Positions 1 to 64,000 of a stretch of 64,000 bases of DNA are shown piece by piece. The notes below the pieces were generated by a model. The model saw only the letters and a program-made list of their open reading frames with translations, made no database searches and was not told where the DNA came from. Origin of the DNA: Nostoc carneum NIES-2107 (lineage in GTDB: Bacteria; Cyanobacteriota; Cyanobacteriia; Cyanobacteriales; Nostocaceae); assembly GCA_002368155.1 (NCBI GenBank), contig AP018180.1, positions 7,682,561 through 7,746,560 on the forward strand, given 5' to 3'. Numbering within the stretch: position 1 is the first letter of the stretch; each line of letters begins with the position of its first letter. The translations under genes and the position numbers were made by a program.

Positions 1-238
1 TATCCCAATCACAACGGAGTTGGCGACTACTACATCGCCCTAAAGCAGCAGCTTCTTCTGGGGTTGGGGCATTATGGATCGCGGGTATAATTACCGCATC
101 AATACTGCCAACAAACTTTTGTGCTTGATAATAATGCTCAACAGTTGCCCAGTAAGTACCCTGGATTTGAATTCCATGCGGAGAAAAGTTAGAAAAACAG
201 CCATAAGGCTGCCAAACCTTGTAAAAGTAAATAGTCAT
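1..238 (-). CDS. NADAR (YbiA/RibX-like) N-glycosidase, N-terminal part, cut by window edge
   Basis: On the minus strand an open frame starts at an ATG at 238 and runs off the left edge, giving about 79 residues. The translation begins MTIYFYKVWQPYGCFSN and continues with a YWATVEHYYQAQKF stretch and an APTPEEAAALGR stretch. These are hallmarks of the NADAR/DUF1768 family (YbiA in E. coli), which hydrolyses the N-glycosidic bond of damaged riboflavin intermediates or ADP-ribosyl derivatives. The 'GCFSNFSPHG' and 'W.TVEHYYQAQKF' blocks include family-conserved residues. Plus-strand reading frames in this stretch are shadows. The C-terminal half lies outside the window, so completeness cannot be judged. 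The family call is firm; the substrate in this organism is not known. Confidence 0.85.
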   Translation of the reverse strand, partial: MTIYFYKVWQPYGCFSNFSPHGIQIQGTYWATVEHYYQAQKFVGSIDAVIIPAIHNAPTPEEAAALGRCSSRQLRCDWD

Positions 239-419
239 TTGAAAATTGCTCTTGAATATCAATTTATATCATGCCTGGAGATGGTAATTAGAGTCTGCAA
301 AAACTCCCTAACAGGAAATTTTCTACTTTCAAATCAACGCTAGCATTTGCCTCTAGATAGAAGATATTCCTGTGGTGAAAGTTCTAAGGTAGTAAAAATG
401 CTAATCTACGAGGTTGAGC
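239..419. other. Divergent intergenic region between NADAR gene and DUF2243 gene
   Basis: These 181 bases separate two divergently transcribed genes and must hold both promoters. No clear -35/-10 pair or operator could be assigned. A GAGG ribosome-binding site at about 410-413 precedes the ATG at 420 by six bases. Confidence 0.4.
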
Positions 420-902
420 ATGGAGGCGAATAGTGAGAAACTCAAGCAACCGACACCGCTAATTGCTGCTGGTATTTTCCTGGGTTTAGGTTTAGGTGGA
501 TTTGTGGATGGCATCGTACTGCATCAAATCCTCCAATGGCATCATATGTTAAGTAATGTGAGACCGCTAACTAATGACTCAAATATAGATTTGAACATGG
601 TCTGGGATGGATTATTTCATGCCTTGGACTGGTTACTCACAGTAATTGGAGTAGCTTTGTTATGGCGTGCAGGCGGGCGTGAAGATGTTCCTTGGTCATC
701 CCAAACTTTTCTGGGATCTATCCTTTTTGGTTTTGGATTATTTAATGTAGTGGAAGGGCTAATTGACCATCAAATTCTCGGCATTCATCATGTGAAACCA
801 GGGCCAAATCAGTTAGCTTGGGATATAGGATTTTTAATATTTGGAGCGCTACTTATTGTTGTTGGGTGGTTGATGATTAAAATTAGAAAAGTAGCAGAAT
901 AA
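420..902 (+). CDS. DUF2243 family integral membrane protein
   Basis: The product is about 160 residues with four likely membrane spans, starting near residues 16, 63, 97 and 130. The paired motifs 'GGFVDGIVLHQILQWHHMLS' near the N-terminus and 'VVEGLIDHQILGIHHV' in the second half are the internal repeat typical of DUF2243. They place His and Asp residues at membrane boundaries, suggesting metal or haem contact, but no function is established for the family. The ATG at 420 is preferred over a TTG at 414 because the GAGG sequence directly before 414 is spaced correctly only for the ATG. The gene stands alone. The next gene is on the other strand and ends only 13 bases away, so the two are convergent. 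Confidence 0.85.
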   Translation: MEANSEKLKQPTPLIAAGIFLGLGLGGFVDGIVLHQILQWHHMLSNVRPLTNDSNIDLNMVWDGLFHALDWLLTVIGVALLWRAGGREDVPWSSQTFLGSILFGFGLFNVVEGLIDHQILGIHHVKPGPNQLAWDIGFLIFGALLIVVGWLMIKIRKVAE

Positions 903-915
903 TCAACAGTTATAA

Positions 916-2526
916 CTAAGCCCCAAAAATCTTTTTATCGTGACCTACCCATTCTTTTTCGCGTAAAAGATATTTTTGAATTTTGCCAGTACTAGTTTTT
1001 GGTAGGGAAGTAAATTCAATCGCACTAGGACATTTAAAAGCCGCAATTTGACTGCGACAAAATTGCATTAATTCTTGTTCTGTAACTTGCATTCCTTCTT
1101 TGAGGGTAACAAATGCTTTAGGAACTTCACCGCGTTTAGGATGAGGGATGGAAATTACAGCACATTCTAATACTGCTTCATGACGGTAAAGGCATTGTTC
1201 AACTTCAATACTAGAGACATTTTCACCACTAGTAATTATGATATCTTTCATGCGATCGCGCACTTCAATATAACCATCTGGATGCATTACCGCTAAATCA
1301 CCACTGTGAAACCATCCCCCATGAAATGCACGTTCTGTGGCTTTGGGGTCGTTATAATAACCCGTCATCACCATATTTCCTTCCATCACCACTTCACCCA
1401 TTGTTCGTCCATCCGCAGGGACATCATGCATATTTTTATCTACAACTCGCAAACCATCTGCACCTATATAAGGTACGCCTTGACGCGCCATGAGTTTGGC
1501 TTTTTCTGCTATATCTAAATCTTCCCAATTTGATTGATATTCGCAAACTGTATAAGGGCCATATACTTCCGTCAAACCATAAACGTGAATAATTTTCGCG
1601 CCTATTTCGCTCATTTTGGCAATCAAAGTTGGAGAAGGTGGTGCGCCTGCTGTTGTGATTGTGAGTGGTGCTGCTAAAACTTGCGGACAGTTAGGATGAT
1701 TTAGGAGTGAAATGAGAACTACAGGCGCAGCATTAAAGTGTGTGACTTTTTCCTGTGCAATTAAATTCCAGACAGTACCAGGGTGGAATTTACGCAAACA
1801 AATATGAGTACCACCTATAGCTGTTACCGCCCAAGTAAAACACCAACCATTGCAGTGAAACATGGGCAAAGTCCAGAGATAAACTGAGTTAGGCGTTAAT
1901 GTAGTTTCAATAATTTCACCTAAAGAATTCAGATATGCGCCTCGGTGGGAGTACATTACACCTTTGGGTTTGCCAGAAGTGCCACTTGTATAATTAATAG
2001 AAATTGTCTCCATTTCATCAGCAATTAGCCAAGGTAATTCCGCATTACTACCAGTTTGGATAAATGCTTCATAATCTTCACCTGCTAAAGGCTCGAATTC
2101 TGCTACATCACTAATATTGATAATCTGTTTGACAGTTTCTAAACTATCTTGAATCGGTCGAATAATATTTGCTAATTCTGTATCAACAAATAAAAACTTA
2201 GCACTACAATCATTTAATATATAAGCAACCTCTTGTGGTGCTAATCGCGTATTAATAGATACTAAAACACCGCCAGCTAAAGGCACAGCAAAATGGGCTT
2301 CTAGCATGGGGGGAGTATTGAAACAAAAAAAGGCGACGCGATCGCCTTTTTCGAGTCCTGCATGACGTAAAGCTGAAGCTAGACAATTTATCCGTTCTGC
2401 AAATTCAGCGTAAGTGAAGCGTTTTTGTTTATATATAATCGCAACTTTATGACTATATACTTTAGCATTGCGTTTAATAAATGTTAAAGGAGTGAGAATG
2501 CTGCGGTAAACTGCTTCAGGGTTCAT
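916..2526 (-). CDS. AMP-dependent acyl-CoA synthetase/ligase
   Basis: This is a 536-residue member of the ANL adenylating superfamily. It has the P-loop-like motif YTSGTSGKPKGVMYSH (near residue 180), the HVYGLTEVYGP motif (A5 region), a 'GWFHSGDLAV' motif and a C-terminal catalytic lysine in 'PKTSTGKIQKYLLR'. It would activate a carboxylic acid with ATP and transfer it to CoA. The overall sequence resembles the medium/long-chain and plant AAE-type enzymes rather than acetyl-CoA synthetase. I start it at the ATG at 2526. A longer version from a TTG at 2547 would translate part of a heptamer tandem repeat (2533-2560) and is unlikely. It is far from the siderophore cluster and nothing ties it to that pathway. 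Confidence 0.9.
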   Translation of the reverse strand: MNPEAVYRSILTPLTFIKRNAKVYSHKVAIIYKQKRFTYAEFAERINCLASALRHAGLEKGDRVAFFCFNTPPMLEAHFAVPLAGGVLVSINTRLAPQEVAYILNDCSAKFLFVDTELANIIRPIQDSLETVKQIINISDVAEFEPLAGEDYEAFIQTGSNAELPWLIADEMETISINYTSGTSGKPKGVMYSHRGAYLNSLGEIIETTLTPNSVYLWTLPMFHCNGWCFTWAVTAIGGTHICLRKFHPGTVWNLIAQEKVTHFNAAPVVLISLLNHPNCPQVLAAPLTITTAGAPPSPTLIAKMSEIGAKIIHVYGLTEVYGPYTVCEYQSNWEDLDIAEKAKLMARQGVPYIGADGLRVVDKNMHDVPADGRTMGEVVMEGNMVMTGYYNDPKATERAFHGGWFHSGDLAVMHPDGYIEVRDRMKDIIITSGENVSSIEVEQCLYRHEAVLECAVISIPHPKRGEVPKAFVTLKEGMQVTEQELMQFCRSQIAAFKCPSAIEFTSLPKTSTGKIQKYLLREKEWVGHDKKIFGA

Positions 2527-2532
2527 GGCTAA

Positions 2533-2560
2533 AGAGTCAAGAGTCAAGGGTCAAGAGTCA
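2533..2560. repeat. STRR: four tandem heptamers AGAGTCA
   Basis: Four contiguous copies of a 7-mer (AGAGTCA, AGAGTCA, AGGGTCA, AGAGTCA) lie directly upstream of the acyl-CoA synthetase ATG. Short tandemly repeated heptamers of this kind are typical of heterocystous cyanobacteria. Confidence 0.85.
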
Positions 2561-2715
2561 AAAATTTATTAGAAATGTTTGTTTTTTCTAACTAACAATT
2601 CAGAAATCCAAATGGAGTGTAAAAAGGTTAAGATTCCCACTCAGGAGCATATCACACAGAAGTTACTTAATACTACTCTGTTAAGCGTTTTGAACTCAAA
2701 ATTGATTTTGGGAAA

Positions 2716-2743
2716 AAGGTTAAAGGTTAAGGGTTAAAGGTTT
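2716..2743. repeat. STRR: four tandem heptamers AAGGTTA
   Basis: Four contiguous 7-mers (AAGGTTA, AAGGTTA, AGGGTTA, AAGGTTT) lie in the same intergenic region. A degenerate reverse-complement run follows at about 2764-2780. Confidence 0.8.
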
Positions 2744-2950
2744 TTTCTTTCCCTTGAACCATTCCCCTTTTTACCCTTAACCGACAAGTATTGAGAGTTA
2801 CTTATAATCGTAGGGGCACAATATGTTGTACTCCCAGCCATATCAATTATTTACTTAAAACATCTATGGATAAGGATTTTCAATCAAGATAACTTCTATC
2901 CTGATGGTCGAGCCTTATGTAAAATCATTTGACATTTGACATTTAAATAC

Positions 2951-2970
2951 AGACGCGATTAATCGCGTCT
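2951..2970. repeat. Perfect 20-base palindrome downstream of RNase T2 gene
   Basis: The sequence AGACGCGATTAATCGCGTCT is identical to its reverse complement. It lies 14 bases beyond the stop codon of the minus-strand RNase gene, so in the RNA it could form a ten-base stem. No U-tract follows. It may be a dispersed repeat that also stabilises the 3' end. Confidence 0.7.
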
Positions 2971-2983
2971 CTCCAACTCTTGA

Positions 2984-3652
2984 CTACCTAACATTTCTCA
3001 CCAAAAAATCTGCTTGTCCGCAACTAGTGCGAGACCGTTTGAGAATTTCTTCGCTACAAACACCAGGTTGACCGTCTTTAGAGTAACAAAAGAATACTTC
3101 TTGTAAAAATCTTCCAGAACCGGAACAATAAGGCGCTATAGCATTAGGATTTAATTCTGAATTGGCACTAACAAATGCATTTTGTAATCCATTAATAGTA
3201 GTGCGAAAAGGTTTGTTAGGACGATTATAAGCTGTGGGAATAGCCACAGAATCTTTTAACTGCTTCGATAATTTTAAGTATTCTTTAGGAGTTTTACCTG
3301 AACAAGTACCATGTTTTTCCCATTCATGGTCATATAGTTTTGGGCTAGGAAACAAACCTGCAAACTCTTGCTTTAATTTTTTCGGTAATTTTTCAGAGGA
3401 ACAATTAGCTGGATAACCCTTTTGGTATTGGGGCCACAAACCATGTAAGACAAAACCAAGTTTTTTACCTGCTTTGCACTGCTGTGGATCGCGATCGCCA
3501 TTGTTGGCGCAGTAATCTGGTGACCATGATAAGGTCAGTACGTAAAAATCAAACTGGCCGGGAGTTCCGCGATTTTGGGCGCTAACAGCGTTAGGAATAG
3601 CAAAGCTAGTAATCAACAGCGAAGATGCTACCAGTATATTTTTAAACTGCAT
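2984..3652 (-). CDS. Secreted ribonuclease T2 family protein
   Basis: The product is 222 residues with both catalytic segments of the RNase T2 family: HGLWPQ (His about residue 70) and HEWEKHGTC (His109, Glu110, Lys113, His114). These perform acid-base cleavage of single-stranded RNA via 2',3'-cyclic phosphates. Eight or more cysteines suggest disulphides, which fits an extracytoplasmic enzyme. Starting at the ATG at 3652 gives a textbook signal peptide (MQFKNILVASSLLITSF...AVSA, cleavage near residue 25). A longer frame from 3724 would add a charged leader that spoils it. It is a single gene, with a CAP-domain gene divergent upstream. Likely a periplasmic or exported nutrient-scavenging RNase. 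Confidence 0.93.
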   Translation of the reverse strand: MQFKNILVASSLLITSFAIPNAVSAQNRGTPGQFDFYVLTLSWSPDYCANNGDRDPQQCKAGKKLGFVLHGLWPQYQKGYPANCSSEKLPKKLKQEFAGLFPSPKLYDHEWEKHGTCSGKTPKEYLKLSKQLKDSVAIPTAYNRPNKPFRTTINGLQNAFVSANSELNPNAIAPYCSGSGRFLQEVFFCYSKDGQPGVCSEEILKRSRTSCGQADFLVRNVR

Positions 3653-3866
3653 ATTCACAGGGAGATTTTTCGGTAATGAAAGTGACAGCCTATACATTAA
3701 CTCAGAGCAGTAAAAAATCGTCAATAGCGATCACAGGCATTCCCTATAACAGGCTTTTCTGGCAAAATATCAGTAATACTGCTGACTATGCTGCGGCGAA
3801 ATTAGTTCAGTATGCATCTGTAGTTATACAGTAATTTGTGCATCCCTAAAGCTTGGATAACTAAAA

Positions 3867-4529
3867 ATGAGGACAAAAAGCAAAGTTGATATTTGGTGGC
3901 GATATTTTTTCTTATTTACAGCGCTAATCATTTCTAGACCAACTTTTCATTTTGTTAACCAGGCTTTACGAGGACAGCCGCTAGATTTTAACTATTTCTG
4001 GAGTGAACTCTCATTAGAAAAAGTTTTGGCTGCGGGTCTTTACAATGGCGATGGTGGGGCAGACTGGAAAATAGGCAAACCAAAAGCTACAATCTGGAAT
4101 GCCGAACAGTTGCGTTCTCTACCAGAAATCAAAGAATTCGCCCTAGAAATAGTAAACCGCGATCGCAATTTAAATTATTTACCTAATTTGCGGCAAGACA
4201 CCATACTTTCCCTAACCGCCCAACGTCACGCAGAAGATATGCTGGCGCGCAATTATTTTAGTCATATTTCTCTTGAAGGTAAAAGTCCGCGCGATCGCTA
4301 TCTTTCACTAGGTGGTACTCCCGGTAAAGGGGTGGCTGAAAACATTCTGCAAAGCAATACACAGGGTTTCGGCTTCACATACGGCGAAGCCGAAAAATTT
4401 CAACGCGGTTGGATGTACAGCAATGGACATCGAGAAAATCTTCTCGCAGTTCAATACACCAAATTTGGTTATGGAATTGCAACTGGTGTAGATGGGCGGA
4501 TTTATGCAGTGCAAATGTTTGCAGAATAA
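3867..4529 (+). CDS. CAP (SCP/YkwD-like) domain protein, exported
   Basis: The product is 220 residues. The N-terminus has a hydrophobic segment (about residues 10-32) that should act as an uncleaved anchor or signal. The C-terminal part (about 90-220) is a CAP domain: LTAQRHAEDMLARNYFSH, then SPRDRYLSLGG, GVAENIL, the GW...GHRENLL block and a final YAVQMFAE strand. The His and Glu residues of the CAP cavity (H in RHAEDM, E in GVAEN, H in NGHREN) are present. Bacterial CAP proteins are secreted and of mostly unknown function. Upstream, 3653-3866 holds a divergent promoter region shared with the RNase gene. Confidence 0.88.
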   Translation: MRTKSKVDIWWRYFFLFTALIISRPTFHFVNQALRGQPLDFNYFWSELSLEKVLAAGLYNGDGGADWKIGKPKATIWNAEQLRSLPEIKEFALEIVNRDRNLNYLPNLRQDTILSLTAQRHAEDMLARNYFSHISLEGKSPRDRYLSLGGTPGKGVAENILQSNTQGFGFTYGEAEKFQRGWMYSNGHRENLLAVQYTKFGYGIATGVDGRIYAVQMFAE

Positions 4530-4669
4530 TTGGTGAAGGGGGAAAAGGTAAAAGGGGAATGGGAAAGAACAAAGATTTAACCTTTCCCCAAACCAATTCC
4601 AATTTAAAATCTTATCCCTTCCACAATATTTATTGATTCAATCTAAAATCACCGAATTTTAGATTTTAA

Positions 4670-4704
4670 ATTTTGGATTCCATCAAAAATCGGCAATCCA
4701 AAAT
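4670..4704. terminator. Hairpin between convergent CAP and UbiD genes
   Basis: A perfect 10-base stem (ATTTTGGATT at 4670-4679 with AATCCAAAAT at 4695-4704) encloses a 15-base loop. It lies between two converging genes and is AT-rich. It could act as a bidirectional terminator, although similar TTTTAGATTTT repeats are dispersed in such genomes. Confidence 0.45.
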
Positions 4705-4715
4705 CTAAAATTGAT

Positions 4716-6224
4716 TCACTTCATATCGTAGCCAAAAAGATTGGGGTCAACTTCGCCTAATTGCAAATCTGCTAAACCATACTCAGCCCAGCGTCGATCA
4801 ACCATTGCGGCGACATCTGGATCTGATTCTAGTGGCGCGCCCCATTCATGTTCGGTTTCTGGGGGAATTTTGGTGGTAGCATCAATTCCCATGCGTCCAC
4901 CTAAACCAATTTTCTCGCTGGCGAAATCTAAAGTATCAAAGGGTGTATTCGGTAAAATAAACACGTCTCTGGTGGGGTCAACTTTAGAACTAATTGCCCA
5001 GACAACTTGGCGCGGATCGCGAATATTGATATCTTTATCCACCACAATCACAAACTTGGTGTAAGTAAATTGTGGTAAAGCACTCCAAAATGCCAAAGCT
5101 GCTCGCCTTGCTTGTCCAGGATATGCTTTATCAATGGAAATAATCGCCGCTTTGTAACTCAAAGCTTCCATTGGTAAGAAGAAATCGACAATTTCCGAGA
5201 CTTGTTGTCGCAAAATAGGCGTGTAAATCCGATTGAGTGCGATCGCCATCATCGCTTCTTCTTTGGGTGGACGACCGCTAAATGTTGTTAAGTAAATCGG
5301 ATCTTTGCGGTGTGTCATACACTGAAAGCGGATTAATGGCGAATCCTCAACACCGCCGTAATAACCCATGTGGTCGCCAAAAGGCCCATCTGGTAACACT
5401 TCTCCTGGTGTAATCGTTCCTTCTAACACAAACTCTGCATCTGCGGGAACTTCCAAATCTACAGTTTTGCATTTAGCCAACTGCACCCCAGAACCACCAT
5501 ACAGTCCAGCAAACAGCCATTCTGATAAATCTACAGGTATGGGTGTAGCCGCAGCCATGATAATTAAGGGATCTACACCCAATGCGATCGCAATTTCTAA
5601 TTTTTTACCTTGTTCTGCGGCTTTGCGTAAATGTCTCGCCCCACCCCGCACCGATAACCAATGCACGGTCATGGTATTTTTAGATTGCAGTTGCAAGCGA
5701 TACACACCCACATTTGGCGTACCTGTTTCACAATCCTTAGTAATTACTAATCCTAGGGTAATAATCTTGCCAGCATCACCCACATAAGGACGTATTAAAG
5801 GCAACTTATTTAAATCTAAATCTTCACCTTGAATGACTACCTGCTGACAAGCGGGGAAAAAGTCGCGTCCTGGTTTAGCTTTTAGGACATCAAACAGCAC
5901 CTTACCAAAATCTATCGCTTGAGAAATCTTCTTTGGCGGCTTGGGTTGTTGCAGCATACTCAGTTTTTTACCCAGAGTTTCCAACTCTTCTGGATGCTGC
6001 ATATTCATCGCCCAGCAGATCCTTTCCACAGTTCCCATCAAATTCACCGCCACCGGGAAGGATGCGCCTTTAACATTTTCAAACAGTAACCCCGGCCCAC
6101 CTTTTTGCAGCATCCGGTTAGAAATCTCCGCAATCTCTAACTCTGGGTCAACTAAAGCAGAAATTCGCTGTAATTGTCCTCTTTCTTCCAGAATTTTGAT
6201 AAATCCCCGCAAATCTCTCGCCAT
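4716..6224 (-). CDS. UbiD-family prenyl-FMN-dependent decarboxylase
   Basis: This is a full-length 502-residue UbiD family protein beginning MARDLRGFIKILEERGQL. It has the family motifs LLFENVKG, the ELPDGPFGDHMGYYGG-type block (here GEVLPDGPFGDHMGYYGG), and the Arg/Glu-rich active-site region. UbiD enzymes reversibly decarboxylate (hetero)aromatic acids using prenylated FMN made by UbiX. In cyanobacteria the orthologue is thought to decarboxylate 4-hydroxy-3-prenylbenzoate on the way to plastoquinone. No ubiX is visible nearby. It is a monocistronic-looking gene, and a long empty region precedes its start. Confidence 0.93.
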   Translation of the reverse strand: MARDLRGFIKILEERGQLQRISALVDPELEIAEISNRMLQKGGPGLLFENVKGASFPVAVNLMGTVERICWAMNMQHPEELETLGKKLSMLQQPKPPKKISQAIDFGKVLFDVLKAKPGRDFFPACQQVVIQGEDLDLNKLPLIRPYVGDAGKIITLGLVITKDCETGTPNVGVYRLQLQSKNTMTVHWLSVRGGARHLRKAAEQGKKLEIAIALGVDPLIIMAAATPIPVDLSEWLFAGLYGGSGVQLAKCKTVDLEVPADAEFVLEGTITPGEVLPDGPFGDHMGYYGGVEDSPLIRFQCMTHRKDPIYLTTFSGRPPKEEAMMAIALNRIYTPILRQQVSEIVDFFLPMEALSYKAAIISIDKAYPGQARRAALAFWSALPQFTYTKFVIVVDKDINIRDPRQVVWAISSKVDPTRDVFILPNTPFDTLDFASEKIGLGGRMGIDATTKIPPETEHEWGAPLESDPDVAAMVDRRWAEYGLADLQLGEVDPNLFGYDMK

Positions 6225-7018
6225 TGTTTTAGTAAAGCTGAATAATTAAGAACTGTGAAGCGCTCTCTTATATTATTAGCTAATTCTTCGCCCTTTCACA
6301 TCCAATTTTAGATTTTAAATGCAAACTCCAAAGTTTTATAATTTCCTGTGAAACACTAGATGAGGTTCATTATTTTCATCTAAGTAACTAGGATTTTTGC
6401 CCATAGTCTTCTAGGTTGTTGACTCCCGCAAGCCAGTATTTATGACCACCTTAGAAGGATAAATCAGGCTGAATAACAGTAAAAATTGGATATTTGACGA
6501 ATATACCCAGGAAAATACCCTTTATAGCTGGGAAATATTGATTTTAAACTTTATTGTACCTTGCTTATCTTATTTGAGAGTAGAGAAGTAGCTCGATATT
6601 TTGACAATAATTATGCTTTGAAAGTTGAGATTTATTTTTATTAATGACTCTGCGAGTTAAAAATTACGCAGATTTAGGAGGCTGCGATCGCTCTCCTTGA
6701 ATATGACAATGTAACTATCAAAGGCTGTCTCAGGTTAGTTGCTTTCCCCAACCTTATATTTGCCAATACGCAGATTGCCTCGTCTTCTGTTCATGAAACT
6801 AGCACAGAAACAGTTGAAAAAAACTACTAATAAGTATAAAGTATAATCTTGTGAATCATCGCTCACCTGAGGCTGCAAAGCTAAATATTATAGGGATGTA
6901 CCTCGTCTAAATACTTGATAGTTCTATAAAAATTCTCAATTATGATGTTGGAATTGCAAATGTCAAAGAGGACACGACTAGCTTACCTAAATGAAGATAA
7001 TTTTCAATTAATCAAAAG
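6225..7018. other. Long gene-free region upstream of the Fec-type importer operon
   Basis: About 790 bases with stop codons in all frames and no convincing short gene or tRNA. It must contain the divergent promoters of ubiD and of the iron-siderophore importer. A possible sigma-70 pair is TTGAAA (6814-6819), 15 bases, TATAAA (6835-6840), but the spacing is short. GAAGATAATTTTCAATTA near 6992 resembles half of a Fur box only weakly. One HIP1 octamer is present near 6683. Confidence 0.35.
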
Positions 7019-8053
7019 ATGATGACAAGAGCAACCACAGCATCGCCCAGGAACTGGAACAAACCGAAAATATCGCCATTAGCGGGTCTAATTCTGGGCA
7101 TACTGATTCTGTTAACTTGCTTGGTGTACAGCGTTACTTTAGGCGCAGCAGAAATACCTATAAAAAAGATTGTAGAATCCTTTATCATATTTGACGGTTC
7201 TTACGAACATCTGGTGATCCAGACAGTGAGATTACCGCGATCGCTCATTGCGCTGCTTGTAGGAGCAGCCTTAGCAGTCTCCGGTGCATTAATACAAGGT
7301 TTGACACGCAACCCCTTAGCAGACCCAGGAATTTTAGGTATTGAGTCAGGAGCCGCATTAGCTGTAGTTGCCACAATTTTTGTGTTTGGTAGCCCCTCTG
7401 TAAGTGTTTTAACCATTGTGGCCTTTGTAGGTGCAGGTGCAACCGCAATGTTAGTCTACTTGCTGGGTTCTTTAGGAAAGGGAGGAGCCACCCCATTAAA
7501 TCTCACCGTAGCAGGTGCAGCACTCACGGCTTTGATTTCTTCCCTCACCACGGCTATTCTCATCGTCAGTCAACGCACCTTAGAAGAAATTCGCTTTTGG
7601 TTGGCGGGTTCCCTAGCTGGGCGGGATATCAATATATTATTGTCAGCATTACCTTTCGTCGTGATTGGCTTAGTAGTAGCTTTTGCCCTTGGTAGACAAA
7701 TTACAACCATGAGTCTGGGCGAAGATGTAGCTAAAGGTTTAGGTCAACAGACAGCTTGGGTGAAAATTACCACTGCGATCGCAATTGTGTTACTGGCGGG
7801 AAGTTCAGTATCTCTAGCTGGGCCAGTTGGCTTCATTGGCTTAGTCGTTCCCCATATCGTGCGGTTTTTTATCAAAGCCGATTACCGTTGGATTTTGCCT
7901 TATTCAGCAATAGTTGGTGCAAGTTTACTTTTAGTTGCAGATGTAGCAGCGCGTGTATTACTCAAACCCCAGGAATTACCTGTGGGAGTAATGACAGCAT
8001 TGATTGGCGCACCCTTTTTTGTCTACTTGGCTAAATCGAAGGTGAAAAAATGA
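7019..8053 (+). CDS. Iron-siderophore ABC transporter permease (FecCD family)
   Basis: The product is 344 residues with about ten membrane spans. It is a BtuC/FecCD-type importer permease. Diagnostic stretches are LPRSLIALLVGAALAVSGALIQG, the '[16 protein letters not shown]' loop, and the cytoplasmic ATPase-coupling segment 'SLGEDVAKGLG'. The GPVGFIGLVVPHIVRF motif is also typical. It would form a heterodimeric inner-membrane channel with the next gene product and import Fe(III)-siderophore handed over by a periplasmic binding protein. The following gene overlaps it by four bases (ATGA), indicating translational coupling. The start is the ATG at 7019; a second ATG follows immediately at 7022. 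Confidence 0.95.
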   Translation: MMTRATTASPRNWNKPKISPLAGLILGILILLTCLVYSVTLGAAEIPIKKIVESFIIFDGSYEHLVIQTVRLPRSLIALLVGAALAVSGALIQGLTRNPLADPGILGIESGAALAVVATIFVFGSPSVSVLTIVAFVGAGATAMLVYLLGSLGKGGATPLNLTVAGAALTALISSLTTAILIVSQRTLEEIRFWLAGSLAGRDINILLSALPFVVIGLVVAFALGRQITTMSLGEDVAKGLGQQTAWVKITTAIAIVLLAGSSVSLAGPVGFIGLVVPHIVRFFIKADYRWILPYSAIVGASLLLVADVAARVLLKPQELPVGVMTALIGAPFFVYLAKSKVKK

Positions 8054-9090
8054 ACTTGGATTGGCTTGTCATCCGTTCCGAGGCGATATCTTTTCGCATA
8101 GATCGACGTGTACCTTTAATGCTGCTATTTCTGGTAATAGCGGTTGTGGTTGCGATGGTGATGAATTTAGGGCGGGGTGAGTATCCAATTGCACCCTTAG
8201 ATATCGTTAAAACTGTATTGGGTATAGATACAGGTAACCGAGATCATGCTTTTGTAATTTATAACCTGCGTCTACCTCGTACTCTCGTAGCTTTCATGCT
8301 GGGAATGGCATTAGCTGTTTCTGGCACAATCTTTCAAGGTATCACCCGTAATCCCTTAGCCGATCCCGGCATTATTGGCATCAATGCAGGAGCCAGCCTA
8401 GCAGCAGTTTCCGTAATTGTGTTATTTCCATCAGCACCTATTTACACTTTGCCTTTATCAGCTTTTGTTGGTGCTTTATTGATGGCTGGTTTAATTTACT
8501 CCTTAGCTTGGAACAATGGTAGTTCTCCGGTTTTGTTTATTTTAATGGGTGTGGGATTATCTGCGATCGCCAGTGCTTTCACCAGCTTATTAATTACCTT
8601 TGGCGATATTTATAGCGTCAGTGATGCACTGGTTTGGTTAGCTGGTAGCGTTTATGGTCGTACCTGGGAACAAGTCTTTTCCTTCTTTCCTTGGTTAATT
8701 ATTTTTGTCCCAATGGCGTTGATACTAGCCAGACATTTAGATGCCTTAAATTTGGGCGATGATGTAGCCAAAGGTTTAGGAACTCGTGTGGAATGGCAAC
8801 GGGGTTTGTTGGTACTAGTGGCTGTAGCCTTAGCAGGTGCAGGAGTTGCCACAGCAGGAATGATTGGTTTTGTAGGATTAATTTCCCCCCATTTAGGAAG
8901 GCAGTTAGTAGGTACAAATCATCAAGGTTTAATTCCCACTTCTGCATTGTTGGGTGGAATGTTAGTTGTAGTAGCAGATTTTATCGGCAGAACCCTATTT
9001 GCACCTATCGAAATTCCTTGTGGTGTGGTGACAGCAGCTGTTGGTGCGCCTTACTTTCTCTATTTGTTAATTCGGAATCGCAAAAAATAG
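8050..9090 (+). CDS. Iron-siderophore ABC transporter permease (FecCD family), second subunit
   Basis: A 346-residue paralogue of the preceding gene product and its likely heterodimer partner. It carries the same signatures: [39 protein letters not shown], the coupling helix [11 protein letters not shown], and [16 protein letters not shown]. About ten membrane helices are expected. The start codon overlaps the stop of the previous gene, and the ATPase gene follows after 31 bases containing three heptamer repeats. The paired FecC/FecD-like arrangement with an ATPase but no adjacent binding protein suggests that the lipoproteins encoded at 14555 and 19852 feed this transporter. Confidence 0.95.
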
Positions 9091-9110
9091 TCAACCGTCA
9101 ACGGTCAACA
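9090..9110. repeat. STRR: three heptamers GTCAACN between fec genes
   Basis: Three tandem 7-mers (GTCAACC, GTCAACG, GTCAACA) begin at the last base of the permease stop codon and fill most of the gap to the ATPase gene. Confidence 0.8.
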
Positions 9111-9121
9111 TAACAATAAAT

Positions 9122-9925
9122 ATGAAAGCATTATCAACCAAAAGTTTGTCTTTAGCTTACGATGGCGTGCCCATTATCCGAGACTTAAATTTGGCAATTC
9201 CTACGGGAAAAATTACTGCTTTAGTGGGTGCAAATGGTTGCGGTAAATCAACTTTATTAAGAGGCTTAGTGAGGTTGCTCAAACCTATTGGTGGTACCGT
9301 ATATCTTGATAGCACCTCAATTTTTAATCTGTCCACCAAAGAAGTAGCACAACAATTGGGAATTTTACCCCAAAGTCCAGTAGCACCAGAAGGATTAACA
9401 GTCAGAGATTTAGTTGCTCAAGGTCGTTATCCTTATCAAAATTGGTTGCAACAGTGGTCAGCTAAAGATGAAAAAATTGTGCAGCAGGCACTCTTAATTA
9501 CAGATTTATTAGAGTTGGCAGATAGAGCATTAGACACCTTATCTGGCGGACAACGACAACGTGCTTGGATTGCAATGGCACTAGCGCAAGATACAGATAT
9601 TTTACTGTTAGATGAACCGACTACTTTTTTAGATTTAGCACATCAAATAGAAGTTTTAGATTTGTTATATGAATTAAACCAGCATCAAGGACGAACTATT
9701 GTCATGGTGTTGCATGATTTGAATCAGGCTTGTCGTTATGCAGATTATCTAGTTGCTGTCAAACAAGGAAGAATTTTTACGGCGGGAGAACCAAAACAAG
9801 TCATGACAGAGGATATGGTAAAAGAGGTTTTTGGTTTAGAGTGTCGTGTGATTTCCGATCCAGTTTTGGGAACACCAATGTGTGTACCCATAGGACGCAA
9901 GGGCAAATTAAAAAGTAAAAAGTAA
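9122..9925 (+). CDS. Iron-siderophore ABC transporter ATP-binding protein (FecE/FepC-like)
   Basis: A 267-residue ABC ATPase with Walker [10 protein letters not shown] (about residues 37-45), the Q-loop at LGILPQSP, the signature LSGGQRQR, Walker B '[14 protein letters not shown]' and the H-loop 'MVLHDLNQA'. The order and spacing match the FepC/FecE group that powers siderophore and cobalamin import. It is the third gene of a permease-permease-ATPase operon. The last codons are written within a heptamer repeat (AAAAAGT, 9910-9930) that runs through the stop codon, so the Lys/Ser-rich tail KLKSKK may be repeat-derived and non-essential. Confidence 0.95.
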
Positions 9926-9930
9926 AAAGA
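9910..9930. repeat. Heptamer repeat AAAAAGT spanning the FecE stop codon
   Basis: Three tandem 7-mers (AAAAAGT, AAAAAGT, AAAAAGA) cover the end of the ATPase reading frame and its TAA stop. Confidence 0.7.
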
Positions 9931-9994
9931 CAATCCCCCTAAATTTATTTATGGGATTTATAATGAACGTCTTATTTCTCGACGGCAGTAGTAG

Positions 9995-10021
9995 GATGCG
10001 TTAGCGATAGCGTAACGCATC
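9995..10021. repeat. Dispersed hairpin element, copy 1 (loop GCGATAGCG)
   Basis: A perfect 9-base stem (GATGCGTTA / TAACGCATC) surrounds the loop GCGATAGCG. A second copy with the identical loop and a changed but still pairing stem base lies at 27881-27907. Confidence 0.8.
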
Positions 10022-10101
10022 ATCGCTGAGATTTTTTCTCCAAATCAAATCGGATTCCTATAGTACTTTTCAATAATTAGTTATGCAATTGGGGATAAAA
10101 A

Positions 10102-10536
10102 ATGTTAGATAACAACGAAGCAACGAGTATATTTTATGCCCTGTTATCAGCATTTTTTGCGGCTTTGACAACGATATTTGCCAAGATTGGAGTCGAGACG
10201 ATTAACCCTAATGTAGCAACCGCCATCCGCACAGTAGTAATTTTAATTATGGTTTGGGGTTGGGTTGTTGTTAAAGGACAGCTAGATACCATACTGACGA
10301 TTAGTTCAAAAACCCTACTATTTCTCGTCTTATCTGGGTTGTCCACAGGCTTATCTTGGTTATTTTACTTTCGCGCTTTACAAGTCGGAAAAGCTTCTTT
10401 AGTCGCACCTTTGGACAAATCGAGTTTAGTTTTAGTGCTGATTTTTTCAATACTTTTTCTTCAGGAACCGCTAACCCTACCTGTGATATTGGGGACTAGC
10501 TTGATTTTAACTGGTACACTAATTTTGATTCGTTGA
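10102..10536 (+). CDS. EamA/DMT-family transporter, single-domain (half-size)
   Basis: The product is 144 residues with about five hydrophobic segments and one EamA domain. It shows the 'AALTTIFAKIGVETINPNVATAIRT' opening and the 'SGLSTGLSWLFYFRALQVGKASLVAPLDKSSL' block near residues 75-105. Typical drug/metabolite transporters have two such repeats (about 290 residues). One-repeat members of this size exist as a separate group and probably dimerise. No truncation is apparent, because both ends are intact. The substrate is unknown. It lies between the importer operon and the first regulator, so a role in siderophore traffic is possible but unsupported. Confidence 0.85.
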   Translation: MLDNNEATSIFYALLSAFFAALTTIFAKIGVETINPNVATAIRTVVILIMVWGWVVVKGQLDTILTISSKTLLFLVLSGLSTGLSWLFYFRALQVGKASLVAPLDKSSLVLVLIFSILFLQEPLTLPVILGTSLILTGTLILIR

Positions 10537-10750
10537 AATGTCAAGATATTCTCATTGTTTGCGATCGCATCTCCGTTGCGCTTTTCTGTATCGGTAACCA
10601 AATTTAATAAGATAATTTCCTAGTTAGAACCTATAATTTAATGCTCATAGGATTATTTCTATTTCCTAAAAAACCCTGATTAATCAATCCCATTTACAAT
10701 CATCACCTTGAAGTCTATAACTCTTATATACAAGCTAGTGTGATATAATT

Positions 10751-10769
10751 ATTGCTAATATATAGCAAT
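10751..10769. promoter_or_regulatory. Inverted repeat ATTGCTA-N5-TAGCAAT upstream of regulator 1
   Basis: Seven-base arms (10751-10757 and 10763-10769) lie 29 bases before the regulator ATG and just after a TATAAT-like sequence (about 10744-10749). The same arms recur upstream of the first TonB receptor (11852/11870) with wider spacing. It is a candidate operator; no factor can be named from sequence alone. Confidence 0.45.
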
Positions 10770-10797
10770 TAACTATTTTTGAATCCACAGCCCCATC

Positions 10798-11799
10798 ATG
10801 ACATTGATCCTCAATAAATCGGACTGGGATGATATGTGGCAGCAGACTGCCAACCCCGATCTCCAAAAGTTTGGATCTGATGAGTTTGAGGAAGTGTTGC
10901 AAATGCCGCAAGTTGCTGGTCAGGGTTATTCTTGTCAAATAGAATTATCACCTGGGGTGTCGTTGGGTTTTGCGGATTGCGAATACCACCAGGATTTGAT
11001 CATCAAGACACCAGCCCACGACCATTTGATTCAAATTAATATTTTGTTATCGGGATTCCTTGATTGTGAGGGAGTTCACCCGCGTTTGGATGGGACGCGC
11101 AGTTATTTTTCTGGTAGTGGAATTTCGCCCTCTGTTACCGAAAAACATCAAAGTGGAGGGCGTTTGAGTTTTGTGAATGTGGAAATTGCGCCACAGGTGC
11201 TGGAATCGTTTTTGGACGATGGACAACGCCAGCTAGACAATATCAAGCAACTATTCAAGGGTGAGGATTGGAAGGTAGCCTTTTACCCAAAGGTGACAGC
11301 AAAAGTGCGATCGCTTGCTCAAGAATTATGGCATCCACCTTATCGTGGTGCAGCTAAACGTCTTTATTTACAAGCCAAAGTGTTTGAGTTATTAGCCTTG
11401 TATCTAGATTTAATTGCTGACAATCAAGAACCAGTTCGCAATTTACCAAGGCTCAAACCAGATACAATTGCCCGTATCCACCAGGCTAAAGAAATTTTAA
11501 CTGCCCAAATCGAACATCCACCATCATTATCAGCATTAGCGCAATTAGTGGGAGTGAGCGATCGCACTTTGCAACGCGGGTTTCAAATACTTTTTCAAAC
11601 AACAGTGGTAGGCTATTTGACACAGTTGCGGTTAGACAAAGCCGAAAAATTACTACGCCAAGGCGAACGCACAGTTGCAGAGGTAGCGAATTTAGTAGGC
11701 TATGGGCATTTAGGTCATTTTTCCGCAGCATTTAAACAACGATTTGGCATCACACCTAGTCAATGTTTGGCAGGTAAAAAGACGGTTTTTGGCAGATAA
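10798..11799 (+). CDS. AraC-family transcriptional regulator, PchR-like (regulator 1)
   Basis: The product is 333 residues. The N-terminal two thirds is a ligand-sensing domain like that of PchR (PGVSLGFADCEYHQDL, LSGFLDCEGVHPRL, PYRGAAKRLYLQAKVFELLAL). The C-terminal about 100 residues form the double helix-turn-helix of AraC proteins (LSALAQLVGVSDRTLQRGF and VAEVANLVGYGHLGHFSAAFKQRFGITPSQ). PchR-type regulators sense the cognate ferri-siderophore and activate its receptor and biosynthesis genes, usually under Fur control. It is followed after 118 bases by a TonB receptor, its likely target. The final codons form part of a direct repeat (11783-11813) that may be an operator for this protein family. 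Confidence 0.92.
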   Translation: MTLILNKSDWDDMWQQTANPDLQKFGSDEFEEVLQMPQVAGQGYSCQIELSPGVSLGFADCEYHQDLIIKTPAHDHLIQINILLSGFLDCEGVHPRLDGTRSYFSGSGISPSVTEKHQSGGRLSFVNVEIAPQVLESFLDDGQRQLDNIKQLFKGEDWKVAFYPKVTAKVRSLAQELWHPPYRGAAKRLYLQAKVFELLALYLDLIADNQEPVRNLPRLKPDTIARIHQAKEILTAQIEHPPSLSALAQLVGVSDRTLQRGFQILFQTTVVGYLTQLRLDKAEKLLRQGERTVAEVANLVGYGHLGHFSAAFKQRFGITPSQCLAGKKTVFGR

Positions 11800-11819
11800 A
11801 TGTCGGTTTTTGGATAGAC
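11783..11819 (+). promoter_or_regulatory. Direct repeat CGGTTTTTGG, 21-base period, upstream of receptor 1
   Basis: CGGTTTTTGGCAGATA (11783-11798) and CGGTTTTTGGATAGAC (11804-11819) lie on the same face of the helix, 21 bases apart. The first copy is inside the last codons of the upstream regulator. Related TTTTGG(G)ATAGA sites occur before receptor 2 (17083) and the ABC exporter (21014). Tandem half-sites at two helical turns are the usual binding mode of AraC-family activators. Confidence 0.55.
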
Positions 11820-11851
11820 ACCTGGCAATCGACTTTCCTATACTACCCCTA

Positions 11852-11876
11852 ATTGCTATTAAGAATTATTAGCAAT
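11852..11876. promoter_or_regulatory. Inverted repeat ATTGCTA-N11-TAGCAAT upstream of receptor 1
   Basis: Arms lie at 11852-11858 and 11870-11876. The whole block, with ATTAAGAA inside and AATAAG after it, is conserved before receptor 2 at 17129-17153, where the arms are ATTGCA/TGCAAT. It lies 41 bases before the receptor ATG and may be a core promoter or operator element. Confidence 0.5.
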
Positions 11877-11917
11877 AAGTTGCTTGGTTTTGATATTTTT
11901 ATTGTGTGTGAGGAACG

Positions 11918-14539
11918 ATGAAGCGTTGGTGTTTGTCCGCTAAGGTTCGTTTATGGTTTCTAATCAGCCTTTCTGGATACTTAAATATGATTTTAGTACA
12001 ACCAGGATGGGCAAAGGATAAAACCCAAAATCCAGAAGTACCGTCTTTAAACCCACAAATAATCAAGAATTCTCCAATTCCCCAAATTAGTGACATTGAA
12101 CTTCCTGCTACCAGCGCTCAGATGTTGGTACAGACACAACAAACTAATGTTGTAACAATTACGAGTGTCAAAGCCAATCCCACAGACAAAGGTGTAGAGG
12201 TAATTTTAGAGACAACTCAAGGAGAACAACTGCAAATCACAACTCGGAGTGAAGGTAATAACTTTATTGCAGATGTTCCCAATGCTCAGTTACGTTTACC
12301 TTCAGGCGAAGCTTTCACATTTCGGTCGGAAAAACCAATTGCGGGAATTACGGAAATCACAGTTACAAATATTGATGCCAATAATATACGAGTAATTGTA
12401 GTGGGTGAGAAAGCTTTGCCCACAGTTGAGTTATTTGATGGGGATGAAGGGCTGATTTTTGCAATTGTATCTCCGACAACGACAACACAACAACCCCCAG
12501 AACAGCCAACAACTGAAACACCATCAGAACAACCAGCAGCACAGCAAGATGAGCCAATCGAGTTGGTAGTTACAGGAGAACAAGACGGATATCGCATACC
12601 CAATGCTTCAACCGCAACGCGGACAGATACGCCATTGCGAGATATTCCCCAATCGATTCAGATAATTCCTCAAGAAGTATTGCGGGATCAACGCGCCGAT
12701 ATATCTAGTGCGTTGTTGAATGCTCCCAGTGTACGTAATGCAGCACCCTCTAATTTTGACTCCTTGCGATTGCAAGTGAGAGGCTTTTTTAGCCAACCTA
12801 CGGTGAATGGAATTAAAGAAACCAATGGTTTAGCCTCTAACGTGGGGCCTGATTTGACAGGAATTGAAAATATTGAAATTCTTCTAGGGCCAAACTCAGT
12901 TTTACTTGGTTCTACATCTCCGGGTGGAACAGTTAACTTTGTCACCAAACAACCTTTACGATATCCTTACTACTTTATTGAAGCTACTGTGGGTAGTTTT
13001 GATTTTTATCGTGGTGAGGTGGATTTATCTGGGCCTCTAGATGATGATAAAAAAGCCCTATATCGGCTCAATGCATCTTACAGAGAACAAGGGTTTTTTA
13101 CAGATTTGAGCCAAACTAGAAACTTGGTAATTGCGCCAGTTTTGAGTTTAGAACTGAGCAAAAATACAAATCTGACCATTGAAGGAACTTATAAGTATTT
13201 AGAGCAAGAAAACTACAATTTAGGCTTACCGGCGATTGGAACCATCTTTTCTAATCCCAATGGCGAGATACCCCGTAGTCGCATTACCAATGAAGGCGAA
13301 CTGAATGTCACTACTACCAGGCTAGGATATAGATTAGAGCATAAATTTAATGAGAATTGGTCATTAAATAATACTTTTCGGTATGGATACCTGAACTACG
13401 ATAGTGCAGGTGTCAATATTGGGACAAGGCTTTTAAACGATAATCGTACCTTACTGAGAACAGCTAACGATTCCAACGATCGCTATCGTGATTATAGACT
13501 CACAACAAATGTGATCGGCAAGTTTGCCACAGGTGGAATTGAGCATCAATTACTATTTGGTATCGATTTAGGAAGGCTGAACAATACCTTAAAATTTACA
13601 AGTAGATCGGGCGCACCCATTGACTTATTTAATCCGATTTACGGTCAAGCGCCGGGAGCAGTTACATTTGAGCTTGATACTAATACCGTCACTGATGAGC
13701 TGGGCTTTATAGTACAAGATCAGGTGGCGATCGCAGATAATTTAAAATTACTCCTGAGTGGTCGATTTGATACCTTCACCCAAATCAACAGAGACTTTCT
13801 CGCTGCAACCGAAACCAGTCAATCAGGTAGTGCTTTTAGTCCCCGCATAGGTATTGTATATCAGCCGATCCCGGCTATTTCCCTGTATGCAAACTATAGC
13901 CGCTCCTTTGAACCTGCTATTGGTCAAGCCTTTGATGGGAGTGACTTTGAGCCGACAAAGGGGACACAGTACGAAGTTGGAGTTAAAACCGATTTCCATG
14001 ACAGGCTTTCGGCTACACTAGCTTTCTATGACGTTACCCAATCGAACGTTTTAACTGAAGATCCAAATAATGTAGGTTTTTCTGTACAAACAGGAGAACA
14101 ACGCAGCCAAGGTATTGAACTCAGTCTTACAGGTGAAATATTACCAGGATGGAATGTGTTTGCTAGTTACGCCTATAACGATGCTCGTGTCACCGCAGAT
14201 AATAGCATTCCCGTAGGCAATCGCGTACAACGGACTACCCCCCATGCAGCTAGTTTATGGACAACCTATGAAATTCAACGAGGTAACTTACAAGGTTTCG
14301 GCTTTGGTTTAGGATTGTTTTATGTAGGCGATCGCGCCGGAGATACTGGAAATACATTTGAAGTACCTAGTTATTTCACCACAGATGCTGCTATTTTCTA
14401 CAAAAAAGACAGATTACGTGCAGCAATCAATATCAAAAACCTCTTTAACGTAGACTATTTTGAAAATGCTTTTAGTCGCTTGCGCGTCTCTCCTGGTGCG
14501 CCATTTACAGTTCAGGGAACTATTTCTTGGGAGTTTTGA
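11918..14539 (+). CDS. TonB-dependent siderophore receptor with N-terminal AMIN domain (receptor 1)
   Basis: An 873-residue outer-membrane receptor. An N-terminal export signal (about residues 1-32) is followed by an AMIN domain (about 78-185), a low-complexity Thr/Gln/Pro linker and a TonB-box-like segment (PIELVVTGEQD). The plug domain (IPQSIQIIPQEVL... IENIEILLGPNSVLLG...PGGTVNFVTK) precedes a 22-strand barrel ending in the aromatic C-terminus ISWEF that outer-membrane assembly recognises. AMIN domains on TonB receptors are a cyanobacterial feature, probably giving peptidoglycan or envelope attachment. The plug and barrel match the FhuA/FoxA-type siderophore receptor group. It sits between a PchR-like regulator and a binding lipoprotein gene (16 bases downstream), so co-transcription with the lipoprotein is likely. 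Confidence 0.95.
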   Translation: MKRWCLSAKVRLWFLISLSGYLNMILVQPGWAKDKTQNPEVPSLNPQIIKNSPIPQISDIELPATSAQMLVQTQQTNVVTITSVKANPTDKGVEVILETTQGEQLQITTRSEGNNFIADVPNAQLRLPSGEAFTFRSEKPIAGITEITVTNIDANNIRVIVVGEKALPTVELFDGDEGLIFAIVSPTTTTQQPPEQPTTETPSEQPAAQQDEPIELVVTGEQDGYRIPNASTATRTDTPLRDIPQSIQIIPQEVLRDQRADISSALLNAPSVRNAAPSNFDSLRLQVRGFFSQPTVNGIKETNGLASNVGPDLTGIENIEILLGPNSVLLGSTSPGGTVNFVTKQPLRYPYYFIEATVGSFDFYRGEVDLSGPLDDDKKALYRLNASYREQGFFTDLSQTRNLVIAPVLSLELSKNTNLTIEGTYKYLEQENYNLGLPAIGTIFSNPNGEIPRSRITNEGELNVTTTRLGYRLEHKFNENWSLNNTFRYGYLNYDSAGVNIGTRLLNDNRTLLRTANDSNDRYRDYRLTTNVIGKFATGGIEHQLLFGIDLGRLNNTLKFTSRSGAPIDLFNPIYGQAPGAVTFELDTNTVTDELGFIVQDQVAIADNLKLLLSGRFDTFTQINRDFLAATETSQSGSAFSPRIGIVYQPIPAISLYANYSRSFEPAIGQAFDGSDFEPTKGTQYEVGVKTDFHDRLSATLAFYDVTQSNVLTEDPNNVGFSVQTGEQRSQGIELSLTGEILPGWNVFASYAYNDARVTADNSIPVGNRVQRTTPHAASLWTTYEIQRGNLQGFGFGLGLFYVGDRAGDTGNTFEVPSYFTTDAAIFYKKDRLRAAINIKNLFNVDYFENAFSRLRVSPGAPFTVQGTISWEF

Positions 14540-14554
14540 AAAGTCTAGGTTTTC

Positions 14555-15550
14555 ATGAACAGGTTTCTTTACCGTCTCACCTCTGTGCTATGTCTATTAA
14601 TGACGATGTTTACACTTGTTTGCGCTTGTAGCAAAAGTGTTGTTGATGAAGTTGCAACTTCACACTCTCCACAACCAAGTTTAGAATGTCGAGTAGTACA
14701 GCACGCCAGAGGAGAAACTTGTATTCCCCTCAACCCGCAACGAATTGTCACCCTAGATTTCAACAGTTTTGCGGCTGTTCTAGCGTTAGACATTAAACCG
14801 ATCGCCACTTGGATTACAACTGAAATAGAAGATGACTTTCGTTACTTTCAAGGAAAAGCAAATGGAGTAGAAATTTTACGTAGTTCCGGTGGTCAAATTA
14901 ATTTAGAAAAACTTGTATTACTCCATCCCGATTTAATTATTGTGATTTCCCATCCAGGATTTGCCGGAATTTATAAATATGTATCGCAAATAGCACCCAC
15001 AGTCATTTTACCTTGGGTCGAGACTAGAGCAAATTGGAAACAACACATTCAAGATGTTGCCAAAGTTTTTAATAAAACAGAAACAGGTGTTCAACTAATA
15101 AATTACTATAACCAACGTGTTCACCAATTAAAGCAGACAATTGGTAATAATCATCGGGAAATTCGCACATCATTTGCTTTTGTTGCTGCAGGGAGATTAG
15201 TTATCACCCGTCAAAAATCTTTTGCGGGTGGAATTTTAAATGATCTTGGTATATTAAATCTTATATTTGACGAATCTGGTGATTATGATTTACCTCTTTC
15301 AGAAGAACTCTTACCCAAGATTGACAGCGATATCCTATTTATTGCACCACTACGAAAAGATGATTACTCAGTTATTCAAAAGCTTCAGCAAAAGCCTTTA
15401 TGGTCTAAAATCAACGCTGTGCAGCAAAATCAAGTTTATCTAGTAGATTTTTCTGTTTGGCGGGGGCTGAATATGCTTGCAGCTTATGCAATGCTTGATG
15501 ACATTGATAAATACATCTTTAACATTCTTGAAAATCATGCCGAAATATAA
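14555..15550 (+). CDS. Iron-siderophore ABC transporter substrate-binding lipoprotein (FecB/FepB-like), 1
   Basis: The product is 331 residues. A signal peptide ends in a lipobox-like LVCAC (Cys about residue 25), so it is probably lipid-anchored in the periplasm. The mature part is a class III periplasmic binding protein (peripla_BP_2): HARGETCIPLNPQRIVTLDF, then LVLLHPDLIIV, a long connecting helix, and the C-terminal KPLWSKINAVQQNQVYLVD block. It would deliver Fe-siderophore from receptor 1 to the FecCD importer. Only 16 bases separate it from the receptor gene, and its end overlaps the next gene by 14 bases. All three are likely one transcript. Confidence 0.92.
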   Translation: MNRFLYRLTSVLCLLMTMFTLVCACSKSVVDEVATSHSPQPSLECRVVQHARGETCIPLNPQRIVTLDFNSFAAVLALDIKPIATWITTEIEDDFRYFQGKANGVEILRSSGGQINLEKLVLLHPDLIIVISHPGFAGIYKYVSQIAPTVILPWVETRANWKQHIQDVAKVFNKTETGVQLINYYNQRVHQLKQTIGNNHREIRTSFAFVAAGRLVITRQKSFAGGILNDLGILNLIFDESGDYDLPLSEELLPKIDSDILFIAPLRKDDYSVIQKLQQKPLWSKINAVQQNQVYLVDFSVWRGLNMLAAYAMLDDIDKYIFNILENHAEI

Positions 15551-15914
15551 CCTATTTGTCTGTAAATCTTGTCATCGTTCCTCCCAAGAACGACCAGAGA
15601 ATCCCCCTTTTGATGGTGAATTTTTACTTGAAAAACTAAATAATTTATGTAAAGAAAAAGATTCACTAAATGAACTAGAGATTAAACCCGTTGAATGTTT
15701 GTGGGCTTGTAATCACGGCTGTGTTGTAGCTGCTTCCCACCCAGACAAACCCACCTATATTTTCGTCAATTTGACTCCAGAAGAAAGCGCCGCATCATTA
15801 CTGGAATTTATGCAATTGTATATCAAGAGTCGCAAAGGCAATATAGCTTGGAAACAATTACCTGAAGTGTTACAAGCTGCTATTTTCGCGCAAATTCCGC
15901 CTGGAGAAAAGTAG
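15537..15914 (+). CDS. DUF1636 cysteine-rich, ferredoxin-like metal-binding protein
   Basis: About 125 residues starting MPKYNLFVCKSCHRSS. The spaced cysteines (C9, C12 and CLWACNHGC in the middle) match the DUF1636 family. Its fold and cysteine pattern resemble the thioredoxin-like [2Fe-2S] ferredoxins, and it is often found near metal or cobalamin genes. I chose the ATG at 15537 because homologues begin at this point. A longer frame from 15477 would overlap the lipoprotein gene deeply. The 14-base overlap with that gene implies translational coupling. A role in handling iron after uptake, or in electron supply for ferric reduction, is an inference from its location in the siderophore operon. 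Confidence 0.8.
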   Translation: MPKYNLFVCKSCHRSSQERPENPPFDGEFLLEKLNNLCKEKDSLNELEIKPVECLWACNHGCVVAASHPDKPTYIFVNLTPEESAASLLEFMQLYIKSRKGNIAWKQLPEVLQAAIFAQIPPGEK

Positions 15915-16079
15915 CTACTGTTACAACATATTGTGGCAAACTATAGTTACGAAATTGCGATCGCCTATCGTCTGTATCAATCCTTGATCAAAGACTATAC
16001 AATCGTTTCCGCCCTCAATCATCCTTTCCATGATAAGATTATTGACAGTAATTTTCATTAATATTAATAATTCCTGACA

Positions 16080-17078
16080 ATGAAAATCACCTTAACAGTT
16101 AAAGAGTACAATGAACTGTTGAAGAAAAGTAAGGAAGATAGTACCGCCTGTCCAGGGTTAGAATCGGAAGAATATTTTGATGAAATGCCTAAACAGCTTG
16201 GTAAAGGCTACTACCGAGCAATAGAAGTTTACCCTGAAATGTGGTTATGTATTTTTGATAAAAAGTATCATCAAGATATTGTCCTGAAAACGCCAGTCAA
16301 TCATCATCCTCTCCAGTTTGGTGCTTTAGCAGTCGGGATGTACACAGATCAATATGGTCAGGTTGGGGGAGGATATACATTTATTTCTGGTGGTGGCGTT
16401 CAACATAAAATTGACGTGTGCTATCGCCATTCTCAAAGGATTTTGGGTATTGACATAGAAATGCGACCGGGGTTGTTGCAGACTTTTTTCCCTGGACAGG
16501 ATGGAGAAATGCTACCTCAGTTAAAATTTTTGGCAAAAGAAAGCGATCGCCAAACATTAACTTATCCGAAAACTAATCCAGCTATTCAAAATGTTGTGCT
16601 GCAAATAATTAACTGTCCCTATCGAGGAACAACTAAGCGAATGTATTTGCAGGGTAAAGTCATCGAATTGATGGCTTTGCAATTAGCTCCTTTTTTGGAA
16701 GAGACTACAGTCAAGCAATTACCATCACGATTAAAAAGAGAAACTATTGCCAAAATTCATCACGCCAAAGAAATTTTACAAGCAAGTTTAGAAAATCCAC
16801 CATTATTGTCAGAGTTAGCTCAACAAGTAGGCGTGAGTGAGAGTACCTTGCAAAGAGGGTTTCAGATGCAATTTGGTACAACAGTGTTTGGTTATTTGAC
16901 AAATCAGCGTATGGAAAAAGCGCATCAACTGTTACAAAATCATAGTTTCACTGTGGCTGAAGTTGCTAATATTGTAGGCTATTGTCATTTAGGACATTTT
17001 GCAGCAGCCTTTAAGCGCAAGTTTGGGATCACGCCACAGGAATCTTGTTTGGCTAAAAAGCTTGTTTCAGGACTATAA
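16080..17078 (+). CDS. AraC-family transcriptional regulator, PchR-like (regulator 2)
   Basis: The product is 332 residues and a paralogue of the regulator at 10798. It shares layout and motifs: PEMWLCIFDKKYHQDIVLKTP and PYRGTTKRMYLQGKVIELMALQL in the sensing domain, and LLSELAQQVGVSESTLQRGFQ with VAEVANIVGYCHLGHFAAAFKRKFGITPQE in the DNA-binding part. It precedes the second TonB receptor in the same way as regulator 1 precedes receptor 1, so each receptor probably has its own ligand-responsive activator. The sensing halves differ much more than the helix-turn-helix halves, consistent with different or modified ferri-siderophore ligands acting on similar DNA sites. Confidence 0.92.
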   Translation: MKITLTVKEYNELLKKSKEDSTACPGLESEEYFDEMPKQLGKGYYRAIEVYPEMWLCIFDKKYHQDIVLKTPVNHHPLQFGALAVGMYTDQYGQVGGGYTFISGGGVQHKIDVCYRHSQRILGIDIEMRPGLLQTFFPGQDGEMLPQLKFLAKESDRQTLTYPKTNPAIQNVVLQIINCPYRGTTKRMYLQGKVIELMALQLAPFLEETTVKQLPSRLKRETIAKIHHAKEILQASLENPPLLSELAQQVGVSESTLQRGFQMQFGTTVFGYLTNQRMEKAHQLLQNHSFTVAEVANIVGYCHLGHFAAAFKRKFGITPQESCLAKKLVSGL

Positions 17079-17096
17079 GACTGTTTTGGGATAGAC
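17064..17096 (+). promoter_or_regulatory. Imperfect direct repeat with GTTTTGGGATAGAC upstream of receptor 2
   Basis: GTTTCAGGA (17064-17072, inside the end of regulator 2) and GTTTTGGGATAGAC (17083-17096) are 19 bases apart. The second copy shares TTTTGG(G)ATAGA with sites before receptor 1 and before the ABC exporter. It is a candidate AraC/PchR-type operator. Confidence 0.45.
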
Positions 17097-17128
17097 TCGA
17101 TCAATTGGATTCCTCTAAACTCTGGGTT

Positions 17129-17153
17129 ATTGCAATTAAGAAATATATGCAAT
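17129..17153. promoter_or_regulatory. Inverted repeat ATTGCA-N13-TGCAAT upstream of receptor 2
   Basis: This block aligns base by base with 11852-11876 before receptor 1, sharing ATTAAGAA and GCAATAAG, although the surrounding non-coding sequence has diverged. It is therefore likely to be functional, as an operator or part of the promoter. Confidence 0.5.
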
Positions 17154-17186
17154 AAGCAGTATTGTTTTAGTGGTGTAGGAAGTGGT

Positions 17187-19850
17187 ATGAAAAGTTGGCG
17201 TTCTGCTTCTAGTAGCAATTGCTTTGTGCGATACTCCCTTTGGGAGTGGCGATCGCCAATGCTCAAGATTTATCTTTGGTTGATATTGAGTATAGTTGGG
17301 ATCGGAAGTAGCGTATTCCCGCCTGGAATGGTATTAGCATCAGACAAACAGCAAGATAAAGTTGTCGCCAAAATCAGCAAAACTCACGTTAAAAATTTAC
17401 TTGCTCAATCACCAAATCCTGATACTCAGTCAACTGTACTCATTACAGGAGTCAAAGCAAACTTCAAAGATAAAGGTGTAGAGGTAATTTTAGAAACAAC
17501 TCAAGGGGAACAACTGCAAGTTACAAATCGCAGTGCAGCTAATAACTTTATTGCAGATATCCCTAATGCTCAATTGCGTTTAGCGTCAGGAGAAGCTTTT
17601 ACATTCCGTTCAGAAAAACCAATTGCGGGAATTACTGAAATAACTGTTACAAATATAGATGCTAATAGCGTGCGCGTGATGGTGGTGGGAGAGAAAGTTT
17701 TGCCTACAGTTGAGTTATTTGATGGAGATGAAGGCTTAATTTTTGCTGTCGCATCTAAAACGACTGCGACACAGCCATCACAACCAGTCACCCAAACACC
17801 ACAAGAAGAACCAACAGCGCAACAGGATGAACCAATTGAGTTAGTAGTTACCGGGGAACAAGACCCGTATTTCACACCGAATGCGACTACAGCCACACGC
17901 ACAGATACACCGATTTTGAAAATTCCCCAATCGATTCAGGTGATACCTCGTCAAGTGTTAGACGAACAGCAAGTAACCCGCTTGGAGGACGCTTTACAAA
18001 ATTCTAGTAGTGTAGTCAATAACGGTACAGATACTGGCAGTGATTTAAACTATAGTATTCGGGGATTTGACCAAGCGCCTGTATTGCAAAATGGCTTTCG
18101 TCAATATGATTTTGCGGAGATTCCCGAAGTCGCCAACATTGAACAAATAGAGGTGTTAAAAGGGCCAGCATCTATACTCTATGGCGAGATTCAACCAGGG
18201 GGTTTAATTAATGTCGTCACTAAAAAACCTCTATCTGAACCCTTTTATCAAACTGAACTACAATTTGGTTCGGATGGCTTGATTCGTCCGCAAATCGATA
18301 TTTCTGGGCCTTTAACAGATGACAAAAGCCTACTATATCGGTTGAATACAGTTTATTCTCGTCGAGATGGGTTTCGGGATTTTGATCAAGAGTTTAAGCA
18401 ATTTTTTATCGCACCTGCATTAACTTGGGAAATTAGCGATCGCACTCAGTTGGCTTTTGATTTACAAGTCTCTAACCGCGAACAGCCTTGGGATTCAGGT
18501 ACAGTTGCTTTTGGGGATGGAGTGATCAATACTCCGCGCAGTAGGATTTTCAATGAACCCGATGATTTTTTACGGCGTGATTTTTTGAGTCTGAATTTAT
18601 CTATAGACCACAAATTCAGCGATAATTGGTCAATTCGCAATGCTTTTCGCTTCACAGATTCCACTGTTTTCTCCGATAAACTCAGCATCTTTCTAGGATT
18701 TGATGAAATAACTGGCGAACTTCAGCGAATATTTGCTTTAGATGATTTCAATTCTCGCAATTACGCCTTACAAACCAATGTTGTTGGCAAATTTACCACT
18801 GGTGGACTCAAACACACTTTACTATTTGGTGCAGATTTGAGTCGCACTAATACCAGCCGCTTTGCTTTGGCTAACTTTACACCTTTCCCCATTAATGTTT
18901 TCAATCCCAGCTATGGCGTAAATCGGCCGGAATTTGATACACTGCTGTTTGACCGCGATTCGGAAAGCGATCGCTTAGGAATTTATCTGCAAGATCAAAT
19001 TGAAATTTCTGAACAATTAAATCTACTGTTGGGTTTGCGTTATGAGACAGTAGCACAAAGAAACGAGAATGTACCTGCTTTATTCTATCCAGGCGGCGAT
19101 ACAACTCAAAATGATTCTGCCTGGACACCCAGAATCGGTTTAGTTTATCAACCAATTCCCAATGTTTCCTTATACGGCAGTTATTCCCAATCATTTAACC
19201 CCAGTGTGGATGACATCGGCGCAGATGGCAACCCCTTAGAACCTGAAAGAGGGGAAGGATTTGAAGTAGGAATAAAAACAGAACTATTAGGCGGGAATTT
19301 GTTAGCGACGTTAGCTTATTTCGACGTTACCAAGCAGAATGTCGCTACCGAAGATCCAAATTTTCCTGGTTTTGGTATTTCCATCGCCACCGGTGAACAG
19401 CGCAGCCAAGGTGTAGAATTCGACTTGACAGGCAAAATTTTACCTGGTTGGAATATTATTGCTTCTTACAGCTATACAGATGCAACAGTCACTCAAGATA
19501 ATACTATTCCTGTGGGTAACAGGTTGACAGGAATTCCTGAACACAAAGCTAGTTTGTGGACAACCTACGAAATTCAAAGCGGGAGTTTGCAAGGGTTGGG
19601 TGGAGGAATCGGGATTAATTATGTTGGTGAACGTCCGGGAGATTTGGCTAATAGTTTTACCCTAGACAGCTATTTCCTCACTAATGCAGCAATATTTTAC
19701 CGCCGAGACAACTGGAAATTTGCTCTCAATTTCCGCAATCTGTTTGATGTTGAATATACAAACAGCCGGGGGGGATTTGGTAGCCGCACAAATGCAGGTC
19801 TTCCCGGAGAACCATTTACGGTTGTGGGTTCAATTTCCGTGAGTTTTTAG
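17187..19850 (+). CDS. TonB-dependent siderophore receptor with N-terminal AMIN domain (receptor 2)
   Basis: The product is 887 residues from the ATG at 17187, which is preceded by a good AGGAAG ribosome site; an upstream frame to 17130 is unlikely. The leader is unusual: a short hairpin repeat (17228-17257) encodes the stretch FVRYSLWEWRSP before the hydrophobic core LKIYLWLILSIVGIGSSVF. After the signal come the AMIN domain (about residues 90-200), a linker, the TonB-box-like PIELVVTGEQD, the plug (IPQSIQVIPRQVL, IEVLKGPASILYGEIQPGGLINVVTKKP) and the barrel ending in ISVSF. It is a ferri-siderophore receptor of the same family as receptor 1 but with a clearly different barrel, so its ligand may differ. 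The next gene starts one base after its stop. Confidence 0.94.
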   Translation: MKSWRSASSSNCFVRYSLWEWRSPMLKIYLWLILSIVGIGSSVFPPGMVLASDKQQDKVVAKISKTHVKNLLAQSPNPDTQSTVLITGVKANFKDKGVEVILETTQGEQLQVTNRSAANNFIADIPNAQLRLASGEAFTFRSEKPIAGITEITVTNIDANSVRVMVVGEKVLPTVELFDGDEGLIFAVASKTTATQPSQPVTQTPQEEPTAQQDEPIELVVTGEQDPYFTPNATTATRTDTPILKIPQSIQVIPRQVLDEQQVTRLEDALQNSSSVVNNGTDTGSDLNYSIRGFDQAPVLQNGFRQYDFAEIPEVANIEQIEVLKGPASILYGEIQPGGLINVVTKKPLSEPFYQTELQFGSDGLIRPQIDISGPLTDDKSLLYRLNTVYSRRDGFRDFDQEFKQFFIAPALTWEISDRTQLAFDLQVSNREQPWDSGTVAFGDGVINTPRSRIFNEPDDFLRRDFLSLNLSIDHKFSDNWSIRNAFRFTDSTVFSDKLSIFLGFDEITGELQRIFALDDFNSRNYALQTNVVGKFTTGGLKHTLLFGADLSRTNTSRFALANFTPFPINVFNPSYGVNRPEFDTLLFDRDSESDRLGIYLQDQIEISEQLNLLLGLRYETVAQRNENVPALFYPGGDTTQNDSAWTPRIGLVYQPIPNVSLYGSYSQSFNPSVDDIGADGNPLEPERGEGFEVGIKTELLGGNLLATLAYFDVTKQNVATEDPNFPGFGISIATGEQRSQGVEFDLTGKILPGWNIIASYSYTDATVTQDNTIPVGNRLTGIPEHKASLWTTYEIQSGSLQGLGGGIGINYVGERPGDLANSFTLDSYFLTNAAIFYRRDNWKFALNFRNLFDVEYTNSRGGFGSRTNAGLPGEPFTVVGSISVSF
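17228..17257. repeat. Short hairpin repeat inside the receptor 2 leader
   Basis: ACTCCC (17233-17238), TTT, GGGAGT (17242-17247) forms a perfect 6-base stem, flanked by GCGAT and GGCGATCGCC. It is a small dispersed-repeat type seen in cyanobacteria. Here it has gone in frame into the signal-peptide coding region. Confidence 0.6.
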
Positions 19851-19851
19851 G

Positions 19852-20898
19852 ATGAGGGTAATTGTGCGATTATTCCTGTTAGGTTGCTTAATTCTTGTCT
19901 CAGTTCTAGCTTGTCATCGTCAACCGTCTAACATCTCATCTTCCCATCGCACACCCCAAGGTGATTGTCAAACAGTGCGACATCTGGGGGGAGAAACGCG
20001 GATTTGTGGTCAACCACAATCCGTTGTGGTTCTCAATCCTAAAATGTTAGATATTGTACTTTCCTTAGATGTGCAGCCGATTGGCTACGCGGAAATATTT
20101 AGCAATCGTCGCGGCGACTTCGATCAGCCTAGCCAGCAGATTCCCTATTTAGGCGATCGCATCACCCAACCAGTTGCTAATCTGGGGATGAGTAGCAATC
20201 CATCCCTAGAAACTATTATCAGACTCAAGCCAGATTTAATTTTGGGGGATATTCGGGGAAATCAGCAACAATATGGTCAATTATCCCAAATTGCGCCCAC
20301 ATTGCTGTTTGAGTATGTTGGTAGCAATAAATGGCAAGATGCTCTACAAGCGATCGCTCAAGTATTAGGACGCACTGATCGAGCTAAAAAAGTACTAGAA
20401 ACTCATCGTCAGCAAATCGAAACTACTCGTCAAATATTAGCACCAGTTGTGAAAGCTTATCCAAAAGTCCTCATGGTGTCATCAGAACAACTTAATTCTG
20501 CCATAAATATTGTCACTCCTCTAGATTTTTGTGGGGGTTTATTAGAGGATATCGGATTTAAACTGGCTACTGTTTCCAACTCTACACCAACAAATATTAC
20601 TCAACCGATTTCGGTAGAAATTTTACCCCAACTTGCTGCAGATTTAATAATTCTGCAGGGGTATAACATAGTTGAATTAAGCCGCATAGACAATACTAAT
20701 AATTTTGCCAAAACTCAATTGCAATCTATCAAGAAATCTTGGCAAGCTAATCCTCTTGCTCAGTCCTTAAATGCTAGCAAAAGAAAACGAGTCTATTTTA
20801 TTCCTAGTTATATTTGTCTAGGTTTACCTTCACCTATGGGTACACAGATAGCTCTCAAGTCTTTCCAAGAGCAATTATCACCCTTAGCTAAAGATTAA
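19852..20898 (+). CDS. Iron-siderophore ABC transporter substrate-binding lipoprotein, 2
   Basis: The product is 348 residues. The signal peptide MRVIVRLFLLGCLILVSVLAC ends with a good lipobox (SVLAC, lipidated Cys21). The mature protein is a peripla_BP_2 binding protein: HLGGETRICGQPQSVVVLNP, IGYAEIF, LKPDLILGD and the C-terminal KRKRVYFIPSYICLG region. It is tightly linked to receptor 2, starting one base after the receptor stop, so it is surely co-expressed. It probably supplies the FecCD-FecCD-FecE importer at 7019-9925, as no separate permease accompanies it. It differs from the lipoprotein at 14555 along its whole length, in line with a second ligand. Confidence 0.93.
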   Translation: MRVIVRLFLLGCLILVSVLACHRQPSNISSSHRTPQGDCQTVRHLGGETRICGQPQSVVVLNPKMLDIVLSLDVQPIGYAEIFSNRRGDFDQPSQQIPYLGDRITQPVANLGMSSNPSLETIIRLKPDLILGDIRGNQQQYGQLSQIAPTLLFEYVGSNKWQDALQAIAQVLGRTDRAKKVLETHRQQIETTRQILAPVVKAYPKVLMVSSEQLNSAINIVTPLDFCGGLLEDIGFKLATVSNSTPTNITQPISVEILPQLAADLIILQGYNIVELSRIDNTNNFAKTQLQSIKKSWQANPLAQSLNASKRKRVYFIPSYICLGLPSPMGTQIALKSFQEQLSPLAKD

Positions 20899-20991
20899 TA
20901 TCATGCGCTTTCAAGTCCTTATAGAATCTTATTATTATAACTTTCCACTCTAATTTTACATATATTTAACTAAAATTAACTATAAATTACT

Positions 20992-21027
20992 CTTTTGGGA
21001 TAAAAATTTGCCGCTTTTGGATAGAAC
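20992..21027 (+). promoter_or_regulatory. Direct repeat TTTTGG(G)ATA, 21-base period, upstream of ABC exporter
   Basis: CTTTTGGGATAAA (20992-21004) and CTTTTGGATAGAAC (21014-21027) share the motif found before receptors 1 and 2. Here both copies are fully intergenic, about 100 bases before the exporter ATG. Its recurrence before a third transcription unit supports a shared regulator. Confidence 0.55.
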
Positions 21028-21123
21028 GAGCTTGTCTAAAAATAGTAGAGTTTAGATATTTTGGTCAATTGCTCTTGTAATGACTAACTAGAAAACTTAA
21101 ATTCCTGAAGTTTAACTCAGACA

Positions 21124-22914
21124 ATGACATCTACATTTCATCATGTATCAAACAATTCCTCTCCCTTGCAACGCTTACTTAGATATGGACAAAAATATCG
21201 TGGACAAATTTATCAAGCTTCGATTTATTCAGTAATTAATACTATTTTAGATATAGCACCACCTTGGTTAGTTGGTATTGCTGTAGATATATTAGTCCAA
21301 CAACAAAATTCTGTTATTGCTCAGTTTGGTATTAAAGAAGTAGTATGGCAATTTGCTCTACTGTCGTTAATTACTGTGATTATTTGGATATTTGAATCCC
21401 TTTCTCAGTACGCTTACGATAGACTGTGGCGCAATCTAGCACAAAATATCCAGCATAATTTACGCTTAGATGCTTATAATCATTTACAACAATTAGAATC
21501 AGCTTATTTTGAAGACAGCAGCACAGGCGGTTTGATGTCAATTCTTAGCGACGATATCAACCAACTCGAAGACTTTTTAAATGGGGGAGCAAATGAAGTT
21601 ATTCAAGTGACAACTTCCTTGATAATTTTAATTGTTGGAGCTTTTTTTATTTTACCAGTTAACATTACTCTAGCAGCAATGTTACCTATGCCTTTTATTC
21701 TTTGGGGTTCATTGGTATATCAAAAACGTCTTGAACCTCGTTATGCTGATGTCAGAGAAAAAGTTAGTTTTCTCAACTCAAGGCTGGCTAATAATATTAG
21801 TGGAATTACCACAATTAAAAGTTTCACCGCAGAAAGTTATGAAAATGCCAGACTAGCAGAAGAAAGTGAAGCTTATAGAAAAAGTAATACCAAAGCAATT
21901 AAACTTTCCGCGGCTTTTGTTCCCTTAATTAGAATGTTAGTTTTAGCAGGGTTTACAGCTTTATTATTTTTGGGAGGAATGGCTGCATATGCAGGAAAAA
22001 TATCTATAGGTAATTATAGTGTTTTACTAGTACTTGTACAAAGATTATTGTGGCCATTGGTGTTTTTAGGGGAAACTTTTGACCACTATCAAAGAGCAAT
22101 GGCTTCTACTAAGCGCGTGATGGATTTGTTAGATACTCCTATCCAAATTACTACAGGAGATGTGCCTTTAGTAGTGGAACAAGTGCGGGGTGAAGTTGAA
22201 TTTAAAAATGTTACTTTTAACTATCGTAACAGTGCAGCCATAGTTAAGAATTTATCGTTACATATTCCTGCTGGAACAACTATTGCTATTGTTGGCTCGA
22301 CGGGTTCGGGTAAAAGCACTTTAGTGAAATTATTATTGCGTTTTTATGATGTTTCTAGTGGTGCAATTACAATTGATGGAGTTGATATTCAAAAGTTAAA
22401 TTTGTATGATTTGCGTCATAGTATTGGCTTAGTTAGTCAAGATGTATTTTTATTTCATGGTACGGTGGCAGAAAATATTGCCTATGGTACTTTTGATGCG
22501 ACTGATGCAGCCATTATCAAAGCAGCAAAAGTAGCTGAAGCCCATGATTTTATTATGCAGCTTCCCCAAGGTTATGAAACGATAGTTGGGGAACGAGGTC
22601 AAAAGTTATCTGGGGGACAACGCCAACGGATTGCGATCGCTAGAGCAGTTTTGAAAAATCCGCCTATTTTGATTTTAGATGAGGCGACATCTGCTGTAGA
22701 TAATGAAACGGAAGCAGCAATTCAACGTTCTTTAGAAAAGATAACAGTCAATCGGACAACAATTGCGATCGCTCACCGACTTTCGACAATTCGCCATAGT
22801 CATTGCATATACGTCATGGAGCATGGTCAAATTGTCGAGCAGGGTACACATAAAGAATTAATCACCATTGATGGAATTTATGCGAGCCTGTGGCGCGTAC
22901 AGTCTGGGGTTTAG
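21124..22914 (+). CDS. ABC exporter, fused membrane and ATPase domains
   Basis: The product is 596 residues. The N-terminal half is a type IV exporter membrane domain with six spans (about residues 25-310). The C-terminal half is an ABC ATPase with Walker A GSTGSGKST (about 393-401), the signature LSGGQRQR, Walker B ILILDEATSAVD and the H-loop AHRLST. As a half-transporter it should act as a homodimer. Its position just after the two receptor cassettes, and the shared TTTTGGATAGA motif upstream, suggest a role in siderophore export, or import of the Fe-siderophore across the inner membrane as in the YbtPQ type. Export of a lipid or peptide is the safer general reading. It converges on the MFS gene. 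Confidence 0.9.
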   Translation: MTSTFHHVSNNSSPLQRLLRYGQKYRGQIYQASIYSVINTILDIAPPWLVGIAVDILVQQQNSVIAQFGIKEVVWQFALLSLITVIIWIFESLSQYAYDRLWRNLAQNIQHNLRLDAYNHLQQLESAYFEDSSTGGLMSILSDDINQLEDFLNGGANEVIQVTTSLIILIVGAFFILPVNITLAAMLPMPFILWGSLVYQKRLEPRYADVREKVSFLNSRLANNISGITTIKSFTAESYENARLAEESEAYRKSNTKAIKLSAAFVPLIRMLVLAGFTALLFLGGMAAYAGKISIGNYSVLLVLVQRLLWPLVFLGETFDHYQRAMASTKRVMDLLDTPIQITTGDVPLVVEQVRGEVEFKNVTFNYRNSAAIVKNLSLHIPAGTTIAIVGSTGSGKSTLVKLLLRFYDVSSGAITIDGVDIQKLNLYDLRHSIGLVSQDVFLFHGTVAENIAYGTFDATDAAIIKAAKVAEAHDFIMQLPQGYETIVGERGQKLSGGQRQRIAIARAVLKNPPILILDEATSAVDNETEAAIQRSLEKITVNRTTIAIAHRLSTIRHSHCIYVMEHGQIVEQGTHKELITIDGIYASLWRVQSGV

Positions 22915-22957
22915 GTTGTTTTGCAGTTGCGGCTTTCGGTAAAGTGACTAGCAACCC

Positions 22958-22974
22958 TTCTGAGTAATTCAGAA
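22958..22974. terminator. Small hairpin between convergent ABC exporter and MFS genes
   Basis: TTCTGA (22958-22963), a 5-base loop, and TCAGAA (22969-22974) form a 6-base stem in the 71-base gap between two converging genes. There is no strong U-tract, so terminator function is only suggested by position. Confidence 0.3.
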
Positions 22975-22985
22975 CGAATCAACCA

Positions 22986-24281
22986 TTAAGTGACATCATC
23001 ATAATCAGGTAAGATTGTCTCTATTTCACGTAGTCTGCGAATTGCATAGCCGCTTATACCTACTAGCAACAAGCCTAGGGAAGATATTACATACATGAGT
23101 GCCATACCTGCGCCCTTTTCAGTGCCAAATATACTGCCAAACAAGGGTGCAAAATTACCTCCTGGCATCATAGCAGGCTCAAAAACTTGATCTGCCACTG
23201 TTCCTCCAGTTAAATTAGCGATCGCAGAAGTAAGCAAAAGTATCATTGACTGGGTAGCAAAAACACGTCCTTGCAATTGCGGTTGTACTTTAGCTAGCCA
23301 GATAGCGTCAATGTGGCTACCAAGCAATGGATAATGAAAGGATGAGCATAACTGAGCTGGAATCCAAATTACAGCTGTACGACCCAGACCAAGTATGATT
23401 TTGCCTAATGCAGTACCGATCATACCGAATAGTACGCCTTTAATGAGACTTTTCCTGCCACCCCAGATATTAATTAGCAACACACCTAATACACCTCCAA
23501 CTCCCACTGCAGCATATAAGCTACCTAAAATACTAGCGTCATTACCAGAGCGTTCTAGAATCATCGGTTTATAAACAGAATCACCAAGATCATGAATAAA
23601 CCAAAATATTGCTGTCAATATTAGTAAAGTCAGCAAACTAGGACGCGAGATGATGTATTTAAAACCAAAGCTCATATCTTCAATAATATGTGTAGACTTT
23701 TTTTGATTGAATGGTGCGATCGCAGGTTGGGGAATATGTACTCCTAAAACTGTCGCGATCGCAAATAAGAAAGATATGATATCAATACTTAAAATCCCAA
23801 CAAGTCCAATGACTCCGTAAAGAACACCAGCTAGAGCCGGAGCAATTATGATTGCACCATTACTCGCCAAAAAACTTAAGCTACTAGCTCTGCTGTATTG
23901 CTGTTTGGGTACCACTATAGATATTGATGCTGAGTAGGCAAGTTCTTGAAATTGTTCAAAAGTGCATTTAACAGCAAAACTTATATACAAATGCCATAAT
24001 TGCAGATGATCAGTTAAATAAAGTAATAAAACAGTAATTGTCACTATACCGCCTACTGTATCCCCGACTATCATCAGCAGCTTACGGTTAATTCTATCGA
24101 CAACTACACCAGCGATAGGGGTAATCAAAATTTGTGGTATTTGTGCAAAGACATGAAATAAAGCTAATGCTGTTGCTTGATGTGTTAGTTCCCAGACCCA
24201 TATAGCAAAAGCAAAGGCAGTCATATTACTGCCAATCAGAGAAATCATCTGACCAAGCCAGATGATAAGATAATTTTGCAT
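22986..24281 (-). CDS. MFS exporter, EntS/MFS_3-like
   Basis: The product is 431 residues with about twelve membrane helices. The opening LIIWLGQMISLIGSNMTAFAFAIWVWELT and the DRINRKLLMIVGD loop are typical of the MFS_3 group, which includes the enterobactin exporter EntS and macrolide efflux proteins. It lies 102 bases downstream of the third TonB receptor on the same strand and is probably co-transcribed. A receptor plus MFS exporter beside an NRPS cluster strongly suggests secretion of the newly made apo-siderophore across the inner membrane. Alternative: a general drug efflux pump, for which there is no specific sign. Confidence 0.88.
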   Translation of the reverse strand: MQNYLIIWLGQMISLIGSNMTAFAFAIWVWELTHQATALALFHVFAQIPQILITPIAGVVVDRINRKLLMIVGDTVGGIVTITVLLLYLTDHLQLWHLYISFAVKCTFEQFQELAYSASISIVVPKQQYSRASSLSFLASNGAIIIAPALAGVLYGVIGLVGILSIDIISFLFAIATVLGVHIPQPAIAPFNQKKSTHIIEDMSFGFKYIISRPSLLTLLILTAIFWFIHDLGDSVYKPMILERSGNDASILGSLYAAVGVGGVLGVLLINIWGGRKSLIKGVLFGMIGTALGKIILGLGRTAVIWIPAQLCSSFHYPLLGSHIDAIWLAKVQPQLQGRVFATQSMILLLTSAIANLTGGTVADQVFEPAMMPGGNFAPLFGSIFGTEKGAGMALMYVISSLGLLLVGISGYAIRRLREIETILPDYDDVT

Positions 24282-24383
24282 AGCATTATAGCGATTTTAT
24301 GTTGTCTGATAGACCAAGAGGCTACCTGTCAAACCGACAAAAGCTATTAATAGTCCTCATGTTAAACTAAGTTGATTGAGAAT

Positions 24384-27311
24384 TTAAAACTTGATAGAGA
24401 ATGTGCCCACAACTGTAAATGGTGCGCCAGGAGACAGTAAAAATCCAGCCGAATCATAGTAGCGAGTATCAAATAGGTTTTTGAAGTTAAGACCTATTTG
24501 ATAATTGTCTCGCCGATAGAAAATAGCAGCATCAGTTCTCACAAATGAAGGAATTGTAATCGAATTTGGTAAAGTCGCTTCGCGATCGCCAACAAAAAAT
24601 AATCCTCCGCCAAAACCTAACCCCTTCAAGTTACCACTTTGAATTTCGTAGGTTGTCCACAAACTAGCACTATTCCTCGGCGCATTCACTAATCTGTCAC
24701 CCACTGGTAAGCTATTATCCGCACTTACATAAGCATCGTTATGAGAGTAAGAAGCGATGACATTCCAACCAGGTAAAATCTCTCCAGCTATATCGATTTC
24801 CAAACCCCGGCTTTTGACTTCTCCAGCTGCAATTGTAAAATCTGGATTGTCTACGTCTATTGTAGAGACATTATTCTTTGTAATCTCATAAGCTGCTAAG
24901 GTTGCTGTCAGCTTACCATTGAAAAACTCACCTTTAACTCCCACTTCGTATTGTGTAGCAGTTTCCGGTTCTAATGGTCGGCCACCAACAGCTAGAGCAA
25001 ATTCATTTGGTTTGAAGGCGCGAGTGTAACTAGCATAAAGAGAGAGATTTTCAGTAGGTTGATATACTAAGCCGATGCGTGGAGAAAATTTCTCATAATA
25101 ACGCTCTGTAGTTTCAGTTTCCGCACCATTAATCAGATCGGGATTGAACTCATCTTTGAAATTCACAAAATCCAGTCTTCCACCAAGTAGCATTTTGAAA
25201 TTAGGTAGCAATGCTACTTGGTCTTGGAAGTAAAGACCTACCCTATATGTATTAGTTCTGTCTTGAAAGCCTTCACCAAAAGTAGTAGGAATTGCCGCAC
25301 CATATACTGGATTTAAAATATCAAGCGATGGCACATCATAAGAGATTAAAAATGGATAGCCAAACTCACTTCTACCTAACTCAAAACCCAACAGCACTTC
25401 ATGTCCAATTGAGCCAGTCTTAAATTTTCCGATTAAATCATTTTGCCAGGAATACTCTCTCGAGTAATCACCTACTTTGTTATATCTCCTAGCAACAGTC
25501 CGGCCATCTTCCGCAAAGGGATTTTCAAAATCAACTGGCTGAAAGTTAGAACGTGATGTGTCAACTGTTTGTACAGAAACCGCAGTGCGAAATCGCCAAT
25601 TTTCACTAAATCGATGATCTAAAGCCACATTTATGCGATTGGCAAACAGTTCATACTTATCAGTTGGTTCGCCAAAGTTAAAATTAATTGGTAAATCAAA
25701 GGATCTGGCGATTGGTGGTAAGCCTCTATCATAGGATTGGTTGAGATTAACATATTCATATTGCAAGTCTAAGTTGGTGCGATCGCTTAATTTCACCCTT
25801 AAGCTGGGAGCAAAGGTATAAAGCTCTTTATCAGCAAAGTCTCGGAAGCCACCAGAGTTTTCGTAAGCAGCCACAAAGCGATACAAAATATTCTTATCTG
25901 GGGTGAGTGGCCCAGAAATATCTATTTCTGGTCGATAGTAACTATAGCTACCTGCAGAAAATGATGCTGAGTAATAAGGTTCTTCCAGTGGCTGTTTAGT
26001 AATGTAATTAACAATCCCTCCAGGCTCTAGTTGTCCATACAGTACCGAAGCTGGGCCTTTGAGAACCTCTATCCTGTCTAAAGTGGCAGTATCAGTAAAT
26101 CCTGTGAAATTATCTTGTCTAAAACCATTTCTCAGGTTGGCATTGGTATCAAATCCCCGAATGGTATAGGTATCAGTGCCAGCGTAATCTGTTTTGACTG
26201 TCACACCACTGACGTTACGCAAAACATCCGCAGCCCGTTGGACTTTTTGGTCTTCAATTACCTGTCGAGGAATTACTTGGATTGCTTGGGGAATCTCTAT
26301 TAAAGGTGTATCTGTTTTAGTTGCAGTGCTGGCATCAGGGGCGTTATATCCTGAATCTTGGGCACCTGTAACCAACAATTCAATGGGATCGTCACTCTGG
26401 GCTGTCGGTGCTTGGGGTTGGTTTGGGCTAGGAGGTTGTGGAGATGGCGCTGGTGTAGCTGATGCAGTTGAGGCTATACCAAAAATCAAACCGCGATCGC
26501 TATCAAATAATTCCACTTTTGGGATCGTATCTACCCCCACTACAGCCACTCTGATAGTGTTGCTATCAACGTTAGTTACAGTAACTTCACTGACTCCCGC
26601 AATCGGTTTTTCTTGGCGAAATCTGTTGTCAGTAGATAGGCGTAGTTGAGCTGCAGTAATATCGGCAATATATGTATTGCCTTCAGGTTTAGGTAATACT
26701 TGCAATTTTTCACCATCTGGTGTTGCCAAGATGATTTCTAAACCGTTATTGGTGGGATTAAGTCGAACTCCTGTGACTTCTGCCACAGTTGGAGATGCTG
26801 ATGGAGTGGGTGTTACTTGCTGTGGTTTGGCAGTAGATGCAACTGGTGTGACAGCAAAAATTAAACCCTCGTCACCATCAAATAACTCTGCGTTTGGTAA
26901 ACCTGCTGCACCTACTACCGTTACTCTCAATGTATTGCTATCAGCTTGAATGACGCTGACAGATACAATCCCTGGTGCAGGATTATTTTGAGTAAAGTTT
27001 CCACCTGTGGGTAGTGCTAAAACTGCATTAGGGATATCTGCTATAAAGCTATTACCTTGATTATTGCTAACTGGTTTGAGTGCTTCTATATTGGCACTTT
27101 CTAAAATTACTTCGATACCTTTATCTGTAGAAGTGACTTTAACGCCTGTAACTTTAGTAGCTAAATTATTGTTGCTTTGCACCAGTAGTTGCGCGGCACT
27201 GGTAGATAGATTTGCTGTCTGTGTTCCTGCATGAGCTGGTTGTACCAAGCTGCTAATTACCGCTAATGCTAATCCAACCGAATGTATCTCACTTATGAAC
27301 CCAGACTTCAT
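24384..27311 (-). CDS. TonB-dependent siderophore receptor with two AMIN domains (receptor 3)
   Basis: About 975 residues from the ATG at 27311, which has a GGAG site eight bases upstream and gives a clean signal peptide (MKSGFISEIHSVGLALAVISS...AHA). Longer frames from 27374, 27386 or 27398 exist and would add a 20-30 residue leader. Two successive AMIN domains (about residues 50-150 and 175-275 of the mature order) precede a Pro-rich linker. Next come a TonB-box-like IELLVTGAQD, the plug (IPQAIQVIPRQVI, LDRIEVLKGPASVLYGQLEPGGIVNYITKQP) and the barrel ending in FSIKF. It is divergent from the NRPS operon and followed by an MFS exporter. That makes it the best candidate for the receptor of the siderophore made by this cluster. 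Confidence 0.93.
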   Translation of the reverse strand: MKSGFISEIHSVGLALAVISSLVQPAHAGTQTANLSTSAAQLLVQSNNNLATKVTGVKVTSTDKGIEVILESANIEALKPVSNNQGNSFIADIPNAVLALPTGGNFTQNNPAPGIVSVSVIQADSNTLRVTVVGAAGLPNAELFDGDEGLIFAVTPVASTAKPQQVTPTPSASPTVAEVTGVRLNPTNNGLEIILATPDGEKLQVLPKPEGNTYIADITAAQLRLSTDNRFRQEKPIAGVSEVTVTNVDSNTIRVAVVGVDTIPKVELFDSDRGLIFGIASTASATPAPSPQPPSPNQPQAPTAQSDDPIELLVTGAQDSGYNAPDASTATKTDTPLIEIPQAIQVIPRQVIEDQKVQRAADVLRNVSGVTVKTDYAGTDTYTIRGFDTNANLRNGFRQDNFTGFTDTATLDRIEVLKGPASVLYGQLEPGGIVNYITKQPLEEPYYSASFSAGSYSYYRPEIDISGPLTPDKNILYRFVAAYENSGGFRDFADKELYTFAPSLRVKLSDRTNLDLQYEYVNLNQSYDRGLPPIARSFDLPINFNFGEPTDKYELFANRINVALDHRFSENWRFRTAVSVQTVDTSRSNFQPVDFENPFAEDGRTVARRYNKVGDYSREYSWQNDLIGKFKTGSIGHEVLLGFELGRSEFGYPFLISYDVPSLDILNPVYGAAIPTTFGEGFQDRTNTYRVGLYFQDQVALLPNFKMLLGGRLDFVNFKDEFNPDLINGAETETTERYYEKFSPRIGLVYQPTENLSLYASYTRAFKPNEFALAVGGRPLEPETATQYEVGVKGEFFNGKLTATLAAYEITKNNVSTIDVDNPDFTIAAGEVKSRGLEIDIAGEILPGWNVIASYSHNDAYVSADNSLPVGDRLVNAPRNSASLWTTYEIQSGNLKGLGFGGGLFFVGDREATLPNSITIPSFVRTDAAIFYRRDNYQIGLNFKNLFDTRYYDSAGFLLSPGAPFTVVGTFSIKF

Positions 27312-28080
27312 TATTGTTGCTCCTGGAACTGAACTTGTAATTAACAACCTTTTAAGTAAATGCTCTAGTGGCATCTTGATACTCATCCTCACACCCAATG
27401 CAAAACCTCACGTCTCAAATCAAGGACGCGATATTTTTTCAATAAGATTTAGCACTATATCTAAAAATTCCTAAAAACTATCTGCCAATAATTTGCATTT
27501 AGCTTCAGTACTATTAGGAGACATTATCATAAAGGTTCTGCCCGGGCAAGCATTTGTCAAAACTTCTGATTTGCGGAATTTTCCTAGTGAGTAGCGAGTA
27601 GTCCTTATTTTTCCGTCATTTAAGGCTACTTTTATCATCGCTTACAAGTCATGATTGCTTAACGCATAGATAGTCATCTGTCTACAGATAGATTGTTTTG
27701 CTAGATTCTTGGTCAAGTTATCACTGAGAATACTTATTGATTATTATTTGCTTGCTATGTTGTACAAGTTGCTTTATTGTATTAAAAATAGTTGATAATA
27801 AATTGCAATAACTTGGGAGCCAAAAACAAGACTGTAGGCGAATAAAAAGCTGTTAAGTAGGGAGGCATAATTATTTATAGGATGGGTTAGCGATAGCGTA
27901 ACCCATGCGGGTGTTGGGTTACCCTACGGGAAGCCGCTGCGCGTCTACGTTCCTCAACCCAACCTACGTCTATCTTATATTTAATTCCCACCAGCTACTT
28001 AATCGCTCTCATCCTGATGAAAAAGGGTGCTAGGGCTGGAAATTTCCAAATTATTGCTGCATCAAAACTCTGAAAGTGCA
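27312..28080. other. Divergent control region between receptor 3 and the NRPS/PKS operon
   Basis: About 770 bases without a supported gene; it must carry the promoters for receptor 3-MFS and for the biosynthetic operon. On the minus strand TTGGCAGATA (27481-27490) repeats exactly a ten-base piece of the direct repeat before receptor 1. ATTGCAAT (27802-27809), itself palindromic, resembles the arms found before receptor 2. Dispersed repeats occupy 27881-27963. No clear Fur box was found, although GAGAATACTTATTGATTATT near 27727 is AT-rich and loosely similar. Confidence 0.4.
27881..27963. repeat. Dispersed palindromic repeat, copy 2 (loop GCGATAGCG) plus second stem
   Basis: The first hairpin, GATGGGTTA / TAACCCATG at 27881-27889 and 27899-27907 (eight of nine bases pair), has the same loop GCGATAGCG as 9995-10021. 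A second stem follows, GTTGGGTT (27913-27920) with AACCCAAC (27956-27963). Sequence such as CTACGGGAAGCCGCTGCGCG between them is common repeat DNA in Nostocales. Confidence 0.75.
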
Positions 28081-31000
28081 ATGACTCAATATGTCCAAGA
28101 TTTAGAAGCAATGGTCTGTAATTGTTCCACGTTAGTAGAACTGCTGCGTTATCGGTCTGTTGAGCAAGCAGATACGACAGCATTTACCTTTTTGCACGAT
28201 GGAGAAGCACAAGCAGTTAGTCTAACTTATCAACAGTTAGATTGCTATAGTCGAGCGATCGCATCTCAACTACAAACCCTTGGTTTAAGCGGTGAGCGTG
28301 CTTTACTACTTTATCCACCAGGAATAGATTACTTACCAGCCTTCTTTGGGTGTCTATATGCAGGAGTGGTAGCAGTTCCAGCTTATCCGCCACGCAATCA
28401 GCGCAACACTCCCAGAATCTTGGCAATTATCAAAGATGCACAACCAGCAGTTATCCTGACAACAACAGCAATTCTGACCCAGTTGCAGTCTTTGCTTGCT
28501 GATAAATTTGCCATAGAGCATATTCACTGGCTGACTACCGACAACCTCACACCAGGTTTAGCAGCAACTTGGCAACAGCCGTCTATTAATATAGATACTC
28601 TGACATTTTTACAATACACTTCTGGCTCTACTGGCACACCCAAAGGTGTGATGCTGACTCATGGGAACCTGCTACACAATGCAGAGGTAACACGCCAGTA
28701 TATGGAACACACTTCCCTTAGTAAGTTTGTGACTTGGCTGCCTGTTTACCATGATATGGGATTGATAGGCGGCGTACTGCAACCTCTATATGCGGGTTTT
28801 CCTTGTATTATGCTGCCACCAGCAGCTTTTCTCCAACGTCCTTATCGGTGGTTACAGGCGATTTCTCGTTATCGCGGAACTACCAGTGGTGCTCCCAACT
28901 TTGCCTACGAACTTTGTATTGAAAAAATTACCCCCGAACAACGCTCTACCCTAGATTTAAGCAGCTGGAATGTGGCTTTTAATGGAGCAGAACCAATTCG
29001 TTATGAGACTTTAGAGAGATTTGCAGACACTTTTGCTGAATGTGGGTTCCGTCCAGAAGCTTTTTATCCTTGTTATGGTATGGCAGAGGCTACTTTGATG
29101 GTATCTGGTAGCGTCAAATCTGCGTTAGTAAATAGCATATCTTTGCAAAGAAGCGCTTTAGAGCATAGTGAAATTGTGAATTCTGTTGCTAACACAGATA
29201 ACTCAATTACATTAGTCAGTTGTGGTCGAGTTGTACCACAACAGGAAATTGTTATTGCTAACCCAGAAACCTTAACCCGTTGCAATGCTGATGAAGTCGG
29301 AGAAATTTGGGTGTCTGGGACTAGTATTGGTCTTGGTTATTGGAATCGTTTAGAAGAAACAGAGCAGACGTTTCACGCCTATTTGCAAGATCCAAAAGAG
29401 GGGCCATTTTTGCGAACTGGAGACTTAGGTTTTCTGCACAATGGCGAACTTTACATTACTGGCCGAGCTAAAGATTTAATTATTATCAGAGGACGCAACC
29501 TTTACCCACAAGATATAGAATTGACGGCAGAACGCAGTCATTCCTCCTTGCGTCTGGGTAGTAATGCTGCTTTTGCAGTAGACATAGACAATGAAGAACG
29601 CTTGGTAGTGGTGCAAGAGTTGGAGTTTCGCGCCAAACCTAATTTAGAAGAAGTTACTACTGGAATTCGACAGACTGTAGCGCAAGAACATGAGGTACAA
29701 GTTTATGCAGTTGTTTTAATTAAAGCTGGTACTATTCCTAAAACCTCCAGTGGTAAAATTCAACGCCGTGCTTGTAAGGCAGAGTTTCTAGCAGAGGGTT
29801 TGCAAGTAGTAAATCAGAGTATTCTCGATATTGGGGAAGATTTAGAGAGCAGAACGGTAGAAGATGAGAGTTCGCTGCTCACATACTTGCAAAAATTGAT
29901 TGCCAAAGCGTTAAAAATTCCAGTTCAAAAAGTACAATCCCAACAGCCTCTAACAACTTTGGGTATTGATTCCTTGAGCGCTTTTGACCTCAAAAATCAA
30001 ATTGAGGTAGATTTTGGAGTCAGTATATCTGTAAATGACCTTTTACAAGATGCCACTATTGAGTCCCTAATAGAACAAATTCTGGCTCAGGGGAAAAATA
30101 GTACTCTAAAACAACTAGAAATCAGACCTATTTCCCGTAAAGCACAACTACCCTTGTGTTTAGCCCAAGAAAGATTGTGGTTCTTAGAGCAATTAGAACC
30201 AGGAAATCCATTTTACAATGTAGCGATCGCCATCCAACTCGATGGGACTCTCAACGTGGCAATTCTCCAGCAAAGTCTTAATGAAATTGTCCAGCGTCAC
30301 GAAAGCCTACGCACCAGCTTTACATCTGTAGTGGGACAACCAGTGCAAATCATTCATCCTAGTTTGGAAGTGAAACTTGCGATCGCTGATTGTACTCACC
30401 TTGATGATGCCACATCTAGAGAAAAGTTGATTTTGGGGGAAACTCAAAAACCCTTTGACCTATCCCAAGCACCATTGCTACGCGCTAAACTGTTGTGTCT
30501 AACAGACAATCAACATTTGCTGCTGTTGACCATGCATCATATTATTTCTGATGGTTGGTCAGTTGGGGTTCTTATCCAAGAACTAGCAACAGTGTATCAA
30601 GCTTTCATTGCAGGTAAACCTTCTCCCTTACCTGAACTACCAATTCAATATGCTGATTTTGCTTACTGGCAAAAACAATGGCTGCAACAACAGGTTTTAA
30701 AAACCCAACTTGATTATTGGAAGCAACAACTCAACAACAGCGTCCCTTTATTACAACTACCCACAGATAGACCTCGTCCTTCTGTTCAAACCTTTAGAGG
30801 TAAAAAGCACACTCTGACATTACCTAAAAATCTGAGTGCAGCAGTGAAAGATTTGAGTCATAAAGAAGGTGTTACCATCTTTATGCTACTCCTAGCAACT
30901 TTCCAGACATTACTCTATTCTTTGTCAAATCAAGAAGACATTATTGTTGGTTCTCCTGTTGCTGGGCGTAACCATTACAAAACACAAGGATTAATTGGTT

Positions 31001-31554
31001 TCTTTATCAATACTTTAGTACTGCGTACTAATCTGAGCAGGAATCCTACTTTTAGAGAATTATTAGGGCGAGTCAAAAAAGTAACTATAGCAGGCTATGC
31101 CCATCAAGATGTACCTTTTGAAAAGCTGGTAGAAGAGTTACAGCCAAAACGTAATCTCAGCTATAATCCTTTGTTCCAGGTAATGTTTATTTTCCAAAAT
31201 GCAGCCATACCATCGATTGAACTGCCTGAATTAAATTGGCAACCCAAAGAAGTAGATAGCGGCACATCAAAATTTGATTTAAAACTTAGTCTTTGGGAAA
31301 GCACAGACGGATTTCAAGGTTCATTAGAATATCAAACAGATTTGTTTAATGCCGCGACAATCAGGCGCATGGCAAATCATTTTGAACTCTTGCTACAAAC
31401 TATAGTTAATCAGCCAGATATTGCATTGCAAGATTTAGCAGGTATTGTTACAGCATCAGATAAACAGCAAAAACTGCTAGAAGAAAAACAATTAGAAACT
31501 ATCAGTCTGCAAAAACTGAAATTAAGCAAACGAACTGCAATTAGCAAAGGATAA
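28081..31554 (+). CDS. Lipopeptide starter protein: FAAL-ACP-C
   Basis: About 1157 residues. The N-terminal about 580 residues are a fatty-acyl-AMP ligase (FAAL): LVELLRYRSVEQADTTAFTFL, YTSGSTGTPKGVMLTHGNLL, NGAEPIRYETLERF, GRAKDLIIIRGRNLYP. It loads a fatty acid onto the following carrier protein (about 600-685, Ser in LGIDSLSAF). The C-terminal domain (about 695-1140) is a condensation domain with an intact HHxxxDG motif (MHHIISDGWS), which joins the acyl chain to the first amino acid. The protein stops after C with no adenylation domain; that is supplied by the protein at 32688. I prefer the ATG at 28081; a GTG at 28027 would add 18 residues. This gene begins the biosynthetic operon, and the oxygenase follows 15 bases later. 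Confidence 0.93.
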   Translation: MTQYVQDLEAMVCNCSTLVELLRYRSVEQADTTAFTFLHDGEAQAVSLTYQQLDCYSRAIASQLQTLGLSGERALLLYPPGIDYLPAFFGCLYAGVVAVPAYPPRNQRNTPRILAIIKDAQPAVILTTTAILTQLQSLLADKFAIEHIHWLTTDNLTPGLAATWQQPSINIDTLTFLQYTSGSTGTPKGVMLTHGNLLHNAEVTRQYMEHTSLSKFVTWLPVYHDMGLIGGVLQPLYAGFPCIMLPPAAFLQRPYRWLQAISRYRGTTSGAPNFAYELCIEKITPEQRSTLDLSSWNVAFNGAEPIRYETLERFADTFAECGFRPEAFYPCYGMAEATLMVSGSVKSALVNSISLQRSALEHSEIVNSVANTDNSITLVSCGRVVPQQEIVIANPETLTRCNADEVGEIWVSGTSIGLGYWNRLEETEQTFHAYLQDPKEGPFLRTGDLGFLHNGELYITGRAKDLIIIRGRNLYPQDIELTAERSHSSLRLGSNAAFAVDIDNEERLVVVQELEFRAKPNLEEVTTGIRQTVAQEHEVQVYAVVLIKAGTIPKTSSGKIQRRACKAEFLAEGLQVVNQSILDIGEDLESRTVEDESSLLTYLQKLIAKALKIPVQKVQSQQPLTTLGIDSLSAFDLKNQIEVDFGVSISVNDLLQDATIESLIEQILAQGKNSTLKQLEIRPISRKAQLPLCLAQERLWFLEQLEPGNPFYNVAIAIQLDGTLNVAILQQSLNEIVQRHESLRTSFTSVVGQPVQIIHPSLEVKLAIADCTHLDDATSREKLILGETQKPFDLSQAPLLRAKLLCLTDNQHLLLLTMHHIISDGWSVGVLIQELATVYQAFIAGKPSPLPELPIQYADFAYWQKQWLQQQVLKTQLDYWKQQLNNSVPLLQLPTDRPRPSVQTFRGKKHTLTLPKNLSAAVKDLSHKEGVTIFMLLLATFQTLLYSLSNQEDIIVGSPVAGRNHYKTQGLIGFFINTLVLRTNLSRNPTFRELLGRVKKVTIAGYAHQDVPFEKLVEELQPKRNLSYNPLFQVMFIFQNAAIPSIELPELNWQPKEVDSGTSKFDLKLSLWESTDGFQGSLEYQTDLFNAATIRRMANHFELLLQTIVNQPDIALQDLAGIVTASDKQQKLLEEKQLETISLQKLKLSKRTAISKG

Positions 31555-31569
31555 AAACTTTTTACAATT

Positions 31570-32604
31570 ATGACCATTTCCAATGCCTCAAAACCTAGCC
31601 TGAAAAGTTTAGGTATTTCTAAACGTCAAGCTGTCAAGGATTTAGTGCATATCGCACCCTTGATAGATGAAAATTCTTTGCCATTATTGATAAAAGCAAC
31701 TGTTGAAGGAGTAGATTTAGTTGCTTGGGCTGCGAACAATCAAGAATTGATTAAAAAATATTTACTCAAGCATGGTGGTATTCTATTTCGTAACTTTCAA
31801 GTTAAAGAAGTAGCTGAGTTTGAGCAGTTTATTAAAGTAGTTGCTGGGGATTTACTAGAATACCGCGATCGCTCTTCACCTCGCAGTGCAATTCAAGGTA
31901 AAATCTACACATCTACAGACCATCCAGCCACCCAAAAAATTCTGCTGCACAGCGAAAACTCCTACGCTGCTAACTGGCCTTTAAAAATATTCTTTTACTG
32001 TGTCACACCAGCACAACAGGGCGGAGAAACACCCATCGCTGACATTCGCAAAATTTATCAAAGGATTTCTCCCAAAATTATCGAAAAGTTTGCTCAAAAA
32101 CAAGTCATGTATGTCCGCAATTTTGGCGATGGTTTTGGCTTAACTTGGCAAACTGTTTTTCAAACCACAAATCCTGAAACAGTAGAAGAATTTTGTTACC
32201 AAAATAATATAAAATTTGCATGGAAAGGAAAAAATAAACTCAGAACTTACTCTCATCGTTCTGCCATAACCAGGCATCCAATCACAGGGGAAACTGTTTG
32301 GTTTAATCATGCTTTATTTTTCCACATTTCTAGCTTAGAAATGGCGATTCGTGAGTCATTATTAGCAGAATTTAGCGCTGAAGACTTACCACACAATACA
32401 TATTACGGTGATGGCTCACCAATTGAGCCAGAAGTATTAGAGGAGATTCGTAGTGCTTACGAACAAGAGACAGTAATATTTCCTTGGTTAACAGGAGATA
32501 TTTTAATGTTGGACAATATGCTGACTGCTCATGGAAGACAACCTTTTTCCGGTAACAGAAAAGTAGTTGTGGGTATGGCAGAACCATACAATAGCCAAAA
32601 TTAA
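31570..32604 (+). CDS. TauD/clavaminate synthase-like Fe(II)/2-oxoglutarate oxygenase, stand-alone (TauD-1)
   Basis: The product is 344 residues. Metal ligands are the HxE pair in LLHSENS (His about 126) and a distal His in TAHGRQPF (about 319), with the Arg of GNRKVVVGM for 2-oxoglutarate. The HxE rather than HxD form and the block GGETPIADIRK are typical of the SyrP/clavaminate-like group that beta-hydroxylates amino acids while tethered to an NRPS carrier protein. It lies between a terminal C domain and an inactive condensation-like domain. That is the setting described for interface-type siderophore beta-hydroxylases. It is more like the oxygenase at 62474 (both have YR.R.SPR....G.IYTSTD) than the fused one at 40431. 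The substrate is therefore probably the amino acid loaded by the next A domain. Confidence 0.9.
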   Translation: MTISNASKPSLKSLGISKRQAVKDLVHIAPLIDENSLPLLIKATVEGVDLVAWAANNQELIKKYLLKHGGILFRNFQVKEVAEFEQFIKVVAGDLLEYRDRSSPRSAIQGKIYTSTDHPATQKILLHSENSYAANWPLKIFFYCVTPAQQGGETPIADIRKIYQRISPKIIEKFAQKQVMYVRNFGDGFGLTWQTVFQTTNPETVEEFCYQNNIKFAWKGKNKLRTYSHRSAITRHPITGETVWFNHALFFHISSLEMAIRESLLAEFSAEDLPHNTYYGDGSPIEPEVLEEIRSAYEQETVIFPWLTGDILMLDNMLTAHGRQPFSGNRKVVVGMAEPYNSQN

Positions 32605-32687
32605 TTTAACTAGGAAGATATCAAAGGAAGCAATTCGGGAATATTTTTTTGCTTCTTGTTCTCAACTTATCTGGAAGTCTATTAACG

Positions 32688-35600
32688 ATGTTTCAAGAAA
32701 TTCAAGGTTTTCAACTTTCGCCACAACAGAAATATTTATGGCAACTACAACAATCTGATAGTCGCTTATATCAGGTTAAAGCTGCTGTTTCCATTACCGG
32801 AAACCTGAATATTCAATTACTCAAAAATGCTGTAGAGAAAGTTGTCAGCCGTCATGAAATTCTGCGTACATCTTATAAGTGTCTCCCAGGAATGACAATT
32901 CCTGTACAAGTAATTACTGATTCTGGGGCTAATTGGCAGCAAAATTATGATTTAAGCAATTATACAAAGGAGGAGCAAGCAGAAAAAATACAAGAGTTGT
33001 TTCAGCAATTTGGTCAACAAGATTTTAATCTAGAGACTGGAGCAGTTTTACATATATCTTTGGTAACTTTATCTGCTAGTAAATATATTTTATTTATCCG
33101 TTTACCTGGATTATCTGCAGATAGAGAAACACTGAAAATTTTAGTAAGAGAAATCAGCTATACTTATGCTTATAAATATGATAATCATGAAGAAATAATG
33201 CAATATGCTGACTTGGCAATGTGGCAGAATGAATTATTGTCAGCAGTAGATACAGAAGCAGGTAGAGAATATTGGACTAAGCAAGATTTTTCGGCTTTGC
33301 AAGCGTTACAGCTACCTATAGAAAAAGAGAATGTTGCAGAACTAGTCTTTGAGCCTAAAACTCATAGTTTCCAGGTAGATGCTCATTTGGTATCTCAAAT
33401 AGAAACACAGCATCAATCTTCATTAGCTAATTTCTTCTTAGCTTGCTGGAATATTTTACTGTGGCGCATTGCAGGACAAGATAATCTGATTCTTGGTCTA
33501 TATACAAATGGACGCAAATATCAAGAACTAGAATCGAGTCTAGGGTTATTATCTAAATATGTGCCTTTAAAATGCGAATTAAAAGAGGATATAACTTTAT
33601 CTTTTTTATTAAATAAGCTTAATCAAACTATTACCAAAAGTTATAATTATCAGGAGTATTTTAGTGCAGATATATTAACAAAACTATCTGCAAACAACCA
33701 AGATATTTTCCCAATTTATTTTGATTATGATGAAATTATAGAAAAGTATAATTGTGCAGATGTATCATTTTCAATAGAACAATTAGATGCTTGGATTGAC
33801 AACTATAAAATCAAACTAGCTTGTATTCGCCGAGAAAATTTAATTGAGCTAGAAATTACATATAACAGTAATTATTTTTCCCCAGCAGATATTCAACGTT
33901 TAGCAGAACAGTTACAAACATTAATCGAGAATGCAATTTCCTCCCCTGAAACAGCTATAAGTCGATTACAGATAGTCAGCAACAGCGAAATTAATCTCCT
34001 ATCTCAGCTAAACAAGACCAAACTAACTTACCCTGTTGATCATTGCATTCATCATTTATTTGAAGAGCAAGTAGCAAAGACACCCGATAAAGTTGCGATC
34101 GCCTTTGCTGAAAAACAGCTAACATACAGAGAATTAAACAATCGTGCCAATCAAATTGCTCATCATTTGCAACAATTGGGAGTGGGTGCAGAGGTATTAG
34201 TAGGGTTGTGCGTCGAACGTTCCCTAGATTTTGTCCTGGGGATTCTTGGTATTCTCAAGGCTGGTGGTGCTTACGTACCATTAGACCCCACATATCCCCA
34301 GGAACGCTTGGAGTATATGTTGCAGAACTCGCAACCAAAAGTGTTATTGATGAAAGAGTTTTTAATTAAAGAATTACCAAAAAATTCAACCCAAGTAGTT
34401 TGTCTAGATACAGATGGAGATTTAATTGCTCAACAACCAAGAGAAAATTTACATCAAACAGCTGTTGCGGCTAACTTAGCTTATGTAATTTACACCTCTG
34501 GCTCAACAGGTACACCCAAGGGAGTCAGAGTTACCCATGCTAATTTGTGCCACTATGTCCAAGCAATGCAAACAGCATTGGGTATTGTAGAGGAAGACAA
34601 ATATTTACATACAGCCTCAATTGCTTTCTCATCTTCCGTTAGACAGTTGATGGTTCCTCTTACCAAGGGTGCAACTGTAGTAATTGCCACTTCCGAACAG
34701 CGCAAAGACCCCTTGACACTGTTTGCGGAAATTAAACAACAACAGGTGACAGTAATTGATATCGTTCCCTCTTACTGGCGGAACTGTAATCATTTAATAA
34801 ATAGTTTAAAACCAGAGGTAAGAACAAATCTTTTAGACAATAAATTACGCTTAATTGTCTCTGCTAGTGAACCTCTACTATCAGATATTTGCACTCAATG
34901 GCGGTTTGGTTTGCAGCACAACGCAAGTCTCATCAATATGTTTGGTCAGACAGAAACTTGTGGTATTGTAGCAGTCAATCCCATTGCTCAAGATGACCAA
35001 ATAAAAATTGTCCCTCTTGGTCGTCCGATTGCTAACACCCAAATCTATATTTTGGATAAATATCTGCAACCTGTGCCGATGGGAGTGGCTGGAGAATTAT
35101 ATATTGGTGGCTTAGGTATTGGTCAAGGTTATCTCTATCGCCCAGACTTGACAGCTGAGAGATTTATTCCCAACCTCTTTAGTGAAGAACCAGGAACGCG
35201 GCTTTACAAAACGGGGGACTTAGGACGTTACTTACCAGATGGTAAAGTTGAATTTATTGGCCGTAGCGATTACCAAGTTAAAATTCGTGGCTTCCGTATT
35301 GAACTTGCAGAAATTGAAGCTACGCTTTGTCAACATCCATCTGTGCGGGAAGCTGTAGTAGTAGCGAGGGAAGACTCAGGAGAAAAAAGATTAGTTGCTT
35401 ATCTAGTACCTAACGAGCAGAGCCTTCAGGATGCCAACTTAGGTAACTATCGCAGTTTCTTACAAGAGAGATTGCCTGATTATATGATGCCTGCTAACTT
35501 TGTGATGTTGGAGGCGCTACCACTAACACCTAATGGTAAAGTCAACCGTCAAGCATTACCTACACCAGAACAAGTAAGACTGCAAACGCACTCACAAAAA

Positions 35601-38600
35601 GCGCCTCGTACTCCTGTAGAAGAAGTGATAGCAGGGATTTGGGCACAAATTCTGAGTGTTGGACAAGTAAATATTGATGACAACTTTTTTGAATTAGGTG
35701 GTCACTCGCTGTTAGCCACACAAATTGTGTCCCAATTGCGAGCAGCTTTTTCAGTAGATTTGCCCCTGCGGAGTTTGTTTGAATGTCCAACAGTCACTGC
35801 ACTGGCAGAACATATAGAAATAGCCCTGCAAGCCGGAGAAAAACTGCAACTACCACCTATTGAAAAAGCTCCACGAGATGGTGTATTACCGCTTTCTTTT
35901 GCCCAAACAAGGTTATGGTTTCTGGAACAATTAGAACCAGGTAGCAGCACTTATAACCTTTGTCGTACATTGAAACTGCAAGGTGCGCTGAATGTCACAG
36001 CCCTAGAGGAAAGTTTTAACGAAATTATCCATCGTCATGAAATTCTGCGAACCACTTTTACCAGTGTAGAAGGGCAAGCAGTTCAGGTCATCAATGCGGA
36101 TTTAAATATAGAAATACGCATATTAAATCTCCAAGATTTATCTCCAGAGGCGCGAGAGTTAGAAATTAAGCAGCTAGTTAAACAAGAAGCACAACAAAGC
36201 TTCGACTTGAGTACAGGGTCACTGTTTCACACCTTGCTTTTGCAATTGGCTGCACAAGAGTATGTGTTAATTTTTACAATTCATCATATTATTGCTGATG
36301 CCTGGTCAGCAGGTGTAATTGTCCGTGAACTCACAGCACTATACGAGTCATTTTGTACGGGTAAACCTTCACCTCTTTCCGAATTACCCATCCAGTATGG
36401 AGATTTTGCTATTTGGCAACACCAATGGTTGCAAGGCGAAATTTTCCAGCAGCAGATGGACTATTGGAAACAGACATTAAGCGGTACTTTACCAGTATTA
36501 GAACTACCAACAGATAGACCAAGGTCTGCCATACAAACCTTTGCTGGTAAAAAGCAATTTTTCACTATCTCCCCTACATTAACCGCAGCCCTGAAAACTT
36601 TGAGTCAGCAGGAAGGAGTCACACTATTTATGACTCTGCTGGCTGTATTTCAGACATTACTTTATCGTTACACGGGACAGGAAGATATTCTCGTCGGTTC
36701 ACCTATTGCCAACCGTAACCGCGCTGAAATAGAAGAGCTAATTGGCTTTTTTGTCAATACTATTGTGTTGCGTACTAACGTGGAAGGTAAACTCAGTTTT
36801 CGGGAATTGCTCAAACAAGTTAGAGAAGTTACTTTAGGTGCTTACGCTCATCAAGATTTGCCCTTTGAGCAGTTAGTAGAAGAATTGCAGCCAGAGCGTA
36901 ATTTGAGCCATACACCACTGTTTCAGGTAATGTTTGCCCTCCAAAATGCCCCAATGGGAGAACTAAAGCTTCCAGATTTAAATATTCAGGTAAACGAAGT
37001 AGATATAGAAAGATCCCAATTTGATTTAACTCTATTCCTGACAGAAACTAATCAAGGCTTGACGGGGGCATTTGAATACAATAGCGACTTATTTGACGCT
37101 GACACTATCATGAGAATGCAGGGGCATTTTCAAACATTATTAGAGGGGGTTGTAGCCAATCCTGAGCAGTATTTATCGAACTTGCCAATCTTAACCAAGC
37201 CAGAACTACACAATTTATTAATAGAGCAAAATCACACCCAGACTGATTATCCATCTGTCTGTATTCATCAGCTATTTGAAGTACAGGTTGAGAAAACACC
37301 TGATGCTGTTGCTGTGGTATTTGAGAATGAGCAATTAACTTATCGAGAATTAAATCAGCGAGCCAATCAACTAGCCCATTATTTGCAAAAACTGGGTGTG
37401 GGGGCAGAAATATTCGTAGGGATTTATGTAGAGCGTTCCTTAGAAATGATTGTGGGGTTGTTGGGTATACTCAAAGCCGGTGGTGCTTACGTTCCGCTAG
37501 ACCCAGCCTATCCCCAAGAGCGTTTGGCATTCATGCTGGAAGACTCACAAATTTCAGTCTTATTAACCCAACAATATTTATTAAAAACTCTTCCACCTAA
37601 CTACGCCCAAGTTATTTGTTTAGATAGCGACTGGGAAAGTATCACCGCACATCAACAAAACCCAGTTCACAGCAAGGTTAATCCGAGTAATCTCTGTTAC
37701 ACAATTTATACTTCTGGTTCTACAGGTAAACCCAAAGGCGTAGAAATTACCCATCGTAGTGTAGTCAATTTTCTGACGGCAATGCAACAGAAGTTGCAGT
37801 TAACAAATACAGATAACCTGCTATCAGTAACTACCTTATCTTTTGATATTGCGGTTTTAGAAATTTTTCTTACTTTAACAACAGGAGCTAAATTAATTTT
37901 AGTCAGTCGGGAAGTTGCGATCAACGGCATCCAATTATTACAACAACTGAATAATTCTGCTACAAGCGTAATGCAAGCTACCCCTGCAACTTGGCGAATG
38001 TTATTAGATGCAGGCTGGGAAGGAAATGCACAACTCAAAATTCTCTGTGGTGGTGAAGCCTTATCCCAAAACTTAGCTTCACAATTGTGTCAAAAAGCCG
38101 CTAGTGTCTGGAATTTATATGGCCCCACAGAAACAACCATTTGGTCTACTATTCATCAACTGCATGAGGGTGAAGCTATAGTTACTATTGGTCGTCCTAT
38201 AGCTAACACCCAAATTTATATCCTTGACCAACATTTGCAACCTCTACCTGTAGGCGTTCCTGGAGAATTGTATATTGGTGGTGTGGGGTTAGCACGGGGT
38301 TATTTTAATCAACCTGAACTCACTCAGGAAAAGTTTATTCCTAATCCTTTTACTTCTGACTCACAAAGCCGTCTATACAAAACAGGAGACTTAGCCCGTT
38401 ATCTTGCAAATGGAGAAATTGAATACTTAGGACGGATTGATTATCAAGTTAAACTCCGAGGTTTTCGCATTGAGTTAGGCGAAATTGAAGCAGTATTAGA
38501 ACAACATCCCGCAGTCAATCAATGTGTGGTGATGGCGCAAGAAGATGTACCAGGAAATCAGCGACTAGTTGCTTATTTAATTGCTGAAAACGCCGTTACT

Positions 38601-41432
38601 AGTGAGATGCGCCAGTATTTACGGCAAAAACTGCCTGAGTACATGATACCCAGTGCTTTTGTCATCCTAGATTCTCTACCTTTGACTCCTAACGGCAAAG
38701 TGAACCGCCGCGCCTTACCCATACTAAAAAATACTAGCTGGGAATTAGCAAGTATTTTTGTTGCTCCTCGTCATCCAGTAGAAGAAGTATTAGCCGCTAT
38801 TTGGACTCAAGTTTTGGGTGTTTCTCAAGTTGGTATTCACGACAATTTCTTTGAACTAGGCGGACATTCTTTATTAGCAACTCAAGTCATTTCTCGTATT
38901 CGCAAAATATTTGGTGTGGATATACCGCTTCAGCATTTATTTGAATTCCCCACTATTGCAAAACTAGCTAAGGAGATTCAGCAAACAACTAACCATAGTG
39001 TTTCTGCAATTAAAATTGTTTCTCGCGATCGCAATTTACCTCTATCCTTTGCTCAAGCTAGATTATGGTTATTAGAACAGGTTAACCCTAACAGCAGTAT
39101 TTACAATATGCCCGCAGCAGTTCGCCTTGTAGGTGAATTGAATATCAAAGCGTTAGAAGAAAGTATCAACGAAATTATCCGTCGTCACGAAGTCTTACGC
39201 ACTACCTTTGTTTTAGATGATGGGGAACCATTACAGGTAATTGTTAGCAATGTGCAGCTAAAAATACCTCTAGTGAACTTACGGGAATTGACGGCAGCTG
39301 AACAACAAGAAAAAATTCAGTGTTTGAGTATTGAAGAATTCCACCTTCCCTTTGATTTTACCCAAGCACCGTTACTCAGATGCAGACTTTTACAGCTAGG
39401 GGAACAAGAACACATTTTACTGTTTACTATTCACCATATCGTTTTTGACGGTTGGTCACAGGGTATATTAATTAAGGAGATTGCAGCACTTTACACCACC
39501 TTTGCGGCTGGAGAAACCTCTTCTTTACCAAGATTACCCATCCAGTATGCAGACTTTGCAGTTTGGCAACGTCAACACTTGCAAGGTGAAAGACGAGAAG
39601 CTTTACTCACCTACTGGAAGCAGGAATTAGCAAACTTACCTGTACTGCAACTACCTACAACCCGTCCTCGTGCAGAAGTGAAAACTAACCGGGGTGCTAG
39701 TTATAGTTTTGTGATACCTGCGTCAGTGGTGCAACAAGTGCGTAGTTTACCGTCGAAGACATCACTTTCTCAGCAAGCAGGTGTAACCTTATTTATGACA
39801 CTGCTGGCGAGTTTTAAAATTTTACTGCAACGCTACAGCAATCAAGATGATATTGTTGTTGGTACTGATGTTGCCAATCGCAACCAAGCAGAAATTGAAC
39901 AATTAATCGGATTCTTTGTTAACTTATTAGTTTTACGCACAGATTTAAGAGGGAATCCGACTTTCCTAGAGTTATTGCAACGTGTTCGCACCCAAACATT
40001 AGCAGCTTACGCTCATCAAGATTTACCCTTTGACGAGTTAGTTAGAGAATTACAACCTGAACGACATTTAAGCAACACAGTTCCATTATTCCAGGTATTA
40101 TTTGTCCTGCAAAATACGCCGAATTCAGCTTTAGAATTACCAGGACTTACCTTAAATTTACTGGAACTGGAAGCCAGAAATGCCAGATTTGATTTAGCTT
40201 TATTCCTTACAGAAACCAAGCAAGGTATAGCAGGTAAATGGCAATATAATGCCGATTTATTTGCCGCAGATACTATCACTCGCTTGACAAATAACTGGCA
40301 AACATTAATCAACAGCATTGTGGCTCATCCTGAAAGCCGTATCGATACATTAGAAATGCTCACAGAAGCAGAAAAGGCACAACAAACTATGCAGCAACAG
40401 GAGAGCAAAACAGCTAAGAGACAAAAATTTATGACTATTGCTCCTAAAGCAGTGAGTCTGTCAGTAGAGCAATTAATCAAAACAGATTATCTGCAAAATG
40501 AGCAAAAATTTCCTCTAGTAATTCAACCCAATAGTGCAGAAGTTGATTTAACATCTTGGGCTGCAAATAATCAAGATTATCTAGAAACACAATTATTCAA
40601 ACATGGAGCAATTTTATTTAGAGGTTTTAATGTAAAATCAGTTGCAGAGTTTGAAAAGTTCGCTCAAACAATTTGCCCCGATTTATTTGCTGAATATGGC
40701 GACTTACCCCGTACTGGAGAAGGTGGCAAAGTTTATGGTTCTACTCCATACCCAGCAGATAAAGCCATACTTTTCCACAATGAAAGCTCCCATTTACATT
40801 GCTTCCCCTCAAAAATTTGGTTTTACTGCGTTCAACCTGCGGCCGAAGGTGGAGAAACCCCAATTGTTGACTGTCGTAAAGCATATAATTTGCTTAGTCC
40901 CAAACTAAAAAAAATATTAGCAACTAAACAATTAATGTATGTCCGCAACTACACAAATGGATTAGATGTGAGTTGGCAAGATTTTTTCAGAACAAATGAT
41001 AAATCTGTAGTAGAGAATTACTGTATTAAAAATAAAATAGATTTTGATTGGTACGATGAGGATGGCTTAATAACTCGCCAAATTCGTCCAGCGCTGTTAG
41101 TACATCCCAAAATAGGTGAACCTGTATTTTTCAATCAAATTCAGTTACACCACATTTCATATTTAGATAGAGAAGTTAGAGATTCACTCTTGTCTTCATT
41201 TGGTGAACAAAAGCTACCACGTAACGTATATTATGGTGATGGTACTCCTATTGCAGACTCAGTAATTACAGAAATTAATGAAGTTTATCGCCAGTGTATT
41301 ACTAAGTTTACTTGGCAGAAAGAAGATATTTTAATGCTAGATAACATCCTAGTAGCTCACGGACGTAATCCCTATGTTGGTTCCCGCAAAATTGTGGTAG
41401 CTATGGGAGAAATAATTGAAGAACTTCAATAG
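32688..41432 (+). CDS. NRPS: I-A-T-C-A-T-C with C-terminal fused TauD oxygenase
   Basis: About 2914 residues. Order: condensation-like interface domain (1-425) with HHxxxDG replaced by LPGLSADRE (about 137); A1 (445-960) with a normal YTSGSTGTPKG but Ser in place of the Asp that binds the alpha-amino group (FSSSVRQ); T1 (Ser about 1006); C2 with HHIIADA; A2 whose pocket reads DILQLGLIW by eye, the glycine type; T2 (Ser about 2060); C3 with intact HHIVFDG; and an HxE-type oxygenase (2582-2914, HNE about 2697, AHGR near the end). The oxygenase would act on the next module, in the protein at 42410, since C3 and the oxygenase both precede an I-A-T protein. I start at the ATG at 32688 (GGAAG site ten bases before). 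An internal ATG at 40431 marks the fused oxygenase. Confidence 0.93.
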   Translation: MFQEIQGFQLSPQQKYLWQLQQSDSRLYQVKAAVSITGNLNIQLLKNAVEKVVSRHEILRTSYKCLPGMTIPVQVITDSGANWQQNYDLSNYTKEEQAEKIQELFQQFGQQDFNLETGAVLHISLVTLSASKYILFIRLPGLSADRETLKILVREISYTYAYKYDNHEEIMQYADLAMWQNELLSAVDTEAGREYWTKQDFSALQALQLPIEKENVAELVFEPKTHSFQVDAHLVSQIETQHQSSLANFFLACWNILLWRIAGQDNLILGLYTNGRKYQELESSLGLLSKYVPLKCELKEDITLSFLLNKLNQTITKSYNYQEYFSADILTKLSANNQDIFPIYFDYDEIIEKYNCADVSFSIEQLDAWIDNYKIKLACIRRENLIELEITYNSNYFSPADIQRLAEQLQTLIENAISSPETAISRLQIVSNSEINLLSQLNKTKLTYPVDHCIHHLFEEQVAKTPDKVAIAFAEKQLTYRELNNRANQIAHHLQQLGVGAEVLVGLCVERSLDFVLGILGILKAGGAYVPLDPTYPQERLEYMLQNSQPKVLLMKEFLIKELPKNSTQVVCLDTDGDLIAQQPRENLHQTAVAANLAYVIYTSGSTGTPKGVRVTHANLCHYVQAMQTALGIVEEDKYLHTASIAFSSSVRQLMVPLTKGATVVIATSEQRKDPLTLFAEIKQQQVTVIDIVPSYWRNCNHLINSLKPEVRTNLLDNKLRLIVSASEPLLSDICTQWRFGLQHNASLINMFGQTETCGIVAVNPIAQDDQIKIVPLGRPIANTQIYILDKYLQPVPMGVAGELYIGGLGIGQGYLYRPDLTAERFIPNLFSEEPGTRLYKTGDLGRYLPDGKVEFIGRSDYQVKIRGFRIELAEIEATLCQHPSVREAVVVAREDSGEKRLVAYLVPNEQSLQDANLGNYRSFLQERLPDYMMPANFVMLEALPLTPNGKVNRQALPTPEQVRLQTHSQKAPRTPVEEVIAGIWAQILSVGQVNIDDNFFELGGHSLLATQIVSQLRAAFSVDLPLRSLFECPTVTALAEHIEIALQAGEKLQLPPIEKAPRDGVLPLSFAQTRLWFLEQLEPGSSTYNLCRTLKLQGALNVTALEESFNEIIHRHEILRTTFTSVEGQAVQVINADLNIEIRILNLQDLSPEARELEIKQLVKQEAQQSFDLSTGSLFHTLLLQLAAQEYVLIFTIHHIIADAWSAGVIVRELTALYESFCTGKPSPLSELPIQYGDFAIWQHQWLQGEIFQQQMDYWKQTLSGTLPVLELPTDRPRSAIQTFAGKKQFFTISPTLTAALKTLSQQEGVTLFMTLLAVFQTLLYRYTGQEDILVGSPIANRNRAEIEELIGFFVNTIVLRTNVEGKLSFRELLKQVREVTLGAYAHQDLPFEQLVEELQPERNLSHTPLFQVMFALQNAPMGELKLPDLNIQVNEVDIERSQFDLTLFLTETNQGLTGAFEYNSDLFDADTIMRMQGHFQTLLEGVVANPEQYLSNLPILTKPELHNLLIEQNHTQTDYPSVCIHQLFEVQVEKTPDAVAVVFENEQLTYRELNQRANQLAHYLQKLGVGAEIFVGIYVERSLEMIVGLLGILKAGGAYVPLDPAYPQERLAFMLEDSQISVLLTQQYLLKTLPPNYAQVICLDSDWESITAHQQNPVHSKVNPSNLCYTIYTSGSTGKPKGVEITHRSVVNFLTAMQQKLQLTNTDNLLSVTTLSFDIAVLEIFLTLTTGAKLILVSREVAINGIQLLQQLNNSATSVMQATPATWRMLLDAGWEGNAQLKILCGGEALSQNLASQLCQKAASVWNLYGPTETTIWSTIHQLHEGEAIVTIGRPIANTQIYILDQHLQPLPVGVPGELYIGGVGLARGYFNQPELTQEKFIPNPFTSDSQSRLYKTGDLARYLANGEIEYLGRIDYQVKLRGFRIELGEIEAVLEQHPAVNQCVVMAQEDVPGNQRLVAYLIAENAVTSEMRQYLRQKLPEYMIPSAFVILDSLPLTPNGKVNRRALPILKNTSWELASIFVAPRHPVEEVLAAIWTQVLGVSQVGIHDNFFELGGHSLLATQVISRIRKIFGVDIPLQHLFEFPTIAKLAKEIQQTTNHSVSAIKIVSRDRNLPLSFAQARLWLLEQVNPNSSIYNMPAAVRLVGELNIKALEESINEIIRRHEVLRTTFVLDDGEPLQVIVSNVQLKIPLVNLRELTAAEQQEKIQCLSIEEFHLPFDFTQAPLLRCRLLQLGEQEHILLFTIHHIVFDGWSQGILIKEIAALYTTFAAGETSSLPRLPIQYADFAVWQRQHLQGERREALLTYWKQELANLPVLQLPTTRPRAEVKTNRGASYSFVIPASVVQQVRSLPSKTSLSQQAGVTLFMTLLASFKILLQRYSNQDDIVVGTDVANRNQAEIEQLIGFFVNLLVLRTDLRGNPTFLELLQRVRTQTLAAYAHQDLPFDELVRELQPERHLSNTVPLFQVLFVLQNTPNSALELPGLTLNLLELEARNARFDLALFLTETKQGIAGKWQYNADLFAADTITRLTNNWQTLINSIVAHPESRIDTLEMLTEAEKAQQTMQQQESKTAKRQKFMTIAPKAVSLSVEQLIKTDYLQNEQKFPLVIQPNSAEVDLTSWAANNQDYLETQLFKHGAILFRGFNVKSVAEFEKFAQTICPDLFAEYGDLPRTGEGGKVYGSTPYPADKAILFHNESSHLHCFPSKIWFYCVQPAAEGGETPIVDCRKAYNLLSPKLKKILATKQLMYVRNYTNGLDVSWQDFFRTNDKSVVENYCIKNKIDFDWYDEDGLITRQIRPALLVHPKIGEPVFFNQIQLHHISYLDREVRDSLLSSFGEQKLPRNVYYGDGTPIADSVITEINEVYRQCITKFTWQKEDILMLDNILVAHGRNPYVGSRKIVVAMGEIIEELQ

Positions 41433-41628
41433 TTGGTATCTCAATCAATAAAGACAGCGATTATTCTTATTGATTTGATAATTTCTAGGAAATTAGGCGA
41501 TTTAAATTTGATTTAAAACTTCAATTTTTATGTGGAAAATTTCCGCATATTAGGTGGATGCTGAAGAGCCATAATTTAACGAATGGAAATTAAGATGATG
41601 TCAAGTAAATCATTAGGAGAAAAATTTT

Positions 41629-42378
41629 ATGTCTTCGATAACACGCAATAATAATCATGATACTATAGCTTCTATGTATGACTTAAAAGGCATAGAGCAA
41701 CATGATATAGCTATAGATTGCCTAGAGAAATTAATTTTCAACCAAATTCCCAAAGCGGCACAGATTTTTGATTTGGGTTGCGGTACAGGACAAATAGCAC
41801 AAAGGTTATTAAAAAGAGGGTATAAAGTCACTGGACTTGATAGTTCAGAGTCTATGTTACAGTGCGCTCGCCAGAATGCACCCAATGCAGAATTTATTCT
41901 AGATGACGCACGTTTTTTTAAATTGCCACCTACTTTCGATGCAGCGATTTCCACAGATGTTGTCCTCAATTATGTCCTTTCTTTGGAAGAACTGAAAAAT
42001 ACCTTGCAGAATGTATATAATGCACTACTCACAAATGCGATATTTGCATTTCAAATGTATATAGAAGAAAACTGCAAATCTTCGTGGAGTGAAAATAGTG
42101 ATGGTGGTGGTGTCAAAGACAATAATGCCTGGATAGAGATTTGGAGTTACGATCGAGAAACTAAATTAGGTCGGAAAGAAACTACCAGATTTCAATTGGT
42201 GAATGGTCACTGGGAACGTTCAGATAAAACTTTTTTGTTAAAACTTTATTCTCAATTAGAAATTCAGACTGCCTTGGAAGAAGTTGGCTTCAGAGAAATT
42301 AGGATTTATGATATCAAACAAGATTTAGGTGTAGAGCATTCAAATAGTGAAACGGCCTGCTTTGTTTGTCGTAAATAG
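41629..42378 (+). CDS. Class I SAM-dependent methyltransferase, stand-alone
   Basis: The product is 249 residues with the SAM-binding motif I IFDLGCGTGQIAQRLL (about residues 45-60), the acidic loop GLDSSESML, motif II LDDARFFKLP and the FDAAISTDVVLNYV segment. It has no carrier or NRPS domain and is coded in line between two NRPS genes, 196 bases after the fused-oxygenase gene and 31 bases before the next NRPS. A tailoring role in the cluster is likely: N-, O- or carboxyl methylation of a residue or of the beta-hydroxyl. Neither the atom nor the step can be told from the sequence. The gap before it (41433-41628) contains a small AATTTC-TAG-GAAATT palindrome near 41488 and nothing else evident. 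Confidence 0.88.
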   Translation: MSSITRNNNHDTIASMYDLKGIEQHDIAIDCLEKLIFNQIPKAAQIFDLGCGTGQIAQRLLKRGYKVTGLDSSESMLQCARQNAPNAEFILDDARFFKLPPTFDAAISTDVVLNYVLSLEELKNTLQNVYNALLTNAIFAFQMYIEENCKSSWSENSDGGGVKDNNAWIEIWSYDRETKLGRKETTRFQLVNGHWERSDKTFLLKLYSQLEIQTALEEVGFREIRIYDIKQDLGVEHSNSETACFVCRK

Positions 42379-42409
42379 CTCAGTGTTCTTGAATAAATAG
42401 CAGAAACAA

Positions 42410-45400
42410 ATGCAAACCCAATTTATTGAGGGCTTTCGGCTTTCCCCCCAACAAAAGCGTCTTTGGATATTACAGAAATTTAGTCTAGCCTATCGTACTC
42501 AATGCGCCCTTTTAGTTGAAGGTAATCTTCAGGTAGAAATTTTAAAAACTGCTTTACATCAAGTTATTAGTTGTCACGGAATTTTGCGTACAACTTTTCA
42601 GTATTTACCTGGGATGAAAAGTCCAGTAATGACCGTAGCAAATAACTCTATCCTGTCTTGGCGTAATATATATCTAGATGAATTATCATCCAAGGAAATT
42701 TCAGAAATTATTCAAGAAATTTTCCAAGGAGAACGAAGGCTTCCTGATAACTTTGAACAAAGCTCGCTTTTGCATTTATCTCTGCTGAAGCTATCCACAG
42801 ATAAACATATTTTGTTTATCAACCTACCTGCACTTTGTGCAGACTCTTGGACTCTTAAAAAACTTGTTCAAAAAATTAGTCATTATTATGCTGCCTACCT
42901 TCAAGGGGAACAAGTTTATGAAGAAGTTGTAGAATATATCCAGTTTTCAGAATGGCAGAATCAATTACTCGAAGACCAAGAAGCGGAAATAGGTAAGAAA
43001 TACTGGCAACAGCAAGATTTTTCGGCTCTCAGCACATTAACGCTACCTCTTGAAAGCAATTATTTAAAGCAATCTGGATTTGCTCCTGATAGTGTCACAT
43101 TGACAATTAATTTAGATGTGACAGTGAAGCTCACAACATTAGCTAAAAATTGTAATACTTCGGATAGTGTAGTGCTGCTAGCCTGCTGGCAAATATTAAT
43201 CTGGCGACTTACAGGACAGTCAGATGTGATCATTGGTATGGCAGCAAATCGTAGAGAATACGAAGAACTACAGGATGTACTAGGACTTGTTGCTACATGG
43301 CTACCAATTAAAACCCATTTAACATCACATTTATGTTTTACGGAAGTATTGGAAATAGTACAAAAAGCTACAAGTGATGCTGAAGAATGGCAGGATTATT
43401 TCGTTGCAGAATTACTAGAGCATGAAGATAAATTGACATTGCCCATTTGTTTTGAATTTGAGGAATTTCCCGAAAAATTTGTAACTGCAAACCTATTGAT
43501 TGCGCTTTATAAACACTATAGTTGTACTGAACAGTTTAAAGTTAAACTTACCTGTACTCGTCATCATAAAAGTTTAATAACTACCTTTCACTTTGATACA
43601 AACTACTTCAGTATTGACACGATCCAACGCTTGGCTTCTCAGTTTCAAACATTGTTGGCTAATGTGACGCAGTATCCAGAAGCCACAATCAATAATTTAG
43701 ATATTCTAAGTCAGAGCGATCGCCAACAATTACTAGTTGAGTTTAACCAAACAGCAATTGCACCCCAACAATATCACAAGTGTATCCACCAAATATTTGC
43801 AGAACAGGTAGAAAAAACACCCGATCGCATTGCGGTAATATTTGCACAACAGCAACTAACTTATACAGACCTCAACCGTAAAGCCAATCAACTAGCACAC
43901 TACTTACAAGCATTGGGAGTCAAGCCAGAATCCATCGTTGGGTTGTATGTCGAGCGCTCCCCAGAAATGATTGTGGGACTGTTGGGTATTCTCAAAGCTG
44001 GTGGAGCATATTTGCCAATAGATGCCACATTACCAACACAAAATTTAACTGCTCGCTTGCAAGATGCTCAAGTATCCATAGTTTTAACCCAAAGGAGCTT
44101 GCAACACCATATACCAAAAGATGCAGGGTTCAAGGTGATTTGCCTAGATAGTGATTGGGATGCGATCGCTCAATCTCAAGATACCAATCCCAGCAGCGAC
44201 GTGACAATAGAAAACTTGCTCTATGTCCTGTTTACCTCTGGTTCTACTGGCAAACCCAAAGGCGTAGCAGTTGAACACCAGCAGTTAGTTAACTATCTTA
44301 ACAGCATCACCCCACAATTAAACCTCCCTCCTGGGGCGCACTTCGCTAACGTTTCCACTTTAGCGGCGGATTTAGGAAATACCGTGATTTTTGCCTCTCT
44401 GTGTACGGGGGGTTGTCTCCACCTGTTATCTTTTGAGTCTGCTACTAATGCCTCAGCTTTGGCTGAATACTTCTGTCAATATCCTATTGACTGTCTCAAA
44501 ATTGTACCTTCCCATCTGGCAAGTCTTTTAGCATCGGCTCCTGCTAAATCGATTTTGCCGCGTCAACTATTAATATTAGGTGGTGAAGCTGCCACTTGGG
44601 ATTTAATCGCCCAAATTCAGCAACAAGCCGCAAATTGTCGGATTTTAAATCATTACGGCCCAACAGAAGCTACAGTCGGTACACTGACTTGTTTAGTAGA
44701 ACCGAATCAACAGCTTTCCTCAGATTTTAAAACCAATACAGTTCCCCTCGGTCGTCCACTAGCTCATACCCAAGTCTACTTGTTAGACGAGCAGATGCAG
44801 CCTGTACCCATTGGCGTGACGGGAGAATTGTATATAGCTGGTGCCGGTTTAGCCAGAGGTTATTTGCACAGACCCCAGTTAACAGCAGAAAAATTCCTTG
44901 CTAATCCCTTAAATCAAAACTGCACGCGCCTTTATAAAACCGGAGACCTAGCGCGTTACTTACCTAACGGCAATATTGAGTTTATCGGACGAGTTGATCG
45001 TCAAGTAAAACTCCGAGGTTTTCGCATAGAATTAGGGGAAATTGAATCGATAATTTGTCAATATCCCCATGTACAGCAAGCTGTCGTTGTACTTCAGCAA
45101 CAGGAAAAAAGCCATCAGCGCTTAGTCGCCTACATCGTTCTCAAACCTCAAAACACCATTAATACTGACGATTTGCGTCAATTTTTAACCCAAAAGCTGC
45201 CAGAATACATGATACCCTCAGCTTTTGTCATCTTGAAGGCTTTGCCACTCACAGCCAATGGCAAGATAGACTTTCAGGCTTTACCAGAACCGGATAGTTA
45301 CAACCGAGATTTAGCAACTATTTATCAGCCTCCACAGACAGAATTAGAGCAAGCGATCGCTAATATTTGGCAAGAAATGTTAAATGTGGAGAAAGTTGGC

Positions 45401-45634
45401 ATTAACGATAACTTTTTTGAACTTGGTGGACATTCTTTACTGCTGGTGCGAATTCATAGCAAACTGCAAAAAATAGTTAATCAAAATTTATCAATTACTG
45501 ATTTGTTTGCTTATCCAACTATTAGCTCATTGTCCAAATATTTAACTCAAGATGGCAATCAAAAATCATCTTTAGTAACTAGTCAAAACCGCGCAGAAAG
45601 TCGTATATCGGCAAGAAACCAAAGAAGACGTTAA
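42410..45634 (+). CDS. NRPS module: I-A-T, adenylation pocket of aspartate type
   Basis: The product is 1074 residues. The N-terminal condensation-like domain (1-430) lacks HHxxxDG, having LPALCADSW at about 138, and an altered first motif (SCHGILRTTF). It is thus probably an interface domain that positions a hydroxylase rather than making a bond. The A domain (455-965) has the usual FTSGSTGKPKG core. Aligning its pocket by eye gives D-L-T-K-I-G-H-V-G, close to the known Asp code DLTKVGHIGK. The carrier domain follows (DNFFELGGHSLL, Ser about 1009). No condensation domain is active here, so C3 of the previous protein should make the bond and its fused oxygenase should hydroxylate the loaded Asp. 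The product would be a beta-hydroxyaspartyl residue, a bidentate iron ligand. Confidence 0.92.
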   Translation: MQTQFIEGFRLSPQQKRLWILQKFSLAYRTQCALLVEGNLQVEILKTALHQVISCHGILRTTFQYLPGMKSPVMTVANNSILSWRNIYLDELSSKEISEIIQEIFQGERRLPDNFEQSSLLHLSLLKLSTDKHILFINLPALCADSWTLKKLVQKISHYYAAYLQGEQVYEEVVEYIQFSEWQNQLLEDQEAEIGKKYWQQQDFSALSTLTLPLESNYLKQSGFAPDSVTLTINLDVTVKLTTLAKNCNTSDSVVLLACWQILIWRLTGQSDVIIGMAANRREYEELQDVLGLVATWLPIKTHLTSHLCFTEVLEIVQKATSDAEEWQDYFVAELLEHEDKLTLPICFEFEEFPEKFVTANLLIALYKHYSCTEQFKVKLTCTRHHKSLITTFHFDTNYFSIDTIQRLASQFQTLLANVTQYPEATINNLDILSQSDRQQLLVEFNQTAIAPQQYHKCIHQIFAEQVEKTPDRIAVIFAQQQLTYTDLNRKANQLAHYLQALGVKPESIVGLYVERSPEMIVGLLGILKAGGAYLPIDATLPTQNLTARLQDAQVSIVLTQRSLQHHIPKDAGFKVICLDSDWDAIAQSQDTNPSSDVTIENLLYVLFTSGSTGKPKGVAVEHQQLVNYLNSITPQLNLPPGAHFANVSTLAADLGNTVIFASLCTGGCLHLLSFESATNASALAEYFCQYPIDCLKIVPSHLASLLASAPAKSILPRQLLILGGEAATWDLIAQIQQQAANCRILNHYGPTEATVGTLTCLVEPNQQLSSDFKTNTVPLGRPLAHTQVYLLDEQMQPVPIGVTGELYIAGAGLARGYLHRPQLTAEKFLANPLNQNCTRLYKTGDLARYLPNGNIEFIGRVDRQVKLRGFRIELGEIESIICQYPHVQQAVVVLQQQEKSHQRLVAYIVLKPQNTINTDDLRQFLTQKLPEYMIPSAFVILKALPLTANGKIDFQALPEPDSYNRDLATIYQPPQTELEQAIANIWQEMLNVEKVGINDNFFELGGHSLLLVRIHSKLQKIVNQNLSITDLFAYPTISSLSKYLTQDGNQKSSLVTSQNRAESRISARNQRRR

Positions 45635-45661
45635 CTAAATCACGAAATTTAGAAACTTAAT

Positions 45662-48472
45662 ATGTATGAATTAGAGACAGATGATATTCTCAATCAAGTA
45701 GCAGTTATCGGTATGGCTGGACGGTTTCCCAAATCCAAAAATCTCAATGATTTTTGGCATCACCTCCAGCAGGGAACCGAATTGATTTCCTTTTTTTCAG
45801 AGCAAGAGCTAGAGTCAGCAGGAATTGAGTCTGTTGTCCTGAATAATCCTAATTTTGTTAAAGCCAATGGCGCATTAGAAGATATCGAACTTTTTGATGC
45901 GGCGTTTTTTGGTTACACTCCTCGACAGGCAGAAATTATCGACCCGCAGCATCGCCTGTTTTTAGAAGTTGCCTGGTCAGCTCTAGAACATGCAGGCTAT
46001 GATTCGGAAAATTATGATGGTCGCATTAGTATTTATGGTGGTGCTAGCATTAGCAGTTATTTTTTGTTCAATCTTTTTGTAAACCAAGAATTAATAAATT
46101 TAGTTGGTATCGATCAAATTAGGCATAACAATCGCCCAGATAATTTGACTACAAGAGTTGCTTATAAATTAAATCTAAATGGTTCTGCAATCACAGTTCA
46201 AACAGGGTGTTCAACCTCACTAGTTGCTGTTCACTTAGCTTGCCAAAGTTTGCTAGATCGTGAATCTGATATGGCATTAGCTGGTGGAGTTTCTATATCT
46301 GCTGCCCAAAAAGTTGGTTATTTATATCAAGAGGGAGGGATTTTGTCTCCTGATGGACATTGTCGGGCTTTTGATGCCCAGGCACGGGGAACTATTAATG
46401 GTAACGGTGTAGGTATTGTAGTTTTAAAACGATTGGCAGATGCGATCGCAGATCATGATTATATTCATGCTGTGATCAAAGGTTCAGCTATTAATAACGA
46501 TGGTTCGCAAAAAGTGGGTTACACCGCCCCTAGCGTCAATGGACAAGCAAAAGTAATTGCTGAGGCTTTGGCAATAGCCAGAGTTGAGCCTGAAACCATT
46601 GGCTATGTAGAAGCGCATGGTACGGCAACTGCTTTAGGAGACCCGATTGAAGTTGCGGCATTAACAGAAGCTTACCGCATCGGTACTGACAAAAAGAATT
46701 TCTGTGCGATTGGTTCTGTGAAAACCAATATCGGACATTTAGATACAGCTGCTGGGGTTGCTGGTTTAATTAAAACTGTTTTGGCTCTTCACCATCAACA
46801 AATACCTCCTAGCCTCCATTTTGAGGAGCCTAATCCCAAAATTGACTTTGCCAATAGTCCCTTTTACGTCAATAACACCTTGACTAAATGGCAGACAAAC
46901 GGCACTCCCCGACGTGCTGGAGTTAGTTCTTTTGGGATTGGTGGTACTAATGCCCATGTAGTTTTAGAAGAAGCAACTGTTTTGGAGCAGGGGTGCAGGG
47001 GAGCTTTCAAGGGTAGAAGATATCAGTTGTTATTACTCTCTGCTAAAACTGCATCTGCATTAGATACTGCTAGTGCGAATCTGGCTCAACATCTAATGCA
47101 GCATCCAAAGCTCAATTTGGCGGATGTGGCTTATACCCTTAGTGTTGGTCGCCGTACTTTTGAACATCGCAAAATAGTGGTTTGCCAAGATATTGAAGAT
47201 GCCATACAAACCTTAGAAGGCAAAGACCCACAAACAAGTTTGACACAGAATGATAGCGATCGCTCTCTCATATTCATGTTCCCTGGGCAAGGTTCTCAGT
47301 ATGTAGACATGGGTAAAGATTTATACGAAAATGAGCCGATTTTCCGCCAACAAGTTGATTACTGTTGTGAATTGCTGAAATTATCTTTGGGCTTAGATTT
47401 GCGGACTGTAATTTACCCACAAGAACAACAAAAGCCAGCAGCAACGCAACAACTAAAACAAACCCAAATCACCCAATTAGCCTTGTTTGTGATTGAATAT
47501 GCCTTAGCAAAGTTGTGGATGGCATGGGGTATTCATCCTCAGGCAATGATTGGTCATAGCATTGGAGAATATGTAGCTGCAACTATAGCTGGGGTGTTTT
47601 CTCTGGAAGATGCTTTAGCAGTGGTAGCAATGCGTGGGCGTTTAATGCAGCAAATGCCTGTTGGTGCTATGCTTGCCGTACCATTATCAGAGTTAGAACT
47701 GCAACCATTATTAACTGCAGAACTGGACTTAGCCGCAGTTAATGGTTCCTCTCTATGTGTGGTTTCTGGCACAGAATCGGCAATTCATCACTTACAAAAT
47801 CAACTCAACCAGCAAGGGATAGATAGCCGGATTTTACATACTTCTCATGCCTTTCATTCCCAGATGATGCACCCGATCATCGAGCCATTTGCACAGTATT
47901 TGCAAACAATCAATCTTAAACCTCCTAGCATTCCTTTTATATCTAATGTCACTGGTACTTGGATTACTCATGCCCAGGCTACAGATTGCCATTATTGGGC
48001 TAAACATTTACGTCAAATAGTCCGCTTTGACCAAGGAATGACTGAGTTACTCAAACAAGCAAATCGCATTTTCTTGGAAGTCGGTGCGGGACAGACATTG
48101 AGTACTTTAACTAAGCGCAAGGAATGCGATCGCTTAGTATTTTGTTCTATTCGCCATCCTCATTATCAAGAATCGGATGTAGCATTTTTACTCAACAATT
48201 TGGGTCAACTTTGGTTAAATGGCATAGCGGTAAATTGGCAGAGTTTTTATCAAAATCAACAATCTTATCGTTTACCTTTACCTACATATCCTTTTGAACG
48301 CCAAAGATATTGGATAGAACCAGCTCAAGTTAGTACATACAATCCTTGGTATAAGAAGGGACAAGGAACAGATAAACCAGCAGCACAAAGCTTGACTAAT
48401 AATCATGTTGAAACAGTAATTTCACAGCAATTAAATTTGATGTTTCAGCAACTAGATTTATTAGAAAATTAG
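45662..48472 (+). CDS. Type I PKS: KS-AT
   Basis: The product is 936 residues. The ketosynthase (about 10-440) has the catalytic Cys in VQTGCSTSLVAVH and the two His in EAHGTATALGDPIE and KTNIGHLDTAAG. The acyltransferase (about 535-830) has GHSIGEYVAA and HAFHS, the malonyl-CoA-selective pattern. No carrier domain is present, and the carrier is the first domain of the next protein. The C-terminus is a helical stretch (VISQQLNLMFQQLDLLEN) that may dock. The KS-AT linker contains an apparent in-frame repeat insertion (46981-47025). It would extend the peptidyl chain from the Asp module by a C2 unit, giving a beta-keto intermediate for the aminotransferase. Confidence 0.93.
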   Translation: MYELETDDILNQVAVIGMAGRFPKSKNLNDFWHHLQQGTELISFFSEQELESAGIESVVLNNPNFVKANGALEDIELFDAAFFGYTPRQAEIIDPQHRLFLEVAWSALEHAGYDSENYDGRISIYGGASISSYFLFNLFVNQELINLVGIDQIRHNNRPDNLTTRVAYKLNLNGSAITVQTGCSTSLVAVHLACQSLLDRESDMALAGGVSISAAQKVGYLYQEGGILSPDGHCRAFDAQARGTINGNGVGIVVLKRLADAIADHDYIHAVIKGSAINNDGSQKVGYTAPSVNGQAKVIAEALAIARVEPETIGYVEAHGTATALGDPIEVAALTEAYRIGTDKKNFCAIGSVKTNIGHLDTAAGVAGLIKTVLALHHQQIPPSLHFEEPNPKIDFANSPFYVNNTLTKWQTNGTPRRAGVSSFGIGGTNAHVVLEEATVLEQGCRGAFKGRRYQLLLLSAKTASALDTASANLAQHLMQHPKLNLADVAYTLSVGRRTFEHRKIVVCQDIEDAIQTLEGKDPQTSLTQNDSDRSLIFMFPGQGSQYVDMGKDLYENEPIFRQQVDYCCELLKLSLGLDLRTVIYPQEQQKPAATQQLKQTQITQLALFVIEYALAKLWMAWGIHPQAMIGHSIGEYVAATIAGVFSLEDALAVVAMRGRLMQQMPVGAMLAVPLSELELQPLLTAELDLAAVNGSSLCVVSGTESAIHHLQNQLNQQGIDSRILHTSHAFHSQMMHPIIEPFAQYLQTINLKPPSIPFISNVTGTWITHAQATDCHYWAKHLRQIVRFDQGMTELLKQANRIFLEVGAGQTLSTLTKRKECDRLVFCSIRHPHYQESDVAFLLNNLGQLWLNGIAVNWQSFYQNQQSYRLPLPTYPFERQRYWIEPAQVSTYNPWYKKGQGTDKPAAQSLTNNHVETVISQQLNLMFQQLDLLEN

Positions 48473-48503
48473 GTAAATTATTAAATATTAAATTTTTAGA
48501 AAA

Positions 48504-51500
48504 ATGATGGCACAAAAAACACGATATGAAATTAAATTAATCCTCCAAGAACTTCTTGCTCAAGCACTGGGAGTAAATTTATCTATAATTAATAGCCAAA
48601 CTCCTTTTATCGAAATGGGAGCCGATTCTCTAATTTTATTGCAGTTTAATCGGGCTATTAAGGAAAAATTAGGTATTGATATTTCTTTTCGCTTATTGTT
48701 AGAAGATTTTCCCACAATTGACGCTTTAGCAACTTATATAACTGAAAAATTCCCGGCACAAGTATCTGTAAAACCTAGTTTGAGCGAAAATCAACCACAA
48801 TCTTCTATCCCAGTACAAACAATACAGGTATTAAAAGCCAACACTGTTTTAGAACAGGTTGTAGCACAGCAGTTGCAGTTAATGTCTAAACAGCTAGACT
48901 TATTACGTAAAGCCAGGATAGCTGATCAGCAGGTTACTCGCACCTCAACGCCAATTTCTCAGCCTTTAGTAAGTCAGGAAGAGTCTACTAGCAAGATCAA
49001 ATTGAGTCCGCATCAGCAACAACATCTAGATGCGTTAATTACGGAGTTTGTTGAACTGACTAAAGAGTCCAAACGGCTCACCCAAGATTATCGTTGCTTT
49101 CATGCTAATAGTAGAGCGATCGCAGGTTTTCTGCCTTTAACCAAAGAGATTGTATATCCCATCCACGGGCAACGAGGAGAAGGAGCCAGGCTTTGGGATG
49201 TTGACGGTAACGAATATGTAGATATCTCAATGGGTTTTGGTTCGCTGTTATTTGGTCATTCGCCCTCGTTTATTCTCATCGCCGTCCAAGCGCAAATTCA
49301 GCAAGGGATACTCAATGGCCCGCAATCACGTCTTGCTGGTCAGGTAGCCGAGTTAATCTGCGAACTCACAGGTGCAGAACGGGCAGCCTTTTGTAATGAT
49401 GGCAGCGAGGCCGTGATGGGAGCAATACGCATAGCACGCGCTACTACTGGACGGTCAAAAATTGCTTTATTTGCTGGCTCTTATCATGGTAATTATGATG
49501 GGGTTTTGGTGAGAGGAGTCACTACTAATGAGGGAACGCCGCACTCTGTCCCGAAAGCTATAGGTATTCCCTCATACATTGCTGATGATGTTATAGTACT
49601 TGACTATGGAAATCCTGAATCTATCGAGATTCTTAAAACTCATGCTCACGAATTGGCAGCTGTTTTAGTTGAGCCGATACAAAGTAAGCGGCCAGAGTTG
49701 CAACCCAAAGAGTTTTTGCTTCAGTTACGACAACTTACCCAAGAAACAGGAATTGTCTTAATTTTTGACGAAGTAATTACTGGCTTTCGGATGCATCCAG
49801 GTGGAATTCAAGGATTGTGGAATATTCAAGCAGATTTGACCACCTACGGTAAAGCTGTGGCGGGTGGAATGCCAATTGGAGTGATAGCTGGTAAGGCGGC
49901 TTTGATGGATGCACTTGATGGTGGGATGTGGAATTATGGCGATAAGTCTTATCCGGAAGCAGAAACCACCATCTTTGCGGGTACTTTTTTTAAACATCCT
50001 TTGGTAATGGCTGCGGCTTGGGCTGCACTCAACCACATAAAAAATTGTGGGGCGCAACTTCAGGAAGAACTAACTCAAAAGACAACAAAATTAGCTGAAG
50101 TTCTCAATAATTACTTTCGGCAAAAACAAGTACCTATTCAAGTAGTTCATTTTGGCTCACTCTTTCGGTTTACAGCTTCCAGTCCTTTGCAATTTGGTAA
50201 TTTATTTTTCTACTACCTACTGAAAAAAGGCGTTTATGTCTGGGAAGGACGCACTTTTTATTTATCTACAGCACACACCGATGCAGATATTGAACAGATA
50301 ATTGCGGCGGTCAAAGAAAGTGTCGTAGAAATGCAACAAGGGGAGTTATTGCCAACTCCCCAAGAAATGATCAAACTTCCTCTCACAGCAGCACAAAAAG
50401 AACTTTGGTTTTTAGCACAGATGGGAGATAAAGCCTCCCGCGCCTATAACGAATCTCGATATATCCACCTGCGAGGAGCTTTTAATTTCTCAGCCTTACA
50501 TCAGGCTATTCAAGCAATTATTAACCGTCACGAGGCACTACGAACTACTTTTAGTCCAAAAGGGGATGAGCAAATTATTCATCCCAGCTTAACTATAGAT
50601 ATTCCTATCAGTGACTTGTCGATTTTAGAGCCGAGTCAAAAACAAGCACAACTATTAAAGTTGTTAGCACAAGAAGCTCAACAAATTTTCGAGCTGGAGC
50701 AAGCACCATTACTGCGTTTTCATCTCATCAAATTAGAAGCACAACACCATATTTTAGTGATGACTAATCATCATATCGTTGCTGATGGTTGGTCAATTGG
50801 TATTTTATTAAGAGAATTAGCAACTATATATGCAGCTGAGTGTCGAGGTGTAGCTTGGCAATTGCCACAACCTCAAAAATTTAGTGATTATGCGCTGTCG
50901 CAAATCCAGTTGCAGCAAAGCCCAGAAATGACAAAAGCCAGGGCTTATTGGCTAGAGCAATTTGCTACAGTGCCAGTTTTGGAATTACCAAGCGATCGCG
51001 CGCGACCATCAACATTTAGTTACATTGGTGCAAGGAAGAATATCATTCTAAGTACGTCGTTATATAACGCTTTAAAAAGCTTGAGCAGGCAACATGGTTA
51101 CACTCTATTTACCATCTTGCTAGCCTCTTTTATGGCGTTCTTACAACGATTGGCTAATCAGCAAGATGTGGTGGTTGGAATTGCAGCTGCAGGACAGTCT
51201 TCTCTTGCAGGTAAGCATCTTGTGGGTCATTGCGTCAATCTGTTACCGATACGTAATCCAGATATTCAAAATCCCACATTTATAGAGTATTTAAGTTTAG
51301 TGCAAAAGATATTGCTAGATGCTTATGAACATCAAAATTATCCTTTTATTAAACTGGTTGAAGAATTAAAATTACCCAGAGACTTAAGCCGCACACCACT
51401 ATTTACTGTAGGGTTTAATTTAGATAAAGCTGAATCTTATGCAACGTCCTTGAATAACGAGTTTGAAATCGTTAAAAATTCTCCTCATACGACCAAGCTA

Positions 51501-53624
51501 GATATTAGTTTGAATGTTGCTCAAACAGATGACCAAGTTTTGCTAGAGTTTGAATATAATACTGACCTCTTTGATGCCCAAACCATTCAGCGTTGGATTG
51601 CTCATTATGTCACCTTACTCACAGGTTTGGTTCAGCAACCAGAAAAACATCTTGGGAATTTACCATTATTAACCACCAATGAACAAAATCAACTGTTGGT
51701 AGAGTGGAATAATACGGCAATTACTTATCCACAAAACCAGTGCATTCATCAACTATTTGAATCACAGGTAGCACAAACACTTGATGCTATTGCTGTAGTG
51801 TTTGAGAATGAGCAATTAACCTATCGAGAATTAAACCAGCGAGCCAATCAACTTGCACATTACCTCCAAAAACAGGGAATAAAACAAGAAGTATTGGTAG
51901 GGATTTGTGTAGAACGTTCTGTAGAAATGATTGTAGGAATTTTAGGTATTTTAAAAGCTGGCGGAGCTTATGTGCCACTTGACCCAGCATATCCCCAAGA
52001 ACGGCTAAATTTCATGTTAGCGGATGCCAATTTATCGTTGGTGTTAACTCAACATAAATTTAAGGACTGGCTACCTAAAAACCATTATCAAAATATTTAC
52101 TTAGATGCAGATTGGCAGTTAATTAGTAAGGAAAGTCAGGAGAATCTCAATATAAAAGTCACAGCTACAAATTTGGCTTATGTGATTTATACTTCAGGTT
52201 CTACAGGTAAACCTAAGGGTGTGATGGTGCAACATCATTCTTTAGTAAATTATACAGAAACAGCAATTGTTAAATATGCGTTGAAAGCAAGCGATCGCAT
52301 TCTACAATTTGCTTCCATCTGCTTTGATGTAGCAGCAGAAGAAATATTTACTAGCTTGGTCGTTGGTGCTACATTAGTGCTGCGTCATGATTCAATGTTG
52401 AGTTCAACGCCAGCATTTTTAGAGAAGTGTCATCAGCTAAAAATAACTGTCTTAGCTTTACCAACTGCCTTTTGGCATCAAATCATCGCTGAATTTTCTG
52501 AGAATGTATCTTTACCTGAATCACTGCGTTTAGTAATTATTGGTGGAGAAAAAGCATCTTCACAACGATTAGCAACTTGGCTACAGCTTGTAGGTAAAAA
52601 AGTACAATTAATTAATTCTTATGGCCCTACAGAAGCAACAATTGGTACAACCATCAGCAATTTATCGAATTTATTAGAATTCAATACCTTGAGAGAAGTG
52701 CCAATTGGTAAAGCAATAGATAATGTACAAGTTTATATATTAGACTCTTATTTCCAACCTACTCCTATTGCTGTACCTGGGGAACTATACATAGGTGGTA
52801 TGGGTATAGCAAGAGGATATCTCAAGCAACCTCAATTAACAGCAGAAAAATTTATCCCTAATCCTTTCAGTAGGAAACCAGGAACGCGTCTTTATAAGAC
52901 AGGTGACTTAGCTCGTTATTTACCTAATGGCGAAATTGAGATTTTAAGACGGGTTGACGAGCAAGTCAAAATTCGCGGTTTTAGGATTGAATTAGGCGAA
53001 ATTGCAGCGCAATTAAATCAACATCCTGATGTCAAAGAAGCAGTAGTAAAAGTGTGGGAGGAAGACGGTGATCAACGTTTAGTAGGATATGTCAGTTCTC
53101 AATCAAAACCGCAACTCACAGGTACTAAGTTGCGAAGCTTTTTGAAGGAACAACTTCCAGAATACATGATACCTTCTGCTTTTGTAATTTTAGAAGCTTT
53201 ACCGATCACGCCCAACGGTAAAATAGATAGGCTTGCATTACCTGCACCAGAAAAATTTCGCCCAGAGTTAGCAGCTAATTACGTAGTACCGCAAACTGAA
53301 GTAGAACAAACTATTGCTAATATTTGGCAAAAAGTTTTAAATATTGAAAATATAGGCATTCACGATAACTTTTTTGAAATTGGTGGTCATTCATTGCTAA
53401 TAATTAAAGTGCATAGTGAATTGCAGAAAATATTTAAAACTGATTTGGCGATGCTTGATTTATTTAGATATCCAACTATCAGTTCTTTAGCAGAGTTATT
53501 GAGTCAATTGCAAAATCAAGCTCCAACTATCCAAAAGACAGATAATCAGACAGAAAAAATTACAAGTGCTAAAGAACAACAAAGGAAACGTCTACAAAAA
53601 ATGAAATTAGCTAGAAATATTTAG
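48504..53624 (+). CDS. Hybrid PKS/NRPS: ACP-aminotransferase-C-A-T
   Basis: The product is 1706 residues. The ACP (Ser in MGADSL, about 40) is followed by a helical segment repeating the tail of the previous protein (VLEQVVAQQLQLMSKQLDLL, about 115). Next is a class III PLP aminotransferase of the GSA-AT type (about 215-610, PLP lysine in TYGKAVAGGMPIG, about 448, and FDEVITGFR). Such domains, as in mycosubtilin and microcystin synthases, convert an ACP-bound beta-ketone to a beta-amine. A condensation domain with intact HHIVADGWS (about 755), an A domain (pocket reads D-V-E-L-I-G-S-I-G by eye, no confident substrate) and a carrier (DNFFEIGGHSLL, about 1628) complete it. It continues the chain from KS-AT. 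ATG codons at 48504 and 48507 are both possible. Confidence 0.93.
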   Translation: MMAQKTRYEIKLILQELLAQALGVNLSIINSQTPFIEMGADSLILLQFNRAIKEKLGIDISFRLLLEDFPTIDALATYITEKFPAQVSVKPSLSENQPQSSIPVQTIQVLKANTVLEQVVAQQLQLMSKQLDLLRKARIADQQVTRTSTPISQPLVSQEESTSKIKLSPHQQQHLDALITEFVELTKESKRLTQDYRCFHANSRAIAGFLPLTKEIVYPIHGQRGEGARLWDVDGNEYVDISMGFGSLLFGHSPSFILIAVQAQIQQGILNGPQSRLAGQVAELICELTGAERAAFCNDGSEAVMGAIRIARATTGRSKIALFAGSYHGNYDGVLVRGVTTNEGTPHSVPKAIGIPSYIADDVIVLDYGNPESIEILKTHAHELAAVLVEPIQSKRPELQPKEFLLQLRQLTQETGIVLIFDEVITGFRMHPGGIQGLWNIQADLTTYGKAVAGGMPIGVIAGKAALMDALDGGMWNYGDKSYPEAETTIFAGTFFKHPLVMAAAWAALNHIKNCGAQLQEELTQKTTKLAEVLNNYFRQKQVPIQVVHFGSLFRFTASSPLQFGNLFFYYLLKKGVYVWEGRTFYLSTAHTDADIEQIIAAVKESVVEMQQGELLPTPQEMIKLPLTAAQKELWFLAQMGDKASRAYNESRYIHLRGAFNFSALHQAIQAIINRHEALRTTFSPKGDEQIIHPSLTIDIPISDLSILEPSQKQAQLLKLLAQEAQQIFELEQAPLLRFHLIKLEAQHHILVMTNHHIVADGWSIGILLRELATIYAAECRGVAWQLPQPQKFSDYALSQIQLQQSPEMTKARAYWLEQFATVPVLELPSDRARPSTFSYIGARKNIILSTSLYNALKSLSRQHGYTLFTILLASFMAFLQRLANQQDVVVGIAAAGQSSLAGKHLVGHCVNLLPIRNPDIQNPTFIEYLSLVQKILLDAYEHQNYPFIKLVEELKLPRDLSRTPLFTVGFNLDKAESYATSLNNEFEIVKNSPHTTKLDISLNVAQTDDQVLLEFEYNTDLFDAQTIQRWIAHYVTLLTGLVQQPEKHLGNLPLLTTNEQNQLLVEWNNTAITYPQNQCIHQLFESQVAQTLDAIAVVFENEQLTYRELNQRANQLAHYLQKQGIKQEVLVGICVERSVEMIVGILGILKAGGAYVPLDPAYPQERLNFMLADANLSLVLTQHKFKDWLPKNHYQNIYLDADWQLISKESQENLNIKVTATNLAYVIYTSGSTGKPKGVMVQHHSLVNYTETAIVKYALKASDRILQFASICFDVAAEEIFTSLVVGATLVLRHDSMLSSTPAFLEKCHQLKITVLALPTAFWHQIIAEFSENVSLPESLRLVIIGGEKASSQRLATWLQLVGKKVQLINSYGPTEATIGTTISNLSNLLEFNTLREVPIGKAIDNVQVYILDSYFQPTPIAVPGELYIGGMGIARGYLKQPQLTAEKFIPNPFSRKPGTRLYKTGDLARYLPNGEIEILRRVDEQVKIRGFRIELGEIAAQLNQHPDVKEAVVKVWEEDGDQRLVGYVSSQSKPQLTGTKLRSFLKEQLPEYMIPSAFVILEALPITPNGKIDRLALPAPEKFRPELAANYVVPQTEVEQTIANIWQKVLNIENIGIHDNFFEIGGHSLLIIKVHSELQKIFKTDLAMLDLFRYPTISSLAELLSQLQNQAPTIQKTDNQTEKITSAKEQQRKRLQKMKLARNI

Positions 53625-53713
53625 AAACCCGAGCTAATCATCAATAAGATGTACTGATTACGAATAGAAAATCTAACCACAGAGGCACAGAGTTCATAGA
53701 GGAATTATAGAAA

Positions 53714-56700
53714 ATGGAAGGTTCAGAGATAGCAATTATTGGTTTATCAGGACGTTTTCCTGGTGCGAAAAATATTGAAGAATTCTGGCAGAATTTACAA
53801 GCGGGTAGAGAAACAATTACTTTTTTTACAAATGAAGAACTGATAGATTCAGGGATAGATCCAGTTTTAGTGGATCATCCTAAATATGTGAAAGCTAGAG
53901 GTGTATTAGCAGACGCAGAATTTTTTGATGCATCCTTTTTTGGGTTCACTCCTAGAGAAGCAGAAATTACCGATCCGCAACATCGACTGTTTTTAGAATG
54001 TGCTTGGTCAGCTTTAGAAAATTCTGGCTACAATCCAGAAAGTTATTCTGGTACAATTGGCGTTTATGCTGGTAGCGGTTTGAGTGGCTATCTATTTAAT
54101 GTTTATACTAATGAAAATATTCGTAATTCTGTTGATTTTCACCAAATAACAATTGGTGGAGATAAAGATTATTTAAGCACTCGTGTTTCTTATAAATTCA
54201 ATTTACAAGGGCCAAGTTATACTGTTCAAACTGCCTGTTCAACTTCATTAGTTGCAGTTCATTTAGGATGTCAAAGTCTCCTAAATGGAGAATGTGACAT
54301 GGCTTTAGCTGGTGGTGTTTCTATCAGTGCATTACGCAAACATGGCTATTTTTATAAAGAAGGGGGCATAGGTTCACCTGATGGACATTGCCGCGCCTTT
54401 GATGCCAAAGCACAAGGAACCGTTGGCGGTGAAGGTATGGGCGTTGTGGTGTTAAAGAGATTAGAAGATGCGATCGCAGATCGAGATACTATCTATGCAG
54501 TAATTAAAGGTTCCGCCATCAATAACGATGGTTCACAAAAAGTCAGCTTTACAGCACCCAGTATTAATACTCAAGCTCAAGTAATTAAAACTGCTCAAGC
54601 TGTCGCCGAAGTTGCGCCCGAAACTATCACCTATATTGAAGCCCACGGTACGGGTACATCTTTAGGCGATCCCATTGAAATTGCGGCTTTAACTGAAGCT
54701 TTTCGCGCCAATACCGACAAAACAGGCTTTTGTGCTATAGGTTCTTTAAAAACCAACACTGGCCATTTGGATGCGGCGGCTGGGGTGGCAGGTTTAATCA
54801 AAACTGTTTTAGCTCTCAAGCATCAAAAAATCCCAGCCAGCTTACACTTTGAACAACCCAATCCCCAAATTGATTTTGTCAATAGTCCCTTCTACGTCAA
54901 TACTCAACTCACTGATTGGCAAACAAACGATACTCCCAGACGCGCGGGGGTGAGTTCTTTTGGTATTGGGGGAACAAATGCTCATGTGATTTTGGAAGAA
55001 GCACCCTTTGTAGAGCAGGGGAGCAGTTCGCTGAAAGCGTTCCCGCAGGGTGGAGCAGAGGAGCGGAGGAGAGAATATCAGTTTTTGGTAATCTCTGCAA
55101 AGACTGCTACAGCTTTAGAGACTGCGACGCAAAATTTAGCTAACTATCTTCAGCAAAATCAAGATTTAAATGTGGCTGATGTCGCTTACACTTTGGCGGT
55201 AGGTCGTAAAGCTTTAGAACATCGGCGGATTTTGGTTTGTCAAAATCTGGAAAATGCGATCGCAATCCTAGCATCTCCAGATAGTCCAGAAGTTTTTACC
55301 CATTATCAAAAACCCTGCCATCGTCCAGTGGTGTTTATGTTTCCGGGACAGGGTTCTCAGTATGTGAATATGGGGCAAGAACTTTATGAAACTGAACCAT
55401 ACTTTAGAGAACAAGTTGACTATTGTGCGGAACTCCTCAAACCACATCTAGGTTTTGATTTGCGTGATGTCATCTATCCCAATGCAACGCAGACTCAAGA
55501 ACTAACACAAACTGCCATCACCCAGCCTGCTTTATTTGTGATTGAGTATGCTTTAGCAAAATTATGGATGAACTGGGGTGTCCGTCCAGAAGCGATGATT
55601 GGTCATAGCATCGGGGAATATGTCGCAGCAACTTTGGCAGGGGTTTTTAGTTTAGAAGATGCTTTAAAGTTAGTTGCTCATCGCGGACGTTTGATGCAAG
55701 AACTACCCGGTGGTGCGATGCTCTCGGTGCAGATGGGAGAGTCGGAAATTCAACCTTTTTTGGCTGTAGAATTGGCACTAGCGGCAAGTAATTCACCATC
55801 AAGCTGTGTAGTTTCCGGTACGATAAATGCGATCGCCAAATTAGAACAGCAATTACAACAGCAAGGTATAAATTATCGCAGACTGCATACATCTGGTGCT
55901 TTTCATTCGCCCATAATGGATGCGATGATTGAGCCATTTACGAAGCTGTTACAACAAATCAGCCTGCAACCTCCGCAAATTCCTTTCATCTCCAACCTTA
56001 GCGGTACATGGATAAGGAAAGAAGCAGCTATAGACCCCAATTATTGGGCAAAACATCTACGGCAAACTGTACGCTTTAGTGATGGAATTGCCAAGTTACA
56101 AAAGCAACCAGAACGCATCTTTTTAGAAGTGGGTCCTGGAAAAACTTTAAATACCTTTGTCAAGCATCAAAAACTAGAGGTAGTAACACTCACCTCGCTA
56201 CGTCATCCCCAAGAACAAAAATCAGATATAGCATTTATATTTAATACTTTGGGTCGTCTGTGGTTGCAAGGAGTAAAAGTTGATTGGTCGAGTTTTTATA
56301 GCCATGAAAAACCCTACCATATTCCTTTACCTACCTATCCTTTTGAGCGTCAGCGTTATTGGGTAGAACCACAACAACAGGGATTTAAAGCAGAATTTAC
56401 AACTAACGAACTGTGGAAATCTGTAGTCGAAATTGGCAAAAAACAGGCTCAAACACAGTTACTTGAGCGAGAAATGTATTTAAGTAATAAACAGTGTTTA
56501 GATAACTTATGCCTTGCTTACATCAACTTAACTTTGCAAGATTTAGATATTTTTAAAGATGCTGTGACTAAGTATTCTTTTGAAGAAATATATGAGCAAA
56601 GCCGCATTATTTCTCGCTATCGTCAGTTATTGTATCGTTGGTTAGATGTATTAGTAGAAAACGGTTATTTACAGCAAGAACAAGGGCTGTTTAGCAACTT

Positions 56701-59518
56701 GAAGCCCATATCTAATGATACGGTTAATGCTCTTTTAAATGAATCTAGGTTAAAATTGGCAAATTTACCACAATTAGTAGATATTGTTGCGGAATGTGGA
56801 GCCAATTTAACATCTGTACTTAGAGGGAAAATAGAACCTTTAGAATTGTATTTTTCAGTTAGTAAAAAAAGAACAGAAAACACAAAACCAGAAGTTCCCA
56901 TAGATACCTATTTAAAAGGTATTATGCAGGCAAGTTTAGAGCAGATAGTCAAATTATTACCACCAAATGTCAACCTGAGAATTTTAGAAATTGGAGGTGG
57001 ACAAGGAATTGCAAGCACAGCTTTATTACCTATATTACCTAGAGAAAGAGCAAGCTACACCTTTACTGATGTGGGTGGTTTATTACTAAATAAAGCTCAA
57101 GAAAAGTTTAGTAGTTATCAATTTGTTGAATATCGTTTTCTTGATATCGAAAAACCTCCTAGTGAACAAGGATATGCTCCCCACAGTTTTGATGTAATCA
57201 TTGCTGTGAATGTTTTACACGTTACTCGTAATATTGGTAAAACTCTTGAAAATGTACGCTCTTTATTAGCGTCAGGAGGTTTATTATTGCTATGGGAAAT
57301 CACAGAAGTCCAATTAAATTTTGATATCACTGATGGTTTGTTGATGAATCCTTTAGAGGATGCACAACGTAGTCTTGGTAATCCATTTCTATCTCAAAAA
57401 CAGTGGTGTGCAGCATTAAAAACGCATGGATTTATTGAAGTAGCGGCGATTTCTGAAACAGAAGTATTCGGTGAGGAAATTTTAATTGCTCAAGCTACTA
57501 CAACTGATTCTGCACCTGCGGCATTTAGTACATTTATTAACAATAAACAAAGTACAGATAATCAGGCTTTCATAGGTAAAAAACCTAACATTGCTGACTG
57601 GTTTTATATTCCTACTTGGAAACGTGCTTCGTTACCCCAGCGTTTACCAAATGAAATCAGAACAACTCAGTCGCAATGCTGTTTAATGTTTGTAGATGAG
57701 TGCGGTTTCGGTGAAAAAATAGCCACGCGATTGAGATTAGAGGGTGGGGATGTAATTACCGTCAAAGTTGACGAAAAATACACTTGTCAGAGCGATCGCT
57801 CATATACAATTAACCCAGAACAACCACAAGACTACAAGTTTCTATGCGAAGAACTTCGCACATTAGGTAAAATTCCCACCAACATTATTCATTTATGGAA
57901 TGTTACGCCAGATAATTTAGAGAAGTTTACACCACAACAGTATGAATCCTTGGGCTTTTACAGCTTAGTGTATCTTGCTCAAGCGATCGCAGAATTTTAT
58001 CAAAAAGATAGCTTACATATTCAAGTCATTACCAATCACCTGCAAATGGTGACAGGTTCTGAACAACTATGTCCAGAAAAAGCATTGATAATGGGGCCTT
58101 GTAAAGTAATTCCACAAGAGTATGCCAATATTACTTGTAGCACCATTGATGTAGTTCTTCCCACAACAGATAGTTGGCAAGAACAGCAACTAATCAACCA
58201 ACTACTCACAGAAATTTCTCTGCAAACACCTGAACAAGTGATTGCTTATCGAGGAAATCATCGTTGGGTGCAGGATTTTGAAGCTATCAAATTAGACACC
58301 TCGATTCAGGAAAATCAACGTTTAAGGAAAAACGGAGTATATTTAATTACAGGCGGTTTGGGCGGTGTTGGACTAGTTTTAGCCGAGTATCTAACGAAAA
58401 CTGTACAAGCTAAATTAATTTTAGTGGGGCGATCGCCTTTTCCTCAACCAGATGAATGGAAGCAGTGGCTATCAACCCATGATGCACAAAATGTAATTAG
58501 CCAAAAAATCCAAAAATTGCAAAATCTGCAAGCTTTTGGTGCAGAAATAATGGTAGCTAGCGCTGACGTTGCTAATTATGAACAAATGTCAGCAGTAGTT
58601 AAAAAAGCCAATTTGCAATTTGGTCAAATTAACGGAGTAATTCATGCAGCCGCAGTTTTAGGTGGAGGTATAATTCAACTCAAAACCAAAGAAATTGCAG
58701 CTGATGCTTTAGCGCCAAAAGTCCAAGGAACAAGAATTCTAAATCAGATTTTTCAAAATACCAAGCTTGATTTCTTTGTACTTTGTTCCTCACTTTCTTC
58801 CTTTGCAGGTACATCAGGAATGGTAGATTATACTGCTGAAAATGCCTTCTTAGATGCCTTCGCTCACTATCATGCTGTACAACATAGTAATTTCATCACT
58901 TCTATTAACTGGGATAGATGGCAAAGTGTAGGAATGGCAGTTGCAGTTGAAGAAAGACACAAAGATATCACAGGAGAAGAATTAACAGCAGGAATGACTG
59001 TGGAAGAGGGTATTGAGGCATTCAATCGAATTTTATCTAGTAATAATTCGTCTCAAATTGTTGTTTCCACACAAGATTTGCATAGCCAGCTTCAGCCCAA
59101 TAAATCTCATAAATCCATAGAAGAACAATTAGCCAAACTCAACCAAGCTAGGGCAACTTATCCCCGTCCAAACTTAGATAATGCCTATGTTGCTCCTCGC
59201 AACGAAATTGAAATTACCCTAGCTAATATTTGGCAACAACTTCTGGGTATTGATCGTGTGGGTATTCATGATAATTTCTTTGAATTAGGAGGAGATTCTT
59301 TATTTGCTACTCAGCTTGTTTCTCAATTGTGCAAAAGCTTTCAAATAGAACTTTCCTATAAGGGCTTTTTTAATTCCCCGACTGTAGCTGAATTAGCTGA
59401 ACTTATTGTCCACAATCTAGCTAAAAAGGCAGAACAAGAAGAGCTAGCAAAAGCCTTATCAGAAATCGAGCAGCTTTCAGAAGAAGAAGTACAGGAACTT
59501 CTTGCTTGGCAGAACTAA
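53714..59518 (+). CDS. Type I PKS: KS-AT-C-methyltransferase-KR-ACP
   Basis: The product is 1934 residues. KS (3-425): Cys in VQTACSTSLVAVH, His in EAHGTGTSLGDPIE and KTNTGHLDAAAG. AT (530-830): GHSIGEYVAA with GAFHS, malonyl type. A C-methyltransferase domain (about 1000-1270) has ILEIGGGQGIAS and a LLLLWEITEVQ strand. The ketoreductase (about 1300-1730) has TGGLGGVGLVLAEYL and the catalytic Ser and YTAEN tyrosine-asparagine motif. The ACP (GGDSLFATQ, Ser about 1858) is followed by a charged helical tail that may dock the next C domain. The unit should add a C2, methylate its alpha carbon and reduce the ketone to an alcohol. There is no dehydratase or enoylreductase. A repeat insertion lies in the KS-AT linker (55011-55076). 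Confidence 0.94.
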   Translation: MEGSEIAIIGLSGRFPGAKNIEEFWQNLQAGRETITFFTNEELIDSGIDPVLVDHPKYVKARGVLADAEFFDASFFGFTPREAEITDPQHRLFLECAWSALENSGYNPESYSGTIGVYAGSGLSGYLFNVYTNENIRNSVDFHQITIGGDKDYLSTRVSYKFNLQGPSYTVQTACSTSLVAVHLGCQSLLNGECDMALAGGVSISALRKHGYFYKEGGIGSPDGHCRAFDAKAQGTVGGEGMGVVVLKRLEDAIADRDTIYAVIKGSAINNDGSQKVSFTAPSINTQAQVIKTAQAVAEVAPETITYIEAHGTGTSLGDPIEIAALTEAFRANTDKTGFCAIGSLKTNTGHLDAAAGVAGLIKTVLALKHQKIPASLHFEQPNPQIDFVNSPFYVNTQLTDWQTNDTPRRAGVSSFGIGGTNAHVILEEAPFVEQGSSSLKAFPQGGAEERRREYQFLVISAKTATALETATQNLANYLQQNQDLNVADVAYTLAVGRKALEHRRILVCQNLENAIAILASPDSPEVFTHYQKPCHRPVVFMFPGQGSQYVNMGQELYETEPYFREQVDYCAELLKPHLGFDLRDVIYPNATQTQELTQTAITQPALFVIEYALAKLWMNWGVRPEAMIGHSIGEYVAATLAGVFSLEDALKLVAHRGRLMQELPGGAMLSVQMGESEIQPFLAVELALAASNSPSSCVVSGTINAIAKLEQQLQQQGINYRRLHTSGAFHSPIMDAMIEPFTKLLQQISLQPPQIPFISNLSGTWIRKEAAIDPNYWAKHLRQTVRFSDGIAKLQKQPERIFLEVGPGKTLNTFVKHQKLEVVTLTSLRHPQEQKSDIAFIFNTLGRLWLQGVKVDWSSFYSHEKPYHIPLPTYPFERQRYWVEPQQQGFKAEFTTNELWKSVVEIGKKQAQTQLLEREMYLSNKQCLDNLCLAYINLTLQDLDIFKDAVTKYSFEEIYEQSRIISRYRQLLYRWLDVLVENGYLQQEQGLFSNLKPISNDTVNALLNESRLKLANLPQLVDIVAECGANLTSVLRGKIEPLELYFSVSKKRTENTKPEVPIDTYLKGIMQASLEQIVKLLPPNVNLRILEIGGGQGIASTALLPILPRERASYTFTDVGGLLLNKAQEKFSSYQFVEYRFLDIEKPPSEQGYAPHSFDVIIAVNVLHVTRNIGKTLENVRSLLASGGLLLLWEITEVQLNFDITDGLLMNPLEDAQRSLGNPFLSQKQWCAALKTHGFIEVAAISETEVFGEEILIAQATTTDSAPAAFSTFINNKQSTDNQAFIGKKPNIADWFYIPTWKRASLPQRLPNEIRTTQSQCCLMFVDECGFGEKIATRLRLEGGDVITVKVDEKYTCQSDRSYTINPEQPQDYKFLCEELRTLGKIPTNIIHLWNVTPDNLEKFTPQQYESLGFYSLVYLAQAIAEFYQKDSLHIQVITNHLQMVTGSEQLCPEKALIMGPCKVIPQEYANITCSTIDVVLPTTDSWQEQQLINQLLTEISLQTPEQVIAYRGNHRWVQDFEAIKLDTSIQENQRLRKNGVYLITGGLGGVGLVLAEYLTKTVQAKLILVGRSPFPQPDEWKQWLSTHDAQNVISQKIQKLQNLQAFGAEIMVASADVANYEQMSAVVKKANLQFGQINGVIHAAAVLGGGIIQLKTKEIAADALAPKVQGTRILNQIFQNTKLDFFVLCSSLSSFAGTSGMVDYTAENAFLDAFAHYHAVQHSNFITSINWDRWQSVGMAVAVEERHKDITGEELTAGMTVEEGIEAFNRILSSNNSSQIVVSTQDLHSQLQPNKSHKSIEEQLAKLNQARATYPRPNLDNAYVAPRNEIEITLANIWQQLLGIDRVGIHDNFFELGGDSLFATQLVSQLCKSFQIELSYKGFFNSPTVAELAELIVHNLAKKAEQEELAKALSEIEQLSEEEVQELLAWQN

Positions 59519-59566
59519 CTCTTTAATCAAAACAGACAATTTTCTGTAAATTTTTGAGGTAATTTT

Positions 59567-60742
59567 ATGCTCAGTATGTACGGAGTAAATGCTAAAAAAT
59601 ACTTGGCATTATTATTGCTATGCCAACTTGGATTTTTAGTTATTGGAATGCTTTCTATCTTTGTTTATGTAATTAAAATTGATGGAATTTTGGATATTCC
59701 AAACTCAGTAATTTCTCTGTTGTTATGTGTTTTATATGCAATATCTACTTTCTGGATAGGATTATTTTGGGATTCTTTCACAAAGACTATTTTTAGCGTT
59801 TATGCTTCAAAAAAAGCTTTTTTCCAAGAGCGCTTTATTCTACCAATTTTACTCTTATGCCTGCTTGGAGCCTATGCAACTCATGGGATACTACTAACGA
59901 AGCAATTCAGCAATTTTTTAATAGTTAGTTTGTCCCCTATATTCTTAGTTGGTATATTAGCAACAATTGCAACAATTATAACTATTGGTATAGTTATAAA
60001 AGAGATACTCAACGATAATAAAACATACATACAAAGCCAAAATAAACTTGCCGAACTTAGGAACAAATTTGGTTCAAAAGCTATTAAAAGAATTGAAACT
60101 TCTATCGCTCTTGCTTATAACGAAGCATTTGCCAATCCACTTCCGCCTTCACAAGGCTTTACAGTGATAGGTATAACTTCTAAACCCTGGTATGAGAGCA
60201 GCGATTTACCCAAGGCAAAATTGCTGGAGGATAATTATGAAATAATTAAACAAGAAGCTCTTCAAGCTATGGAAAATAATACTCTACTAAAACCATATAA
60301 CTACTCAGGTGTTAAAGTCAGCGGATGGGATTATGTTGAATTAATTCAAGCAGGTAAAAAGGTAGACAAGAGTATTATATGTTTCTCAAAAACACTGGAA
60401 TTATTAGAACATATCTCAAGCTATACAAGGCTAGAAACTGTAGAACTATCAGTTATCAAACCTGGGGAAACTGTTAAACCTCACCGCGATCCAGCAAGTT
60501 CTTTTATAGTTTGTCAACTCGGTCTTTCTATTCCTGAGAATTGCGGTATTAGCGTTGGTGGAGAGTCGCGGACTTGGGAAGAGGGCAAGTGTTTATTCTT
60601 TGATCCATCCTATGAACATACAGTGTGGAATTATAGTGATAAACCTAGAGTAGTTCTGCTTGTAGTTTTTTACAAGCCTGATCTAACCAATATCGAAAGA
60701 GACATTTTACATATGCTTGAGTTTGGTGAATTTCCTTCTTGA
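59567..60742 (+). CDS. Membrane-anchored aspartyl/asparaginyl beta-hydroxylase-like (LpxO-like) oxygenase
   Basis: The product is 391 residues. Four hydrophobic spans (about residues 8-33, 42-63, 86-108 and 115-146) are followed by a soluble domain. Its motifs are KPGETVKPHRDPASSFIV, GGESRTWEEGKCLFFDPSYEHTVWN and KPRVVLLVVF: an HxD pair, a distal His and the 2-oxoglutarate Arg of the Asp/Asn beta-hydroxylase family, which includes LpxO. It is thus a non-haem iron hydroxylase unlike the TauD-type enzymes around it. A GAGGT site lies eight bases before the ATG. Membrane anchoring is odd for an NRPS tailoring enzyme. It could act on the acyl tail or on the peptide during export. Its substrate is unknown. 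Confidence 0.85.
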   Translation: MLSMYGVNAKKYLALLLLCQLGFLVIGMLSIFVYVIKIDGILDIPNSVISLLLCVLYAISTFWIGLFWDSFTKTIFSVYASKKAFFQERFILPILLLCLLGAYATHGILLTKQFSNFLIVSLSPIFLVGILATIATIITIGIVIKEILNDNKTYIQSQNKLAELRNKFGSKAIKRIETSIALAYNEAFANPLPPSQGFTVIGITSKPWYESSDLPKAKLLEDNYEIIKQEALQAMENNTLLKPYNYSGVKVSGWDYVELIQAGKKVDKSIICFSKTLELLEHISSYTRLETVELSVIKPGETVKPHRDPASSFIVCQLGLSIPENCGISVGGESRTWEEGKCLFFDPSYEHTVWNYSDKPRVVLLVVFYKPDLTNIERDILHMLEFGEFPS

Positions 60743-60907
60743 AAAGGTAACGTACACATAAGCGTATAATTGCCATTTAACTACAGTTACAGCAAACATT
60801 CAACATAGAATAACTTTGCCGGCTGAAATTGTAAAGCATATTCCACTGCTGTTTATCAATTTTACGTAGTTAATTTATAGCTCGTTATCATGAACTGAAC
60901 TGCAAAA

Positions 60908-62470
60908 ATGAATGAATTTTTTGAACGAATAGCTGCTCTTTCTCCAGAAAAATGCAAGCTTCTGCTGCAAAAACTGAACAATAAAAAAGAAACTAATTTT
61001 TCACACACGCAAATAAAACCTCAAAATCGAGAATCAAATCGTTTCCCTCTCTCATTTGCTCAGCAGCGGTTATGGTATCTCGATCAGTTGGAACCTGGTA
61101 ATCCAGCATTTAATATATGTCAATCAATGCGGTTGACAGGTTTACTCAATGTAGCAGCGCTAGAACAAAGTTTTCAAGAGGTTGTGAACCGTCACGAAAT
61201 TTTGCGAACTACATTTACTGTAATTGATGGACAACCACTTCAAGTGATTAATCCTACTGTTTTATTCAAGCTCAAACTATTAAATTTACAAGAACTTTCT
61301 CCATCAAAAAAGCAGACCGAGGTTTTACGACTAGCGAATGAAGAAGCAAAATTTACCTTCAATTTAACAAAAGATTTCTTATTACGAGTCACCTTAGTGC
61401 AACTGGAAGAAACAGAGTATGCTTTGTTTGTAACAATGCATCATATTATTGCTGATGGTTGGTCTATAGGTGTTTTAATACGCGAAATTACTACTCTTTA
61501 TCAAGCATTTTCTGACGGTTATTCCTCACCACTTACTAAACTAGAAATACAATATGCTGATTTTGCTATCTGGCAGAGGAGTTGGTTAGAGGGTAAAGAA
61601 TTAGACTTACAGCTAAAATACTGGCAGCAACAACTCGATAACTCAATTACTGAATTGAATCTACCTTTTGATCACCCACGACCGGCCATTCAAACCTACA
61701 GAGGAGAACAGCAATTTTTTGTATTAGAAAAAACAGTATTAGATCGGCTGAAAATTCTAAATATTAAAGAAGGCATCACTTTATTCATGACTATTCTTGC
61801 AGCATTTAATATTTTGCTGCATTGTTACACAAATCGAGAAGATATTGTTATTGGTACTGACATTGCTAACCGAAATCAAATTGAAACTAAAGAACTAATA
61901 GGTTTTTTTGTTAATCAATTAGTGTTACGTACAGATTTATCTGGTAATCCTAGATTTCGAGAAATTTTACAGAGAGTAAAGGAGATAACTCTTGAGGCTT
62001 ATGCTCACCAAGATATACCATTCCATAAGCTAGTAGAAGTTTTAAATCCTAAAAGGAATTTATCTCGCACGCCCTTATTTAACGTGAAACTAGTGTTAGA
62101 AAATACCCAATCTCCCACATTAGAATTTTCTGGATTGGTAATCAACTCAATTCCAACTAACAAAAAAACTTCTCAATTTGACCTGCTGCTAGAATTAAGT
62201 GAAACAGAGCAAGGATTATGTGGTTTATGGGTTTACAGTACAGATTTATTTGAAACCGCCACTATTGCTCGCATGTCAGCAAATTTTCAAGTACTGCTTA
62301 CCAAAATATCTGCACACCCAGAAACTCATTTGAGTGAACTTAAAGATATTCTTTCAGAAGTAGATAAACAAAAAATTCAAGCTCAAACAGAAAATTATGA
62401 AAGTTGTATTAAGGATAGTTTAAAAGCTATTAAGCGTAGAAACAACGATAAATTAACAAGCATTATATAA
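60908..62470 (+). CDS. Stand-alone NRPS condensation domain
   Basis: The product is 520 residues. A short N-terminal helix (NEFFERIAALSPEKCKLLLQKL, about 2-24) could dock to the preceding ACP. The condensation domain (about 40-480) has RHEILRTTF and an intact HHIIADGWS (about 178), with GFFVNQLVLRTDLSGNPRF and YAHQDIPFHKLVE later. No A or T domain is attached, and the C-terminus is a short basic tail. As it lies just before an oxygenase gene and an I-domain NRPS, it should form the peptide bond between the ACP at the end of the 53714 protein and the amino acid of the partial NRPS at 63601. This reproduces, as separate genes, the C-oxygenase-I order seen earlier. Confidence 0.92.
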   Translation: MNEFFERIAALSPEKCKLLLQKLNNKKETNFSHTQIKPQNRESNRFPLSFAQQRLWYLDQLEPGNPAFNICQSMRLTGLLNVAALEQSFQEVVNRHEILRTTFTVIDGQPLQVINPTVLFKLKLLNLQELSPSKKQTEVLRLANEEAKFTFNLTKDFLLRVTLVQLEETEYALFVTMHHIIADGWSIGVLIREITTLYQAFSDGYSSPLTKLEIQYADFAIWQRSWLEGKELDLQLKYWQQQLDNSITELNLPFDHPRPAIQTYRGEQQFFVLEKTVLDRLKILNIKEGITLFMTILAAFNILLHCYTNREDIVIGTDIANRNQIETKELIGFFVNQLVLRTDLSGNPRFREILQRVKEITLEAYAHQDIPFHKLVEVLNPKRNLSRTPLFNVKLVLENTQSPTLEFSGLVINSIPTNKKTSQFDLLLELSETEQGLCGLWVYSTDLFETATIARMSANFQVLLTKISAHPETHLSELKDILSEVDKQKIQAQTENYESCIKDSLKAIKRRNNDKLTSII

Positions 62471-62473
62471 AGT

Positions 62474-63538
62474 ATGAGAAAAACTATGAACAACTTTGAA
62501 AATTCCCAAGCTAGTATTCTCAGTCTCAAAAATATCAAACGTAAATCTGTTGCTATCTCTCTAGATGAGATGATTTCAACAGAGTTTATTCAGCCGGAAA
62601 AACAGTTTCCTCTCGTAATTAAACCAAATGTTAAAGGTATTAATTTACTGTCGTGGTCATTGAATAATCAAGAGTTCATCAAAAATGAATTATTAAAATA
62701 TACAGTAATTCTCTTTCGTGGTTTTAATGTCACTTCAATAGAAGAATTTGAGCAAATTATTGCTGCTATCTGTGGAGAAGCATTAGAATATCGTTATCGA
62801 GCCTCACCACGGACTCAAGTAGCTGGTAGAATTTACACATCCACTGATTATCCGGCTGACCAAAGTATATTCCCTCATAACGAACACGCTTATTCGCCTA
62901 TCTTTCCTTTAAAAATATTCTTCTTTTGTTTAACTCCACCAGCACAAGGAGGAGAAACACCTATTGGTAATTGTCGTCAAGTTCTCGCCAATATTGACAC
63001 CAAAATACGAGAAAAATTTATTGAAAAAAAAGTTATGTATATGCGTAACTTTGGTGATGGATTTGGCTTACCTTGGCAGACTGTTTTTCAAAGCACAGAA
63101 AAAGCCAAAGTAGAAGAATATTGCCAGAAAAACGGAATTGATTTTGAATGGAAAGAAGGCGGTAAATTAAGAACCCGTCAAGTAGGGCCAGCTATTATCA
63201 AGCATCCCATAACTGGAGAAATAGTTTGGTTTAACCATGCAACTTTTTTCCATGTTTCTACACTAGAGAGAAAAATTCGTCATTCCCTATTATCTTCTTT
63301 CAAAGAAGAAGATTTACCCACAAATACATATTACGGTGATGGTTCTGTAATTGAATCTGAAGTCTTAGAGCATCTTCGCCAAGCATATCAGCAGCAAATG
63401 GTGAGCTTTACTTGGGAAAAGGGAGATGTCTTGATGCTCGATAATATGTTAGCCATACACGCTCGCAATCCTTTTGTCCCACCAAGGAAAATTTTAGTAG
63501 GAATGGCTGAACCCTATACTCCTTCAGTTGCAGTATAG
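62474..63538 (+). CDS. TauD/clavaminate synthase-like Fe(II)/2-oxoglutarate oxygenase, stand-alone (TauD-3)
   Basis: The product is 354 residues. Ligands are HNE in FPHNEHAY (about 134) and a distal His in AIHARNPF (about 327). The R.ILVGM strand follows, and GGETPIGNCR sits between. It is closest within the window to the oxygenase at 31570: they share the YR.R.SPR..G.IYTSTD block, LKIFF.C.TP, YMRNFGDGFGLPWQTVFQ and NTYYGDGS.IE.EVLE. It starts three bases after the condensation gene stop, so the two are translationally linked. A second in-frame ATG at 62486 is possible. It probably beta-hydroxylates the amino acid carried by the NRPS starting at 63601. Confidence 0.9.
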   Translation: MRKTMNNFENSQASILSLKNIKRKSVAISLDEMISTEFIQPEKQFPLVIKPNVKGINLLSWSLNNQEFIKNELLKYTVILFRGFNVTSIEEFEQIIAAICGEALEYRYRASPRTQVAGRIYTSTDYPADQSIFPHNEHAYSPIFPLKIFFFCLTPPAQGGETPIGNCRQVLANIDTKIREKFIEKKVMYMRNFGDGFGLPWQTVFQSTEKAKVEEYCQKNGIDFEWKEGGKLRTRQVGPAIIKHPITGEIVWFNHATFFHVSTLERKIRHSLLSSFKEEDLPTNTYYGDGSVIESEVLEHLRQAYQQQMVSFTWEKGDVLMLDNMLAIHARNPFVPPRKILVGMAEPYTPSVAV

Positions 63539-63600
63539 AGGCTCATATTAACAAGAATTTAATGCCACTAATAGACGCTATTACATATAAGTAAACAGCT

Positions 63601-64000
63601 ATGGATATGCAAGCAGAAATTATGGAAGGGTTTCGACTTTCGCCACAGCAAGAGCATTTATGGTTGCTACAACAACTTGATAGTAAATCGGTGTATCGCA
63701 GCGATTGTATAATTTCAATTACAGGCAATCTTGATGGAAAACGCTTGGAATTAGCTTTACAAGATGTTGTTAATCGACATGAAATACTCCGCACCTGTTT
63801 TCGTTGTCTTCCAGGGATGACTATCCCAGTTCAGGTAATTATAAATAGCAAAGTCACTTTAGCTCCAACATACAATTTGAGCGATTTGACTACTGAGGAA
63901 CAAGATACTAAAGTTCTGGCAATTGTTCAAGATTTGAGATGTTTACCTTTTGATTTAGCAAAAGGTTTAAATTTACAGATTACTTTGATTACTCTCTCGT
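63601..64000 (+). CDS. NRPS with N-terminal interface-type condensation domain, cut by window edge
   Basis: An open frame from the ATG at 63601 runs off the right edge (133 codons). It reads MDMQAEIMEGFRLSPQQEH and continues with YRSDCIISITGNLDG, RHEILRTCFRCLPGMTIPV and a LTTEEQD segment. It aligns with the first 130 residues of the proteins at 32688 and 42410, and is nearer to the former (shared SITGNL and CLPGMTIPVQVI). By analogy it is the interface domain of an I-A-T protein, but the diagnostic lost HHxxxDG site lies just outside the window. ATG codons at 63607 and 63622 are alternative starts. A minus-strand frame over this stretch is a shadow. Confidence 0.88.
   Translation, partial: MDMQAEIMEGFRLSPQQEHLWLLQQLDSKSVYRSDCIISITGNLDGKRLELALQDVVNRHEILRTCFRCLPGMTIPVQVIINSKVTLAPTYNLSDLTTEEQDTKVLAIVQDLRCLPFDLAKGLNLQITLITLS

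Follow-up and report, generated by a model that had tools for sequence, protein, structure and literature searches.

The window, i.e., the whole 64,000-nucleotide stretch of Nostoc carneum NIES-2107 DNA analyzed here, probably carries genes for a cyanochelin-like lipopeptide siderophore made by an NRPS-PKS line with three interface-domain β-hydroxylation units. The predicted ligands are an Asp-like residue at site 1, β-OH-Asp at site 2, and β-OH-His at site 3. The domain order, motifs, tree clades, adenylation (A) domain codes, and blockwise difference from a relative on which this reading is built were observed directly.

Each unit consists of an active condensation (C) domain, an oxygenase, and an interface domain-A-T block. 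In the proposed mechanism, the A domain of a unit would load its residue on T, and the catalytically dead interface domain would dock the oxygenase onto the loaded T. The oxygenase would then hydroxylate Cβ of the T-bound residue, which the active C domain just upstream would join to the chain. From the sequence, we infer that thioester reduction releases the chain, with transamination as the probable next step, and that the product binds iron, with a ligand number predicted from the sites.

Organization of the gene cluster

The assembly line is accompanied by a transport and regulation cassette (7019–27398, listed without a strand; Pfam), which comprises two FecCD permeases, an ABC ATPase, two AraC regulators, three TonB receptors, two PF01497 binding proteins, an ABC exporter, and an MFS protein. 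A quoted rule assigns an NRPS to an NRP siderophore pathway when at least two of PF00593, PF01032, and PF01497 lie close to it; here all three flank the cluster. The siderophore setting proposed in the initial annotation is thus borne out by the neighboring TonB receptors, FecCD permeases, and PF01497 proteins.

All assembly-line features lie on the + strand. Unit 1 begins in a single FAAL-ACP-C reading frame (28027–31554), whose C domain (30145–31470, HHIISDG; domain search and motif) is the condensing domain of the unit. The TauD/SyrP-like oxygenase Ox1 has its own gene (31570–32604, motif HSE; PF02668 and alignment). It is followed by the interface-type domain I1 (32703–33998), which reads PGLSADR at the HHxxxDG site (alignment column and tree), and by A1 (34041–35561), with the pocket code SSRDVAMGIK and without Asp235. 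I1-A1-T form the start of the reading frame 32649–41432. Downstream lies C-A2-T (35886–38984; domain reading), in which the A2 pocket code DILQLGLIWK corresponds to Gly by the cyanochelin B controls.

The C-terminal part of the same frame holds the active C domain of unit 2, C3 (39036–40382, motif HHIVFDG), and, fused to it, Ox2 (40413–41426, motif HNE; PF02668 and alignment). The unit ends with I2-A3-T (42410–45634), where I2 reads PALCADS in the alignment columns and the A3 pocket code is DLTKIGHVGK (Asp). Between Ox2 and I2 there is a SAM methyltransferase gene (41629–42378; domain search), which was absent from the initial annotation.

Domain searches assigned the following genes as KS-AT (45662–48472), ACP-aminotransferase-C-A4-T (48504–53624, A4 pocket code DVEAIGSIGK), and KS-AT-cMT-KR-ACP (53714–59518). 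An Asp_Arg_Hydrox protein (PF05118; Pfam) encoded at 59567–60742 is not part of the unit grammar.

Unit 3 has a stand-alone active C domain (60908–62470, motif HHIIADG) and Ox3 (62474–63538, motif HNE; PF02668, alignment, and tree). Its NRPS gene starts at 63601, so only 400 bases (63601–64000) fall inside the window; most of this module was read from the genome sequence beyond it, where the gene continues (L005:662–4999) as I3-A5-T-thioester reductase with the A5 code DSALIAEVWK (His; domain search and pocket code). I3 reads PAICGDT at the HHxxxDG columns.

The gene boundaries agree with the earlier description of the three copies: a C domain terminating the FAAL protein next to a separate oxygenase in the first, C and oxygenase on one polypeptide in the second, and C, oxygenase, and NRPS as three genes in the third. 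The reading frames of the cluster are long and open. For proteins with a single C or interface domain, the PF00668 E-values range from 2.9e-64 to 7.5e-122, so chance matches are not an issue.

Interface domains

The order of active C, oxygenase, and dead C-like domain plus A domain, repeated three times, had been noted before and was confirmed together with its motifs. I1, I2, and I3 have lost both His residues but kept the Asp of HHxxxDG, whereas the C domains upstream of the three units are intact. In the assembly line, HHxxxD is present in 5/5 C domains, and I1–I3 account for the remaining C-type domains. PF00668 scores 220 bits in the I2 gene and 218 bits in the I3 gene; the protein with I1 has three PF00668 stretches, I1 being one of them.

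Among loci retrieved by similarity, an interface domain follows 114 of the 136 oxygenases, and 105 of these 114 have an active C domain upstream. HHxxxD was found in 100/102 C domains upstream of such units, while the interface domains lack both catalytic His residues in 108/108 cases and retain the Asp in all 108. The idea that the C-oxygenase-interface grammar is peculiar to this cluster was therefore rejected, since such units are normally arranged in this way across several phyla.

In a phylogenetic tree with 17 interface domains and 45 C or E domains (C rows placed as LCL- or DCL-like; X-type C domains in no tree), the interface domains form one clade with a support of 100. It unites I1–I3 with interface domains from the cyanochelin B cluster, Pseudomonas, and Azospirillum; the tree contains no Streptomyces row, and 3 of the 20 chosen interface rows were left out (≤350 residues). 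A second tree agrees. Since I1–I3 fall in this clade, the phylogeny suggested by the initial annotation, run here against LCL, DCL, and E domains without X-type ones, does not group them with functional C domains. The heterocyclization domain of cyanochelin B, present in one other tree only, also lies outside the interface clade.

Among the best 60 of 64 matches in a sequence search of solved structures, none carries the name of an interface domain. The structure matches listed include 8z0q, named "Special condensation domain in NRPS".

We also considered whether interface domains encode the choice of ligand. In the thinned tree, the A class required 19 changes against a shuffled mean of 20.8 (34/200), and this candidate was rejected. 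Because they do not follow the A class after thinning, the interface domains have no visible ligand specificity.

Oxygenases

The three oxygenases match PF02668 with whole-protein E-values of 3.6e-48, 2.8e-45, and 5.6e-42. All of them keep HxE and the distal His, and the distal His and Arg are invariant across the alignment (n = 9), as expected for the HxD/E…H + Arg pattern of the TauD family.

The A class required 14 changes on the full oxygenase tree against a shuffled mean of 57.5 (0/200), and 11 against 20.7 (0/200) after thinning to 38 rows. Oxygenases thus track the A-domain class even among divergent rows, whereas interface domains do not, which is a new observation. This points to the interface domain as a general dock and not a selector. 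Ox3 belongs to a clade of 27 rows (support 99), all His-paired and including 10/10 Pseudomonas rows; 5 of the 32 His-paired oxygenases fall outside this main clade.

Predicted ligands

From the pocket codes, site 2 is predicted to take Asp and site 3 His; read in the same way, the cyanochelin B cluster yields its published residues. For A1 and A4 no residue was obtained in this way. In a passage of PMC12283262, DSALIAEVWK is given as a His code that accepts β-hydroxylation. We take DLTKxGEVGK, as found in codes, to stand for Asn.

The codes of the three sites differ, and we rejected the assumption that the sites are equal. With different residues predicted for the three sites (codes for Asp and His, and SSRD), the earlier proposal of three hydroxy-acid ligands is too simple. 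Asp, His, and an Asp-like residue could still make a hexadentate chelator. Without Asp235 in A1, though, the residue of site 1 may be non-chelating, and the methyltransferase within unit 2 could mask a ligand.

A domains of the SSRD type (Ser235, Arg239, Asp278) occur in cyanobacteria, an Acidobacteriota MAG, Streptomyces plasmids, and methanotroph plasmids; the search used the A1 core segment as a query, since the whole A1 domain was too unspecific. Among solved structures, a sequence search with A1 found general A-domain relatives only, and the literature searched held no mention of SSRDVAMGI or SSRDLAMGI. A domains that activate a side chain (microcystin, ACV) presumably also have Arg239 in their codes, although printed codes of these domains were not found in the literature. 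Tentatively, SSRD may mark an undescribed A class that feeds an Asp-type hydroxylase with an Asp-like acid in a non-canonical orientation, e.g., with the side-chain carboxylate activated, giving a new chelating residue; the same conjecture has whole C-Ox-I-A units exchanged between clusters and the ligands of a single siderophore scaffold rewritten several times.

Alternative explanations

All three sites might instead carry β-OH-Asp, with SSRD as another way of recognizing Asp and a misread His-type code. Ox1 and I1 are indeed equally near to an Asp-loading first site (L100: 69% and 48%) and an SSRD first site (G424: 69% and 44%), while the A domain tells the two apart, with a best match of 51% in the former and 72% in the latter. 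In the full tree, 12/12 SSRD oxygenases have an Asp-paired enzyme as their nearest non-SSRD neighbor, and the nearest non-SSRD interface domain is likewise Asp-paired for 10/12 SSRD interface domains. Once close Asp rows are dropped by thinning, however, the row nearest to Ox1 is Asn-paired, and for site 3 both the reported His code of A5 (PMC12283262) and the all-His clade around Ox3 speak against this explanation, which we consider improbable.

It is still less probable that the product is a hydroxylated lipopeptide other than a siderophore, e.g., an antifungal, whose hydroxyls serve other ends. Turnercyclamycin, a non-metallophore lipopeptide, also has β-OH-Asp according to passages of PMC12971057, but the cluster studied here adjoins TonB receptors, FecCD permeases, and PF01497 proteins, and the same C-Ox-I unit occurs in the cluster of cyanochelin B, a shown siderophore. 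The loss of the catalytic His pair would also fit ordinary C domains decaying in a degenerating cluster. Yet these domains belong to one supported clade across several phyla with the Asp always kept, the frames are long and open, and every unit has a separate active C domain upstream, which leaves this idea next to no credibility.

Comparison with known systems

Among the closest known systems is the pathway of cyanochelin B (Leptolyngbya sp. NIES-3755, plasmid AP017310), which shares the FAAL start, the NRPS-PKS lipopeptide type, C/Ox/I-A-T units both fused and separate, the thioester-reductase end, and siderophore transporters. Its product contains two β-OH-Asp. Cyanochelin B has two Asp units and a thiazoline from a heterocyclization module, whereas the window has three units with SSRD, Asp, and His codes. 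Instead of two β-OH-Asp modules, we found one clear Asp domain (A3) and one His domain (A5) in addition to A1, and the C-type domains of the line include no thiazoline/oxazole heterocyclization module. The oxazole of cyanochelin A is also said to come from such a module.

Pseudomonas loci, putatively of the histicorrugatin/ornicorrugatin type (IBH_His), likewise have a His-coded A domain behind an oxygenase and interface domain; in 10/10 fetched loci its code is DSALIAEVWK, and their oxygenases are those that share the all-His clade with Ox3. They differ in phylum and backbone, with no SSRD site in the stretches examined. For lactuchelin, also from Pseudomonas, passages of its description (PMC12904278) give a pair of OH-Asp residues along with a TauD gene and do not mention His.

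As in known siderophore NRPSs, the interface domains belong to the C superfamily, have lost the His pair, adjoin a β-hydroxylase, and precede an A domain; here, however, three stand in one line with three differing predicted residues. Such domains were reportedly treated by Reitz et al. in 2019. Profiles for them are included in antiSMASH 8. Also among the closest known systems are CyanoBH_Asp1 and CyanoBH_Asp2, which are cyanobacterial β-hydroxylases of β-OH-Asp siderophores according to PMC12971057.

Exchange of units among relatives

In a comparison with a relative of the same genus, two blocks share about 90% identity, but the stretch with units 2 and 3 only 65–80%. The ligand order varies among related clusters, and we read these identity blocks and differing orders as unit exchange: related bacteria appear, from sequence comparison, to have swapped units as blocks, presumably by recombination. 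Contrary to the unit scheme, the third interface unit of the G293 cluster lacks a dedicated oxygenase. Three-unit clusters may have been described before.

If our reading is true, one scaffold offers three different hydroxylated ligand sites. Its close relatives would then provide naturally occurring swaps of individual ligand units (Asp, His, and Asn-type), marking possible points at which to cut and join.

Architecture of the assembly line

The window (G000:C1:7682561-7746560) belongs to a genome of 9.36 Mb in four contigs, whose relatives mark it as cyanobacterial. Its NRPS-PKS genes start at 28027 and extend beyond the window end, and the line is completed in the next 20 kb (L005). It opens with FAAL-ACP-C, the TauD-family oxygenase Ox1 and I1-A1-T-C-A2-T-C-Ox2, where I stands for an interface domain. 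These are followed by a methyltransferase, I2-A3-T, KS-AT and ACP-aminotransferase-C-A4-T, and then by KS-AT-cMT-KR-ACP, an Asp_Arg_Hydrox protein, a C domain and Ox3. The last part, mostly in L005, consists of I3-A5-T-thioester reductase, a methyltransferase piece and a class III aminotransferase. The region 5′ of these genes encodes three TonB receptors, two each of FecCD permeases, PF01497 binding proteins and AraC regulators, and exporters, in agreement with the transporter rule for siderophore clusters given in PMC12971057.

Domain order and motifs confirm the threefold pattern reported in the initial annotation: in every unit, an active C domain is followed by a TauD-family oxygenase and then by a C-like domain without HHxxxDG. 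All three oxygenases carry HSE or HNE plus a distal His, and the HHxxxDG columns of the C-like domains read PGLSADR, PALCADS and PAICGDT. The proposed gene layout (C at the end of the FAAL protein in unit 1, fused to the oxygenase in unit 2, and three separate genes in unit 3) likewise agrees with our reading of the window and L005. Beyond that layout, a methyltransferase gene sits between Ox2 and I2, and the third NRPS gene lies almost wholly outside the window.

The methyltransferase gene (41629-42378) is a recurring element within or beside hydroxylation units; a second methyltransferase piece of 131 residues (L005:5128-5523) is located 3′ of the thioester reductase gene. The Asp_Arg_Hydrox (PF05118) protein at 59567-60742 has a hydrophobic N-terminus and adjoins unit 3. 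It was seen in the window and in the relatives G304, G433, G424 and G315, and not in G293, G428 and G298.

For a phylogeny of interface, C and E domains, 20 interface domains were chosen and three of ≤350 residues were dropped. In the resulting tree of 62 C-superfamily domains, a branch with support 100 separates the remaining 17 from 45 C and E domains, among them six C domains directly following an E domain. The 17 include I1-I3, which, as had been anticipated, group apart from the C and E domains of this set, together with two from the cyanochelin B cluster of Leptolyngbya and others from Methylocystis, Azospirillum, Pseudomonas, Variovorax, an Actinomycetes MAG and Acidobacteriota. The split recurred in a wider FastTree, where the cyanochelin B heterocyclisation domain also fell outside the interface clade.

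Most likely, the A domain of each unit would load its T domain, and the interface domain would dock the oxygenase where a C domain would sit. The oxygenase would then hydroxylate Cβ of the T-bound residue, and condensation would fall to the C domain on the polypeptide before it; docking and chemistry are here inferred from the family. Three such sites could provide six donors (from a putatively Asp-like residue, β-OH-Asp and β-OH-His), a count that hinges on site 1 and its SSRD code (SSRDVAMGIK).

Interface domains and β-hydroxylases are already covered in antiSMASH 8, and the cyanobacterial classes CyanoBH_Asp1 and CyanoBH_Asp2 (PMC12971057) and the cyanochelins are published. The literature searched, whose scope excluded Galica 2021 and Reitz 2019, contained no description of three-unit clusters; nor was any occurrence of the SSRD code found in the literature searched.

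Generality of the unit order

Genome contigs were scanned with an alignment of oxygenases, and the best 80 of 495 relatives were kept. Together with plasmid loci and relatives' loci, the contig-scan loci yielded 136 oxygenases. An interface domain is the next domain after 114 of them, a proportion that is no census because the loci had been retrieved for their similarity to oxygenase, interface or A domains. The remaining 22 are followed by C (6), FAAL (6), oxygenase (2) or A (1), and in 7 cases the locus ends or no domain lies within range. The 114 are preceded by an active C domain (105), a locus edge (6), a motif-less C (2) or another oxygenase (1). Loci with this order come from Cyanobacteriota, Pseudomonadota, Acidobacteriota, Actinomycetota and Chloroflexota; its recurrence across these loci and phyla means that it is the usual layout of such units and not special to the window's cluster.

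After exclusion of loci superseded by joined contigs, duplicates and pairs with an active C as next domain, 115 pairs were retained, 7 of which had cut or unreadable domains. Both catalytic His are missing in all 108 remaining interface domains and the Asp is retained in all, while HHxxxD is present in 100/102 upstream C domains.

Oxygenases, interface domains and predicted residues

On trees of 108 rows, A-domain class changes 14 times for oxygenases and 21 times for interface domains, against a shuffled mean of 57.5 in both cases (0/200 shuffles each). In a thinned set (38 rows, <65% oxygenase identity), the oxygenases showed 11 changes versus 20.7 when shuffled (0/200) and the interface domains 19 versus 20.8 (34/200). 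Thus, the oxygenase tracks the residue, and at depth the interface domain does not. By class, Asp and His were clear on the thinned oxygenase tree (0/500 shuffles each), and the association of the Asn-type class was not (94/500).

Pairwise distances were also compared by rank correlation in 47 thinned units of 91, with values inflated by shared ancestry. Oxygenases correlated with interface domains at 0.45 and with A domains at 0.40 (0/500 permutations as high for either), and with the upstream C at 0.18 (15/500); the values were 0.72 for I-A, 0.45 for I-C and 0.42 for A-C.

A-domain codes were read at nine or ten pocket positions, with the cyanochelin B cluster as control. According to PMC12628792, this siderophore contains a thiazoline formed from Cys, followed by Phe, Gly, β-OH-Asp, Ser, β-OH-Asp and reduced Gly; the corresponding codes are DLYNLSLIW, DAWTIAAVCK, DILQLGLIWK, DLTKIGHVGK, DVWHFSLIDK, DLTKIGHVGK and DILQLGLIWK. 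In the window, A1 has SSRDVAMGIK, A2 a Gly code, A3 DLTKIGHVGK (predicted Asp), A4 DVEAIGSIGK and A5 DSALIAEVWK. The last is, as reported in PMC12283262, a His code with β-OH accepted, and it stands behind an oxygenase/interface pair in 10/10 fetched Pseudomonas loci. Ox3 falls within an exclusively His-paired oxygenase clade (27 rows, support 99) that holds all 10 Pseudomonas rows; 5/32 His-paired rows fall outside.

The SSRD adenylation domain

The A1 core has 22 related domains in 21/217 family genomes, the window's own counted, and genome stretches were fetched for the other 21. The 22 are preceded by an interface domain in 11 cases, an ordinary C in 8 and no detected C in 3. Among the 8, one C domain lacks the motif by pattern, yet the wider FastTree groups it with active C domains; a thioesterase end was confirmed by Pfam in all four scanned. 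SSRD codes also occur in Pyrinomonadaceae, Microcoleaceae and Acaryochloridaceae MAGs, on methanotroph plasmids and, with a TauD gene alongside, on Streptomyces plasmids.

On two of the latter (L180, L182), an SSRDLAMGI A domain lies near the TauD gene, a P450 and condensation-domain proteins. Three small clusters (L062, L063, L065) have the SSRD A domain inside a C-A-T-TE protein; L063 and L065 contain an additional A domain (MGRHIGGTVK or MGRHVGGTVK), and in L062 a TauD gene adjoins the SSRD protein gene.

Ox1 and I1 are 69% and 48% identical to the first site of an Asp-loading cluster (L100), and 69% and 44% to that of the SSRD cluster of G424, whereas the best A-domain match of A1 is 51% in L100 and 72% in G424. 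When SSRD rows are disregarded, the closest neighbour in the full trees is Asp-paired for 12/12 SSRD oxygenases and 10/12 of their interface domains; in the thinned tree, where close Asp rows are lost, an Asn-paired row is nearest to Ox1. The equal nearness of Ox1/I1 to both clusters, the different A domain and the Asp-paired nearest rows suggest that the A domain of unit 1 was replaced and that its substrate is Asp-like. Arg239 may point to activation at a side-chain carboxylate.

Proposed exchange of units among relatives

The ligand order is SSRD/Asp/His in the window and G424, SSRD/His/Asn-type in G304, G428 and G433, and SSRD/Asp/Asn-type in G298 and in G336, whose contig starts within unit 1. 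G315 (L077, L175, L176) has four units, SSRD/Asn-type/Asp/His; G337 has SSRD/Asp, where its contig ends; and G293 has SSRD/His/His. The third interface unit of G293 (L057) has a His code and a C domain before it, and no oxygenase gene of its own; a different oxygenase from this line may serve it.

When the cluster was compared in 600-base steps with G304, from the same genus, the best matches reached 88-95% at 28.0-37.6 kb, 65-80% at 37.6-52.0 kb (5 steps without match), 83-97% at 52.0-61.0 kb (1 step without match) and 65-77% at 61.0-70.0 kb (4 steps without match), with 89% again at 70.0 kb. By domain, identity first drops from 90% in the C before A2 to 67% in A2, and again from 82% in Asp_Arg_Hydrox to 60% in the C of unit 3. 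For 37.26-41.42 kb (A2-T-C-Ox2), the top match in the plasmid collection was 81.4%, in Nostoc sp. NIES-3756. We read these patterns as suggesting that ligand units are swapped as blocks through recombination; unequal rates along the cluster are a possible alternative source of the identity blocks.

The genome of the window carries a second cluster at about 47,500-62,500 of a 231 kb contig (G000:C4; L010, L011), with a fused C-Ox, an interface domain leading into an A domain (DAHITTHVV) and an A domain with the code DSALIAEVW. It is broken into several reading frames and closely resembles the Trichormus variabilis plasmid C cluster.
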